A stretch of 64,000 nucleotides of DNA from Rugalucina vietnamica. Taxonomy: Eukaryota; Mollusca; Bivalvia; Lucinida; Lucinidae. The notes beneath the pieces are model-generated. The model saw nothing but the letters and a program-made list of their open reading frames with translations, made no database searches and had not been told where the DNA came from. Positions 1-64,000 of the stretch are shown here, one piece after another. The position numbers were made by a program, and so were the translations under genes. The stretch is from assembly GCA_964017185.1 (NCBI GenBank), contig OZ024869.1:59980761-60044760 (forward strand), given 5' to 3'. How positions within the stretch are numbered: the stretch's first letter is position 1; the number at the start of each line of letters is the position of its first letter.

Positions 1-31
1 TAACAAGCGTTCACGCATGTAACGGTTCTTT

Positions 32-122
32 GCATTTGCCATTTACGATACTTTTGAACAAGTTCGTTTTTCTGTGCTATATTCGGAATATTCATAATTA
101 TATTATTTCATATAATTACAGG
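32..122 (+). repeat. 91-bp direct repeat, intact copy (empty site)
   Basis: This stretch starts with GCATTTGCCATTTACGATAC and ends with TTACAGG. It is repeated at 352-373 plus 5218-5286, where a 4.84-kb element interrupts it. The two copies begin 320 bp apart if the insertion is removed, so this looks like a local duplication older than the insertion. Similarity stops just after an AG dinucleotide at 120-121, so both copies end in something that could serve as a 3' splice site. The sequence after it (GTA CGT TGT...) stays open for only about 16 codons, so no exon is claimed. Confidence 0.9.
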
Positions 123-351
123 TACGTTGTTTTAAGCCATCTTTTACAACTGATAAGCTGCAGCATCTTTAGTGTCATTTCATCATTAAGAAGTGTAATA
201 TTTTATTATGATAACAAGATTTGATGTTATGTTGTAAATAAGCCTTGTCATGGTAAATTGCCAATGTCTGTACAATTTAAGGTTAGCTGCAAGGTAGACT
301 AAATCCATTCCAGATATGTCACTTTATGTCATTTTATGTACTTTGTACTTG
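123..351. other. spacer between the two direct-repeat copies, no feature seen
   Basis: AT-rich sequence with no convincing open frame, RNA or repeat. The only long frame nearby (30-224, plus strand) crosses the direct repeat and has low-complexity, hydrophobic composition, so I do not call it a gene. Confidence 0.6.
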
Positions 352-373
352 GCATTTGCCATTTACGATACTT
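352..373 (+). repeat. 91-bp direct repeat, second copy, left fragment
   Basis: The sequence matches 32-53 and stops exactly where the inverted-repeat element begins. The last five bases, TACTT (369-373), recur at 5213-5217 directly after the element. They are present once in the intact copy (49-53). This is the expected pattern of a 5-bp target-site duplication. Confidence 0.9.
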
Positions 374-902
374 CACCCTGGTCCGTCATTACGTACAGGA
401 AATTAAAGCAACGTATATGTAACTAAAGCGCAACGTATAGTTTCTTAAAAAAATGGCGGATTTTTGTGGACACGAATCGGTGAGTAAGATTTGTTTATTG
501 ATTCTGATGTTCCTTTTTTGTTTATCTTAATCAAACACACCTTACGGACCAGCAAAACTATTGTGTTATTTGCCTCGATCGGTACATTCTGCAGGAAATC
601 ACCCATTTAAGTATAATGTTCGACACCCTTAGACAGCTGATTGCCAAATCGTGTGTTTTGAACTTCTCCGAGAAGAAAACCTTATATTGTGGTCAAAGTT
701 CGATGGTAAATGGGTTGATTTTTGATGTCGAACATAGATACTGACCTAATAAGACGATCTGGCCAAAACAAAATTTCAAATGTCCTTTGGTAGCGAAATT
801 ATTAATGATTTTTCGTTACAACGCATTCGACACCTAAAACGGTACAACGAAAAAACAACTAAAACGTTCTAATTTGTGTAAAATAAACCTTATTACGATA
901 CT
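374..902 (+). repeat. left terminal inverted repeat
   Basis: It matches the reverse complement of 4903-5212 over 374-683 with a single mismatch noticed (in the CTTCTCCGAG stretch near 664). It matches the reverse complement of 3565-3785 over 684-902 with a few substitutions and a length change in an A-run near 773. The pairing 683 to 4903 and 684 to 3785 is adjacent on the left arm, which shows that the right arm was once continuous. High arm identity suggests the outer element is fairly young. Confidence 0.9.
453..481 (+). other. possible mini first exon with splice donor inside the TIR
   Basis: An ATG at 453 opens nine codons (M A D F C G H E S), directly followed at 480 by GTGAGTAAG, close to the consensus 5' splice site. 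Without splicing the frame runs on to a TAA after about 25 codons. The mirror copy in the right TIR (ATG complement at 5131-5133, donor at 5105-5106 on the minus strand) is identical. A transposon with long TIRs can carry its promoter and first exon there, but no downstream exon is recognised, so chance is a real alternative. Confidence 0.25.
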
Positions 903-1566
903 GTATGTAACATTCTTTGTTACTATAGCGTTTTATTTCATCCAAAGTTTTCATTTGTATACTTTTATCTCAAGATTTGCTGATATAGCTCACAGGTTAA
1001 ACCCTAAAACATTAAAATAGGCATCAAAACCATCATATGAAGCCAAACTCGAGTTTTATGGCGACTTAATGTTTAAATTTAAGAAAATTTTGGATAAGAG
1101 TAATGAAAAGACAAAATCTGATCATTTTGCTGTTAAATTTAAAAAAAAGATAGTCAATCGATATCGAAGAATCGGTTGAATTTAATGCAATATTCTGCAT
1201 GCTTAGTTTTTAATCCAGATACGGTAAAAAACTTTACTTTCCTCTTTTAAGTGCACGCCGGTGGGTGCATGGGCCCTAAGACTCAATGACGGTACAGAAC
1301 TAAAGCTGTCTTTGTCTGTTATAAGCTTTGCCACATTCATCACACTGATGCATTCTGGTCTGAAATACAGTAAAACAACTTAACATTTAGGCTTAGTATA
1401 GGTAAACATTTAGTTTTGATGGCTATTTGGGTTCTAGATAGTTGTACAGTTTCCTGTCATCTCGGCCCATGAAGCCTAGGGCCAAACTCTGGGGCTTTGT
1501 CCTTGCTGTAAATGACCTAGTGCATGATATTAAGGCTACATTAACTCCGTTAACTGCTATAATAAA
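903..1566. other. transposon core, no gene seen
   Basis: AT-rich sequence with stop codons in all frames. A small imperfect inverted repeat sits near 1156-1180 (CAATCGAT... / ...ATCGGTTG). Nothing resembling a transposase catalytic region is readable. Confidence 0.6.
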
Positions 1567-1739
1567 CAGTGGCGGATTTAGAGGGGGTTCGGGGGGTTCA
1601 CTCGAAACCCCCCCCCCCCCCATGGGATCAAATTATTTCATTTTCATGGAGAAATTTCAGAAAAGTTAGGTTAATATAGGAAAACGAACCCCCTTTGTAA
1701 ATTTGAACCCCCCTTCCAGAAATCCTGGATCGGCCCCTG
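1567..1739. mobile_element. hAT-type MITE
   Basis: This 173-bp element starts CAGTGGCGGAT and ends ATCGGCCCCTG. The ends pair as inverted repeats at 9 of 11 positions. G-rich and C-rich runs sit just inside the ends, and the stretch near the right end (CTTCCAGAAATCCTGGATCG) is typical of the widespread animal hAT-derived MITEs that begin CAGNGGCGGATC. An exact 8-bp target duplication is not visible: the flanks are AT-rich and similar (AATAAACA against TATAAACA if shifted), so the duplication may have decayed. The C-run at about 1607-1620 is a homopolymer and could vary in length. Confidence 0.7.
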
Positions 1740-2065
1740 TATAAACAGCATCTGGATTTTTTCTGAAATATGAATGAAGCCATGAAACGTGAAATTGCAA
1801 TTTGCAATTTTGCATGCATCACTCATTTTCCAGAACACAATCCGAGATGCTGTCAGCAGTTAATATATGCCATGTATAGCCTCCACACCATTCACTAGGT
1901 CGCTCATTGCAACAGCAAAGTAAAACCTTTAACTCCAAAACACGGAAACAGAATCTAAATCCTTCGGGCAATATTACCTGTCTTGGGTTAACTAATCGTT
2001 AGGTCACCCTCGCCCAAGGGCAACAATTGTATAGGCCTATTGTTCATTATGAGCAGCATCATGAG
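1740..2065. other. transposon core between MITE and retroposon, no gene seen
   Basis: No open frame, RNA or repeat of note. The sequence is mixed in composition and probably belongs to the original core of the long-TIR element. Confidence 0.55.
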
Positions 2066-2071
2066 TAAACC

Positions 2072-2115
<44 letters not shown>

Positions 2116-2514
2116 TGTGTTATGCAAAGCTCAAAGGCGCAGATCAGTTGTGCATAAACTGAGAAGTTCAAAGGCGCCGATCAACAGATCTTAGAAAAAG
2201 GTACAAGTAGGCAAAGATCAGGAAAAGGCGCAATCAGAAAGAGATTCCCACTCCAAAAACCGAGGTGGGAAAAAACCAAACTAACAATCAGGCTCTTATA
2301 CCATGAAACATATCCTAAGCCGAATGAGCAGCTATTTTCCCAATAGGTGGCCACTCAGTTACCTTAACTTAATTCAAAATATGAGAACATACATAAGGCG
2401 CCAACAGCACAAAAAATTTTAAACAGCAAGACATAAAACAAAAATAACCACCACAGAAGTATCGCCTTGGAACGATCAGTAACACAAAGTTACTGGCGGG
2501 CTTAAACCGGTTTT
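2066..2514 (-). mobile_element. SINE-like or truncated LINE retroposon, antisense, with target duplications
   Basis: TAAACCGGTTTT occurs at 2066-2077 and again at 2503-2514, a 12-bp target duplication of the kind left by target-primed reverse transcription. The plus strand carries a 29-T run (2074-2102) followed by nine GT units (2103-2120). On the minus strand the element therefore ends in an (AC)n stretch and then a long poly(A) tail. The body is about 380 bp and contains a repeated GCGCCTTTGA(A/G)CTT motif near the 3' end (around 2130-2180). No reverse transcriptase frame is present. I could not assign it to a named SINE or LINE family. Confidence 0.75.
2074..2120. repeat. poly(T) plus (GT)9 tract
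   Basis: A T29 run is followed directly by nine GT dinucleotides. It is the complement of the retroposon tail and is likely to be length-polymorphic. Confidence 0.95.
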
Positions 2515-3381
2515 AGAAGCTGATCAGCTCCGTTTTTTGCTTGGCGCGACAGCGTCAAGCAATTGAAACGGAACGAGGATTTCTCCTAAATCTGTGGGGT
2601 TTTTCCTTCAGTCTGTGGGGTTTCCCTTTGACATCCAGGGGCCTGGTTCCAGTCGCAATGTTTTGTTACACTTCTTGTATAATAAAGCAATTGAAGACGG
2701 AAACCAGACATGCTCTCCGCATTTTTTAATAGGAATTGTGGGAAGAATGACGTACTTGGATCTAACGTTAAACATTTGGCTAGCGTTCTGGACGGATAAT
2801 GCTAAAACCCGGAACTTTGTCCTAGGTCTGACCAAGTACGAAAGCTTGAAATCCACCGTAGCGAGGAAGTGTTCATGACCGATGCGATCCATCGAGTTAC
2901 CGAAAAACTCCACAAACCTACGAAAAACCACAATACACGGACAAATAATGGTATATACAGACTAGCCAAGCTTTCCTTTTAACAAGGAAAATTTATTTAA
3001 TTTATAGACAGAGGAATCCCTTATTTTCTCCAAATAAAATATGCGAGTTCTTTAATTGTACAACACGTTTGTATTTGATCTGGTCGAGAACCCCGAAGAC
3101 AGAATGTGGAAGTCAGTTTTGACCACCTCTTAAAGTGTTCTCTACATGCATGACCATATAAGGTAAACCACTAAAAGTCAATGACAAAAGACAATGTACA
3201 GGTAGTTATCTTATTCACATAAATAAAAGGTATGCCATGTAGTGAACCAGAACACTCAGGGTCAAAATCCATGAATTAAGGGGGATGGTCCGGTAGTTTC
3301 TGATTGAAAAAATGGGTCGAGCTGACATAGCCGAGACTTACTTGGACAAGAAAATTTGGATCGAGGTGACTCGGAACCCAT

Positions 3382-3382
<1 letters not shown>
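2515..3382. other. transposon core, unassigned, with a small hairpin
   Basis: This part of the core holds an inverted repeat at 2530-2571, in which TTGCTTG at 2537-2543 pairs with CAAGCAA at 2556-2562. It also holds a short tandem duplication of TCTGTGGGGTTT at 2591 and 2612. Two overlapping open frames lie on opposite strands (plus 2594-2878, 94 codons; minus 2608-2931, 107 codons). Neither shows a domain I recognise, and being antiparallel they cannot both be coding. A decayed transposase exon is possible but unsupported. Confidence 0.5.

Positions 3383-3431
<49 letters not shown>
3383..3431. repeat. (ATT)n microsatellite
   Basis: About 16 perfect TTA/ATT units, uninterrupted. In one minus-strand frame the tract reads as a run of asparagines, which is an artefact of the repeat. 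Confidence 0.97.
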
Positions 3432-3433
<2 letters not shown>

Positions 3434-3564
3434 TGCCTATGCAATTGTAAAGTTTTTTTCTCACCTGTAAAACAATGATTTTCAGTTATAATTCTGAATT
3501 TTTTTTTAATTTTGCACAAGAAATAGATTGTGGGCAGACATTAAGAGGATCTAACTGAGTCCAT
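3432..3564. other. transposon core just inside the right TIR, no feature seen
   Basis: Short AT-rich stretch with no open frame or repeat. Confidence 0.55.
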
Positions 3565-3785
3565 AGTATCGTAATAAGGTTTATTTTACACAAATTAGAA
3601 CGTTTTAGTTGTTTATTCGTTGTACCGTTTTAGGTGTCGAATGCGTTGTAACGAAAAATCATTAATAATTTCGCTATCAAAGGACATTTGAATTTTTTTT
3701 TTTTGGCCAGATCGTCTTATTAGGTCAGTATCTATGTTCGACATCAAAAATCAACCCATTTACCATCGAACTTTGACCACAATAT
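3565..3785 (-). repeat. right terminal inverted repeat, inner fragment
   Basis: Reverse complement of 684-902. A pure A/T run near 3692-3703 replaces a shorter interrupted run in the left arm, and isolated substitutions are present. It breaks off at 3785 where the nested insertion begins. Confidence 0.88.
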
Positions 3786-3790
3786 GTAGT

Positions 3791-3939
3791 AATTACCCGC
3801 TGAGCGACAGGTGGGTATGATATTTTCCTGACCTGTCCAGCCAAATGCATGCACCGAGAGCCCGAAGGGCTCGAGGTGCATGTATTTGGATGGACAGGTC
3901 AGGAAAATATCATGCCCACCTGTCGCGAAGCGGGTAATT
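3791..3939. repeat. 149-bp foldback (near-perfect palindrome)
   Basis: The left arm starts AATTACCCGC and the right arm ends GCGGGTAATT. The arms are about 73 bp with roughly eight mismatches and meet at a GAA loop flanked by GAGCCC/GGGCTC. The arms share GACAGGTGGG and GATATTTTCCTGACCTGTCC. The structure resembles a foldback MITE. As RNA it would form one long hairpin. Confidence 0.88.
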
Positions 3940-4715
3940 AACTTACCTTATGACTCCACTGAGTGAAATTACAGTTTGTAAGACCTACGCAACGATAATG
4001 AACACCGGTAAAGTGATTTTTCTCGCGGCGTAACCATTGACCGAACACTGCACGTGCAAAACGAGGAAGCTTGTCCACTGTACCGCTTTGCTATTGTCAA
4101 AAATAGATCATAAGGGAGTATTTTCCCTTGTGCATTTAAAAATTATTGATACATAATTTTTATTGGTACTCTTTAGCATTTTTTTCTCTCAAAGTTATTA
4201 ATCTACAATAGGCATTATCTTTTATCGAAACAGTTAACAGACTGGGTGGTCATCAATAAAATTGATCGCTTATATATGCAAAAAACATACTACCATTTCG
4301 TAATGGTTTTTAGATAGGTATATTTATTGTGTGTAACTTTGTATTGCAGGTTCTTGAAACCTTTGGACCTAACTCTCCCAAGTCCACTTGGTCAGTTAGG
4401 GGACCGGAGTACGAAATGCCCAGCTGTATTTAAGGGATACAGTTGGTCGTTTCTAATGATCATAATCGCAATGCAAAAATATATGAAATTGGTTTCTGAT
4501 TCATTGTTCTTGCACAACAATAACCCACTAACCATAATCTTCGAATCTGAAACCAACTTCCAACGAGAGAAGACTCTCAGCTCTACGTAACTGCTCAGGC
4601 AGATCAGTGTCCAACACCCGAAGTGGACAAATGTTTACTTGATAGCTTTAACTTTTGCCTCAGTTCTCAAACAAGAAGTTAAAATCTTTATATTGGAATC
4701 ATTGTGAAACGAATT

Positions 4716-4835
4716 TTCACCACCTGTCTGGAGGTAAGGAAAGTCACTTTTCCCACCTGTCTGGGGGTAAGGAAAGTGACTTTCCTCACCTCCAGATAGG
4801 TGTGAAAGAACTTTCACCACCTGGATAACTGACCA
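4716..4835. repeat. short diverged repeats of a CACCTGTCTGG-type motif
   Basis: The motif CACCTGTCTGG(A/G)GGTAAGG with an adjoining AAAGTGACTTT-like segment recurs about every 33-36 bp, with one copy inverted (TCACCTCCAGATAGGTG). A minus-strand frame over it reads repeated TGG and FPY motifs, but this follows from the repeat and is not evidence of a gene. Confidence 0.65.
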
Positions 4836-4902
4836 TAACATCGTACTTGTAATACAGTATGAAAAATAATTTCCTATTCGTTACATTGAAGTCATAAGGT
4901 AA

Positions 4903-5212
4903 AAGGTTTTCTTCTCGGTGAAGTTCAAAACACACGATTTGGCAATCAGCTGTCTAAGGGTGTCGAACATTATACTTAAATGGGTGATTTCCTGCAGAAT
5001 GTACCGATCGAGGCAAATAACACAATAGTTTTGCTGGTCCGTAAGGTGTGTTTGATTAAGATAAACAAAAAAGGAACATCAGAATCAATAAACAAATCTT
5101 ACTCACCGATTCGTGTCCACAAAAATCCGCCATTTTTTTAAGAAACTATACGTTGCGCTTTAGTTACATATACGTTGCTTTAATTTCCTGTACGTAATGA
5201 CGGACCAGGGTG
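4903..5212 (-). repeat. right terminal inverted repeat, outer fragment
   Basis: Reverse complement of 374-683, nearly identical, ending ...GGACCAGGGTG at 5212. It carries the mirror copy of the ATG and splice-donor sequence noted in the left TIR. Confidence 0.92.
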
Positions 5213-5286
5213 TACTTTTGAACAAGTTCGTTTTTCTGTGCTATATTCGGAATATTCATAATTATATTATTTCATATAATTACAGG
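5213..5286 (+). repeat. 91-bp direct repeat, second copy, right fragment, including the TSD
   Basis: Matches 49-122 base for base in what I compared. The first five bases (5213-5217, TACTT) are the second copy of the target-site duplication. The match ends at TTACAGG, after which this copy and the first copy diverge completely. Confidence 0.9.
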
Positions 5287-5423
5287 CGTTTGTCTTAATA
5301 CGAATCCGCGGGAAGAGTAGAACAAATATCACCATCTACCAAACCAGCCCGTTGACAATGGTGGCCAGTGTGACTAAAGACGACGCTCGTTGGTGTCCAA
5401 GAATGCCAGACGAATTCCAGTAA
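5286..5423 (+). other. weak candidate 3'-terminal coding exon
   Basis: Directly after the AG at 5284-5285, which follows an AT-rich, intron-like tract, a frame stays open for 45 codons and closes with TAA at 5421-5423. It begins A F V L I R I R G K and ends P R M P D E F Q. GC content rises here compared with the upstream sequence. No upstream exon is identified, no domain is recognisable and antisense frames of similar length overlap, so chance is likely enough that I give this low weight. The 4.84-kb insertion would sit inside the preceding intron if the exon is real. Confidence 0.2.
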
Positions 5424-5925
5424 ACGCCGGGAGACGCCTTCGTTCATGACACAGCCATGTTGTATAGCTGTGAGCTTCGTACGCATGCATTCCAGTTGGT
5501 GTGACGTCAGTGACTAGTGACCTGGGACGATGCGCGCGCCAATCAAAATGGAGATCTCCATCGATAGTAAACAATAGTAATTCCATTGAACACGTGGATA
5601 ATAATGGGCCCAATTTGACAGTTTGTGTATTCCAAAGGATGACAGCCTAAACAGAAACAGACTTCCATCGTGTGTGGAGTGATGTGTTCCTGGACATACT
5701 TCGTGACCATGGATTGTGTTTGCTTCGTTGGAACTCTTTTGTGTTGACATTGCCATGTACATTATTTATGTGCATGTCTTGTGTTGTGTGTATGAATTGG
5801 AATGGCTATTGATGTACAGTTTGGTGAGTGTATTTTAGTTGTCTACCTTGCAGCATATTTTTCGCTTTAGTAGATTTTTCATTTTATAAACACTGTTATT
5901 TTCCGTCCAATTAGAAACTGTGACT
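5424..5925. other. unassigned unique sequence with promoter-like motifs
   Basis: This stretch includes a CRE-type octamer (5502-5509), a GCGCGCGCC run followed by CCAAT (about 5532-5543) and a perfect 14-bp palindrome ATGGAGATCTCCAT (5548-5561). Short frames occur on both strands, the longest on the minus strand (5514-5762, 82 codons), with no recognisable domain. A GTGAGTG donor-like site lies at about 5824. Together these could mark a promoter region, but nothing downstream confirms it. Confidence 0.35.
5502..5509. promoter_or_regulatory. CRE-like site (TGACGTCA)
   Basis: A perfect palindromic cAMP-response element, the CREB/ATF binding octamer, lying 33 bp before a CCAAT pentamer. An 8-mer is expected by chance about once in 65 kb per strand, so functional meaning is uncertain. 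Confidence 0.35.
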
Positions 5926-6070
5926 CTGATCAGCATGCTCCGTCGTTTGCCACAATACGAATATAGTAGTATAGACTTGATCCATCATGAACCTGTACTG
6001 TAGACCTGATCAGTGTGCTCTGTCACCCGTCACTATATAATGAAGCTAGTATAGTCTTGCTCCGTTCGTC
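5926..6070. repeat. two diverged 80-bp tandem repeats
   Basis: CTGATCAG(C/T)(A/G)TGCTC begins at 5926 and again at 6006. Each copy ends in a TAGTATAG(A/T)CTTG(A/C)TCC segment. A weaker third trace (ACCTAGTCAGTATGTT) is near 6162. The copies are clearly diverged and so older than the satellite expansion. Confidence 0.55.
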
Positions 6071-6867
6071 GATCGGGCTCATGAACATTGGACAGTATTT
6101 TATCTGCAAACAAAATGTAGAACTGGATCATAATGTTCAGTCTGAGTTGAAGAAGCTATAGACCTAGTCAGTATGTTGATAAAATGTAGCTAACCATTAC
6201 ACTATCAGTGTAGAAACAGATCATTGAGCGTTGTAAGCGGAATTAAGCTGTACACGGTCTATTTGATAAATTGTTACATACAAAATGTAAATGTTTTGAT
6301 TGTCAGTGATGTATTCTGAGAATGGGTAGATTTTTCATAAGCTCATTCTTTCCATGAAAATTTTGATTAAAGTCAAAAGATCATGCTTTACTAACCTCTG
6401 CGCTGCGTAGAGTAGATGTATTTCTGAGGTAGCAGGAGTGTAGTGTAGAACTGTAGGAAGACATAGTAACGTTATTCACAAATCGACCTTTGTATTCCGC
6501 GGGGTAGTTCTTCTCTCTTGCGCCTCCCATAGCCAATAGCCCAATCCCAACTCGAATTCCCACCAGCTCTATTCATGGTCTACACATATTTTCCATCCGA
6601 TTTTTTTTCCGCCGCGTCAAATATGATCTTTGCGTAAACCTAGATCAGTGTTTCCGTGGTGAAAGTCGTGTTCTTTCTGTCGAAAACTTTGAATTTCTAA
6701 TGAAAAATGCCGATTTACCACGCTGATCATCTGCTCCGAAAGCATGAAAATGTTGACTTTACTGTTTTGCGCTCGATTTTCTCGGGTTTATAGTGCGTAA
6801 CGGACCCTGCGTGCGGATATTCAAATTTTGCCTATATTACTTTAATACACACGTCCCAGTATCACTT
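6071..6867. other. unique sequence, no gene seen
   Basis: No open frame above 60 codons with coding character, no repeat and no RNA recognised. A 60-codon minus-strand frame (6381-6563) has no recognisable features. Confidence 0.6.
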
Positions 6868-6971
6868 GTTCCGGTGGCCGAGTGGTTAAGGCGCCGGATT
6901 TCTGTTCCGTGATAGGCAAATAGATTTGGTCGATACCCTTTTCGAATCCCGACGAAATCAATTTTTTTTTT
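6868..6971 (+). ncRNA. tRNA-Ser/Leu-like Pol III element (pseudogene or SINE head)
   Basis: GGTGGCCGAGTGGTTAAGGC (6873-6892) is a near-perfect D-arm and A box of tRNA-Ser/Leu type. TTCGAATCCC (6941-6950) fits the T-loop and B box, and the spacing suits a tRNA with a long variable arm. A T-run at 6962-6971 could terminate Pol III. The anticodon stem (CCGGA / TCCGT) pairs at four of five positions. However, the expected acceptor pairing (GTTCCGG with CGAAATC) and the T-stem do not form. Instead GATTTGGTCG pairs with CGACGAAATC (6923-6959) in a hairpin, so this is not a functional canonical tRNA. It lies about 375 bp from the start of the satellite array. Confidence 0.5.
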
Positions 6972-7262
6972 CTCAAACATTTTTTTTTCTCATTGCTTGA
7001 CACTTCTTACTTTTTTTTATTTTTGGTGTCTGCATTTAAGGACCATGATACAAGCAGGTACATTTTGTGTTGGTTAATGCTACTGTACAGCCTTGGACTA
7101 TTGTGAGAAAATTGTTTTGAAAGGGTCGTAAGTTTCAAGGGTTGTAAAATAAATAAGTTACATACACATTAGCACGTTGCATGTTGACTTATTATTTGTG
7201 AATACGAAGGCAGCTTTGTTACGATCATACTTGCGATAACGAGGAATTCTGCGCCATAATAT
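6972..7262. other. unique sequence before the array, no gene seen
   Basis: AT-rich with several T-runs. At 7164-7190 the sequence ACATTAGCACGTTGCATGTTGAC resembles joined pieces of the satellite monomer (words such as ACATTAGCAC and a CACGTTGCA-type junction), possibly a degenerate outlying unit. Confidence 0.5.
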
Positions 7263-7305
7263 AGGACATAAAGGGGACGTAAAGGCCAATAAAGGACGAT
7301 AAATA
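7263..7305. repeat. short purine-rich tandem repeat
   Basis: Three to four imperfect copies of a 10-12-bp unit like GGACGTAAAGG, some 40 bp before the satellite begins. Confidence 0.6.
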
Positions 7306-7387
7306 AACACTAAAATAGATATAGATTTTAGAATTTACTGACCCTATGACATAAGCACTAACCCTTGCAGTTGTAACCTTTAAAGGC

Positions 7388-7471
7388 AACACGTTAACAT
7401 TAAGCATTGCAGTTGCAAGCGTTAGTGGCAACACGTTAAAACTAAGCGTTGCAGTTACAATCGTTAGTGTC
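7388..7471 (+). repeat. two representative full-length monomers (42 bp each)
   Basis: Units 7388-7429 and 7430-7471 both start AACACGTTAA and end in GTTAGTG(G/T)C. Each contains a dyad: an arm of the form CACTAAGCGTTGCA pairs, after a 2-bp spacer, with TGCAACCGTTAGTG at 26 of 30 positions in the consensus. The remaining 12 bp are a linker of the form TCAACACGTTAA. The following units have 39 bp (7472-7510), 32 bp (7511-7542) and 42 bp (7543-7584, 7585-7626). Confidence 0.95.
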
Positions 7472-8244
7472 AACATAACAGTAAGTGTAGCATTTGCTTA
7501 CGTTAATTTCAACACGTTAACACGTTGCAACCGTTTAATGTCAACATGTTAACACTTAGCATTGCAGTTGCAACCGTTAGTGTCAACATGTTTACACTAA
7601 GCGTTGCAGTTGCAACCGTTAATGACAACACGTTAACACTAAGCATTGCGGTTACAATGCGTTAAAACTAAGCGTTGTAGTTAAAACCGTTAATGACAAC
7701 ACGTAAACACTAAGCTTTACATTTGCAACCATTAAAACCATGTCAACACGTTAAAACTAATCTTTATAGTTATAACCGTTAATTGCAACACATTAGCACT
7801 AAGCATTGGATTTGCAACCGTTAATACCGTGGCAACACGTTAAAACTAAGCGTTGCAGTTAAAACCGTTAATGACAACACGTAAACACTAAGCTTTGCAT
7901 TTGCAACTATTAAAACCATGTCAACACGTTAAAACTAAGCGTTGTAGTTATAACCGTTAATTGCAACACGTTAGCACTAAACATTGGATTTGCAACCGTT
8001 AATACCGTGGCAACATGTTAAAACTAAGCGTTGCAGTTAAAACCATTAATGCCAACACGTAAACACTAAGCTTTGCATTTGCAACCGTTAAAACCGTGTC
8101 AACACGTTAAAACTAAGCGTTGTAGTTAAAACCGTTAATGGCAACACGTAAACACTAAGCTTTGCATTTGCAACCGTTAAAACAGTTGCAAACGTTAGTG
8201 TCAACATGTAAGCACTAACCGTTACAGTTGCAACCTTTAATGGC

Positions 8245-8271
8245 AACACGTTAACATTAAGCGTTAGTGGC
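8245..8271 (+). repeat. 27-bp short monomer lacking the palindrome centre
   Basis: AACACGTTAACATTAAGC is followed by GTTAGTGGC. Compared with the neighbouring 42-bp form it lacks 15 bp, the centre of the dyad (TTGCAGTTGCAACCG). The breakpoints lie at a CGTT word present on both sides, as expected for deletion across a hairpin with microhomology. The same short unit recurs at the same place in most blocks (for example near 9458, 12142, 13337 and 17030), so it arose once and was amplified with the block. Confidence 0.9.
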
Positions 8272-11200
8272 AACACGTTAAAGCTAGGCGTTGCAGTTGC
8301 AAACGTTAGTGTCAACATGTAAGCATTAACCGTTGCAGTTGCAACCTTTAAAGGCAACAAGTTAACATTAAGCATTGCAGATGCAAGCGTTAGTGGCACT
8401 AAGCATTGGATTTGCAACCGTTAATACCGTGGCAACATGTAAAAACTAAGCGTTGCAGTTAAAACCGTTAATGACAACACGTAAGCTGCTTTGCATTTGC
8501 AATCGTTAAAACCGTGTCAACACGTTGAAACTAAGCGTTGTAGTTAAAACCGTTAATGGCAACACGTAAACACTAAGCTTTGCATTTGCAACCGTCAAAA
8601 CAGTTGCAAACCTTAGTGTCAACATGGAAGCACTAACCGTTACAGTTGCAACCTTTAATGGCAACACGTTAACATTAAGCGTTAGTGGCAACACGTTAAA
8701 GCTAAGTGTTGCAGTTGCAAACGTTAGTGTTAACATGTAAGCACTAACCGTTGCAGTTGCAACCTTTAAAGGCAACACGTTAACATTAAGCATTGCAGTT
8801 GCAAGCGTTAGTGGCAACACGTTAAAACTAAGCGTTGCAGTTACAACCGTTAGTTTCAACATTACAGTAAGTGTAGTATTTGCTTACGTTAATTTCAACA
8901 CGTTAACACGTTGCAACCGTTTATGTCAACATGTTAACACATAGCATTGCAGTTGCAACCGTTAGTGTCAACATGTTTACACTAAGCGTTGCAGTTGCAA
9001 CCGTTAATTACAACACGTTAACACTAAGCATTGTGGTTACAATGCGTTAAAACTAAGCGTTGTAGTTAAAACCGTTAATGACAACACGTAAACACTAAGC
9101 TTTGCAGTTGCAACCATTAAAACCATGTCAACACGTTAAAACTAAGCGTTGTAGTTATAACCGTTAATTGCAACACGTTAGCACTAAGCATTGGATTTGC
9201 AACCGTTAATACCGTGGCAACATGTTAAAACTAAGCGTTGCAGTTAAAACCGTTAATGACAACACGTAAACACTAAGCTTTGCATTTGCAACCGTTAAAA
9301 CCATGTCAACACGTTAAAACTAAGCGTTGTAGTTAAAACCGTTAATGGCAACACGTAAACACTAAGCTTTGCATTTGCAACCGTCAAAACAGTTGCAAAC
9401 CTTAGTGTCAACATGGAAGCACTAACCGTTACTGTTGCAACCTTTAATGGCAACACGTTAACATTAAGCGTTAGTGGCAACACGTTAAAGCTAAGTGTTG
9501 CAGTTGCAAACGTTAGTGTCAACATGTAAGCACTAACCGTTACAGTTGCAACCTTTAATGGCAACACGTTAACATTAAGCGTTAGTGGCAACACGTTAAA
9601 GCTAAGCGTTGCAGTTGCAAACGTTAGTGTCAACATGTAAGCATTAACCGTTGCAGTTGCAACCTTTAAAGGCAACACGTTAACATTAAGCATTGCAGTT
9701 GCAAGCGTTAGTGGCAACACGTTAAAACTAAGCGTTGCAGTTACAACCGTTAGTGTCAACATTACAGTAAGTGTAGCATTCGTTTACGTTAATTTCAACA
9801 CGTTAACACGTTGCAACCGTTTATGTCAACATGTTAACACTTAGCAATGCAGTTGCAACCGTTAGTGTCAACATGTTTACACTAAGCGTTGCAGTTGCAA
9901 CCGTTAATGACAACACGTTAACACTAAGCATTGCGGTTACAATACGTTAAAACTAAGCGTTGTAGTTAAAACCGTTAATGACAACACGTAAACACTAAGC
10001 TTTGCATTTGCAACCATTAAAACCATGTCAACACGTTAAAACTAAGCGTTGTAGTTATAACCGTTAATTGCAACACATTAGCACTAAGCATTGGATTTGC
10101 AACCGTTAATACCGTGGCAACATGTTAAAACTAAGCGTTGCAGTTAAAACCGTTAATGACAACACGTAAACACTAAGCTTTGCATTTGCAACCGTTAAAA
10201 CAGTTGCAAACGTTAGTGTCAACATGTAAGCACTAACCGTTACAGTTGCAACCTCAAATGCAACACGTTAACATTAAGCGTTAGTGGCAACACGTTAAAG
10301 CTAAGCGTTGCAGTTGCAAACGTTAGTGTCAACATGTAAGCACTAACCGTTGCAGTTACAACCTTTAAAGGCAACACGTTAACATTAAGCATTGCAGTTG
10401 CAAGCGTTAGTGGCAACACGTTAAAACTAAGCGTTGCAGTTACAACCGTAAGTGTCAACATTATAACAGTAAGTGTAGCATTTGCTTACGTTAATTTCAA
10501 CACGTTAAAACGTTGCAACCGTTTATGTCAACATGTTAACACTTAGCATTGCAGTTGCAACCGTTAGTGTCAACATGTTTACACTAAGCGTTGCAGTTGC
10601 AACACGTTAACACTAAGCATTTCGGTTACAATGCGTTAAAACTAAGCGTTGCAGTTACAACCGTTATAACATTATAACAGTGTAGCATTTGCTAACGTTA
10701 ATTTCAACACGTTAACACGTTGCAACCGTTTATGTCAACACTTAGCATTGCAGTTGCAACCGTTAGTGTCAACATGTTTACACTAAGCGTTGCACTTGCA
10801 ACCGTTAATGACAACACGTAAACACTAAGCTTTGCATTTGCAACCATTAAAACCATGTCAGCACGTTAAAACTAAGCGTTGTAGTTATAACCGTTAATTG
10901 CAACACGTTAGCACTAAGCATTGGATTTGCAACCGTTAATACCGTGGCAACATGTTAAAACTAAGCGTTGCAGTTAAAACCGTTAATGACAACACGTAAA
11001 CACTAAGCTTTGCATTTGCAACCATTAAAACCGTGTCAACACGTTAAAACTAAGCGTTGTAGTTAAAACCGTTAATGGCAATACGTAAACACTAAGCTTT
11101 GCATTTGCAACCGTTAAAACAGTTGCAAACGTTAGTGTCAACATGTAAGCACTAACCGTTAGAGTTGCAACCTTTAATGGGAAGACGTTAACATTAAGCG

Positions 11201-14200
11201 TTAGTGGCAACACGTTAAAGCTAAGCGTTGCAGTTGCAAACGTTAGTGTCAACATGTAAGCACTAACCCTTGCCGTTGTAACCTTTAAAGGCAACACGTT
11301 AACATTAAGCATTGCAGTTGCAAGCGTTAGTGGCAACACGTTAAAACTAAGCGTTGCAGTTACAACCGTTAGTGTCAACATAACAGTAAGTGTAGCATTT
11401 GCTTACGTTAATTTCAACACGTTAACACGTTGCAACCGTTTAATGTCAACATGTTAACACTTAGCATTGCAGTTGCAACCGTTAGTGTCAACATGTTTAC
11501 ACTAAGCGTTGCAGTTGCAACCGTTAATGACAACACTAAGCATTGCGGTTACAATGCGTTAAAACTAAGCGTTGTAGTTAAAACCGTTAATGACAACACG
11601 TAAACACTAAGCTTTGCATTTGCAACCATTAAAACCATGTCAACACGTTAAAACTAAGCGTTGTAATTATTTGCAACACATTAGCACTAAGCATTGGATT
11701 TGCAACCGTTAATACCGTGGCAACACGTTAAAACTAAGCGTTGCAGTTAAAACCGTTAATGACAACACGTAAACACTAAGCTTTGCATTTGCAACTATTA
11801 AAACCATGTCAACACGTTAAAACTAAGCGTTGTAGTTATAACCGTTAATTGCAACACGTTAGCACTAAGCATTGGATTTGCAACCGTTAATACCGTGGCA
11901 ACATGTTAAAACTAAGCGTTGCAGTTAAAACCGTTAATGCCAACACGTAAACACTAAGCTTTGCATTTGCAACCGTTAAAACCGTGTCAACACGTTAAAA
12001 CTAAGCGTTGTAGTTAAAACCGTTAATGGCAACACGTAAACACTAAGCTTTGCATTTGCAACCGTTAAAACAGTTGCAAACGTTAGTGTCAACATGTAAG
12101 CACTAACCGTTACAGTTGCGACCTTTAATGGCAACACGTTAACATTAAGCGTTAGTGGCAACACGTTAAAGCTAGGCGTTGCAGTTGCAAACGTTAGTGT
12201 CAACATTTAAGCATTAACCGTTGCAGTTGCAACCTTTAAAGGCAACACGTTAACATTAAGCATTGCAGTTGCAAGCGTTAGTGGCACTAAGCATTGGATT
12301 TGCAACCGTTAATACCGTGGCAACATGTAAAAACTAAGCGTTGCAGTTAAAACCGTTAATGACAACACGTAAGCTGCTTTGCATTTGCAACCGTTAAAAC
12401 CGTTTCAACACGATGAAACTAAGCGTTGTAGTTAAAACCGTTAATGGCAACACGTAAACACTAAGCTTTGCATTTGCAACCGTCAAAACAGTTGCAAACG
12501 TTAGTGTCAACATGGAAGCACTAACCGTTACAGTTGCAACCTTTAATTGCAACACGTTAACATTAAGCGTTAGTGGCAACACGTTAAAGCTAAGTGTTGC
12601 AGTTGCAAACGTTAGTGTTAACATGTAAGCACTAACCATTGCAGTTGCAACCTTTAAAGGCAACACGTTAACATTAAGCATTGCAGTTGCAAGCGTTAGT
12701 GGCAACACGTTAAAACTAAGCGTTGCAGTTACAACCGTTAGTTTCAACATTACAGTAAGTGTAGCATTTGCTTACGTTAATTTCAACACGTTAACACGTT
12801 GCAACCGTTTATGTCAACATGTTAACACTTAGCATTGCAGTTGCAACCATTAGTGTCAACATGTTTACACTAAGCTTTGCAGTTGCAACCGTTAATTACA
12901 ACACGTTAACACTAAGCATTGCGGTTACAATGCGTTAAAACTAAGCGTTGTAGTTAAAACCGTTAATGACAACACGTAAACACTAAGCTTTGCAGTTGCA
13001 ACCATTAAAACCATGTCAACACGTTAAAACTAAGCGTTGTAGTTATAACCGTTAATTGCAACACGTTAGCACTAAGCATTGGATTTGCAACCGTTAATAC
13101 CGTGGCAACATGTTAAAACTAAGCGTTGCAGTTAAAACCGTTAATGACAACACGTAAACACTAAGCTTTGCATTTGCAACCGTTAAAACCGTGTCAACAC
13201 GTTAAAACTAAGCGTTGTAGTTAAAACCGTTAATGGCAACACGTAAACACTAAGCTTTGCATTTGCAACCGTTAAAACAGTTGCAAACGTTAGTGTCAAC
13301 ATGTAAGCACTAACCGTTACAGTTGCAACCTTTAATGGCAACACGTTAACATTAAGCGTTAGTGGCAACACGTTAAAGCTAAGCGTTGTAGTTGCAAACG
13401 TTAGTGTCAACATGTAAGCATTAACCGTTGCAGTTGCAACCTTTAAAGGCAACACGTTAACATTAAGCATTGCAGTTGCAAGCGTTAGTGGCAACACGTT
13501 AAAACTAAGCGTTGCAGTTACAACCGTTAGTGTCAACATTACAGTAAGTGTAGCATTCGTTTACGTTAATTTCAACACGTTAACACGTTGCAACCGTTTA
13601 TGTCAACATGTTAACACTTAGCATTGCAGTTGCAACCGTTAGTGTCAACATGTTTACACTAAGCGTTGCAGTTGCAACCGTTAATGACAACACGTAAACA
13701 CTAAGCATTGCGGTTACAATGCGTTAAAACTAAGCGTTGTAGTTAAAACCGTTAATGACAACACGTAAACACTAAGCTTTGCATTTGCAACCATTAAAAC
13801 CATGTCAACACGTTAAAACTAAGCGTTGTAGTTATAACCGTTAATTGCAACACATTAGCACTAAGCATTGGATTTGCAACATGTTAAAACTAAGCGTTGC
13901 AGTTAAAACCGTTAATGACAACACGTAAACACTAAGCTTTGCATTTGCAACCGTTAAAACAGTTGCAAACGTTAGTGTCAACATGTAAGCACTAACCGTT
14001 ACAGTTGCAACCTTAAATGCAACACGTTAACATTAAGCGTTAGTGGCAACACGTTAAAGCTAAGCGTTGCAGTTGCAAACGTTAGTGTCAACATGTAAGC
14101 ACTAACCGTTGCAGTTACAACCTTTAAAGGCAACACGTTAACATTAAGCATTGCAGTTGCAAGCGTTAGTGGCAACACGTTAAAACTAAGCGTTGCAGTT

Positions 14201-17200
14201 ACAACCGTAAGTGTCAACATTATAACAGTAAGTGTAGCATTTGCTTACGTTAATTTCAACACGTTAAAACGTTGCAACCGTTTATGTCAACATGTTAACA
14301 CTTAGCATTGCAGTTGCAACCGTTAGTGTCAACATGTTTACACTAAGCGTTGCAGTTGCAACACGTTAACACTAAGCATTTCGGTTACAATGCGTTAAAA
14401 CTTAGCGTTGCAGTTACAACCGTTATAACATTATAACAGTGTAGCATTTGCTTACGTTAATTTCAACACGTTAACACGTTGCAACCGTTTATGTCAACAC
14501 TTAGCATTGCAGTTGCAACCGTTAGTGTCAACATGTTTACACTAAGCGTTGCAGTTGCAACCGTTAATGACAACACGTAAACACTAAGCTTTGCATTGGC
14601 AACCATTAAAACCATGTCAACACGTTAAAACTAAGCGTTGTAGTTATAACCGTTAATTGCAACACGTTAGCACTAAGCATTGGATTTGCAACCGTTAATA
14701 CCGTGGCAACATGTTAAAACTAAGCGTTGCAGTTAAAACCGTTAATGGCAATACGTAAACACTAAGCTTTGCATTTGCAACCGTTAAAACAGTTGCAAAC
14801 GTTAGTGTCAACATGTAAGCACTAACCGTTAGAGTTGCAACCTTTAATGGGAAGACGTTAACATTAAGCTTTAGTGGCAACACGTTAAAGCTAAGCGTTG
14901 CAGTTGCAAACGTTAGTGTCAACATGTAAGCACTAACCCTTGCAGTTGTAACCTTGAAAGGCAACACGTTAACATTAAGCATTGCAGTTGCAAGCGTTAG
15001 TGGCAACACGTTAAAACTAAGCGTTGCAGTTACAACCGTTAGTGTCAACATAACAGTAAGTGTAGCATTTGCTTACGTTAATTTCAACACGTTTACACGT
15101 TGCAACCGTTTAATTTCAACATGTTAACACTTAGCATTGCAGTTGCAACCGTTAGTGTCAACATGTTTACACTAAGCGTTGCAGTTGCAACCGTTAATGA
15201 CAACACGTTAACACTAAGCATTGCGGTTACAATGCGTTAAAACTAAGCGTTGTAGTTAAAACTGTTAATGACAACACGTAAACACTAAGCTTTGCATTTG
15301 CAACCATTAAAACCATGTCAACGCGTTAAAACTAAGCGTTGTAGTTATAACCGTTAATTGCAACACATTATAACCGTGCATTGGATTTGCAACCGTTAAT
15401 ACCGTGGCAACACGTTAAAACTAAGCGTTGCAGTTAAAACCGTTAATGACAACACGTAAACACTAAGCTTTGCATTTGCAACTATTAAAACCATGTCAAC
15501 ACGTTAAAACTAAGCGTTGTAGTTATAACCGTTAATTGCAACACGCTAGCACTAAGCATTGGATTTGCAACCGTTAATACCGTGGCAACATGTTAAAACT
15601 AAGCGTTGCAGTTAAAACTGTTAATGCCAACACGTAAACACTAAGCTTTGCATTTGCAACCGTTAAAACCGTGTCAACACGTTAAAACTAAGCGTTGTAG
15701 TTAAAACCGTTAATGGCAACACGTAAACACTAAGCTTTGCATTTGCAACCGTTAAAACAGTTGCAAACGTTAGTGTCAACATGAAAGCACTAACCGTTAC
15801 AGTTGCAACCTTTAATGGCAACACGTTAACATTAAGCGTTAGTGGCAACACGTTAAAGCTAGGCGTTGCAGTTGCAAACGTTAGTGTCAACATGTAAGCA
15901 TTAACCGTTGCAGTTGCAACCTTTAAAGGCAACACGTTAACATTAAGCATTGCAGTTGCAAGCGTTAGTGGCACTAAGCATTGGATTTGCAACCGTTAAT
16001 ACCGTGGCAACATGTAAAAACTAAGCGTTGCAGTTAAAACCGTTAATGACAACACGTAAGCTGCTTTGCATTTGCAACCGTTAAAACCGTGTCAACACGT
16101 TGAAACTAAGCGTTGTAGTTAAAACCGTTAATGGCAACACGTAAACACTAAGCTTTGCATTTGCAACCGTCAAAACAGTTGCAAACGTTAGTGTCAACAT
16201 GGAAGCACTAACAGTTACAGTTGCAACCTTTAATGGCAACACGTTAACATTAAGCGTTAGTGGCAACACGTTAAAGCTAAGCGTTGCAGTTGCAAACGTT
16301 AGTGTCAACATGTAAGCATTAACCGTTGCAGTTGCAACCTTTAAAGGCAACACGTTAACATTAAGCATTGCAGTTGCAAGCGTTAGTGGCAACACGTTAA
16401 AACTAAGCGTTGCAGTTACAACCGTTAGTTTCAACATTACAGTAAGTGTAGCATTTGCTTACGTTAATTTCAACACGTTAACACGTTGCAACCGTTTATG
16501 TCAACATGTTAACACTTAGCATTGCAGTTGCAACCATTAATGTCAACATGTTTACACTAAGCGTTGCAGTTGCAACCGTTAATTACAACACGTTAACACT
16601 AAGCATTGCGGTTGCAATGCTTTAAAACTAAGCGTTGTAGTTAAAACCGTAAATGACAACACGTAAACACTAAGCTTTGCAGTTGCAACCATTAAAACCA
16701 TGTCAACACGTTAAAACTAAGCGTTGTAGTTATAACCGTTAATTGCAACACGTTAGCACTAAGCATTGGATTTGCAACCGTTAATACCGTGGCAACATGT
16801 TAAAACTAAGCGTTGCAGTTAAAACCGTAAATGACAACACGTAAACACTAAGCTTTGCATTTGCAACCGTTAAAACCGTGTCAACACGTTAAAACTAAGC
16901 GTTGTAGTTAAAACCTTAAATGGCAACACGTAAACACTAAGCTTTGCATTTGCAACCGTTAAAACAGTTGCAAACGTTAGTGTCAACATGTAAGCACTAA
17001 CCGTTACAGTTGCAACCTTTAATGGCAACACGTTAACATTAAGCGTTAGTGGCAACACGTTAAAGCTAAGCGTTGCAGTTGCAAACGTTAGTGTCAACAT
17101 GTAAGCATTAACCGTTGCAGTTGCAACCTTTAAAGGCAACACGTTAACATTAAGCATTGCAGTTGCAAGCGTTAGTGGCAACACGTTAAAACTAAGCGTT

Positions 17201-20200
17201 GCAGTTACAACCGTTAGTGTCAACATTACAGTAAGTGTAGCATTCGTTTACGTTAAATTAAACACGTTAACACGTTGCAACCGTTTATGTCAACATGTTA
17301 ACAATTAGCATTGCAGTTGCAACCGTTAGTGTCCACATGTTTACACTAAGCGTTGCAGTTGCAACCGTTAATGACAACACGTTAACACTAAGCATTGCGG
17401 TTACAATGCGTTAAAACTAAGCGTTGTAATTAAAACCGTTAATGACAACACGTAAACACTAAGCTTTGCATTTGCAACCATTAAAACCATGTCAACACGT
17501 TAAAACTAAGCGTTGTAGTTATAACCGTTAATTGCAACACATTAGCACTAAGCATTGGATTTGCAACCGTTAATACCGTGGCAACACGTTAAAACTAAGC
17601 GTTGCAGTTAAAACCGTTAATGACAACACGTAAACACTAAGCTTTGCATTTGCAACCGTTAAAACAGTTGCAAACGTTAGTGTCAACATGTAAGCACTAA
17701 CCGTTACAGTTGCAACCTTAAATGCAACACGTTAACATTAAGCGTTAGTGGCAACACGTTAAAGCTAAGCGTTGCAGTTGCAAACGTTAGTGTCAACATG
17801 TAAGCACTAACCGTTGCAGTTACAACCTTTAAAGGCAACACGTTAACATTAAGCATTGCAGTTGCAAGCGTTAGTGGCAACACGTTAAAACTAAGCGTTG
17901 CAGTTACAACCGTAAGTGTCAACATTATAACAGTAAGTGTAGCATTTGCTTACGTTAATTTCAACACGTTAAAACGTTTCAACCGTTTATGTCAACATGT
18001 TAACACTTAGCATTGCAGTTGCAACCGTTAGTGTCAACATGTTTACACTAAGCGTTGCAGTTGCAACACGTTAACACTAAGCATTTCGGTTACAACTAAG
18101 CGTTGCAGTTACAACCGTTATAACATTATAACAGTGTAGCATTTGCTTACGTTAATTTCAACACGTTCACACGTTGCAACCGTTTATGTCAACACTTAGC
18201 ATTGCAGTTGCAACCGTTAGTGTCAACATGTTTACACTAAGCGTTGCAGTTGCAACCGTTAATGACAACACGTAAACACTAAGCTTTGCATTTGCAACCA
18301 TTAAAACCATGTCAACACGTTAAAACTAAGCGTTGTAGTTATAACCGTTAATTGCAACACGTTAGCACTAAGCATTGGATTTGCAACCGTTAATACCGTG
18401 GCAACATGTTAAAACTAAGCGTTGCAGTTAAAACCGTTAATGACAACACGTAAACACTAAGCTTTGCATTTGCAACCATTAAAACCGTGTCAACACGTTA
18501 AAACTAAGCGTTGTAGTTAAAACCGTTAATGGCAATACGTAAACACTAAGCTTTGCATTTGCAACCGTTAAAACAGTTGCAAACGTTAGTGTCAACATGT
18601 AAGCACTAACCGTTAGAGTTGCAACCTTTAATGGGAAGACGTTAACATTAAGCGTTAGTGGCAACACGTTAAAGCTAAGCGTTGCAGTTGCAAACGTTAG
18701 TGTCAACATGTAAGCACTAACCCTTGCAGTTGTAACCTTTAAAGGCAACACGTTAACATTAAGCATTGCAGTTGCAAGCGTTAGTGGCAACACGTTAAAA
18801 CTAAGCGTTGCAGTTACAACCGTTAGTGTCAACATAACAGTAAGTGTAGCATTTGCTTACGTTAATTTCAACACGTTAACACGTTGCAACCGTTTAATGT
18901 CAACATGTTAACACTTAGCATTGCAGTTGCAACCGTTAGTGTCAACATGTTTACACTAAGCGTTGCAGTTGCAACCGTTAATGACAACACGTTAACACTA
19001 AGCATTGCGGTTACAATGCGTTAAAACTAAGCGTTGTAGTTAAAACCGTTAATGACAACACGTAAACACTAAGCTTTGCATTTGCAACCATTAAAACCAT
19101 GTCAACGCGTTAAAACTAAGCGTTGTAGTTATAACCGTTAATTGCAACACATTAGCACTAAGCATTGGATTTGCAACCGTTAATACCGTGGCAACACGTT
19201 AAAACTAAGCGTTGCAGTTAAAACCGTTAATGACAACACGTAAACACTAAGCTTTGCATTTGCAACTATTAAAACCATGTCAACACGTTAAAACTAAGCG
19301 TTGTAGTTATATCCGTTAATTGCAACACGCTAGCACTAAGCATTGGATTTGCAACCGTTAATACCGTGGCAACATGTTAAAACTAAGCGTTGCAGTTAAA
19401 ACCGTTAATGCCAACACGTAAACACTAAGCTTTGCATTTGCAACCGTTAAAACCGTGTCAACACGTTAAAACTAAGCGTTGTAGTTAAAACCGTTAATGG
19501 CAACACGTAAACACTAAGCTTTGCATTTGCAACCGTTAAAACAGTTGCAAACGTTAGTGTCAACATGTAAGCACTAACCGTTACAGTTGCAACCTTTAAT
19601 GGCAACACGTTAACATTAAGCGTTAGTGGCAACACGTTAAAGCTAGGCGTTGCAGTTGCAAACGTTAGTGTCAACATGTAAGCATTAACCGTTGCAGTTG
19701 CAACCTTTAAAGGCAACACGTTAACATTAAGCATTGCAGTTGCAAGCGTTAGTGGCACTAAGCATTGGATTTGCAACCGTTAATACCGTGGCAACATGTA
19801 AAAACTAAGCGTTGCAGTTAAAACCGTTAATGACAACACGTAAGCTGCTTTGCATTTGCAACCGTTAAAACCGTGTCAACACGTTGAAACTAAGCGTTGT
19901 AGTTAAAACCGTTAATGGCAACACGTAAACACTAAGCTTTGCATTTGCAACCGTCAAAACAGTTGCAAACGTTAGTGTCAACATGGAAGCACTAACCGTT
20001 ACAGTTGCAACCTTTAATGGCAACACGTTAACATTAAGCGTAAGTGGCAACACGTTAAAACTAAGTGTTGCAGTTGCAAACGTTAGTGTTAACATGTAAG
20101 CATTAACCGTTGCAGTTGCAACCTTTAAAGGCAACACGTTAACATTAAGCATTGCAGTTGCAAGCGTTAGTGGCAACACGTTAAAACTAAGGTTTGCAGT

Positions 20201-23200
20201 TACAACCGTTAGTTTCAACATTACAGTAAGTGTAGCATTTGCTTACGTTAATTTCAACACGTTAACACGTTGCAACCGTTTATGTCAACATGTTAACACT
20301 TAGCATTGCAGTTGCAACCATTAGTGTCAACATGTTTACACTAAGCGTTGCAGTTGCAACCGTTAATTACAACACGTTAACACTAAGCATTGCGGTTGCA
20401 ATGCGTTAAAACTAAGCGTTGTAGTTAAAACCGTTAATGACAACACGTAAACACTAAGCTTTGCAGTTGCAACCATTAAAACCATGTCAACACGTTAAAA
20501 CTAAGCGTTGTAGTTATAACCGTTAATTGCAACACGTTAGCACTAAGCATTGGATTTGCAACCGTTAATACCGTGGCAACATGTTAAAACTAAGCGTTGC
20601 AGTTAAAACCGTTAATGACAACACGTAAACACTAAGCTTTGCATTTGCAACCGTTAAAACAGTTGCAAACGTTAGTGTCAACATGTAAGCACTAACCGTT
20701 ACAGTTGCAACCTTTAATGGCAACACGTTAACATTAAGCGTTAGTGGCAACACGTTAAAGCTAATCGTTGCAGTTGCAAACGTTAGTGTCAACATGTAAG
20801 CATTAACCGTTGCAGTTGCAACCTTTAAAGGCAACACGTTAACATTAAGCATTGCAGTTGCAAGCGTTAGTGGCAACACGTTAAAACTAAGCGTTGCAGT
20901 TACAACCGTTAGTGTCAACATTACAGTAAGTGTAGCATTCGTTTACGTTAATTTCAACACGTTAACACGTTGCAACCGTTTATGTCAACATGTTAACACT
21001 TAGCATTGCAGTTGCAACCGTTAGTGTCAACATGTTTACACTAAGCGTTGTAGTTAAAACCGTTAATGACAACACGTAAACACTAAGCTTTGCATTTGCA
21101 ACCATTAAAACCATGTCAACACGTTAAAACTAAGCGTTGTAGTTATAACCGTTAATTGCAACACATTAGTACTAAGCATTGGATTTGCAACCGTTAATAC
21201 CGTGGCATTACGTTAAAACTAAGCGTTGCAGTTAAAACCGTTAATGACAACACGTAAACACTAAGCTTTGCATTTGCAACCGTTAAAACAGTTGCAAACG
21301 TTAGTGTCAACATGTAAGCACTAACCGTTACAGTTGCAACCTTAAATGCAACACGTTAACATTAAGCGTTAGTGGCAACACGTTAAAGCTAAGCGTTGCA
21401 GTTGCAAACGTTAGTGTCAACATTATAACAGTAAGTGTAGCATTTGCTTACGTTAATTTCAACACGTGTTGCAACCGTTGCAGTTACAACCTTTAAAGGC
21501 AACACGTTAACATTAAGTATTGCAGTTGCAAGCGTTAGTGGCAACACGTTAAAACTAAGCGTTGCAGTTACAACCGTAAGTGTCAACATTATAACAGTAA
21601 GTGTAGCATTTGCTTACGTTAATTTCAACACGTTAAAACGTTGCAACCGTTTATGTCAACATGTTAACACTTAGCATTGCAGTTGCAACCGTTAGTGTCA
21701 ACATGTTTACACTAAGCGTTGCAGTTGCAACACGTTAACACTAAGCATTTCGGTTACAATGCGTTAAAACTAAGCGTTGCAGTTACAACCGTTATAACAT
21801 TATAACAGTGTAGCATTTGCTTACGTTAATTTCAACACGTTAACACGTTGCAACCGTTTATGTCAACACTTAGCATTGCAGTTGCAACCGTTAGTGTCAA
21901 CATGTTTACACTAAGCGTTGCAGTTGCAACCGTTAATGACAACACGTAAACACTAAGCTTTGCATTTGCAACCATTAAAACCATGTCAACACGTTAAAAC
22001 TAAGCGTTGTAGTTATAACCGTTAATTGCAACACGTTAGCACTAAGTATTGGATTTGCAACCGTTAATACCGTGGCAACATGTTAAAACTAAGCGTTGCA
22101 GTTAAAACCGTTAATGACAACACGTAAACACTAAGCTTTGCATTTGCAACCATTAAAACCGTGTCAACACGTTGCAACATGTAAAAACTAAGCGTTGCAG
22201 TTAAAACCGTTAATGACAACACGTAAGCTGCTTTGCATTTGCAGTCGTTAAAACCGTGTCAACATGTTGAAACTAAGCGTTGTAGTTAAAACCGTTAATG
22301 ACAACACGTAAACACTAAGGTTTGCATTTGCAACCGTCAAAACAGTTGCAAACGTTAGTGTCAACATGGAAGCACTAACCGTTACAGTTGCAACCTTTAA
22401 TGGCAACACGTTAACATTAAGCGTTAGTGGCAACACGTTAAAGCTAAGCGTTGCAGTTGCAAACGTTAGTGTCAACATGTAAGCATTAACCGTTGCAGTT
22501 GCAACCTTTAAAGGCAACACGTTAACATTAAGCATTGCAGTTGCAAGCGTTAGTGGCAACACGTTAAAACTAAGCGTTGCAGTTACAACCGTTAGTGTCA
22601 ACATTACAGTAAGTGTAGCATTCGTTTGCGTTAATTTCAACACGTTAACACGTTGCAACCGTTTATGTCAACATGTTAACACTTAGCATTGCAGTTGCAA
22701 CCATTAGTGTCAACATGTTTCACTAAGCGTTGCAGTTGCAACCGTTAATTACAACACGTTAACACTAAGCATTGCGGTTACAATGCGTTAAAACTAAGCG
22801 TTGTAGTTAAAACCGTTAATGACAACACGTAAACACTAAGCTTTGCAGTTGCAACCATTAAAACCATGTCAACACGTTAAAACTAAGCGTTGTAGTTATA
22901 ACCGTTAATTGCAACACGTTAGCACTAAGCATTGGATTTGCAACCGTTAAGACCGTGGCAACATGTTAAAACTAAGCGTTGCAGTTAAAACCGTTAATGA
23001 CAACACGTAAACACTAAGCTTTGCATTTGCAACCGTTAAAACCGTGTCAACACGTTAAAACTAAGTGTTGTAGTTAAAACCGTTAATGGCAACACATAAA
23101 CACTAAGCTTTGCATTTGCAACCGTTAAAACAGTTGCAAACGTTAGTGTCAACATGTAAGCACTAACCGTTACAGTTGCAACCTTTAATGGCAACACGTT

Positions 23201-23870
23201 AACATTAAGCGTTAGTGGCAACACGTTAAAGCTAAGCGTTGCAGTTGCAAACGTTAGTGTCAACATGTAAGCATTAACCGTTGCAGTTGCAACCTTTAAA
23301 GGCAACACGTTAACATTAAGCATTGCAGTTGCAAGCGTTAGTGGCAACACGTTAAAACTAAGCGTTGCAGTTACAACCGTTAGTGTCAACATTACAGTAA
23401 GTGTAGCATTCGTTTACGTTAATTTCAACACGTTAACACGTTGCAACCGTTTATGTCAACATGTTAACACTTAGCATTGCAGTTGCAACCGTTAGTGTCA
23501 ACATGTTTACACTAAGCGTTGCAGTTGCAACCGTTAATGACAACACGTTAACACTAAGCATTGCGGTTACAATGCGTTAAAACTAAGCGTTGTAGTTAAA
23601 ACCGTAGTATGACAACACGTAAACACTAAGCTTTGCATTTGCAACCATTAAAACCATGTCAACACGTTAAAACTAAGCGTTGTAGTTATAACCGTTAATT
23701 GCAACACATTAGCACTAAGCATTGGATTTGCAACCGTTAATACCGTGGCAACACGTTAAAACTAAGCGTTGCAGTTAAAACCGTTAATGACAACACGTAA
23801 ACACTAAGCTTTGCATTTGCAACCGTTAAAACAGTTGCAAACGTTAGTGTCAACATGTAAGCACTAACCG

Positions 23871-24706
23871 TTACAGTTGCAACCTTAAATGCAACACGTT
23901 AACATTAAGCGTTAGTGGCAACACGTTAAAGCTAAGCGTTGCAGTTGCAAACGTTAGTGTCAACATGTAAGCACTAACCGTTGCAGTTACAACCTTTAAA
24001 GGCAACACGTTAACATTAAGCATTGCAGTTGCAAGCGTTAGTGGCAACACGTTAAAACTAAGCGTTGCAGTTACAACCGTAAGTGTAAAACTAAGCGTTG
24101 TAGTTATAACCGTTAATTGCAACACATTAGCACTAAGCATTGGATTTGCAACCGTTAATACCGTGGCAACACGTTAAAACTAAGCGTTGCAGTTAAAACC
24201 GTTAATGACAACACGTAAACACTAAGCTTTGCATTTGCAACCGTTAAAACAGTTGCAAACGTTAGTGTCAACATGTAAGCACTAACCGTTACAGTTGCAA
24301 CCTTAAATGCAACACGTTAACATTAAGCGTTAGTGGCAACACGTTAAAGCTAAGCGTTGCAGTTGCAAACGTTAGTGTCAACATGTAAGCACTAACCGTT
24401 GCAGTTACAACCTTTAAAGGCAACACGTTAACATTAAGCATTGCAGTTGCAAGCGTTAGTGGCAACACGTTAAAACTAAGCGTTGCAGTTACAACCGTAA
24501 GTGTCAACATTATAACAGTAAGTGTAGCATTTGCTTACGTTAATTTCAACACGTTAAAACGTTGCAACCGTTTATGTCAACATGTTAACACTTAGCATTG
24601 CAGTTGCAACCGTTAGTGTCAACATGTTTACACTAAGCGTTGCAGTTGCAACACGTTAACACTAAGCATTTCGGTTACAATGCGTTAAAACTAAGCGTTG
24701 CAGTTA
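23871..24706. repeat. 418-bp tandem duplication inside copy 1 (also in copy 2)
   Basis: The landmark CTTAAATGCAACACG occurs at 23884 and again 418 bp later. The junction reads CCGTAAGTGTAAAACTAAGCG near 24078-24098. The same structure is at 30644 and 31062 in copy 2, while copy 3 (37417) and the older partial copy (17704) have a single version. The end coordinate is approximate. Confidence 0.75.
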
Positions 24707-25764
24707 CAACCGTTATAACATTATAACAGTGTAGCATTTGCTTACGTTAATTTCAACACGTTCACACGTTGCAACCGTTTATGTCAACACTTAGCATTGC
24801 AGTTGCAACCGTTAGTGTCAACATGTTTACACTAAGCGTTGCAGTTGCAACCGTTAATGACAACACGTAAACACTAAGCTTTTCATTTGCAACCATTAAA
24901 ACCATGTCAACACGTTAAAACTAAGCGTTGTAGTTATAACCGTTAATTGCAACACGTTAGCACTAAGCATTGGATTTGCAACCGTTAATACCGTGGCAAC
25001 ATGTTAAAACTAAGCGTTGCAGTTAAAACCGTTAATGACAACACGTAAACACTAAGCTTTGCATTTGCAACCATTAAAACCGTGTCAACACGTTAAAACT
25101 AAGCGTTGTAGTTAAAACCGTTAATGGCAATACGTAAACACTAAGCTTTGCATTTGCAACCGTTAAAACAGTTGCAAACGTTAGTGTCAACATGTAAGCA
25201 CTAACCGTTAGAGTTGCAACCTTTAATGGGAAGACGTTAACATTAAGCGTTAGTGGCAACACGTTAAAGCTAAGCGTTGCAGTTGCAAACGTTAGTGTCA
25301 ACATGTAAGCACTAACCCTTGCAGTTGTAACCTTTAAAGGCAACACGTTAACATTAAGCATTGCAGTTGCAAGCGTTAGTGGCAACACGTTAAAACTAAG
25401 CGTTGCAGTTACAACCGTTAGTGTCAACATAACAGTAAGTGTAGCATTTGCTTACGTTAATTTCAACACGTTAACACGTTGCAACCGTTTAATGTCAACA
25501 TGTTAACACTTAGCATTGCAGTTGCAACCGTTAGTGTCAACATGTTTACACTAAGCGTTGCAGTTGCAACCGTTAATGACAACACGTTAACACTAAGCAT
25601 TGCGGTTACAATGCGTTAAAACTAAGCGTTGTAATTAAAACCGTTAATGACAACACGTAAACACTAAGCTTTGCATTTGCAACCATTAAAACCATGTCAA
25701 CGCGTTAAAACTAAGCGTTGTAGTTATAACCGTTAATTGCAACACATTAGCACTAAGCATTGGA

Positions 25765-26120
25765 TTTGCAACTATTAAAACCATGTCAACACGTTAAAAC
25801 TAAGCGTTGTAGTTATATCCGTTAATTGCAACACGCTAGCACTAAGCATTGGATTTGCAACCGTTAATACCGTGGCAACATGTTAAAACTAAGCGTTGCA
25901 GTTAAAACCGTTAATGCCAACACGTAAACACTAAGCTTTGCATTTGCAACTATTAAAACCATGTCAACACGTTAAAACTAAGCGTTGTAGTTATATCCGT
26001 TAATTGCAACACGCTAGCACTAAGCATTGGATTTGCAACCGTTAATACCGTGGCAACATGTTAAAACTAAGCGTTGCAGTTAAAACCGTTAATGCCAACA
26101 CGTAAACACTAAGCTTTGCA
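25765..26120. repeat. 178-bp tandem duplication (GTTATATCCG unit), present in copies 1 and 2
   Basis: The rare word TTATATCC is at 25813 and 25991 (copy 1), and at 32586 and 32764 (copy 2), 178 bp apart each time. It occurs once in the older copy near 19310. Edges are approximate. Confidence 0.75.
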
Positions 26121-27337
26121 TTTGCAACCGTTAAAACCGTGTCAACACGTTAAAACTAAGCGTTGTAGTTAAAACCGTTAATGGCAACACGTAAACACTA
26201 AGCTTTGCATTTGCAACCGTTAAAACAGTTGCAAACGTTAGTGTCAACATGTAAGCACTAACCGTTACAGTTGCAACTTTTAATGGCAACACGTTAACAT
26301 TAAGCGTTAGTGGCAACACGTTAAAGCTAGGCGTTGCAGTTGCAAACGTTAGTGTCAACATGTAAGCATTAACCGTTGCAGTTGCAACCTTTAAAGGCAA
26401 CGCGTTAACATTAAGCATTGCAGTTGCAAGCGTTAGTGGCACTAAGCATTGGATTTGCAACCGTTAATACCGTGGCAACATGTAAAAACTAAGCGTTGCA
26501 GTTAAAACCGTTAATGACAACACGTAAGCTGCTTTGCATTTGCAACCGTTAAAACCGTGTCAACACGTTGAAACTAAGCGTTGTAGTTAAAACCGTTAAT
26601 GGCAACACGTAAACACTAAGCTTTGCATTTGCAACCGTCAAAACAGTTGCAAACGTTAGTGTCAACATGGAAGCACTAACCGTTACAGTTGCAACCTTTA
26701 ATGGCAACACGTTAACATTAAGCGTAAGTGGCAACACGTTAAAACTAAGTGTTGCAGTTGCAAACGTTAGTGTTAACATGTAAGCATTAACCGTTGCAGT
26801 TGCAACCTTTAAAGGCAACACGTTAACATTAAGCATTGCAGTTGCAAGCGTTAGTGGCAACACGTTAAAACTAAGGTTTGCAGTTACAACCGTTAGTTTC
26901 AACATTACAGTAAGTGTAGCATTTGCTTACGTTAATTTCAACACGTTAACACGTTGCAACCGTTTATGTCAACATGTTAACACTTAGCATTGCAGTTGCA
27001 ACCATTAGTGTCAACATGTTTACACTAAGCGTTCCAGTTGCAACCGTTAATTACAACACGTTAACACTAAGCATTGCGGTTGCAATGCGTTAAAACTAAG
27101 CGTTGTAGTTAAAACCGTTAATGACAACACGTAAACACTAAGCTTTGCAGTTGCAACCATTAAAACCATGTCAACACGTTAAAACTAAGCGTTGTAGTTA
27201 TAACCGTTAATTGCAACACGTTAGCACTAAGCATTGGATTTGCAACCGTTAATACCGTGGCAACATGTTAAAACTAAGCGTTGCAGTTAAAACCGTTAAT
27301 GACAACACGTAAACACTAAGCTTTGCATTTGCAACCG

Positions 27338-30300
27338 TTAAAACCGTGTCAACACGTTAAAACTAAGCGTTGTAGTTAAAACCGTTAATGGCAACACGTA
27401 AACACTAAGCTTTGCATTTGCAACCGTTAAAACAGTTGCAAACGTTAGTGTCAACATGTAAGCACTAACCGTTACAGTTGCAACCTTTAATGGCAACACG
27501 TTAACATTAAGCGTTAGTGGCAACACGTTAAAGCTAAGCGTTGCAGTTGCAAACGTTAGTGTCAACATGTAAGCATTAACCGTTGCAGTTGCAACCTTTA
27601 AAGGCAACACGTTAACATTAAGCATTGCAGTTGCAAGCGTTAGTGGCAACACGTTAAAACTAAGCGTTGCAGTTACAACCGTTAGTGTCAACATTACAGT
27701 AAGTGTAGCATTCGTTTACGTTAATTTCAACACGTTAACACGTTGCAACCGTTTATGTCAACATGTTAACACTTAGCATTGCAGTTGCAACCGTTAGTGT
27801 CAACATGTTTACACTAAGCGTTGTAGTTAAAACCGTTAATGACAACACGTAAACACTAAGCTTTGCATTTGCAACCATTAAAACCATGTCAACACTTTAA
27901 AACTAAGCGTTGTAGTTATAACCGTTAATTGCAACACATTAGCACTAAGCATTGGATTTGCAACCGTTAATACCGTGGCAACACGTTAAAACTAAGCGTT
28001 GCAGTTAAAACCGTTAATGACAACACGTAAACACTAAGCTTTGCATTTGCAACCGTTAAAACAGTTGCAAACGTTAGTGTCAACATGTAAGCACTAACCG
28101 TTACAGTTGCAACCTTAAATGCAACACGTTAACATTAAGCGTTAGTGGCAACACGTTAAAGCTAAGCGTTGCAGTTGCAAACGTTAGTGTCAACATTATA
28201 ACAGTAAGTGTAGCATTTGCTTACGTTAATTTCAACACGTGTTGCAACCGTTGCAGTTACAACCTTTAAAGGCAACACGTTAACATTAAGTATTGCAGTT
28301 GCAAGCGTTAGTGGCAACACGTTAAAACTAAGCGTTGCAGTTACAACCGTAAGTGTCAACATTATAACAGTAAGTGTAGCATTTGCTTACGTTAATTTCA
28401 ACACGTTAAAACGTTGCAACCGTTTATGTCAACATGTTAACACTTAGCATTGCAGTTGCAACCGTTAGTGTCAACATGTTTACACTAAGCGTTGCAGTTG
28501 CAACACGTTAACACTAAGCATTTCGGTTACAATGCGTTAAAACTAAGCGTTGCAGTTACAACCGTTATAACATTATAACAGTGTAGCATTTGCTTACGTT
28601 AATTTCAACACGTTAACACGTTGCAACCGTTTATGTCAACACTTAGCATTGCAGTTGCAACCGTTAGTGTCAACATGTTTACACTAAGCGTTGCAGTTGC
28701 AACCGTTAATGACAACACGTAAACACTAAGCTTTGCATTTGCAACCATTAAAACCATGTCAACACGTTAAAACTAAGCGTTGTAGTTATAACCGTTAATT
28801 GCAACACGTTAGCACTAAGCATTGGATTTGCAACCGTTAATACCGTGGCAACATGTTAAAACTAAGCGTTGCAGTTAAAACCGTTAATGACAACACGTAA
28901 ACACTAAGCTTTGCATTTGCAACCATTAAAACCGTGTCAACACGTTGCAACATGTAAAAACTAAGCGTTGCAGTTAAAACCGTTAATGACAACACGTAAG
29001 CTGCTTTGCATTTGCAGTCGTTAAAACCGTGTCAACATGTTGAAACTAAGCGTTGTAGTTAAAACCGTTAATGACAACACGTAAACACTAAGGTTTGCAT
29101 TTGCAACCGTCAAAACAGTTGCAAACGTTAGTGTCAACATGGAAGCACTAACCGTTACAGTTGCAACCTTTAATGGCAACACGTTAACATTAAGCGTTAG
29201 TGGCAACACGTTAAAGCTAAGCGTTGCAGTTGCAAACGTTAGTGTCAACATGTAAGCATTAACCGTTGCAGTTGCAACCTTTAAAGGCAACACGTTAACA
29301 TTAAGCATTGCAGTTGCAAGCGTTAGTGGCAACACGTTAAAACTAAGCGTTGCAGTTACAACCGTTAGTGTCAACATTACAGTAAGTGTAGCATTCGTTT
29401 ACGTTAATTTCAACACGTTAACACGTTGCAACCGTTTATGTCAACATGTTAACACTTAGCATTGCAGTTGCAACCATTAGTGTCAACATGTTTCACTAAG
29501 CGTTGCAGTTGCAACCGTTAATTACAACACGTTAACACTAAGCATTGCGGTTACAATGCGTTAAAACTAAGCGTTGTAGTTAAAACCGTTAATGACAACA
29601 CGTAAACACTAAGCTTTGCAGTTGCAACCATTAAAACCATGTCAACACGTTAAAACTAAGCGTTGTAGTTATAACCGTTAATTGCAACACGTTAGCACTA
29701 AGCATTGGATTTGCAACCGTTAAGACCGTGGCAACATGTTAAAACTAAGCGTTGCAGTTAAAACCGTTAAAGACAACACGTAAACACTAAGCTTTGCATT
29801 TGCAACCGTTAAAACCGTGTCAACACGTTAAAACTAAGTGTTGTAGTTAAAACCGTTAATGGCAACACGTAAACACTAAGCTTTGCATTTGCAACCGTTA
29901 AAACAGTTGCAAACGTTAGTGTCAACATGTAAGCACTAACCGTTACAGTTGCAACCTTTAATGGCAACACGTTAACATTAAGCGTTAGTGGCAACACGTT
30001 AAAGCTAAGCGTTGCAGTTGCAAACGTTAGTGTCAACATGTAAGCATTAACCGTTGCAGTTGCAACCTTTAAAGGCAACACGTTAACATTAAGCATTGCA
30101 GTTGCAAGCGTTAGTGGCAACACGTTAAAACTAAGCGTTGCAGTTACAACCGTTAGTGTCAACATTACAGTAAGTGTAGCATTCGTTTACGTTAATTTCA
30201 ACACGTTAACACGTTGCAACCGTTTATGTCAACATGTTAACACTTAGCATTGCAGTTGCAACCGTTAGTGTCAACATGTTTACACTAAGCGTTGCAGTTG

Positions 30301-33300
30301 CAACCGTTAATGACAACACGTTAACACTAAGCATTGCGGTTACAATGCGTTAAAACTAAGCGTTGTAGTTAAAACCGTAGTATGACAACACGTAAACACT
30401 AAGCTTTGCATTTGCAACCATTAAAACCATGTCAACACGTTAAAACTAAGCGTTGTAGTTATAACCGTTAATTGCAACACATTAGCACTAAGCATTGGAT
30501 TTGCAACCGTTAATACCGTGGCAACACGTTAAAACTAAGCGTTGCAGTTAAAACCGTTAATGACGACACGTAAACACTAAGCTTTGCATTTGCAACCGTT
30601 AAAACAGTTGCAAACGTTAGTGTCAACATGTAAGCACTAACCGTTACAGTTGCAACCTTAAATGCAACACGTTAACATTAAGCGTTAGTGGCAACACGTT
30701 AAAGCTAAGCGTTGCAGTTGCAAACGTTAGTGTCAACATGTAAGCACTAACCGTTGCAGTTACAACCTTTAAAGGCAACACGTTAACATTAAGCATTGCA
30801 GTTGCAAGCGTTAGTGGCAACACGTTAAAACTAAGCGTTGCAGTTACAACCGTAAGTGTAAAACTAAGCGTTGTAGTTATAACCGTTAATTGCAACACAT
30901 TAGCACTAAGCATTGGATTTGCAACCGTTAATACCGTGGCAACACGTTAAAACTAAGCGTTGCAGTTAAAACCGTTAATGACAACACGTAAACACTAAGC
31001 TTTGCATTTGCAACCGTTAAAACAGTTGCAAACGTTAGTGTCAACATGTAAGCACTAACCGTTACAGTTGCAACCTTAAATGCAACACGTTAACATTAAG
31101 CGTTAGTGGCAACACGTTAAAGCTAAGCGTTGCAGTTGCAAACGTTAGTGTCAACATGTAAGCACTAACCGTTGCAGTTACAACCTTTAAAGGCAACACG
31201 TTAACATTAAGCATTGCAGTTGCAAGCGTTAGTGGCAACACGTTAAAACTAAGCGTTGCAGTTACAACCGTAAGTGTCAACATTATAACAGTAAGTGTAG
31301 CATTTGCTTACGTTAATTTCAACACGTTAAAACGTTGCAACCGTTTATGTCAACATGTTAACACTTAGCATTGCAGTTGCAACCGTTAGTGTCAACATGT
31401 TTACACTAAGCGTTGCAGTTGCAACACGTTAACACTAAGCATTTCGGTTACAATGCGTTAAAACTAAGCGTTGCAGTTACAACCGTTATAACATTATAAC
31501 AGTGTAGCATTTGCTTACGTTAATTTCAACACGTTCACACGTTGCAACCGTTTATGTCAACACTTAGCATTGCAGTTGCAACCGTTAGTGTCAACATGTT
31601 TACACTAAGCGTTGCAGTTGCAACCGTTAATGACAACACGTAAACACTAAGCTTTGCATTTGCAACCATTAAAACCATGTCAACACGTTAAAACTAAGCG
31701 TTGTAGTTATAACCGTTAATTGCAACACGTTAGCACTAAGCATTGGATTTGCAACCGTTAATACCGTGGCAACATGTTAAAACTAAGCGTTGCAGTTAAA
31801 ACCGTTAATGACAACACGTAAACACTAAGCTTTGCATTTGCAACCATTAAAACCGTGTCAACACGTTAAAACTAAGCGTTGTAGTTAAAACCGTTAATGG
31901 CAATACGTAAACACTAAGCTTTGCATTTGCAACCGTTAAAACAGTTGCAAACGTTAGTGTCAACATGTAAGCACTAACCGTTAGAGTTGCAACCTTTAAT
32001 GGGAAGACGTTAACATTAAGCGTTAGTGGCAACACGTTAAAGCTAAGCGTTGCAGTTGCAAACGTTAGTGTCAACATGTAAGCACTAACCCTTGCAGTTG
32101 TAACCTTTAAAGGCAACACGTTAACATTAAGCATTGCAGTTGCAAGCGTTAGTGGCAACACGTTAAAACTAAGCGTTGCAGTTACAACCGTTAGTGTCAA
32201 CATAACAGTAAGTGTAGCATTTGCTTACGTTAATTTCAACACGTTAACACGTTGCAACCGTTTAATGTCAACATGTTAACACTTAGCATTGCAGTTGCAA
32301 CCGTTAGTGTCAACATGTTTACACTAAGCGTTGCAGTTGCAACCGTTAATGACAACACGTTAACACTAAGCATTGCGGTTACAATGCGTTAAAACTAAGC
32401 GTTGTAGTTAAAACCGTTAATGACAACACGTAAACACTAAGCTTTGCATTTGCAACCATTAAAACCATGTCAACGCGTTAAAACTAAGCGTTGTAGTTAT
32501 AACCGTTAATTGCAACACATTAGTACTAAGCATTGGATTTGCAACTATTAAAACCATGTCAACACGTTAAAACTAAGCGTTGTAGTTATATCCGTTAATT
32601 GCAACACGCTAGCACTAAGCATTGGATTTGCAACCGTTAATACCGTGGCAACATGTTAAAACTAAGCGTTGCAGTTAAAACCGTTAATGCCAACACGTAA
32701 ACACTAAGCTTTGCATTTGCAACTATTAAAACCATGTCAACACGTTAAAACTAAGCGTTGTAGTTATATCCGTTAATTGCAACACGCTAGCACTAAGCAT
32801 TGGATTTGCAACCGTTAATACCGTGGCAACATGTTAAAACTAAGCGTTGCAGTTAAAACCGTTAATGCCAACACGTAAACACTAAGCTTTGCATTTGCAA
32901 CCGTTAAAACCGTGTCAACACGTTAAAACTAAGCGTTGTAGTTAAAACCGTTAATGGCAACACGTAAACACTAAGCTTTGCATTTGCAACCGTTAAAACA
33001 GTTGCAAACGTTAGTGTCAACATGTAAGCACTAACCGTTACAGTTGCAACTTTTAATGGCAACACGTTAACATTAAGCGTTAGTGGCAACACGTTAAAGC
33101 TAGGCGTTGCAGTTGCAAACGTTAGTGTCAACATGTAAGCATTAACCGTTGCAGTTGCAACCTTTAAAGGCAACGCGTTAACATTAAGCATTGCAGTTGC
33201 AAGCGTTAGTGGCACTAAGCATTGGATTTGCAACCGTTAATACCGTGGCAACATGTAAAAACTAAGCGTTGCAGTTAAAACCGTTAATGACAACACGTAA

Positions 33301-34110
33301 GCTGCTTTGCATTTGCAACCGTTAAAACCGTGTCAACACGTTGAAACTAAGCGTTGTAGTTAAAACCGTTAATGGCAACACGTAAACACTAAGCTTTGCA
33401 TTTGCAACCGTCAAAACAGTTGCAAACGTTAGTGTCAACATGGAAGCACTAACCGTTACAGTTGCAACCTTTAATGGCAACACGTTAACATTAAGCGTAA
33501 GTGGCAACACGTTAAAACTAAGTGTTGCAGTTGCAAACGTTAGTGTTAACATGTAAGCATTAACCGTTGCAGTTGCAACCTTTAAAGGCAACACGTTAAC
33601 ATTAAGCATTGCAGTTGCAAGCGTTAGTGGCAACACGTTAAAACTAAGGTTTGCAGTTACAACAGTTAGTTTCAACATTACAGTAAGTGTAGCATTTGCT
33701 TACGTTAATTTCAACACGTTAACACGTTGCAACCGTTTATGTCAACATGTTAACACTTAGCATTGCAGTTGCAACCATTAGTGTCAACATGTTTACACTA
33801 AGCGTTCCAGTTGCAACCGTTAATTACAACACGTTAACACTAAGCATTGCGGTTGCAATGCGTTAAAACTAAGCGTTGTAGTTAAAACCGTTAATGACAA
33901 CACGTAAACACTAAGCTTTGCAGTTGCAACCATTAAAACCATGTCAACACGTTAAAACTAAGCGTTGTAGTTATAACCGTTAATTGCAACACGTTAGCAC
34001 TAAGCATTGGATTTGCAACCGTTAATACCGTGGCAACATGTTAAAACTAAGCGTTGCAGTTAAAACCGTTAATGACAACACGTAAACACTAAGCTTTGCA
34101 TTTGCAACCG
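27338..34110. repeat. 6,773-bp higher-order repeat, copy 2
   Basis: Differs from copy 1 at only about a dozen positions that I could spot by eye (for example near 27893, 28818, 29769, 29862, 30565, 31661, 32404 and 33662), so divergence is roughly 0.2 percent. No length difference was seen, since all landmarks keep the 6,773 offset. Confidence 0.92.
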
Positions 34111-37100
34111 TTAAAACCGTGTCAACACGTTAAAACTAAGCGTTGTAGTTAAAACCGTTAATGGCAACACGTAAACACTAAGCTTTGCATTTGCAACCGT
34201 TAAAACAGTTGCAAACGTTAGTGTCAACATGTAAGCACTAACCGTTACAGTTGCAACCTTTAATGGCAACACGTTAACATTAAGCGTTAGTGGCAACACG
34301 TTAAAGCTAAGCGTTGCAGTTGCAAACGTTAGTGTCAACATGTAAGCATTAACCGTTGCAGTTGCAACCTTTAAAGGCAACACGTTAACATTAAGCATTG
34401 CAGTTGCAAGCGTTAGTGGCAACACGTTAAAACTAAGCGTTGCAGTTACAACCGTTAGTGTCAACATTACAGTAAGTGTAGCATTCGTTTACGTTAATTT
34501 CAACACGTTAACACGTTGCAACCGTTTATGTCAACATGTTAACACTTAGCATTGCAGTTGCAACCGTTAGTGTCAACATGTTTACACTAAGCGTTGTAGT
34601 TAAAACCGTTAATGACAACACGTAAACACTAAGCTTTGCATTTGCAACCATTAAAACCATGTCAACACTTTAAAACTAAGCGTTGTAGTTATAACCGTTA
34701 ATTGCAACACATTAGCACTAAGCATTGGATTTGCAACCGTTAATACCGTGGCAACACGTTAAAACTAAGCGTTGCAGTTAAAACCGTTAATGACAACACG
34801 TAAACACTAAGCTTTGCATTTGCAACCGTTAAAACAGTTGCAAACGTTAGTGTCAACATGTAAGCACTAACCGTTACAGTTGCAACCTTAAATGCAACAC
34901 GTTAACATTAAGCGTTAGTGGCAACACGTTAAAGCTAAGCGTTGCAGTTGCAAACGTTAGTGTCAACATTATAACAGTAAGTGTAGCATTTGCTTACGTT
35001 AATTTCAACACGTGTTGCAACCGTTGCAGTTACAACCTTTAAAGGCAACACGTTAACATTAAGTATTGCAGTTGCAAGCGTTAGTGGCAACACGTTAAAA
35101 CTAAGCGTTGCAGTTACAACCGTAAGTGTCAACATTATAACAGTAAGTGTAGCATTTGCTTACGTTAATTTCAACACGTTAAAACGTTGCAACCGTTTAT
35201 GTCAACATGTTAACACTTAGCATTGCAGTTGCAACCGTTAGTGTCAACATGTTTACACTAAGCGTTGCAGTTGCAACACGTTAACACTAAGCATTTCGGT
35301 TACAATGCGTTAAAACTAAGCGTTGCAGTTACAACCGTTATAACATTATAACAGTGTAGCATTTGCTTACGTTAATTTCAACACGTTAACACGTTGCAAC
35401 CGTTTATGTCAACACTTAGCATTGCAGTTGCAACCGTTAGTGTCAACATGTTTACACTAAGCGTTGCAGTTGCAACCGTTAATGACAACACGTAAACACT
35501 AAGCTTTGCATTTGCAACCATTAAAACCATGTCAACACGTTAAAACTAAGCGTTGTAGTTATAACCGTTAATTGCAACACGTTAGCACTAAGCATTGGAT
35601 TTGCAACCGTTAATACCGTGGCAACATGTTAAAACTAAGCGTTGCAGTTAAAACCGTTAATGACAACACGTAAACACTAAGCTTTGCATTTGCAACCATT
35701 AAAACCGTGTCAACACGTTGCAACATGTAAAAACTAAGCGTTGCAGTTAAAACCGTTAATGACAACACGTAAGCTGCTTTGCATTTGCAGTCGTTAAAAC
35801 CGTGTCAACATGTTGAAACTAAGCGTTGTAGTTAAAACCGTTAATGACAACACGTAAACACTAAGGTTTGCATTTGCAACCGTTAAAACAGTTGCAAACG
35901 TTAGTGTCAACATGGAAGCACTAACCGTTACAGTTGCAACCTTTAATGGCAACACGTTAACATTAAGCGTTAGTGGCAACACGTTAAAGCTAAGCGTTGC
36001 AGTTGCAAACGTTAGTGTCAACATGTAAGCATTAACCGTTGCAGTTGCAACCTTTAAAGGCAACACGTTAACATTAAGCATTGCAGTTGCAAGCGTTAGT
36101 GGCAACACGTTAAAACTAAGCGTTGCAGTTACAACCGTTAGTGTCAACATTACAGTAAGTGTAGCATTCGTTTACGTTAATTTCAACACGTTAACACGTT
36201 GCAACCGTTTATGTCAACATGTTAACACTTAGCATTGCAGTTGCAACCATTAGTGTCAACATGTTTCACTAAGCGTTGCAGTTGCAACCGTTAATTACAA
36301 CACGTTAACACTAAGCATTGCGGTTACAATGCGTTAAAACTAAGCGTTGTAGTTAAAACCGTTAATGACAACACGTAAACACTAAGCTTTGCAGTTGCAA
36401 CCATTAAAACCATGTCAACACGTTAAAACTAAGCGTTGTAGTTATAACCGTTAATTGCAACACGTTAGCACTAAGCATTGGATTTGCAACCGTTAAGACC
36501 GTGGCAACATGTTAAAACTAAGCGTTGCAGTTAAAACCGTTAATGACAACACGTAAACACTAAGCTTTGCATTTGCAACCGTTAAAACCGTGTCAACACG
36601 TTAAAACTAAGTGTTGTAGTTAAAACCGTTAATGGCAACACGTAAACACTAAGCTTTGCATTTGCAACCGTTAAAACAGTTGCAAACGTTAGTGTCAACA
36701 TGTAAGCACTAACCGTTACAGTTGCAACCTTTAATGGCAACACGTTAACATTAAGCGTTAGTGGCAACACGTTAAAGCTAAGCGTTGCAGTTGCAAACGT
36801 TAGTGTCAACATGTAAGCATTAACCGTTGCAGTTGCAACCTTTAAAGGCAACACGTTAACATTAAGCATTGCAGTTGCAAGCGTTAGTGGCAACACGTTA
36901 AAACTAAGCGTTGCAGTTACAACCGTTAGTGTCAACATTACAGTAAGTGTAGCATTCGTTTACGTTAATTTCAACACGTTAACACGTTGCAACCGTTTAT
37001 GTCAACATGTTAACACTTAGCATTGCAGTTGCAACCGTTAGTGTCAACATGTTTACACTAAGCGTTGCAGTTGCAACCGTTAATGACAACACGTTAACAC

Positions 37101-37800
37101 TAAGCATTGCGGTTACAATGCGTTAAAACTAAGCGTTGTAGTTAAAACCGTAGTATGACAACACGTAAACACTAAGCTTTGCATTTGCAACCATTAAAAC
37201 CATGTCAACACGTTAAAACTAAGCGTTGTAGTTATAACCGTTAATTGCAACACATTAGCACTAAGCATTGGATTTGCAACCGTTAATACCGTGGCAACAC
37301 GTTAAAACTAAGCGTTGCAGTTAAAACCGTTAATGACGACACGTAAACACTAAGCTTTGCATTTGCAACCGTTAAAACAGTTGCAAACGTTAGTGTCAAC
37401 ATGTAAGCACTAACCGTTACAGTTGCAACCTTAAATGCAACACGTTAACATTAAGCGTTAGTGGCAACACGTTAAAGCTAAGCGTTGCAGTTGCAAACGT
37501 TAGTGTCAACATGTAAGCACTAACCGTTGCAGTTACAACCTTTAAAGGCAACACGTTAACATTAAGCATTGCAGTTGCAAGCGTTAGTGGCAACACGTTA
37601 AAACTAAGCGTTGCAGTTACAACCGTAAGTGTCAACATTATAACAGTAAGTGTAGCATTTGCTTACGTTAATTTCAACACGTTAAAACGTTGCAACCGTT
37701 TATGTCAACATGTTAACACTTAGCATTGCAGTTGCAACCGTTAGTGTCAACATGTTTACACTAAGCGTTGCAGTTGCAACACGTTAACACTAAGCATTTC
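34111..37800. repeat. 6,773-bp higher-order repeat, copy 3 (partial)
   Basis: Follows copy 2 with an offset of 6,773 up to about 37.4 kb. It then lacks the 418-bp internal duplication of copies 1 and 2, so the offset drops to 6,355, and becomes clearly more diverged after about 37.8 kb. Variants shared with copy 2 but not copy 1 (GACGACACG at 30563 and 37336; CAACACTTTAAAAC at 27890 and 34663) make copies 2 and 3 the closest pair over that part. Confidence 0.85.
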
Positions 37801-40800
37801 GGTTACAATGCGTTAAAACTAAGCGTTGCAGTTACAACCGTTATAACATTATAACAGTGTAGCATTTGCTTACGTTAATTTCAACACGTTAACACGTTGC
37901 AACCGTTTATGTCAACATTTAGCATTGCAGTTGCAACCGTTAGTGTCAACATGTTTACACTAAGCGTTGCAGTTGCAACCGTTAATGACAACACGTAAAC
38001 ACTAAGCTTTGCATTTGCAACCATTAAAACCATGTCAACAAGTTAAAACTAAGCGTTGTAGTTATAACCGTTAATTGCAACACGTTAGCACTAAGCATTG
38101 GATTTGCAACCGTTAATACCGTGGCAACATGTTAAAACTAAGCGTTGCAGTTAAAACCGTTAATGACAACACGTAAACACTAAGCTTTGCATTTGCAACC
38201 ATTAAAACCGTGTCAACACGTTAAAACTAAGCGTTGTAGTTAAAACCGTTAATGGCAATACGTAAACACTAAGCTTTGCATTTGCAACCGTTAAAACAGT
38301 TGCAAACGTTAGTGTCAACATGTAAGCACTAACCGTTAGAGTTGCAACCCTTAATGGGAAGACGTTAACATTAAGCGTTAGTGGCAACACGTTAAAGCTA
38401 AGCGTTGCAGTTGCAAACGTTAGTGTCAACATGTAAGCACTAACCCTTGCAGTTGTAACCTTAAAAGGCAACACGTTAACATTAAGCATTGCAGTTGCAA
38501 GCGTTAGTGGCAACACATTAAAACTAAGCGTTGCAGTTACAACCGTTAGTGTCAACATAACAGTAAGTGTAGCATTTGCTTACGTTAATTTCAACACGTT
38601 AACACGTTGCAACCGTTTAATGTCAACATGTTAACACTTAGCATTGCAGTTGCAACCGTTAGTGTCAACATGTTTACACTAAGCGTTGCAGTTGCAACCG
38701 TTAATGACAACACTTTAACACTAAGCATTGCGGTTACAATGCGTTAAAACTAAGCGTTGTAGTTAAAACCGTTAATGACAACACGTAAACACTAAGCTTT
38801 GCATTTGCAACCATTAAAACCATGTCAACACGTTAAAAAGCGTTGTAGTTATAACCGTTAATTGCAACACATTAGCACTAAGCATTGGATTTGCAACCGT
38901 TAATACCGTGGCAACATGTTAAAACTAAGCGTTGCAGTTAAAACCGTTAATGACAACACGTAAACACTAAGCTTTGCATTTGCAACTATTAAAACCATGT
39001 CAACACGTTAAAACTAAGCGTTGTAGTTATAACCGTTAATTGCAACACGCTAGCACTAAGCATTGGATTTGCAACCGTTAATACCGTGGCAACATGTTAA
39101 AACTAAGCGTTGCAGTTAAAACCGTTAATGCCAACACGTAAACACTAAGCTTTGCATTTGCAACCGTTAAAACCGTGTCAACACGTTGAAACTAAGCGTT
39201 GTAGTTAAAACCGTTAATGGCAACACGTAAACACTAAGCTTTGCATTTGCAACCGTCAAAACAGTTGCAAACGTTAGTGTCAACTTGGAAGCACTAACCG
39301 TTACAGTTGCAACCTTTAATGGCAACACGTTAACATTAAGCGTTAGTGGCAACACGTTAAAGCTAAGTGTTGCAGTTGCAAACGTTAGTGTTAACATGTA
39401 AGCACTAACCGTTGCAGTTGCAACCTTTAAAGGCAACACGTTAACATTAAGCATTGCAGTTGCAAGCGTTAGTGGCAACACGTTAAAACTAAGCGTTGCA
39501 GTTACAACCGTTAGTTTCAACATTACAGTAAGTGTAGCATTTGCTTACGTTAATTTCAACACGTTAACACGTTGCAACCGTTTATGTCAACATGTTAACA
39601 CTTAGCATTGCAGTTGCAACCATTAGTGTCAACATGTTTACACTAAGCGTTGCAGTTGCAACCGTTAATTACAACACGTTAACACTAAGCATTGCGGTTA
39701 CAATGCGTTAAAACTAAGCGTTGTAGTTAAAACCGTTAATGACAACACGTAAACACTAAGCTTTGCAGTTGCAACCATTAAAACCATGTCAACACGTTAA
39801 AACTAAGCGTTGTAGTTATAACCGTTAATTGCAACACGTTAGCACTAAGCATTGGATTTGCAACCGTTAATACCGTGGCAACATGTTAAAACTAAGCGTT
39901 GCAGTTAAAACCGTTAATGACAACACGTAAACACTAAGCTTTGCATTTGCAACCGTTAAAACCGTGTCAACACGTTGCAACATGTAAAAACTAAGCGTTG
40001 CAGTTAAAACCGTTAATGACAACACGTAAGCTGCTTTGCATTTGCAATCGTTAAAACCGTTTCAACACGTTGAAACTAAGCGTTGTAGTTAAAACCGTTA
40101 ATTGCAACACATTAGCACTAAGCATTGGATTTGCAACCGTTAATACCGTGGCAACACGTTAAAACTAAGCGTTGCAGTTAAAACCGTTAATGACAACACG
40201 TAAACACTAAGCTTTGCATTTGCAACCGTTAAAACAGTTGCAAACGTTAGTGTCAACATGTAAGCACTAACCGTTACAGTTGCAACCTTAAATGCAACAC
40301 GTTAACATTAAGCGTTAGTGGCAACACGTTAAAGCTAAGCGTTGCAGTTGCAAGCGTTAGTGGCAGCACGTTAAAACTAAGCGTTGCAGTTACAACCGTT
40401 AGTTTCAACATTACAGTAAGTGTAGCATTTGCTTACGTTAATTTCAACACGTTAACACGTTGCAACCGTTTATGTCAACATGTTAACACTTAGCATTGCA
40501 GTTGCAACCATAAGTGTCAACATGTTTACACTAAGCGTTGCAGTTGCAACCGTTAATTACAACACGTTAACACTTAGCATTGCGGTTACAATGCGTTAAA
40601 ACTAAGCGTTGTAGTTAAAACCGTTAATGACAACACGTAAACACTAAGCTTTGCAGTTGCAACCATAAGCTTTGCAGTTGCATGTCAACACGTTAAAACT
40701 AAGCGTTGTAGTTATAACCGTTAATTGCAACACGTTAGCACTAAGCATTGGATTTGCAACCGTTAATACCGTGGCAACATGTTAAAACTAAGCGTTGCAG

Positions 40801-41354
40801 TTAAAACCGTTAATGACAACACGTAAACACTAAGCTTTGCATTTGCAACCGTTAAAACCGTGTCAACACGTTAAAACTAAGCGTTGTAGTTGAAACCGTT
40901 AATGGCAACACGTAAACACTAAGCTTTGCATTTGCAACCGTTAAAACAGTTGCAAACGTTAGTGTCAACATGTAAGCACTAACCGTTACAGTTGCAACCT
41001 TTAATGGCAACACGTTAACATTAAGCGTTAGTGGCAATACGTTAAAGCTAAGCGTTGCAGTTGCAAACGTTAGTGTCAACATGTAAGCATTAACCGTTGC
41101 AGTTGCAACCTTTAAAGGCAACACGTTAACATTAAGCATTGCAGTTGCAAGCGTTAGTGGCAACACGTTAAAACTAAGCGTTGCAGTTACAACCGTTAGT
41201 GTCAACATTACAGTAAGTGTAGCATTCGTTTACGTTAATTTCAACACGTTAACACGTTGCAACCGTTTATGTCAACATGTTAACACTTAGCATTGCAGTT
41301 GCAACCGTTAGTGTCAACATGTTTACACTAAGCGTTGCAGTTGCAACCGTTAAG
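37801..41354. repeat. satellite sub-region, mosaic between higher-order families
   Basis: This stretch consists of the same monomers but no single long period holds. Blocks resemble the 3.8-kb family (39167-39523 matches the 8506-type block) mixed with truncated joins, such as GCAACCATAAGCTTTGCAG near 40661 where two monomer types are fused out of register. It separates the 6,773-bp series from the 1,679-bp pair. Confidence 0.7.
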
Positions 41355-43033
41355 GACAACACGTTAACACTAAGCATTGCGGTTACAATGCGTTAAAACT
41401 AAGCGTTGTAGTTAAAACCGTTAATGACAACACGTAAACACTAAGCTTTGCATTTGCAACCATTAAAACCATGTCAACACGTTAAAACTAAGCGTTGTAG
41501 TTATAACCGTTAATTGCAACACGTTAGCACTAAGCATTGGATTTACAACCGTTAATACCGTGGCAACATGTTAAAACTAAGCGTTGCAGTTAAAACCGTT
41601 AATGACAACACGTAAACACTAAGCTTTGCATTTGCAACCATTAAAACCGTGTCAACACGTTGCAACATGTAAAAACTAAGCGTTGCAGTTAAAACCGTTA
41701 ATGACAACACGTAAACACTAAGCTTTGCATTTGCAACCGTTAAAACCGTGTCAACACGTTAAAACTAAGCGTTGTAGTTAAAACCGTTAATGGCAACACG
41801 TAAACACTAAGCTTTGCATTTGCAACCGTTAAAACAGTTGCAAACGTTAGTGTCAACATGTAAGCACTAACCGTTGCAGTTGCAACCTTTAAAGGCAACA
41901 CGTTAACATTAAGCATTGCAGTTGCAAGCGTTATTGGCAACACGTTAAAACTAAGCGTTGCAGTTACAACCGTTAGTGTCAACATTACAGTAAGTGTAGC
42001 ATTCGTTTACGTTAATTTCAACACGTTAACACGTTGCAACCGTTTATGTCAACATGTTAACACTTAGCATTGCAGTTGCAACCGTTAGTGTCAACATGTT
42101 TACACTAAGCGTTGCAGTTGCAACCGTTAATGACAACACGTTAACACTAAGCATTGCGGTTACAATGCGTTAAAACTAAGCGTTGTAGTTAAAACCGTAG
42201 TATGACAACACGTAAACACTCAGCTTTGCATTTGCAACCATTAAAACCATGTCAACACGTTAAAACTAAGCGTTGTAGTTATAACCGTTAATTGCAACAC
42301 ATTAGCTTTAAGCATTGGATTTGCAACCGTTAATACCGTGGCAACACGTTAAAACTAAGCGTTGCAATTAAAACCGTTAATGACAACACGTAAACACTAA
42401 GCTTTGCATTTGCAACCGTTAAAACAGTTGCAAACGTTAGTGTCAACATGTAAGCACTAACCGTTACAGTTGCAACCTTAAATGCAACACGTTAACATTA
42501 AGCGTTAGTGGCAACACGTTAAAGCTAAGCGTTGCAGTTGCAAACGTTAGTGTCAACATGTAAGCACTAACCGTTGCAGTTACAACCTTTAAAGGCAACA
42601 CGTTAACATTAAGCATTGCAGTTGCAAGCGTTAGTGGCAACACGTTAAAACTAAGCGTTACAGTTACAACCGTAAGTGTCAACATTATAACAGTAAGTGT
42701 AGCATTTGCTTACGTTAATTTGAACACGTTAAAACGTTGCAACCGTTTATGTCAACATGTTAACACTTAGCATTGCAGTTGCAACCGTTAGTGTCAACAT
42801 GTTTACACTAAGCGTTGCAGTTGCAACACGTTAACACTAAGCATTTCGGTTACAATGCGTTAAAACTAAGCGTTGCAGTTACAACCGTTATAACATTATA
42901 ACAGTGTAGCATTTGCTTACGTTAATTTCAACACGTTAACACGTTGCAACCGTTTATGTCAACACTTAGCATTGCAGTTGCAACCGTTAGTGTCAACATG
43001 TTTACACTAAGCGTTGCAGTTGCAACCGTTAAT
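41355..43033. repeat. 1,679-bp tandem duplication, copy 1
   Basis: Rare variants in this copy (GGATTTACAACC near 41539, GTTATTGGC near 41931, ACACTCAGCTTTGC near 42217, TTAGCTTTAAGC near 42303, TTTGAACACG near 42720) all recur 1,679 bp later. The left edge is set just after a G/T difference (41354 against 43033). I saw no difference between the copies. Confidence 0.9.
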
Positions 43034-44712
43034 GACAACACGTTAACACTAAGCATTGCGGTTACAATGCGTTAAAACTAAGCGTTGTAGTTAAAACCGT
43101 TAATGACAACACGTAAACACTAAGCTTTGCATTTGCAACCATTAAAACCATGTCAACACGTTAAAACTAAGCGTTGTAGTTATAACCGTTAATTGCAACA
43201 CGTTAGCACTAAGCATTGGATTTACAACCGTTAATACCGTGGCAACATGTTAAAACTAAGCGTTGCAGTTAAAACCGTTAATGACAACACGTAAACACTA
43301 AGCTTTGCATTTGCAACCATTAAAACCGTGTCAACACGTTGCAACATGTAAAAACTAAGCGTTGCAGTTAAAACCGTTAATGACAACACGTAAACACTAA
43401 GCTTTGCATTTGCAACCGTTAAAACCGTGTCAACACGTTAAAACTAAGCGTTGTAGTTAAAACCGTTAATGGCAACACGTAAACACTAAGCTTTGCATTT
43501 GCAACCGTTAAAACAGTTGCAAACGTTAGTGTCAACATGTAAGCACTAACCGTTGCAGTTGCAACCTTTAAAGGCAACACGTTAACATTAAGCATTGCAG
43601 TTGCAAGCGTTATTGGCAACACGTTAAAACTAAGCGTTGCAGTTACAACCGTTAGTGTCAACATTACAGTAAGTGTAGCATTCGTTTACGTTAATTTCAA
43701 CACGTTAACACGTTGCAACCGTTTATGTCAACATGTTAACACTTAGCATTGCAGTTGCAACCGTTAGTGTCAACATGTTTACACTAAGCGTTGCAGTTGC
43801 AACCGTTAATGACAACACGTTAACACTAAGCATTGCGGTTACAATGCGTTAAAACTAAGCGTTGTAGTTAAAACCGTAGTATGACAACACGTAAACACTC
43901 AGCTTTGCATTTGCAACCATTAAAACCATGTCAACACGTTAAAACTAAGCGTTGTAGTTATAACCGTTAATTGCAACACATTAGCTTTAAGCATTGGATT
44001 TGCAACCGTTAATACCGTGGCAACACGTTAAAACTAAGCGTTGCAATTAAAACCGTTAATGACAACACGTAAACACTAAGCTTTGCATTTGCAACCGTTA
44101 AAACAGTTGCAAACGTTAGTGTCAACATGTAAGCACTAACCGTTACAGTTGCAACCTTAAATGCAACACGTTAACATTAAGCGTTAGTGGCAACACGTTA
44201 AAGCTAAGCGTTGCAGTTGCAAACGTTAGTGTCAACATGTAAGCACTAACCGTTGCAGTTACAACCTTTAAAGGCAACACGTTAACATTAAGCATTGCAG
44301 TTGCAAGCGTTAGTGGCAACACGTTAAAACTAAGCGTTACAGTTACAACCGTAAGTGTCAACATTATAACAGTAAGTGTAGCATTTGCTTACGTTAATTT
44401 GAACACGTTAAAACGTTGCAACCGTTTATGTCAACATGTTAACACTTAGCATTGCAGTTGCAACCGTTAGTGTCAACATGTTTACACTAAGCGTTGCAGT
44501 TGCAACACGTTAACACTAAGCATTTCGGTTACAATGCGTTAAAACTAAGCGTTGCAGTTACAACCGTTATAACATTATAACAGTGTAGCATTTGCTTACG
44601 TTAATTTCAACACGTTAACACGTTGCAACCGTTTATGTCAACACTTAGCATTGCAGTTGCAACCGTTAGTGTCAACATGTTTACACTAAGCGTTGCAGTT
44701 GCAACCGTTAAT
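43034..44712. repeat. 1,679-bp tandem duplication, copy 2
   Basis: Repeats 41355-43033 without visible change. Similarity continues weakly into a third partial stretch to about 45070, where variants such as GTTGTGGTTATAACC (44854) and a TAAGCTGC join mark the end. Confidence 0.9.
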
Positions 44713-47700
44713 GACAACACGTTAACACTAAGCATTGCGGTTACAATGCGTTAAAACTAAGCGTTGTAGTTAAAACCGTTAATGACAACACGTAAACACT
44801 AAGCTTTGCATTTGCAACCATTAAAACCATGTCAACACGTTAAAACTAAGCGTTGTGGTTATAACCGTTAATTGCAACACGTTAGCACTAAGCATTGGAT
44901 TTGCAACCGTTAATACCGTGGCAACATGTTAAAACTAAGCGTTGCAGTTAAAACCGTTAATGACAACACGTAAACACTAAGCTTTGCATTTGCAACCATT
45001 AAAACCGTGTCAACACGTTGCAACATGTAAAAACTAAGCGTTGCAGTTAAAACCGTTAATGACAACACGTAAGCTGCTTTGCATTTGCAATCGTTAAAAC
45101 CGTGTCAACACGTTGAAACTAAGCGTTGTAGTTATAACCGTTAATTGCAACACATTAGCACTAAGCATTGGATTTGCAACCGTTAATACCGTGGCAACAC
45201 GTTAAAACTAAGCGTTGCAGTTAAAACCGTTAATGACAACACGTAAACACTAAGCTTTGCATTTGCAACCGTTAAAACAGTTGCAAACGTTAGTGTCAAC
45301 ATGTAAGCACTAACCGTTACAGTTGCAACCTTAAATGCAACACGTTAACATTAAGCGTTAGTGGCAACACGTTAAAGCTAAGCGTTGCAGTTGCAAACGT
45401 TAGTGTCAACATGTAAGCACTAACCGTTGCAGTTACAACCTTTAAAGGCAACACGTTAACATTAAGCATTGCAGTTGCAAGCGTTAGTGGCAACACGTTA
45501 AAACTAAGCGTTGCAGTTACAACCGTAAGTGTCAACATTATAACAGTAAGTGTAGCATTTGCTTACGTTAATTTCAACACGTTTAAACGTTGCAACCGTT
45601 TATGTCAACATGTTAACACTTAGCATTGCAGTTGCAACCGTTAGTGTCAACATGTTTACACTAAGCGTTGCAGTTGCAACACGTTAACACTAAGCATTTC
45701 GGTTACAATGCGTTAAAACTAAGCGTTGCAGTTACAACCGTTATAACATTATAACAGTGTAGCATTTGCTTACGTTAATTTCAACACGTTAACACGTTGC
45801 AACCGTTTATGTCAACACTTAGCATTGCAGTTCCAACCGTTAGTGTCAACATGTTTACACTAAGCGTTGCAGTTGCAACCGTTAATGACAACACGTAAAC
45901 ACTAAGCTTTGCATTTGCAACCATTAAAACCATGTCAACACGTTAAAACTAAGCGTTGTAGTTATAACCGTTAATTGCAACACGTTAGCACTAAGCATTG
46001 GATTTGCAACCGTTAATACCGTGGCAACATGTTAAAACTAAGCGTTGCAGTTAAAACCGTTAATGACAACACGTAAACACTAAGCTTTGCATTTGCAACC
46101 ATTAAAACCGTGTCAACACGTTGCAACATGTAAAAACTAAGCGTTACAGTTGCAACCTTTAATGGCAACACGTTAACATTAAGCGTTAGTGGCAACACGT
46201 TAAAGCTAAGCGTTGCAGTTACAACCGTTAGTTTCAACATTACAGTAAGTGTAGCATTTGCTTACGTTAATTTCAACACGTTAACACGTTGCAACCGTTT
46301 ATGTCAACATGTTAACACTTAGCATTGCAGTTGCAACCATTAGTGTCAACATGTTTACACTAAGCGTTGCAGTTGCAACCGTTAATGACAACACGTTAAC
46401 ACTAAGCATTGCGGTTACAATGCGTTAAAACTAAGCGTTGTAGTTAAAACCGTTAATGACAACACGTAAACACTAAGCTTTGCATTTGCAACCATTAAAA
46501 CCATGTCAACACGTTAAAACTAAGCGTTGTAGTTATAACCGTTAATTGCAACACATTAGCACTAAGCATTGGATTTGCAACCGTTAATACCGTGGCAACA
46601 CGTTAAAACTAAGCGTTGCAGTTAAAACCGTTAATGATAACACGTAAACACTAAGCTTTGCATTTGCAACCGTTAAAACAGTTGCAAACGTTAGTGTCAA
46701 CATGTAAGCACTAACCGTTACAGTTGCAACCTTAAATGCAACACGTTAACATTAAGCGTTAGTGGCAACACGTTAAAGCTAAGCGTTGCAGTTGCAAACG
46801 TTAGTGTCAACATGTAAGCACTAACCGTTGCAGTTACAACCTTTAAAGGCAACACGTTAACATTAAGCATTGCAGTTGCAAGCGTTAGTGGCAACACGTT
46901 AAAACTAAGCGTTGCAGTTACAACCGTAAGTGTCAACATTATAACAGTAAGTGTAGCATTTGCTTACGTTAATTTCAACACGTTAAAACGTTGCAACCGT
47001 TTATGTCAACATGTTAACACTTAGCATTGCAGTTGCAACCGTTAGTGTCAACATGTTTACACTAAGCGTTGCAGTTGCAACACGTTAACACTAAGCATTT
47101 CGGTTACAATGCGTTAAAACTAAGCGTTGCAGTTACAACCGTTATAACATTATAACAGTGTAGCATTTGCTTACGTTAATTTCAACACGTTAACACGTTG
47201 CAACCGTTTATGTCAACACTTAGCATTTGCAGTTGCAACCGTTAGTGTCAACATGTTTACACTAAGCGTTGCAGTTGCAACCGTTAATGACAACAACACG
47301 TTAACATTAAGCGTTAGTGGCAACACGTTAAAGCTAAGCGTTGCAGTTGCAAACGTTAGTGTCAACATGTAAGCATTAACCGTTGCAGTTGCAACCTTTA
47401 AAGGCAACACGTTAACATTAAGCATTGCAGTTGCAAGCGTTAGTGGCAACACGTTAAAACTAAGCGTTGCAGTTACAACCGTTAGTGTCAACATTACAGT
47501 AAGTGTAGCATTCGTTTACGTTAATTTCAACACGTTAACACGTTGCAACCGTTTATGTCAACATGTTAACACTTAGCATTGCAGTTGCAACCATTAGTGT
47601 CAACATGTTTACACTAAGCGTTGCAGTTGCAACCGTTAATTACAACACGTTAACACTAAGCATTGCGGTTACAATGCGTTAAAACTAAGCGTTGTAGTTA

Positions 47701-50700
47701 AAACCGTTAATGACAACACGTAAACACTAAGCTTTGCAGTTGCAACCATTAAAACCATGTCAACACGTTAAAACTAAGCGTTGTAGTTATAACCATTAAT
47801 TGCAACACGTTAGCACTAAGCATTAGATTTGCAACCGTTAAGACCGTGGCAACATGTTAAAACTAAGCGTTGCAGTTAAAACCGTTAATGACAACACGTA
47901 AACACTAAGCTTTGCATTTGCAACCGTTAAAACCGTGTCAACACGTTAAAACTAAGCGTTGTAGTTAAAACCGTTAATGGCAACACGTAAACACTAAGCT
48001 TTGCATTTGCAACCGTTAAAACAGTTGCAAACGTTAGTGTCAACATGTAAGCACTAACCGTTGCAGTTGCAACCTTTAAAGGCAACACGTTAACATTAAG
48101 CATTGCAGTTGCAAGCGTTAGTGGCAACACGTTAAAACTAAGCGTTGCAGTTACAACCGTTAGTGTCAACATTACAGTAAGTGTAGCATTCGTTTACGTT
48201 AATTTCAACACGTTAACACGTTGCAACCGTTTATGTCAACATGTTAACACTTAGCATTGCAGTTGCAACCGTTAGTGTCAACATGTTTACACTAAGCGTT
48301 GCAGTTGCAACCGTTAATGACAACACGTTAACACTAAGCATTGCGGTTACAATGCGTTAAAACTAAGCGTTGTAGTTAAAACCGTAGTATGACAACACGT
48401 AAACACTAAGCTTTGCATTTGCAACCATTAAAACCATGTCAACACGTTAAAACTAAGCGTTGTAGTTATAACCGTTAATTGCAACACATTAGCACTAAGC
48501 ATTGGATTTGCAACCGTTAATACCGTGGCAACACGTTAAAACTAAGCGTTGCAGTTAAAACCGTTAATGACAACACGTAAACACTAAGCTTTGCATTTGC
48601 AACCGTTAAAACAGTTGCAAACGTTAGTGTCAACATGTAAGCACTAACCGTTACAGTTGCAACCTTAAATGCAACACGTTAACATTAAGCGTTAGTGGCA
48701 ACACGTTAAAGCTAAGCGTTGCAGTTGCAAACGTTAGTGTCAACATGTAAGCACTAACCGTTGCAGTTACAACCTTTAAAGGCAACACGTTAACATTAAG
48801 CATTGCAGTTGCAAGCGTTAGTGGCAACACGTTAAAACTAAGCGTTGCAGTTACAACCGTAAGTGTCAACATTATAACAGTAAATGTAGCATTTGCTTAC
48901 GTTAATTTCAACACGTTAAAACGTTGCAACCGTTTATGTCAACATGTTAACACTTAGCATTGCAGTTGCAACCGTTAGTGTCAACATGTTTACACTAAGC
49001 GTTGCAGTTGCAACACGTTAACACTAAGCATTTCGGTTACAATGCGTTAAAACTAAGCGTTGCAGTTACAACCGTTATAACATTATAACAGTGTAGCATT
49101 TGCTTACGTTAATTTCAACACGTTAACACGTTGCAACCGTTTATGTCAACACTTAGCATTGCAGTTGCAACCGTTAGTGTCAACATGTTTACACTAAGCG
49201 TTGCAGTTGCAACCGTTAATGACAACACGTTAACACTAAGCATTGCGGTTACAATGCGTTAAAACTAAGCGTTGTAGTTAAAACCGTTAATGACAACACG
49301 TAAACACTAAGCTTTGCATTTGCAACCATTAAAACCATGTCAACACGTTAAAACTAAGCGTTGTAGTTATAACCGTTAATTGCAACACGTTAGCACTAAG
49401 CATTGGATTTGCAACCGTTAATACCGTGGCAACATGTTAAAACTAAGCGTTGCAGTTAAAACCGTTAATGACAACACGTAAACACTAAGTTTTGCATTTG
49501 CAACCATTAAAACCGTGTCAACACGTTGCAACATGTAAAAACTAAGCGTTGCAGTTAAAACCGTTAATGACAACACGTAAGCTGCTTTGCATTTGCAATC
49601 GGTAAAACCGTGTCAACACGTTGAAACTAAGCGTTGTAGTTAAAACCGTTAATTGCAACAAATTAGCACTAAGCATTGGATTTGCAACCGTTAATACCGT
49701 GGCAACACGTTAAAACTAAGCGTTGCAGTTAAAACCGTTAATGACAACACGTAAACACTAAGCTTTGCATTTGCAACCGTAAAAACAGTTGCAAACGTTA
49801 GTGTCAACGTGTAAGCACTAACCGTTACAGTTGCAACCTTAAATGCAACACGTTAACATTAAGCGTTAGTGGCAACACGTTAAAGCTAAGCGTTGCAGTT
49901 GCAAACGTTAGTGTCAACATGTAAGCACTAACCGTTGCAGTTACAACCTTTAAAGGCAACACGTTAACATTAAGCATTGCAGTTGCAAGCGTTAGTGGCA
50001 ACACGTTAAAACTAAGCGTTGCAGTTACAACCGTAAGTGTCAACATTATAACAGTAAGTGTAGCATTTGCTTACCTTAATTTCAACACGTTAAAACGTTG
50101 CAACCGTTTATGTCAACATGTTAACACTTAGCATTGCAGTTGCAACCGTTAGTGTCAACATGTTTACACTAAGCGTTGCAGTTGCAACACGTTAACACTA
50201 AGCATTGCGGTTACAATGCGTTAAAACTAAGCGTTGTAGTTATAACCGTTAATTGCAACACCTTAGCACTAAGCATTGGATTTGCAACCGTTAATACCGT
50301 GGCAACATGTTAAAACTAAGCGTTGCAGTTAAACCCGTTAATGACAACACGTAAACACTAAGCTTTGCATTTGCAACCATTAAAACCGTGTCAACACGTT
50401 GCAACATGTAAAAACTAAGCGTTACAGTTGCAACCTTTAATGGCAACACGTTAACATTAAGCGTTAGTGGCAACACGTTAAAGCTAAGCGTTGCAGTTAC
50501 AACCGTTAGTTTCAACATTACAGTAAGTGTAGCATTTGCTTACGTTAATTTCAACACGTTAACACGTTGCAACCGTTTATGTCAACATGTTAACACTTAG
50601 CATTGCAGTTGCAACCATTAGTGTCAACATGTTTACACTAAGCGTTGCAGTTGCAACCGTTAATTACAACACATTAACACTAAGCATTGCGGTTGCAATG

Positions 50701-51314
50701 CGTTAAAACTAAGCGTTGTAGTTAAAACCGTTAATGACAACACGTAAACACGTTAAAGCTAAGCGTTGCAGTTGCAAACGTTAGTGTCAACATGTAAGCA
50801 TTAACCGTTGCAGTTGCAACCTTTAAAGGCAACACGTTAACATTAAGCATTGCAGTTGCAAGCGTTAGTGGCAACACGTTAAAACTAAGCGTTGCAGTTA
50901 CAACCGTTAGTGTCAACATTACAGTAAGTGTAGCATTCGTTTACGTTAATTTCAACACGTTAACACGTTGCAACCGTTTATGTCAACATGTTAACACTTA
51001 GCATTGCAGTTGCAACCATTAGTGTCAACATGTTTACACTAAGCGTTGCAGTTGCAACCGTTAATTACAACACGTTAACACTAAGCATTGCGGTTACAAT
51101 GCGTTAAAACTAAGCGTTGTAGTTAAAACCGTTAATGACAACACGTAAACACTAAGCTTTGCAGTTGCAACCATTAAAACCATGTCAACACGTTAAAACT
51201 AAGCGTTGTAGTTATAACCGTTAATTGCAACACGTTAGCATTAAGCATTGGATTTGCAACCGTTAAGACCGTGGCAACACGTTAAAACTAAGCGTTGCAG
51301 TTAAAACCGTTAAT
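44713..51314. repeat. satellite sub-region with a 4.3-4.5-kb repeat relation
   Basis: Landmarks at 43419, 44143 and 45317 recur at 47927, 48651 and 49825 (offset 4,508). A distinctive block at 46013-46240 recurs at 50291-50518 (offset 4,278), the difference reflecting gain or loss of monomers. The copies are more diverged than the 6,773-bp and 1,679-bp series. Confidence 0.75.
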
Positions 51315-54300
51315 GACAATACGTAAACACTAAGCTTTGCATTTGCAACCGTTAAAACAGTTGCAAACGTTAGTGTCAACATGTAAGCACTAACCGTTAC
51401 AGTTGCAACCTTAAATGCAACACGTTAACATTAAGCGTTAGTGGCAACACGTTAAAGCTAAGCGTTGCAGTTGCAAACGTTAGTGTCAACATGTAAGCAC
51501 TAACCGTTGCAGTTACAACCTTTAAAGGCAACACGTTAACATTAAGCATTGCAGTTGCAAGCGTTAGTGGCAACACGTTAAAACTAAGCGTTGCAGTTAC
51601 AACCGTAAGTGTCAACATTATAACAGTAAGTGTAGCATTTGCTTACGTTAATTTCAACACGTTAAAACGTTGCAACCGTTTATGTCAACATGTTAACACT
51701 TAGCATTGCAGTTGCAACCGTTAGTGTCAACATGTTTACACTAAGCGTTGCAGTTGCAACACGTTAACACTAAGCATTTCGGTTACAATGCGTTAAAACT
51801 AAGCGTTGCAGTTACAACCGTTATAACATTATAACAGTGTAGCATTTGCTTACGTTAATTTCAACACGTTAACACGTTGCAACCGTTTATGTCAACACTT
51901 AGCATTGCAGTTGCAACCGTTAGTGTCAACATGTTTACACTAAGCGTTGCAGTTGCAACCGTTAATAACAACACGTAAACACTAAGCTTTGCATTTGCAA
52001 CCATTAAAACCATGTCAACACGTTAAAACTAAGCGTTGTAGTTATAACCGTTAATTGCAACACGTTAGCACTAAGCATTGGATTTGCAACCGTTAATACC
52101 GTGGCAACATGTTAAAACTAAGCGTTGCAGTTAAAACCGTTAATGACAACACGTAAACACTAAGCTTTGCATTTGCAACCATTAAAACCGTGTCAACACG
52201 TTAAAACTAAGCGTTGTAGTTAAAACCGTTAATGGCAATACGTAAACACTAAGCTTTGCATTTGCAACCGTTAAAACAGTTGCAAACGTTAGTGTCAACA
52301 TGTAAGCACTAACCGTTACAGTTGCAACCTTTAATGGCAACACGTTAACATTAAGCGTTAGTGGCAACACGTTAAAGCTAAGCGTTGCAGTTGCAAACGT
52401 TAGTGTCAACATGTAAGCACTAACCCTTGCAGTTGTAACCTTTAAAGGCAACACGTTAACATTAAGCATTGCAGTTGCAAGCGTTAGTGGCAACACGTTA
52501 AAACTAAGCGTTGCAGTTACAACCGTTAGTGTCAACATAACAGTAAGTGTAGCATTTGCTTACGTTAATTTCAACACGTTAACACGTTGCAACCGTTTAA
52601 TGTCAACATGTTAACACTTAGCATTGCAGTTGCAACCGTTAGTGTCAACATGTTTACACTAAGCGTTGCAGTTGCAACCGTTAATGACAACACGTTAACA
52701 CTAAGCATTGCGGTTACAATGCGTTAAAACTAAGCGTTGTAGTTAAAACCGTTAATGACAACACGTAAACACTAAGCAACCATTAAAACCATGTCAACAC
52801 GTTAAAACTAAGCGTTGTAGTTATAACCGTTAATTGCAACACGTTAGCACTAAGCATTGGATTTGCAACCGTTAATACCGTGGCAACATGTTAAAACTAA
52901 GCGTTGCAGTTAAAACCGTTAATGACAACACGTAAACACTAAGCTTTGCATTTGCAACCATTAAAACCGTGTCAACACGTTGCAACATGTAAAAACTAAG
53001 CGTTGCAGTTAAAACCGTTAATGACAACACGTAAGCTGCTTTGCATTTGCAATCGTTAAAACCGTGTCAACATGTTGAAACTAAGCGTTGTAGTTAAAAC
53101 CGTTAATGGCAACACGTAAACACTAAGGATTGCATTTGCAACCGTCAAAACAGTTGCAAACGTTAGTGTCAACATGGAAGCACTAACCGTTACAGTTGCA
53201 ACCTTTAATGGCAACACGTTAACATTAAGCGTTAGTGGCAACACGTTAAAGCTAACCGTTGCAGTTGCAACCTTTAAAGGCAACACGTTAACATTAAGCA
53301 TTGCAGTTGCAAGCGTTAGTGGCAACACGTTAAAACTAAGCGTTGCAGTTACAACCGTTAGTGTCAACATTACAGTAAGTGTAGCATTCGTTTACGTTAA
53401 TTTCAACACGTTAACACGTTGCAACCGTTTATGTCAACATGTTAACACTTAGCATTGCAGTTGCAACCATTAGTGTCAACATGTTTACACTAAGCGTTGC
53501 AGTTGCAACCGTTAATTACAACACGTTAACACATTGCGGTTACAATGCGTTAAAACTAAGCGTTGTAGTTAAAACCGTTAATGACAACACGTAAACACTA
53601 AGCTTTGCAGTTGCAACCATTAAAACCATGTCAACACGTTAAAACTAAGCGTTGTAGTTATAACCGTTAATTGCAACACGTTAGCACTAAGCATTGGATT
53701 TGCAACCGTTAAGACCGTGGCAACATGTTAAAACTAAGCGTTGCAGTTAAAACCGTTAATGACAACACGTAAACACTAAGCTTTGCATTTGCAACCGTTA
53801 AAACCGTGTCAACACGTTAAAACTAAGCGTTGTAGTTATAACCGTTAATTGCAACACGTTAGCACTAAGCATTGGATTTGCAACCGTTAAGACCGTGGCA
53901 ACATGTTAAAACTAAGCGTTGCAGTTAAAACCGTTAATGGCAACACGTAAACACTAAGCTTTGCATTTGCAACCGTTAAAACAGTTGCAAACGTTAGTGT
54001 CAACATGTAAGCACTAACCGTTACAGTTGCAACCTTTAATGGCAACACGTTAACATTAAGCGTTAGTGGCAACACGTTAAAGCTAAGCGTTGCAGTTGCA
54101 AACGTTAGTGTCAACATGTAAGCATTAACCGTTGCAGTTGCAACCTTTAAAGGCAACACGTTAACATTAAGCATTGCAGTTGCAAGCGTTAGTGGCAACA
54201 CGTTAAAGCTAAGCGTTGCAGTTACAACCGTTAGTGTCAACATTACAGTAAGTGTAGCATTCGTTTACGTTAATTTCAACACGTTAACACGTTGCAACCG

Positions 54301-55723
54301 TTTATGTCAACATGTTAACACTTAGCATTGCAGTTGCAACCGTTAGTGTCAACATGTTTACACTAAGCGTTGCAGTTGCAACCGTTAATGACAACACGTT
54401 AACACTAAGCATTGCGGTTACAATGCGTTAAAACTAAGCGTTGTAGTTAAAACCGTTAATGACAACACGTAAACACTAAGCTTTGCAGTTGCAACCATTA
54501 AAACCATGTCAACACGTTAAAACTAAGCGTTGTAGTTATAACCGTTAATTGCAACACGTTAGCATTAAGCATTGGATTTGCAACCGTTAAGACCGTGGCA
54601 ACATGTTAAAACTAAGCGTTGCAGTTAAAACCGTTAATGACAACACGTAAACACTAAGCTTTGCATTTGCAACCGTTAAAACCGTGTCAACACGTTAAAA
54701 CTAAGCGTTGTAGTTATAACCGTTAATTGCAACACGTTAGCACTAAGCATTGGATTTGCAACCGTTAAGACCGTGGCAACATGTTAAAACTAAGCGTTGC
54801 AGTTAAAACCGTTAATGGCAACACGTAAACACTAAGCTTTGCATTTGCAACCGTTAAAACAGTTGCAAACGTTAGTGTCAACATGTAAGCACTAACCGTT
54901 ACAGTTGCAACCTTTAATGGCAACACGTTAACATTAAGCGTTAGTGGCAACACGTTAAAGCTAAGCGTTGCAGTTGCAAACGTTAGTGTCAACATGTAAG
55001 CATTAACCGTTGCAGTTGCAACCTTTAAAGGCAACACGTTAACATTAAGCATTGCAGTTGCAAGCGTTAGTGGCAACACGTTAAAACTAAGCGTTGCAGT
55101 TACAACCGTTAGTGTCAACATTACAGTAAGTGTAGCATTCGTTTACGTTAATTTCAACACGTTAACACGTTGCAACCGTTTATGTCAACATGTTAACACT
55201 TAGCATTGCAGTTGCAACCGTTAGTGTCAACATGTTTACACTAAGCGTTGCAGTTGCAACCGTTAATGACAACACGTTAACACTAAGCATTGCGGTTACA
55301 ATGCGTTAAAACTAAGCGTTGTAGTTAAAACCGTTAATGACAACACGTAAACACTAAGCTTTGCAGTTGCAACCATTAAAACCATGTCAACACGTTAAAA
55401 CTAAGCGTTGTAGTTATAACCGTTAATTGCAACACGTTAGCATTAAGCATTGGATTTGCAACCGTTAAGACCGTGGCAACATGTTAAAACTAAGCATTGC
55501 GGTTACAATGCGTTAAAACTAAGCGTTGTAGTTAAAACCGTTAATGACAACACGTAAACACTAAGCTTTGCATTTGCAACCATTAAAACCATGTCAACAC
55601 GTTAAAACTAAGCGTTGTAGTTATAACCGTTAATTGCAACACATTAGCACTAAGCATTGGATTTGCAACCGTTAATACCGTGGCAACACGTTAAAACTAA
55701 GCGTTGCAGTTAAAACCGTTAAT
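51315..55723. repeat. 4,409-bp higher-order repeat, copy 1
   Basis: Phase is set at the marker GACAATACGTAAACAC. Landmarks at 51397, 52182, 53056, 53887 and 54765 recur 4,409 bp later. An internal duplication of 878 bp (blocks at 53887 and 54765) lies in the second half. Confidence 0.9.
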
Positions 55724-58700
55724 GACAATACGTAAACACTAAGCTTTGCATTTGCAACCGTTAAAACAGTTGCAAACGTTAGTGTCAACATGTAAGCACT
55801 AACCGTTACAGTTGCAACCTTAAATGCAACACGTTAACATTAAGCGTTAGTGGCAACACGTTAAAGCTAAGCGTTGCAGTTGCAAACGTTAGTGTCAACA
55901 TGTAAGCACTAACCGTTGCAGTTACAACCTTTAAAGGCAACACGTTAACATTAAGCATTGCAGTTGCAAGCGTTAGTGGCAACACGTTAAAACTAAGCGT
56001 TGCAGTTACAACCGTAAGTGTCAACATTATAACAGTAAGTGTAGCATTTGCTTACGTTAATTTCAACACGTTAAAACGTTGCAACCGTTTATGTCAACAT
56101 GTTAACACTTAGCATTGCAGTTGCAACCGTTAGTGTCAACATGTTTACACTAAGCGTTGCAGTTGCAACACGTTAACACTAAGCATTTCGGTTACAATGC
56201 GTTAAAACTAAGCGTTGCAGTTACAACCGTTATAACATTATAACAGTGTAGCATTTGCTTACGTTAATTTCAACACGTTAACACGTTGCAACCGTTTATG
56301 TCAACACTTAGCATTGCAGTTGCAACCGTTAGTGTCAACTTGTTTACACTAAGCGTTGCAGTTGCAACCGTTAATGACAACACGTAAACACTAAGCTTTG
56401 CATTTGCAACCATTAAAACCATGTCAACACGTTAAAACTAAGCGTTGTAGTTATAACCGTTAATTGCAACACGTTAGCACTAAGCATTGGATTTGCAACC
56501 GTTAATACCGTGGCAACATGTTAAAACTAAGCGTTGCAGTTAAAACCGTTAATGACAACACGTAAACACTAAGCTTTGCATTTGCAACCATTAAAACCGT
56601 GTCAACACGTTTAAACTAAGCGTTGTAGTTAAAACCGTTAATGGCAATACGTAAACACTAAGCTTTGCATTTGCAACCGTTAAAACAGTTGCAAACGTTA
56701 GTGTCAACATGTAAGCACTAACCGTTACAGTTGCAACCTTTAATGGCAACACGTTAACATTAAGCGTTAGTGGCAACACGTTAAAGCTAAGCGTTGCAGT
56801 TGCAAACGTTAGTGTCAACATGTAAGCACTAACCCTTGCAGTTGTAACCTTTAAAGGCAACACGTTAACATTAAGCATTGCAGTTGCAAGCGTTAGTGGC
56901 AACACGTTAAAACTAAGCGTTGCAGTTACAACCGTTAGTGTCAACATAACAGTAAGTGTAGCATTTGCTTACGTTAATTTCAACACGTTAACACGTTGCA
57001 ACCGTTTAATGTCAACATGTTAACACTTAGCATTGCAGTTGCAACCGTTAGTGTCAACATGTTTACACTAAGCGTTGCAGTTGCAACCGTTAATGACAAC
57101 ACGTTAACACTAAGCATTGCGGTTACAATGCGTTAAAACTAAGCGTTGTAGTTAAAACCGTTAATGACAACACGTAAACACTAAGCAACCATTAAAACCA
57201 TGTCAACACGTTAAAACTAAGCGTTGTAGTTATAACCGTTAATTGCAACACGTTAGCACTAAGCATTGGATTTGCAACCGTTAATACCGTGGCAACATGT
57301 TAAAACTAAGCGTTGCAGTTAAAACCGTTAATGACAACACGTAAACACTAAGCTTTGCATTTGCAACCATTAAAACCGTGTCAACACGTTGCAACATGTA
57401 AAAACTAAGCGTTGCAGTTAAAACCGTTAATGACAACACGTAAGCTGCTTTGCATTTGCAATCGTTAAAACCGTGTCAACATGTTGAAACTAAGCGTTGT
57501 AGTTAAAACCGTTAATGGCAACACGTAAACACTAAGGATTGCATTTGCAACCGTCAAAACAGTTGCAAACGTTAGTGTCAACATGGAAGCACTAACCGTT
57601 ACAGTTGCAACCTTTAATGGCAACACGTTAACATTAAGCGTTAGTGGCAACACGTTAAAGCTAACCGTTGCAGTTGCAACCTTTAAAGGCAACACGTTAA
57701 CATTAAGCATTGCAGTTGCAAGCGTTAGTGGCAACACGTTAAAACTAAGCGTTGCAGTTACAACCGTTAGTGTCAACATTACAGTAAGTGTAGCATTCGT
57801 TTACGTTAATTTCAACACGTTAACACGTTGCAACCGTTTATGTCAACATGTTAACACTTAGCATTGCAGTTGCAACCATTAGTGTCAACATGTTTACACT
57901 AAGCGTTGCAGTTGCAACCGTTAATTACAACACGTTAACACATTGCGGTTACAATGCGTTAAAACTAAGCGTTGTAGTTAAAACCGTTAATGACAACACG
58001 TAAACACTAAGCTTTGCAGTTGCAACCATTAAAACCATGTCAACACGTTAAAACTAAGCGTTGTAGTTATAACCGTTAATTGCAACACGTTAGCACTAAG
58101 CATTGGATTTGCAACCGTTAAGACCGTGGCAACATGTTAAAACTAAGCGTTGCAGTTAAAACCGTTAATGACAACACGTAAACACTAAGCTTTGCATTTG
58201 CAACCGTTAAAACCGTGTCAACACGTTAAAACTAAGCGTTGTAGTTATAACCGTTAATTGCAACACGTTAGCACTAAGCATTGGATTTGCAACCGTTAAG
58301 ACCGTGGCAACATGTTAAAACTAAGCGTTGCAGTTAAAACCGTTAATGGCAACACGTAAACACTAAGCTTTGCATTTGCAACCGTTAAAACAGTTGCAAA
58401 CGTTAGTGTCAACATGTAAGCACTAACCGTTACAGTTGCAACCTTTAATGGCAACACGTTAACATTAAGCGTTAGTGGCAACACGTTAAAGCTAAGCGTT
58501 GCAGTTGCAAACGTTAGTGTCAACATGTAAGCATTAACCGTTGCAGTTGCAACCTTTAAAGGCAACACGTTAACATTAAGCATTGCAGTTGCAAGCGTTA
58601 GTGGCAACACGTTAAAGCTAAGCGTTGCAGTTACAACCGTTAGTGTCAACATTACAGTAAGTGTAGCATTCGTTTACGTTAATTTCAACACGTTAACACG

Positions 58701-60132
58701 TTGCAACCGTTTATGTCAACATGTTAACACTTAGCATTGCAGTTGCAACCGTTAGTGTCAACATGTTTACACTAAGCGTTGCAGTTGCAACCGTTAATGA
58801 CAACACGTTAACACTAAGCATTGCGGTTACAATGCGTTAAAACTAAGCGTTGTAGTTAAAACCGTTAATGACAACACGTAAACACTAAGCTTTGCAGTTG
58901 CAACCATTAAAACCATGTCAACACGTTAAAACTAAGCGTTGTAGTTATAACCGTTAATTGCAACACGTTAGCATTAAGCATTGGATTTGCAACCGTTAAG
59001 ACCGTGGCAACATGTTAAAACTAAGCGTTGCAGTTAAAACCGTTAATGACAACACGTAAACACTAAGCTTTGCATTTGCAACCGTTAAAACCGTGTCAAC
59101 ACGTTAAAACTAAGCGTTGTAGTTATAACCGTTAATTGCAACACGTTAGCACTAAGCATTGGATTTGCAACCGTTAAGACCGTGGCAACATGTTAAAACT
59201 AAGCGTTGCAGTTAAAACCGTTAATGGCAACACGTAAACACTAAGCTTTGCATTTGCAACCGTTAAAACAGTTGCAAACGTTAGTGTCAACATGTAAGCA
59301 CTAACCGTTACAGTTGCAACCTTTAATGGCAACACGTTAACATTAAGCGTTAGTGGCAACACGTTAAAGCTAAGCGTTGCAGTTGCAAACGTTAGTGTCA
59401 ACATGTAAGCATTAACCGTTGCAGTTGCAACCTTTAAAGGCAACACGTTAACATTAAGCATTGCAGTTGCAAGCGTTAGTGGCAACACGTTAAAACTAAG
59501 CGTTGCAGTTACAACCGTTAGTGTCAACATTACAGTAAGTGTAGCATTCGTTTACGTTAATTTCAACACGTTAACACGTTGCAACCGTTTATGTCAACAT
59601 GTTAACACTTAGCATTGCAGTTGCAACCGTTAGTGTCAACATGTTTACACTAAGCGTTGCAGTTGCAACCGTTAATGACAACACGTTAACACTAAGCATT
59701 GCGGTTACAATGCGTTAAAACTAAGCGTTGTAGTTAAAACCGTTAATGACAACACGTAAACACTAAGCTTTGCAGTTGCAACCATTAAAACCATGTCAAC
59801 ACGTTAAAACTAAGCGTTGTAGTTATAACCGTTAATTGCAACACGTTAGCATTAAGCATTGGATTTGCAACCGTTAAGACCGTGGCAACATGTTAAAACT
59901 AAGCATTGCGGTTACAATGCGTTAAAACTAAGCGTTGTAGTTAAAACCGTTAATGACAACACGTAAACACTAAGCTTTGCATTTGCAACCATTAAAACCA
60001 TGTCAACACGTTAAAACTAAGCGTTGTAGTTATAACCGTTAATTGCAACACATTAGCACTAAGCATTGGATTTGCAACCGTTAATACCGTGGCAACACGT
60101 TAAAACTAAGCGTTGCAGTTAAAACCGTTAAT
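55724..60132. repeat. 4,409-bp higher-order repeat, copy 2
   Basis: Same length and order as copy 1. It shares variants with copy 3 that copy 1 lacks (TCAACTTGTTTAC near 56334, CACGTTTAAACTAAGC near 56607), so copies 2 and 3 separated more recently. Confidence 0.9.
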
Positions 60133-63100
60133 GACAATACGTAAACACTAAGCTTTGCATTTGCAACCGTTAAAACAGTTGCAAACGTTAGTGTCAACAT
60201 GTAAGCACTAACCGTTACAGTTGCAACCTTAAATGCAACACGTTAACATTAAGCGTTAGTGGCAACACGTTAAAGCTAAGCGTTGCAGTTGCAAACGTTA
60301 GTGTCAACATGTAAGCACTAACCGTTGCAGTTACAACCTTTAAAGGCAACACGTTAACATTAAGCATTGCAGTTGCAAGCGTTAGTGGCAACACGTTAAA
60401 ACTAAGCGTTGCAGTTACAACCGTAAGTGTCAACATTATAACAGTAAGTGTAGCATTTGCTTACGTTAATTTCAACACGTTAAAACGTTGCAACCGTTTA
60501 TGTCAACATGTTAACACTTAGCATTGCAGTTGCAACCGTTAGTGTCAACATGTTTACACTAAGCGTTGCAGTTGCAACACGTTAACACTAAGCATTTCGG
60601 TTACAATGCGTTAAAACTAAGCGTTGCAGTTACAACCGTTATAACATTATAACAGTGTAGCATTTGCTTACGTTAATTTCAACACGTTAACACGTTGCAA
60701 CCGTTTATGTCAACACTTAGCATTGCAGTTGCAACCGTTAGTGTCAACTTGTTTACACTAAGCGTTGCAGTTGCAACCGTTAATGACAACACGTAAACAC
60801 TAAGCTTTGCATTTGCAACCATTAAAACCATGTCAACACGTTAAAACTAAGCGTTGTAGTTATAACCGTTAATTGCAACACGTTAGCACTAAGCATTGGA
60901 TTTGCAACCGTTAATACCGTGGCAACATGTTAAAACTAAGCGTTGCAGTTAAAACCGTTAATGACAACACGTAAACACTAAGCTTTGCATTTGCAACCAT
61001 TAAAACCGTGTCAACACGTTTAAACTAAGCGTTGTAGTTAAAACCGTTAATGGCAATACGTAAACACTAAGCTTTGCATTTGCAACCGTTAAAACAGTTG
61101 CAAACGTTAGTGTCAACATGTAAGCACTAACCGTTACAGTTGCAACCTTTAATGGCAACACGTTAACATTAAGCGTTAGTGGCAACACGTTAAAGCTAAG
61201 CGTTGCAGTTGCAAACGTTAGTGTCAACATGTAAGCACTAACCCTTGCAGTTGTAACCTTTAAAGGCAACACGTTAACATTAAGCATTGCAGTTGCAAGC
61301 GTTAGTGGCAACACGTTAAAACTAAGCGTTGCAGTTACAACCGTTAGTGTCAACATAACAGTAAGTGTAGCATTTGCTTACGTTAATTTCAACACGTTAA
61401 CACGTTGCAACCGTTTAATGTCAACATGTTAACACTTAGCATTGCAGTTGCAACCGTTAGTGTCAACATGTTTACACTAAGCGTTGCAGTTGCAACCGTT
61501 AATGACAACACGTTAACACTAAGCATTGCGGTTACAATGCGTTAAAACTAAGCGTTGTAGTTAAAACCGTTAATGACAACACGTAAACACTAAGCAACCA
61601 TTAAAACCATGTCAACACGTTAAAACTAAGCGTTGTAGTTATAACCGTTAATTGCAACACGTTAGCACTAAGCATTGGATTTGCAACCGTTAATACCGTG
61701 GCAACATGTTAAAACTAAGCGTTGCAGTTAAAACCGTTAATGACAACACGTAAACACTAAGCTTTGCATTTGCAACCATTAAAACCGTGTCAACACGTTG
61801 CAACATGTAAAAACTAAGCGTTGCAGTTAAAACCGTTAATGACAACACGTAAGCTGCTTTGCATTTGCAATCGTTAAAACCGTGTCAACATGTTGAAACT
61901 AAGCGTTGTAGTTAAAACCGTTAATGGCAACACGTAAACACTAAGGATTGCATTTGCAACCGTCAAAACAGTTGCAAACGTTAGTGTCAACATGGAAGCA
62001 CTAACCGTTACAGTTGCAACCTTTAATGGCAACACGTTAACATTAAGCGTTAGTGGCAACACGTTAAAGCTAAGCGTTGCAGTTGCAAACGTTAGTGTCA
62101 ACATGTAAGCATTAACCGTTGCAGTTGCAACCTTTAAAGGCAACACGTTAACATTAAGCATTGCAGTTGCAAGCGTTAGTGGCAACACGTTAAAACTAAG
62201 CGTTGCAGTTACAACCGTTAGTGTCAACATTACAGTAAGTGTAGCATTCGTTTACGTTAATTTCAACACGTTAACACGTTGCAACCGTTTATGTCAACAT
62301 GTTAACACTTAGCATTGCAGTTGCAACCATTAGTGTCAACATGTTTACACTAAGCGTTGCAGTTGCAACCGTTAATTACAACACGTTAACACTAAGCATT
62401 GCGGTTACAATGCGTTAAAACTAAGCGTTGTAGTTAAAACCGTTAATGACAACACGTAAACACTAAGCTTTGCAGTTGCAACCATTAAAACCATCTCAAC
62501 ACGTTAAAACTAAGCGTTGTAGTTATAACCGTTAATTGCAACACGTTAGCACTAAGCATTGGATTTGCAACCGTTAAGACCGTGGCAACATGTTAAAACT
62601 AAGCGTTGCAGTTAAAACCGTTAATGACAACACGTAAACACTAAGCTTTGCATTTGCAACCGTTAAAACCGTGTCAACACGTTAAAACTAAGCGTTGTAG
62701 TTATAACCGTTAATTGCAACACGTTAGCACTAAGCATTGGATTTGCAACCGTTAAGACCGTGGCAACATGTTAAAACTAAGCGTTGCAGTTAAAACCGTT
62801 AATGGCAACACGTAAACACTAAGCTTTGCATTTGCAACCGTTAAAACAGTTGCAAACGTTAGTGTCAACATGTAAGCACTAACCGTTACAGTTGCAACCT
62901 TTAATGGCAACACGTTAACATTAAGCGTTAGTGGCAACACGTTAAAGCTAAGCGTTGCAGTTGCAAACGTTAGTGTCAACATGTAAGCATTAACCGTTGC
63001 AGTTGCAACCTTTAAAGGCAACACGTTAACATTAAGCATTGCAGTTGCAAGCGTTAGTGGCAACACGTTAAAACTAAGCGTTGCAGTTACAACCGTTAGT

Positions 63101-63710
63101 GTCAACATTACAGTAAGTGTAGCATTCGTTTACGTTAATTTCAACACGTTAACACGTTGCAACCGTTTATGTCAACATGTTAACACTTAGCATTGCAGTT
63201 GCAACCGTTAGTGTCAACATGTTTACACTAAGCGTTGCAGTTGCAACCGTTAATGACAACACGTTAACACTAAGCATTGCGGTTACAATGCGTTAAAACT
63301 AAGCGTTGTAGTTAAAACCGTTAATGACAACACGTAAACACTAAGCTTTGCAGTTGCAACCATTAAAACCATGTCAACACGTTAAAACTAAGCGTTGTAG
63401 TTATAACCGTTAATTGCAACACGTTAGCATTAAGCATTGGATTTGCAACCGTTAAGACCGTGGCAACATGTTAAAACTAAGCATTGCGGTTACAATGCGT
63501 TAAAACTAAGCGTTGTAGTTAAAACCGTTAATGACAACACGTAAACACTAAGCTTTGCATTTGCAACCATTAAAACCATGTCAACACGTTAAAACTAAGC
63601 GTTGTAGTTATAACCGTTAATTGCAACACATTAGCACTAAGCATTGGATTTGCAACCGTTAATACCGTGGCAACACGTTAAAACTAAGCGTTGCAGTTAA
63701 AACCGTTAAT
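60133..63710. repeat. 4,409-bp higher-order repeat, copy 3 (shortened to 3,578 bp)
   Basis: Relative to copy 2 it has one extra 42-bp monomer (near 62070) and an extra 5 bp (ACACTAAGCATTGC in place of ACACATTGC near 62390), and lacks one 878-bp block. The net change of -831 bp accounts exactly for 3,578 bp. Confidence 0.88.
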
Positions 63711-64000
63711 GACAATACGTAAACACTAAGCTTTGCATTTGCAACCGTTAAAACAGTTGCAAACGTTAGTGTCAACATGTAAGCACTAACCGTTACAGTT
63801 GCAACCTTAAATGCAACACGTTAACATTAAGCGTTAGTGGCAACACGTTAAAGCTAAGCGTTGCAGTTGCAAACGTTAGTGTCAACATGTAAGCACTAAC
63901 CGTTGCAGTTACAACCTTTAAAGGCAACACGTTAACATTAAGCATTGCAGTTGCAAGCGTTAGTGGCAACACGTTAAAACTAAGCGTTGCAGTTACAACC
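63711..64000. repeat. 4,409-bp higher-order repeat, copy 4 (cut by the window end)
   Basis: Begins with the same GACAATACG marker and continues collinear with 51315, 55724 and 60133 until the window ends, so the series carries on beyond it. Confidence 0.85.

Follow-up and report, generated by a model that had tools for sequence, protein, structure and literature searches.

How an array built from one short monomer comes to carry several long periods side by side, and what such an array does in its genome, are the questions raised by the 64,000-bp stretch analysed here (the window), which lies on contig C1 of the 1.09-Gb genome of the bivalve Rugalucina vietnamica. Its features are collected in Table 1. 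The nested repeat levels proposed in the sequence-only reading are confirmed by k-mer spacing and autocorrelation, by identities at lag and by decomposition into monomers, and the period spectrum obtained from k-mer spacing and autocorrelation has peaks at 42, 89, 178, 789, 878, 1,679, 4,409 and 6,773 bp.

Table 1. Features of the window (coordinates count from its first nucleotide).
Feature	Coordinates	Strand	Remarks
Transposon island within satellite	1..7346	.	Terminal inverted repeats of 105 bp; TAAG as apparent target duplication (4 bp)
Second element nested in the island	374..5212	.	Terminal inverted repeats of ~529 bp, the right one interrupted; TACTT at either side
Satellite array, 42-bp monomer	7347..64000	+	Non-coding; runs on past the right end of the window
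Level-3 unit, 3,759 bp	10467..14225	+	From 209-bp FJIUV marker to next marker
Canonical 789-bp higher-order repeat block	12753..13541	+	20 monomers (FJIKLABEDABARSCNHCGM)
Level-3 unit, 3,705 bp	14226..17930	+	
Level-3 unit, 3,664 bp	17931..21594	+	
6,773-bp period span	20554..37640	+	~2.5 copies; edges good to ~60 bp
1,679-bp period span	41274..45077	+	Shortened level-3 units, ~2.3 copies
4,409-bp period span	51065..62095	+	Lengthened level-3 units, ~2.5 copies

Decomposition from position 7,301 with a 42-bp consensus yields 1,402 pieces, the first two of which precede the start of the array; 616 of the 1,402 are exactly 42 bp long. The monomer itself resembles three copies of a 14-bp unit, a level absent from those listed in the sequence-only reading. 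This sub-repeat rests on a gapped comparison of the thirds (0 of 1,000 shuffles as good), because the ungapped lag-14 test of the consensus does not exceed the shuffle maximum. The monomers are arranged in a fixed order repeated in tandem, the canonical higher-order repeat (HOR), and this order and its variants are found throughout the array. Monomer types recur within the canonical unit (A three times, B and C twice each), as in cascading HORs. Mean divergence between the top 20 monomer classes is 33% (range 9.5–56%) and 2.1% within a class, in keeping with the HOR thresholds given in the available part of PMC11630843 (20–40% among the monomers of a unit, <5% between corresponding monomers across units). 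As for coding capacity, the window holds only two closed stop-to-stop frames of at least 130 codons (139 and 162), each lying within repeats on the minus strand; an RNA gene was likewise rejected, with no Rfam match at the gathering threshold and 0 ARAGORN predictions in positions 1–12,000. The repeat has no match in the prokaryote contigs searched, and in viral contigs a 19-mer of it gave 4 single matches and a 25-mer 0. Six probe strings had no occurrence in the literature text searched.

At each of the long lags, ungapped identity is 0.99–1.000 in most 1-kb blocks, with an all-lag median match of 0.26; the high-identity regions extend over 20.6–37.6 kb (lag 6,773), 41.3–45.1 kb (lag 1,679) and 51.1–62.1 kb (lag 4,409). 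These periods had been described as unrelated, a description that must be abandoned, as all of them rearrange one module order around the common FJIUV marker. The 6,773-bp period is the sum of 2,921 and 3,852 bp, that is, two level-3 units paired. Its first two copies differ by 13 substitutions over 6,773 bp, while the third nominal copy shows 102 and 94 substitutions in comparisons whose span overruns the end of the period near 37.6 kb, and a 418-bp duplication is present in two of the three copies. Marker-to-marker alignment of the 1,679-bp copies leaves 2 mismatches in 1,679 positions, and 3 substitutions over 4,409 bp separate the first 4,409-bp copy from the second. A further tandem level of 20,159 bp, which had escaped the sequence-only reading, lies just to the right of the window. 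The 6,773-, 4,409-, 1,679- and 20,159-bp periods are best explained by local further amplification of the super-unit of ~3.7–3.8 kb.

The array had also been read as one unbroken whole, starting at position 7,346, with an older left edge. Its continuity holds inside the window; its start does not, since the satellite resumes on the far side of the transposon island, where 5.8 kb of it lie left of the window. The island starts at C1:59,980,497, ~264 bp before the window, and its left end bears an additional short foldback; the nested element is missing from the island's mirror copy at C1:60.683 Mb. A low-stringency comparison between the transposon flank and the satellite array found no match. 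On C1, a 1.33-kb TTAGGG-bearing tandem repeat adjoins the satellite. Because position 7,346 is a transposon boundary rather than an array edge, the greater age of the left edge is not supported as written. Comparisons of neighbouring units give a patchy age pattern with no gradient: differences amount to 1.1–1.9% in three comparisons starting at 10.5–17.9 kb, 0.85–2.3% in five starting at 42.7–48.9 kb, and 0.07% between copies one and two of the 4,409-bp period.

In the genome at large, a rare 20-mer of the satellite (all 30 places) and a second 20-mer probe (all 89 places) each form one cluster of less than 0.75 Mb on every contig matched, with none on C18–C47. Pooled probe lists place the satellite on at least 16 of the contigs C1–C17, C10 being without a hit among the matches listed. 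For the commoner probes, 100 of the 3,720 places of an anchor 24-mer and 100 of 1,213 places of another were listed, and 40 of 2,262 candidates scored; a minor second cluster may therefore have gone unnoticed, and one major locus per chromosome describes the two complete lists and the matches listed elsewhere. Of the ten contigs checked for length, nine have their cluster well away from the ends; the clusters near a contig end are those of C12 (2.3–2.6 Mb) and C15 (46.4 of 46.8 Mb). One cluster per contig in two complete lists suggests centromeres, and, judged from position only, the array would act as centromeric or pericentromeric DNA, with turnover of its sequence tolerated because kinetochore identity is epigenetic. 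A rather unlikely alternative takes the satellite for heterochromatin of an ordinary sort (pericentromeric, subtelomeric or other) instead of the centromere proper, and the (TTAGGG)12–18 tracts of the neighbouring 1.33-kb repeat and the C12 and C15 clusters close to contig ends lend it some weight; a subtelomeric repeat, however, should turn up at the two ends of many chromosomes, whereas in the two complete lists a single cluster per contig lies, for the most part, distant from the ends.

The organisation seen in the window extends to other chromosomes, since the FJIUV/WYX marker was present in seven of eight samples from other contigs, and all eight contained the 1,386-bp block or a closely similar version of it. 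Blocks from the same chromosome do not group together: 5 of 30 level-3 blocks have a block of their own chromosome as nearest neighbour, and mean distances are 0.027 within chromosomes (52 pairs) and 0.031 between them (383 pairs).

Repeated unequal exchange at several scales, as the sequence-only reading supposed, is supported by indels in monomer register and by homology-gated simulations. Large indels between neighbouring units keep the monomer register in 29 of 50 cases, where ~6 would be expected, and are out of register in the other 21. Under homology-gated exchange, HORs and several long periods appeared together in 103 of 153 runs over eight settings, a set that left out the geom60 settings with stricter thresholds, and 115 of the 153 attained the fraction of the array that long periods occupy in the window, with several settings overshooting the observed HOR signal. 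Random-breakpoint size mixtures were rejected, producing both features in 1 of 200 runs (ten settings) and the long-period share in none of 200. Another 160 random-breakpoint runs also failed. Scored for the HOR signal and for as many long periods as observed, a mean of 5 gave 40/40 and 0/40, a mean of 20 gave 0/40 and 2/40, mean-60 sizes gave 2/40 and 25/40, and log-uniform sizes gave 0/40 and 22/40; the observed long-period share was reached in 1 of these 160 runs. These models are few and stationary, with a homology threshold of the author's choice, and a first simulation (64 runs, 4 per setting) was exploratory. Arrays would enlarge or shrink through unequal exchange needing local homology, by sister-chromatid exchange or break-induced replication; given that need, exchanges would tend to keep the monomer or HOR register and to copy whole modules. 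The satellite is probably a new HOR satellite, centromere-linked as judged from position, whose arrays have grown through homology-dependent unequal exchange.

Rolling-circle copying of excised repeat circles, with reinsertion, could instead have given rise to the long periods and carried the super-unit from one chromosome to another. The level-3 blocks of nine contigs do form a star-like radiation from a near-consensus copy, without chromosome grouping, as a burst would give; but the many-sized in-register indels between neighbours and the low copy number of each long period (~2.5) fit stepwise exchange at least as well, and we regard the circle model as unlikely.

Nine of 16 contigs carry the satellite in both strand orientations, in some cases by single hits (C7, C15), and strand flips could be read inside continuous, N-free satellite at C2:48.8068 Mb and C13:17.1560 Mb. 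Strand runs measure ~90–260 kb between sparse hits. A strand-switch shuffle gave a mean of 54.8 switches against 19 observed, a weak test because the hits lie in tandem copies, and one into which part of the listed hits of C1, C2 and C9 and none from the list of the 3,720-place probe were entered. At the C2 inversion point there is a degenerate monomer, and the C2 and C13 sites, the two compared, join different monomers. Mis-joined or duplicated haplotype contigs would be a quite improbable source of the inverted arms or of the long near-identical periods. Such artefacts could account for the near-identity of the first two 4,409-bp copies and for the two C1 arms, which are separated by a 200-base N gap and have outer flanks that are inverted near-copies (97.7–99.4%), as allelic contigs would also show. 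The window, however, contains no N, the C2 and C13 flips are gap-free, and the long-period copies bear private differences and module changes such as the 418-bp duplication. Moreover, the outer flank has three copies of at least 99% identity on C1, in two orientations (among 40 candidates scored), a pattern for which a two-haplotype error alone is insufficient; ~70 kb out, the C1 mirror stretches no longer match at length, as judged from a 3-kb piece on the mirror side.

Selection on DNA hairpins or on a protein-binding site in each monomer is highly improbable as the force keeping the repeat: the imperfect dyad of the consensus, CACTAAGCGTTGCA-GT-TGCAACCGTTAATG, beat letter shuffles in one test (fraction 0.0145) and a one-letter variant ending in TTAGTG beat dinucleotide shuffles (19/2,000 as good), but the window lacks an exact copy of that variant, the consensus dyad itself is borderline against dinucleotide shuffles (112/2,000), all 22 monomer classes tested fall within shuffles (lowest fraction 0.06) and the folding of a 789-bp block does not surpass that of its shuffles (z 0.51, 14/20 as good). 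With such mixed results a hairpin function is not convincing, and the dyad is at most a decayed ancestral one.

The alpha-satellite monomer measures ~171 bp, unlike the 42-bp monomer found here, and the minimal CENP-B box motif was found 0 times on either strand of the window. A second departure from alpha satellite is that the sampled blocks lack chromosome-specific grouping and that at least two further tandem levels stand above the HOR. The likeness lies in the divergence pattern and in monomer reuse, as the available parts of the sources describe cascading HORs in primate alpha satellite with monomers 20–40% apart within a unit, <5% between copies, and types reused (PMC11630843, PMC12428378). 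Layers of recent amplification and large inversions, both seen in the present satellite, are also described for some primate arrays in the accessible text of PMC11062924. Macro-dyads in Tribolium beetles, according to PMC13081366, reach 75 kb; in them a putative (peri)centromeric satellite forms subarrays of opposite orientation on many chromosomes, and the inversion sites are reported to be conserved. By layout alone, our satellite is similar, with long subarrays in opposite orientation on many chromosomes and the degenerate monomer at the C2 inversion point; its strand runs, however, are longer than those macro-dyads and its two compared inversion sites differ. A further trait of Tribolium-type arrays is that a major and a minor satellite intermingle. 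HOR organisation outside primates is shared with the pericentromeric satellites of Chrysolina carnifex, whose HORs are dimers and trimers rather than units of 20 monomers, and for which the part of PMC8122249 at hand mentions no higher levels. As far as the available sources extend, the satellites of bivalves and other invertebrates are likewise non-coding tandem repeats, often near transposons.

On the best reading, the kind of satellite is known, and this one stands out as a notable variant by its depth of nesting, its inverted arms and the lack of chromosome specificity. The arms are of interest since PMC13081366 names Tribolium as the only documented case of satellite macro-dyads. Tentatively, the locus may represent a new centromere architecture outside Tribolium, in which one short satellite, nested to a depth of six or more tandem levels (14 bp, 42 bp, 789 bp, 3.7 kb, 4.4–6.8 kb and 20 kb), is exchanged freely among non-homologous centromeres and forms strand-inverted arms of ~90–260 kb on more than half of the chromosomes. 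Present at apparently one place on nearly every chromosome, the satellite is likely to be centromere DNA. HOR theory has been built largely on alpha satellite, and a far shorter monomer here behaves alike, with more levels and without chromosome-specific grouping. The recent steps of amplification are still legible at 99.8–99.9% identity, making the array a good natural record of array growth; together with the homology-gated and random-breakpoint simulations tried, the satellite makes a specific claim about how such arrays grow testable.

Window positions 7,347–64,000 are occupied by one single satellite, in which no long reading frame was found; the window contains no N bases. Cyclic alignment divides the array into 1,402 pieces with the consensus monomer CACTAAGCGTTGCAGTTGCAACCGTTAATGGCAACACGTTAA. 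This 42-bp monomer looks like three diverged copies of ~14 bp, because its thirds align with one another at a score of 19, which none of 1,000 dinucleotide shuffles reached (9.5, s.d. 1.8), and shortened monomers of 27–29 bp in the array fit the loss of one such copy. Monomer classes, defined by edit-distance grouping and given capital letters, are on average 33% apart (top 20 classes), against 2.1% within a class. Written in class letters, the array is a succession of FJIKLABEDABARSCNHCGM units, a higher-order repeat (HOR) of 20 monomers and 789 bp; variants differ by the gain or loss of 89-bp A-B/E-D pairs, 111-bp C-N-H groups or still longer blocks.

The sequence-only reading gave the lengths of the longer periods correctly; its description of them as unrelated is not borne out. 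The long units share one framing signature, comprising a block ending in monomer T, the 209-bp five-monomer marker FJIUV, and then WYX, a few of the copies being incomplete. From the marker-to-marker spacings, the 6,773-bp period is read as a sum (2,921 + 3,852 bp), 4,409 bp as an enlarged unit, and 1,679 bp as a shortened one. In the left part of the array and on other chromosomes the canonical block order is 702-209-708-1,386-789, or ~3,794 bp as summed block lengths. A 4,409-like unit is also found ~160 kb further right on C1, the contig holding the window. A still longer recurrence of 20,159 bp is seen among HOR anchors from C1:60,051,090 rightward (16 of 16 in the span, and three more at 20,166 bp), a level covering a 41-kb stretch with about two copies. 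On contig C9, one 20-mer recurs every 1–7 kb, often 3–4 kb, suggesting recent amplification there too, of units about as long as the marker-to-marker ones.

Features of the window and of contig C1, with related coordinates
Feature	Position	Description
Nested element	window 374–5,212	4.84 kb; between two TACTT copies; ~529-bp terminal inverted repeats
Break in its right arm	window near 3,786–4,899	interrupted by other sequence
Element-free TACTT site	window 25–122 and 345–373/5,213–5,286	second copy of the insertion site, 320 bp upstream, from local duplication
Inverted repeat	window 3,790–3,940	74 bp with 91% complementarity and a 3-bp loop; resembles a small foldback element
tRNA-like stretch	window 6,868–6,937	T runs follow; scores 18.8 bits against Rfam tRNA (gathering 29); may be a SINE head
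Marker spacings 1–8 (bp)		3,759; 3,705; 3,664; 2,921; 3,852; 2,921; 3,852; 2,503
Marker spacings 9–16 (bp)		5,047; 1,679; 1,174; 1,401; 1,933; 2,746; 4,409; 4,409; then the last, cut unit
Incomplete marker	window near 50,052	excluded as unit boundary
Mirror copy of island	C1:60.6835–60.6863 Mb	pieces 99.1–100% identical
Satellite, minus strand	C1:59.941–59.954 Mb	
Satellite, plus strand	C1:59.975 to beyond 60.241 Mb	one further plus match at 60.583 Mb
Satellite, minus strand	C1:~60.587–60.761 Mb	
1.33-kb tandem repeat	C1:60,300,001–60,310,000 (sampled stretch L018)	adjoins the satellite; also in sampled stretches L036 and L037; 200-base N gap inside repeat
6-bp repeat	C1:60.530 Mb (sampled stretch L038)	resembles TTAGGG tracts of the 1.33-kb repeat
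Outer flank copies	C1:59,475,794; 59,965,761; 60,768,333	
Recurrent 20-mer	C9:37,559,791–37,639,432	

Divergence between neighbouring units is 1.1–1.9% in three comparisons starting at 10.5–17.9 kb and 0.85–2.3% in five starting at 42.7–48.9 kb. It is 0.12% in the comparison ending in the 1,679-bp unit and 0.07% between copies one and two of the 4,409-bp period. Copies one and two of the 6,773-bp period show 13 differences in 6,773; the two unlike halves of that unit are 1.7–1.8% apart. Singletons, monomers with an exact sequence found a single time, account for 20% in the first 4-kb bin, 0–2% in the bins at 23.3–35.3 and 51.3–63.3 kb, and 16.5% at 47.3–51.3 kb. Recency is therefore patchy along the array.

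The earlier suggestion of an older left edge fails. The satellite occupies C1:59,974,710 to ~59,980,497, is followed by a transposon island filling window positions 1–7,346, and then resumes. The island is bounded by terminal inverted repeats of 105 bp, is flanked by TAAG on either side, and carries an additional short foldback at its left end. Because satellite lies to its left and it carries terminal repeats, the junction at 7,346 is a transposon end and uninformative on the age of the array margin. The nested element that interrupts the island is missing from its mirror copy.

Among 50 indels of at least 20 bp between neighbouring units, 29 fall within 2 bp of the 42-bp register against ~6 expected, a count in which one event in repeated units is scored each time and 21 indels are out of register. 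Simulated exchange with random breakpoints produced an HOR or several long periods, and hardly ever both. Both features appeared in 103 of 153 runs when local similarity was required at the exchange point; these runs often overshoot the observed HOR signal. Homology-dependent unequal exchange is shown to be sufficient within this simple model, and in nature it is likely rather than proven. The nested satellite array was soundly recognised from sequence, and exchange at several scales is a good general inference given the in-register indels and the similarity-gated simulations.

Samples of 7.7–10 kb were taken from each of eight other contigs (C4, C5, C11 and C13–C17). All eight contain either the 1,386-bp block or a close variant, and seven contain the FJIUV/WYX marker, which is absent from the C14 sample and incomplete at its start in those of C4 and C15. 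Thirty 1.2-kb pieces of the 1,386-bp block have a mean distance of 0.027 within and 0.031 between chromosomes, and the nearest neighbour lies on the same chromosome for five of them.

On C1, the outer ends of the arms have a common monomer order for ~3.9 kb and a common flank. This flank has three copies at ≥99% identity, in both orientations and all on C1 among the 40 scored of 1,515 candidates; they represent a segmental duplication around the satellite. Further out, no long match was found between C1 at 59.90 Mb and its mirror counterpart at 60.83 Mb. The last two arms are separated by a 1.33-kb tandem repeat with (TTAGGG)12–18, an N gap and other DNA. Nine of the 16 satellite contigs carry the repeat on both strands, with single matches as the evidence for C7 and C15. 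On C2 (48,806,824) and C13 (17,155,957) the satellite switches straight from plus to minus within a stretch free of N, at different monomers. Satellite macro-dyads are described as documented solely in Tribolium (PMC13081366). Large inversions are also reported for certain primate alpha-satellite arrays (PMC11062924), so inversion within a satellite is not in itself unique.

The assembly comprises 1.09 Gb in 47 contigs, and the window corresponds to C1:59,980,761–60,044,760. An anchor 24-mer occurring about once per HOR has 3,720 exact copies genome-wide, and its reversed control has none; scaling this count by a 173-kb sample gives ~4.2 Mb of satellite. Two rarer 20-mers, with complete lists of 30 and 89 places, form one cluster of <0.75 Mb on each contig matched. 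Pooled with the listed matches of commoner probes, they place the satellite on 16 of contigs C1–C17, all but C10, whose silence is no evidence of absence because the probes were picked from sampled loci. The widest cluster among the listed matches is 0.82 Mb, on C1. Of the ten satellite contigs with known length, all but C15 (46.4 of 46.8 Mb) have an interior cluster; the C12 cluster lies at 2.3–2.6 Mb.

Six probe strings of the repeat had no match in the literature searched, and the on-topic results of a search for nested HORs were primate work. Insect HORs are known, with units of two or three monomers (PMC8122249), whereas the HOR here has 20. A single locus per chromosome would be the behaviour of a centromeric or pericentromeric satellite, and the R. 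vietnamica repeat is filed as a variant of HOR centromeric satellites, its putative centromeric role being judged from position.
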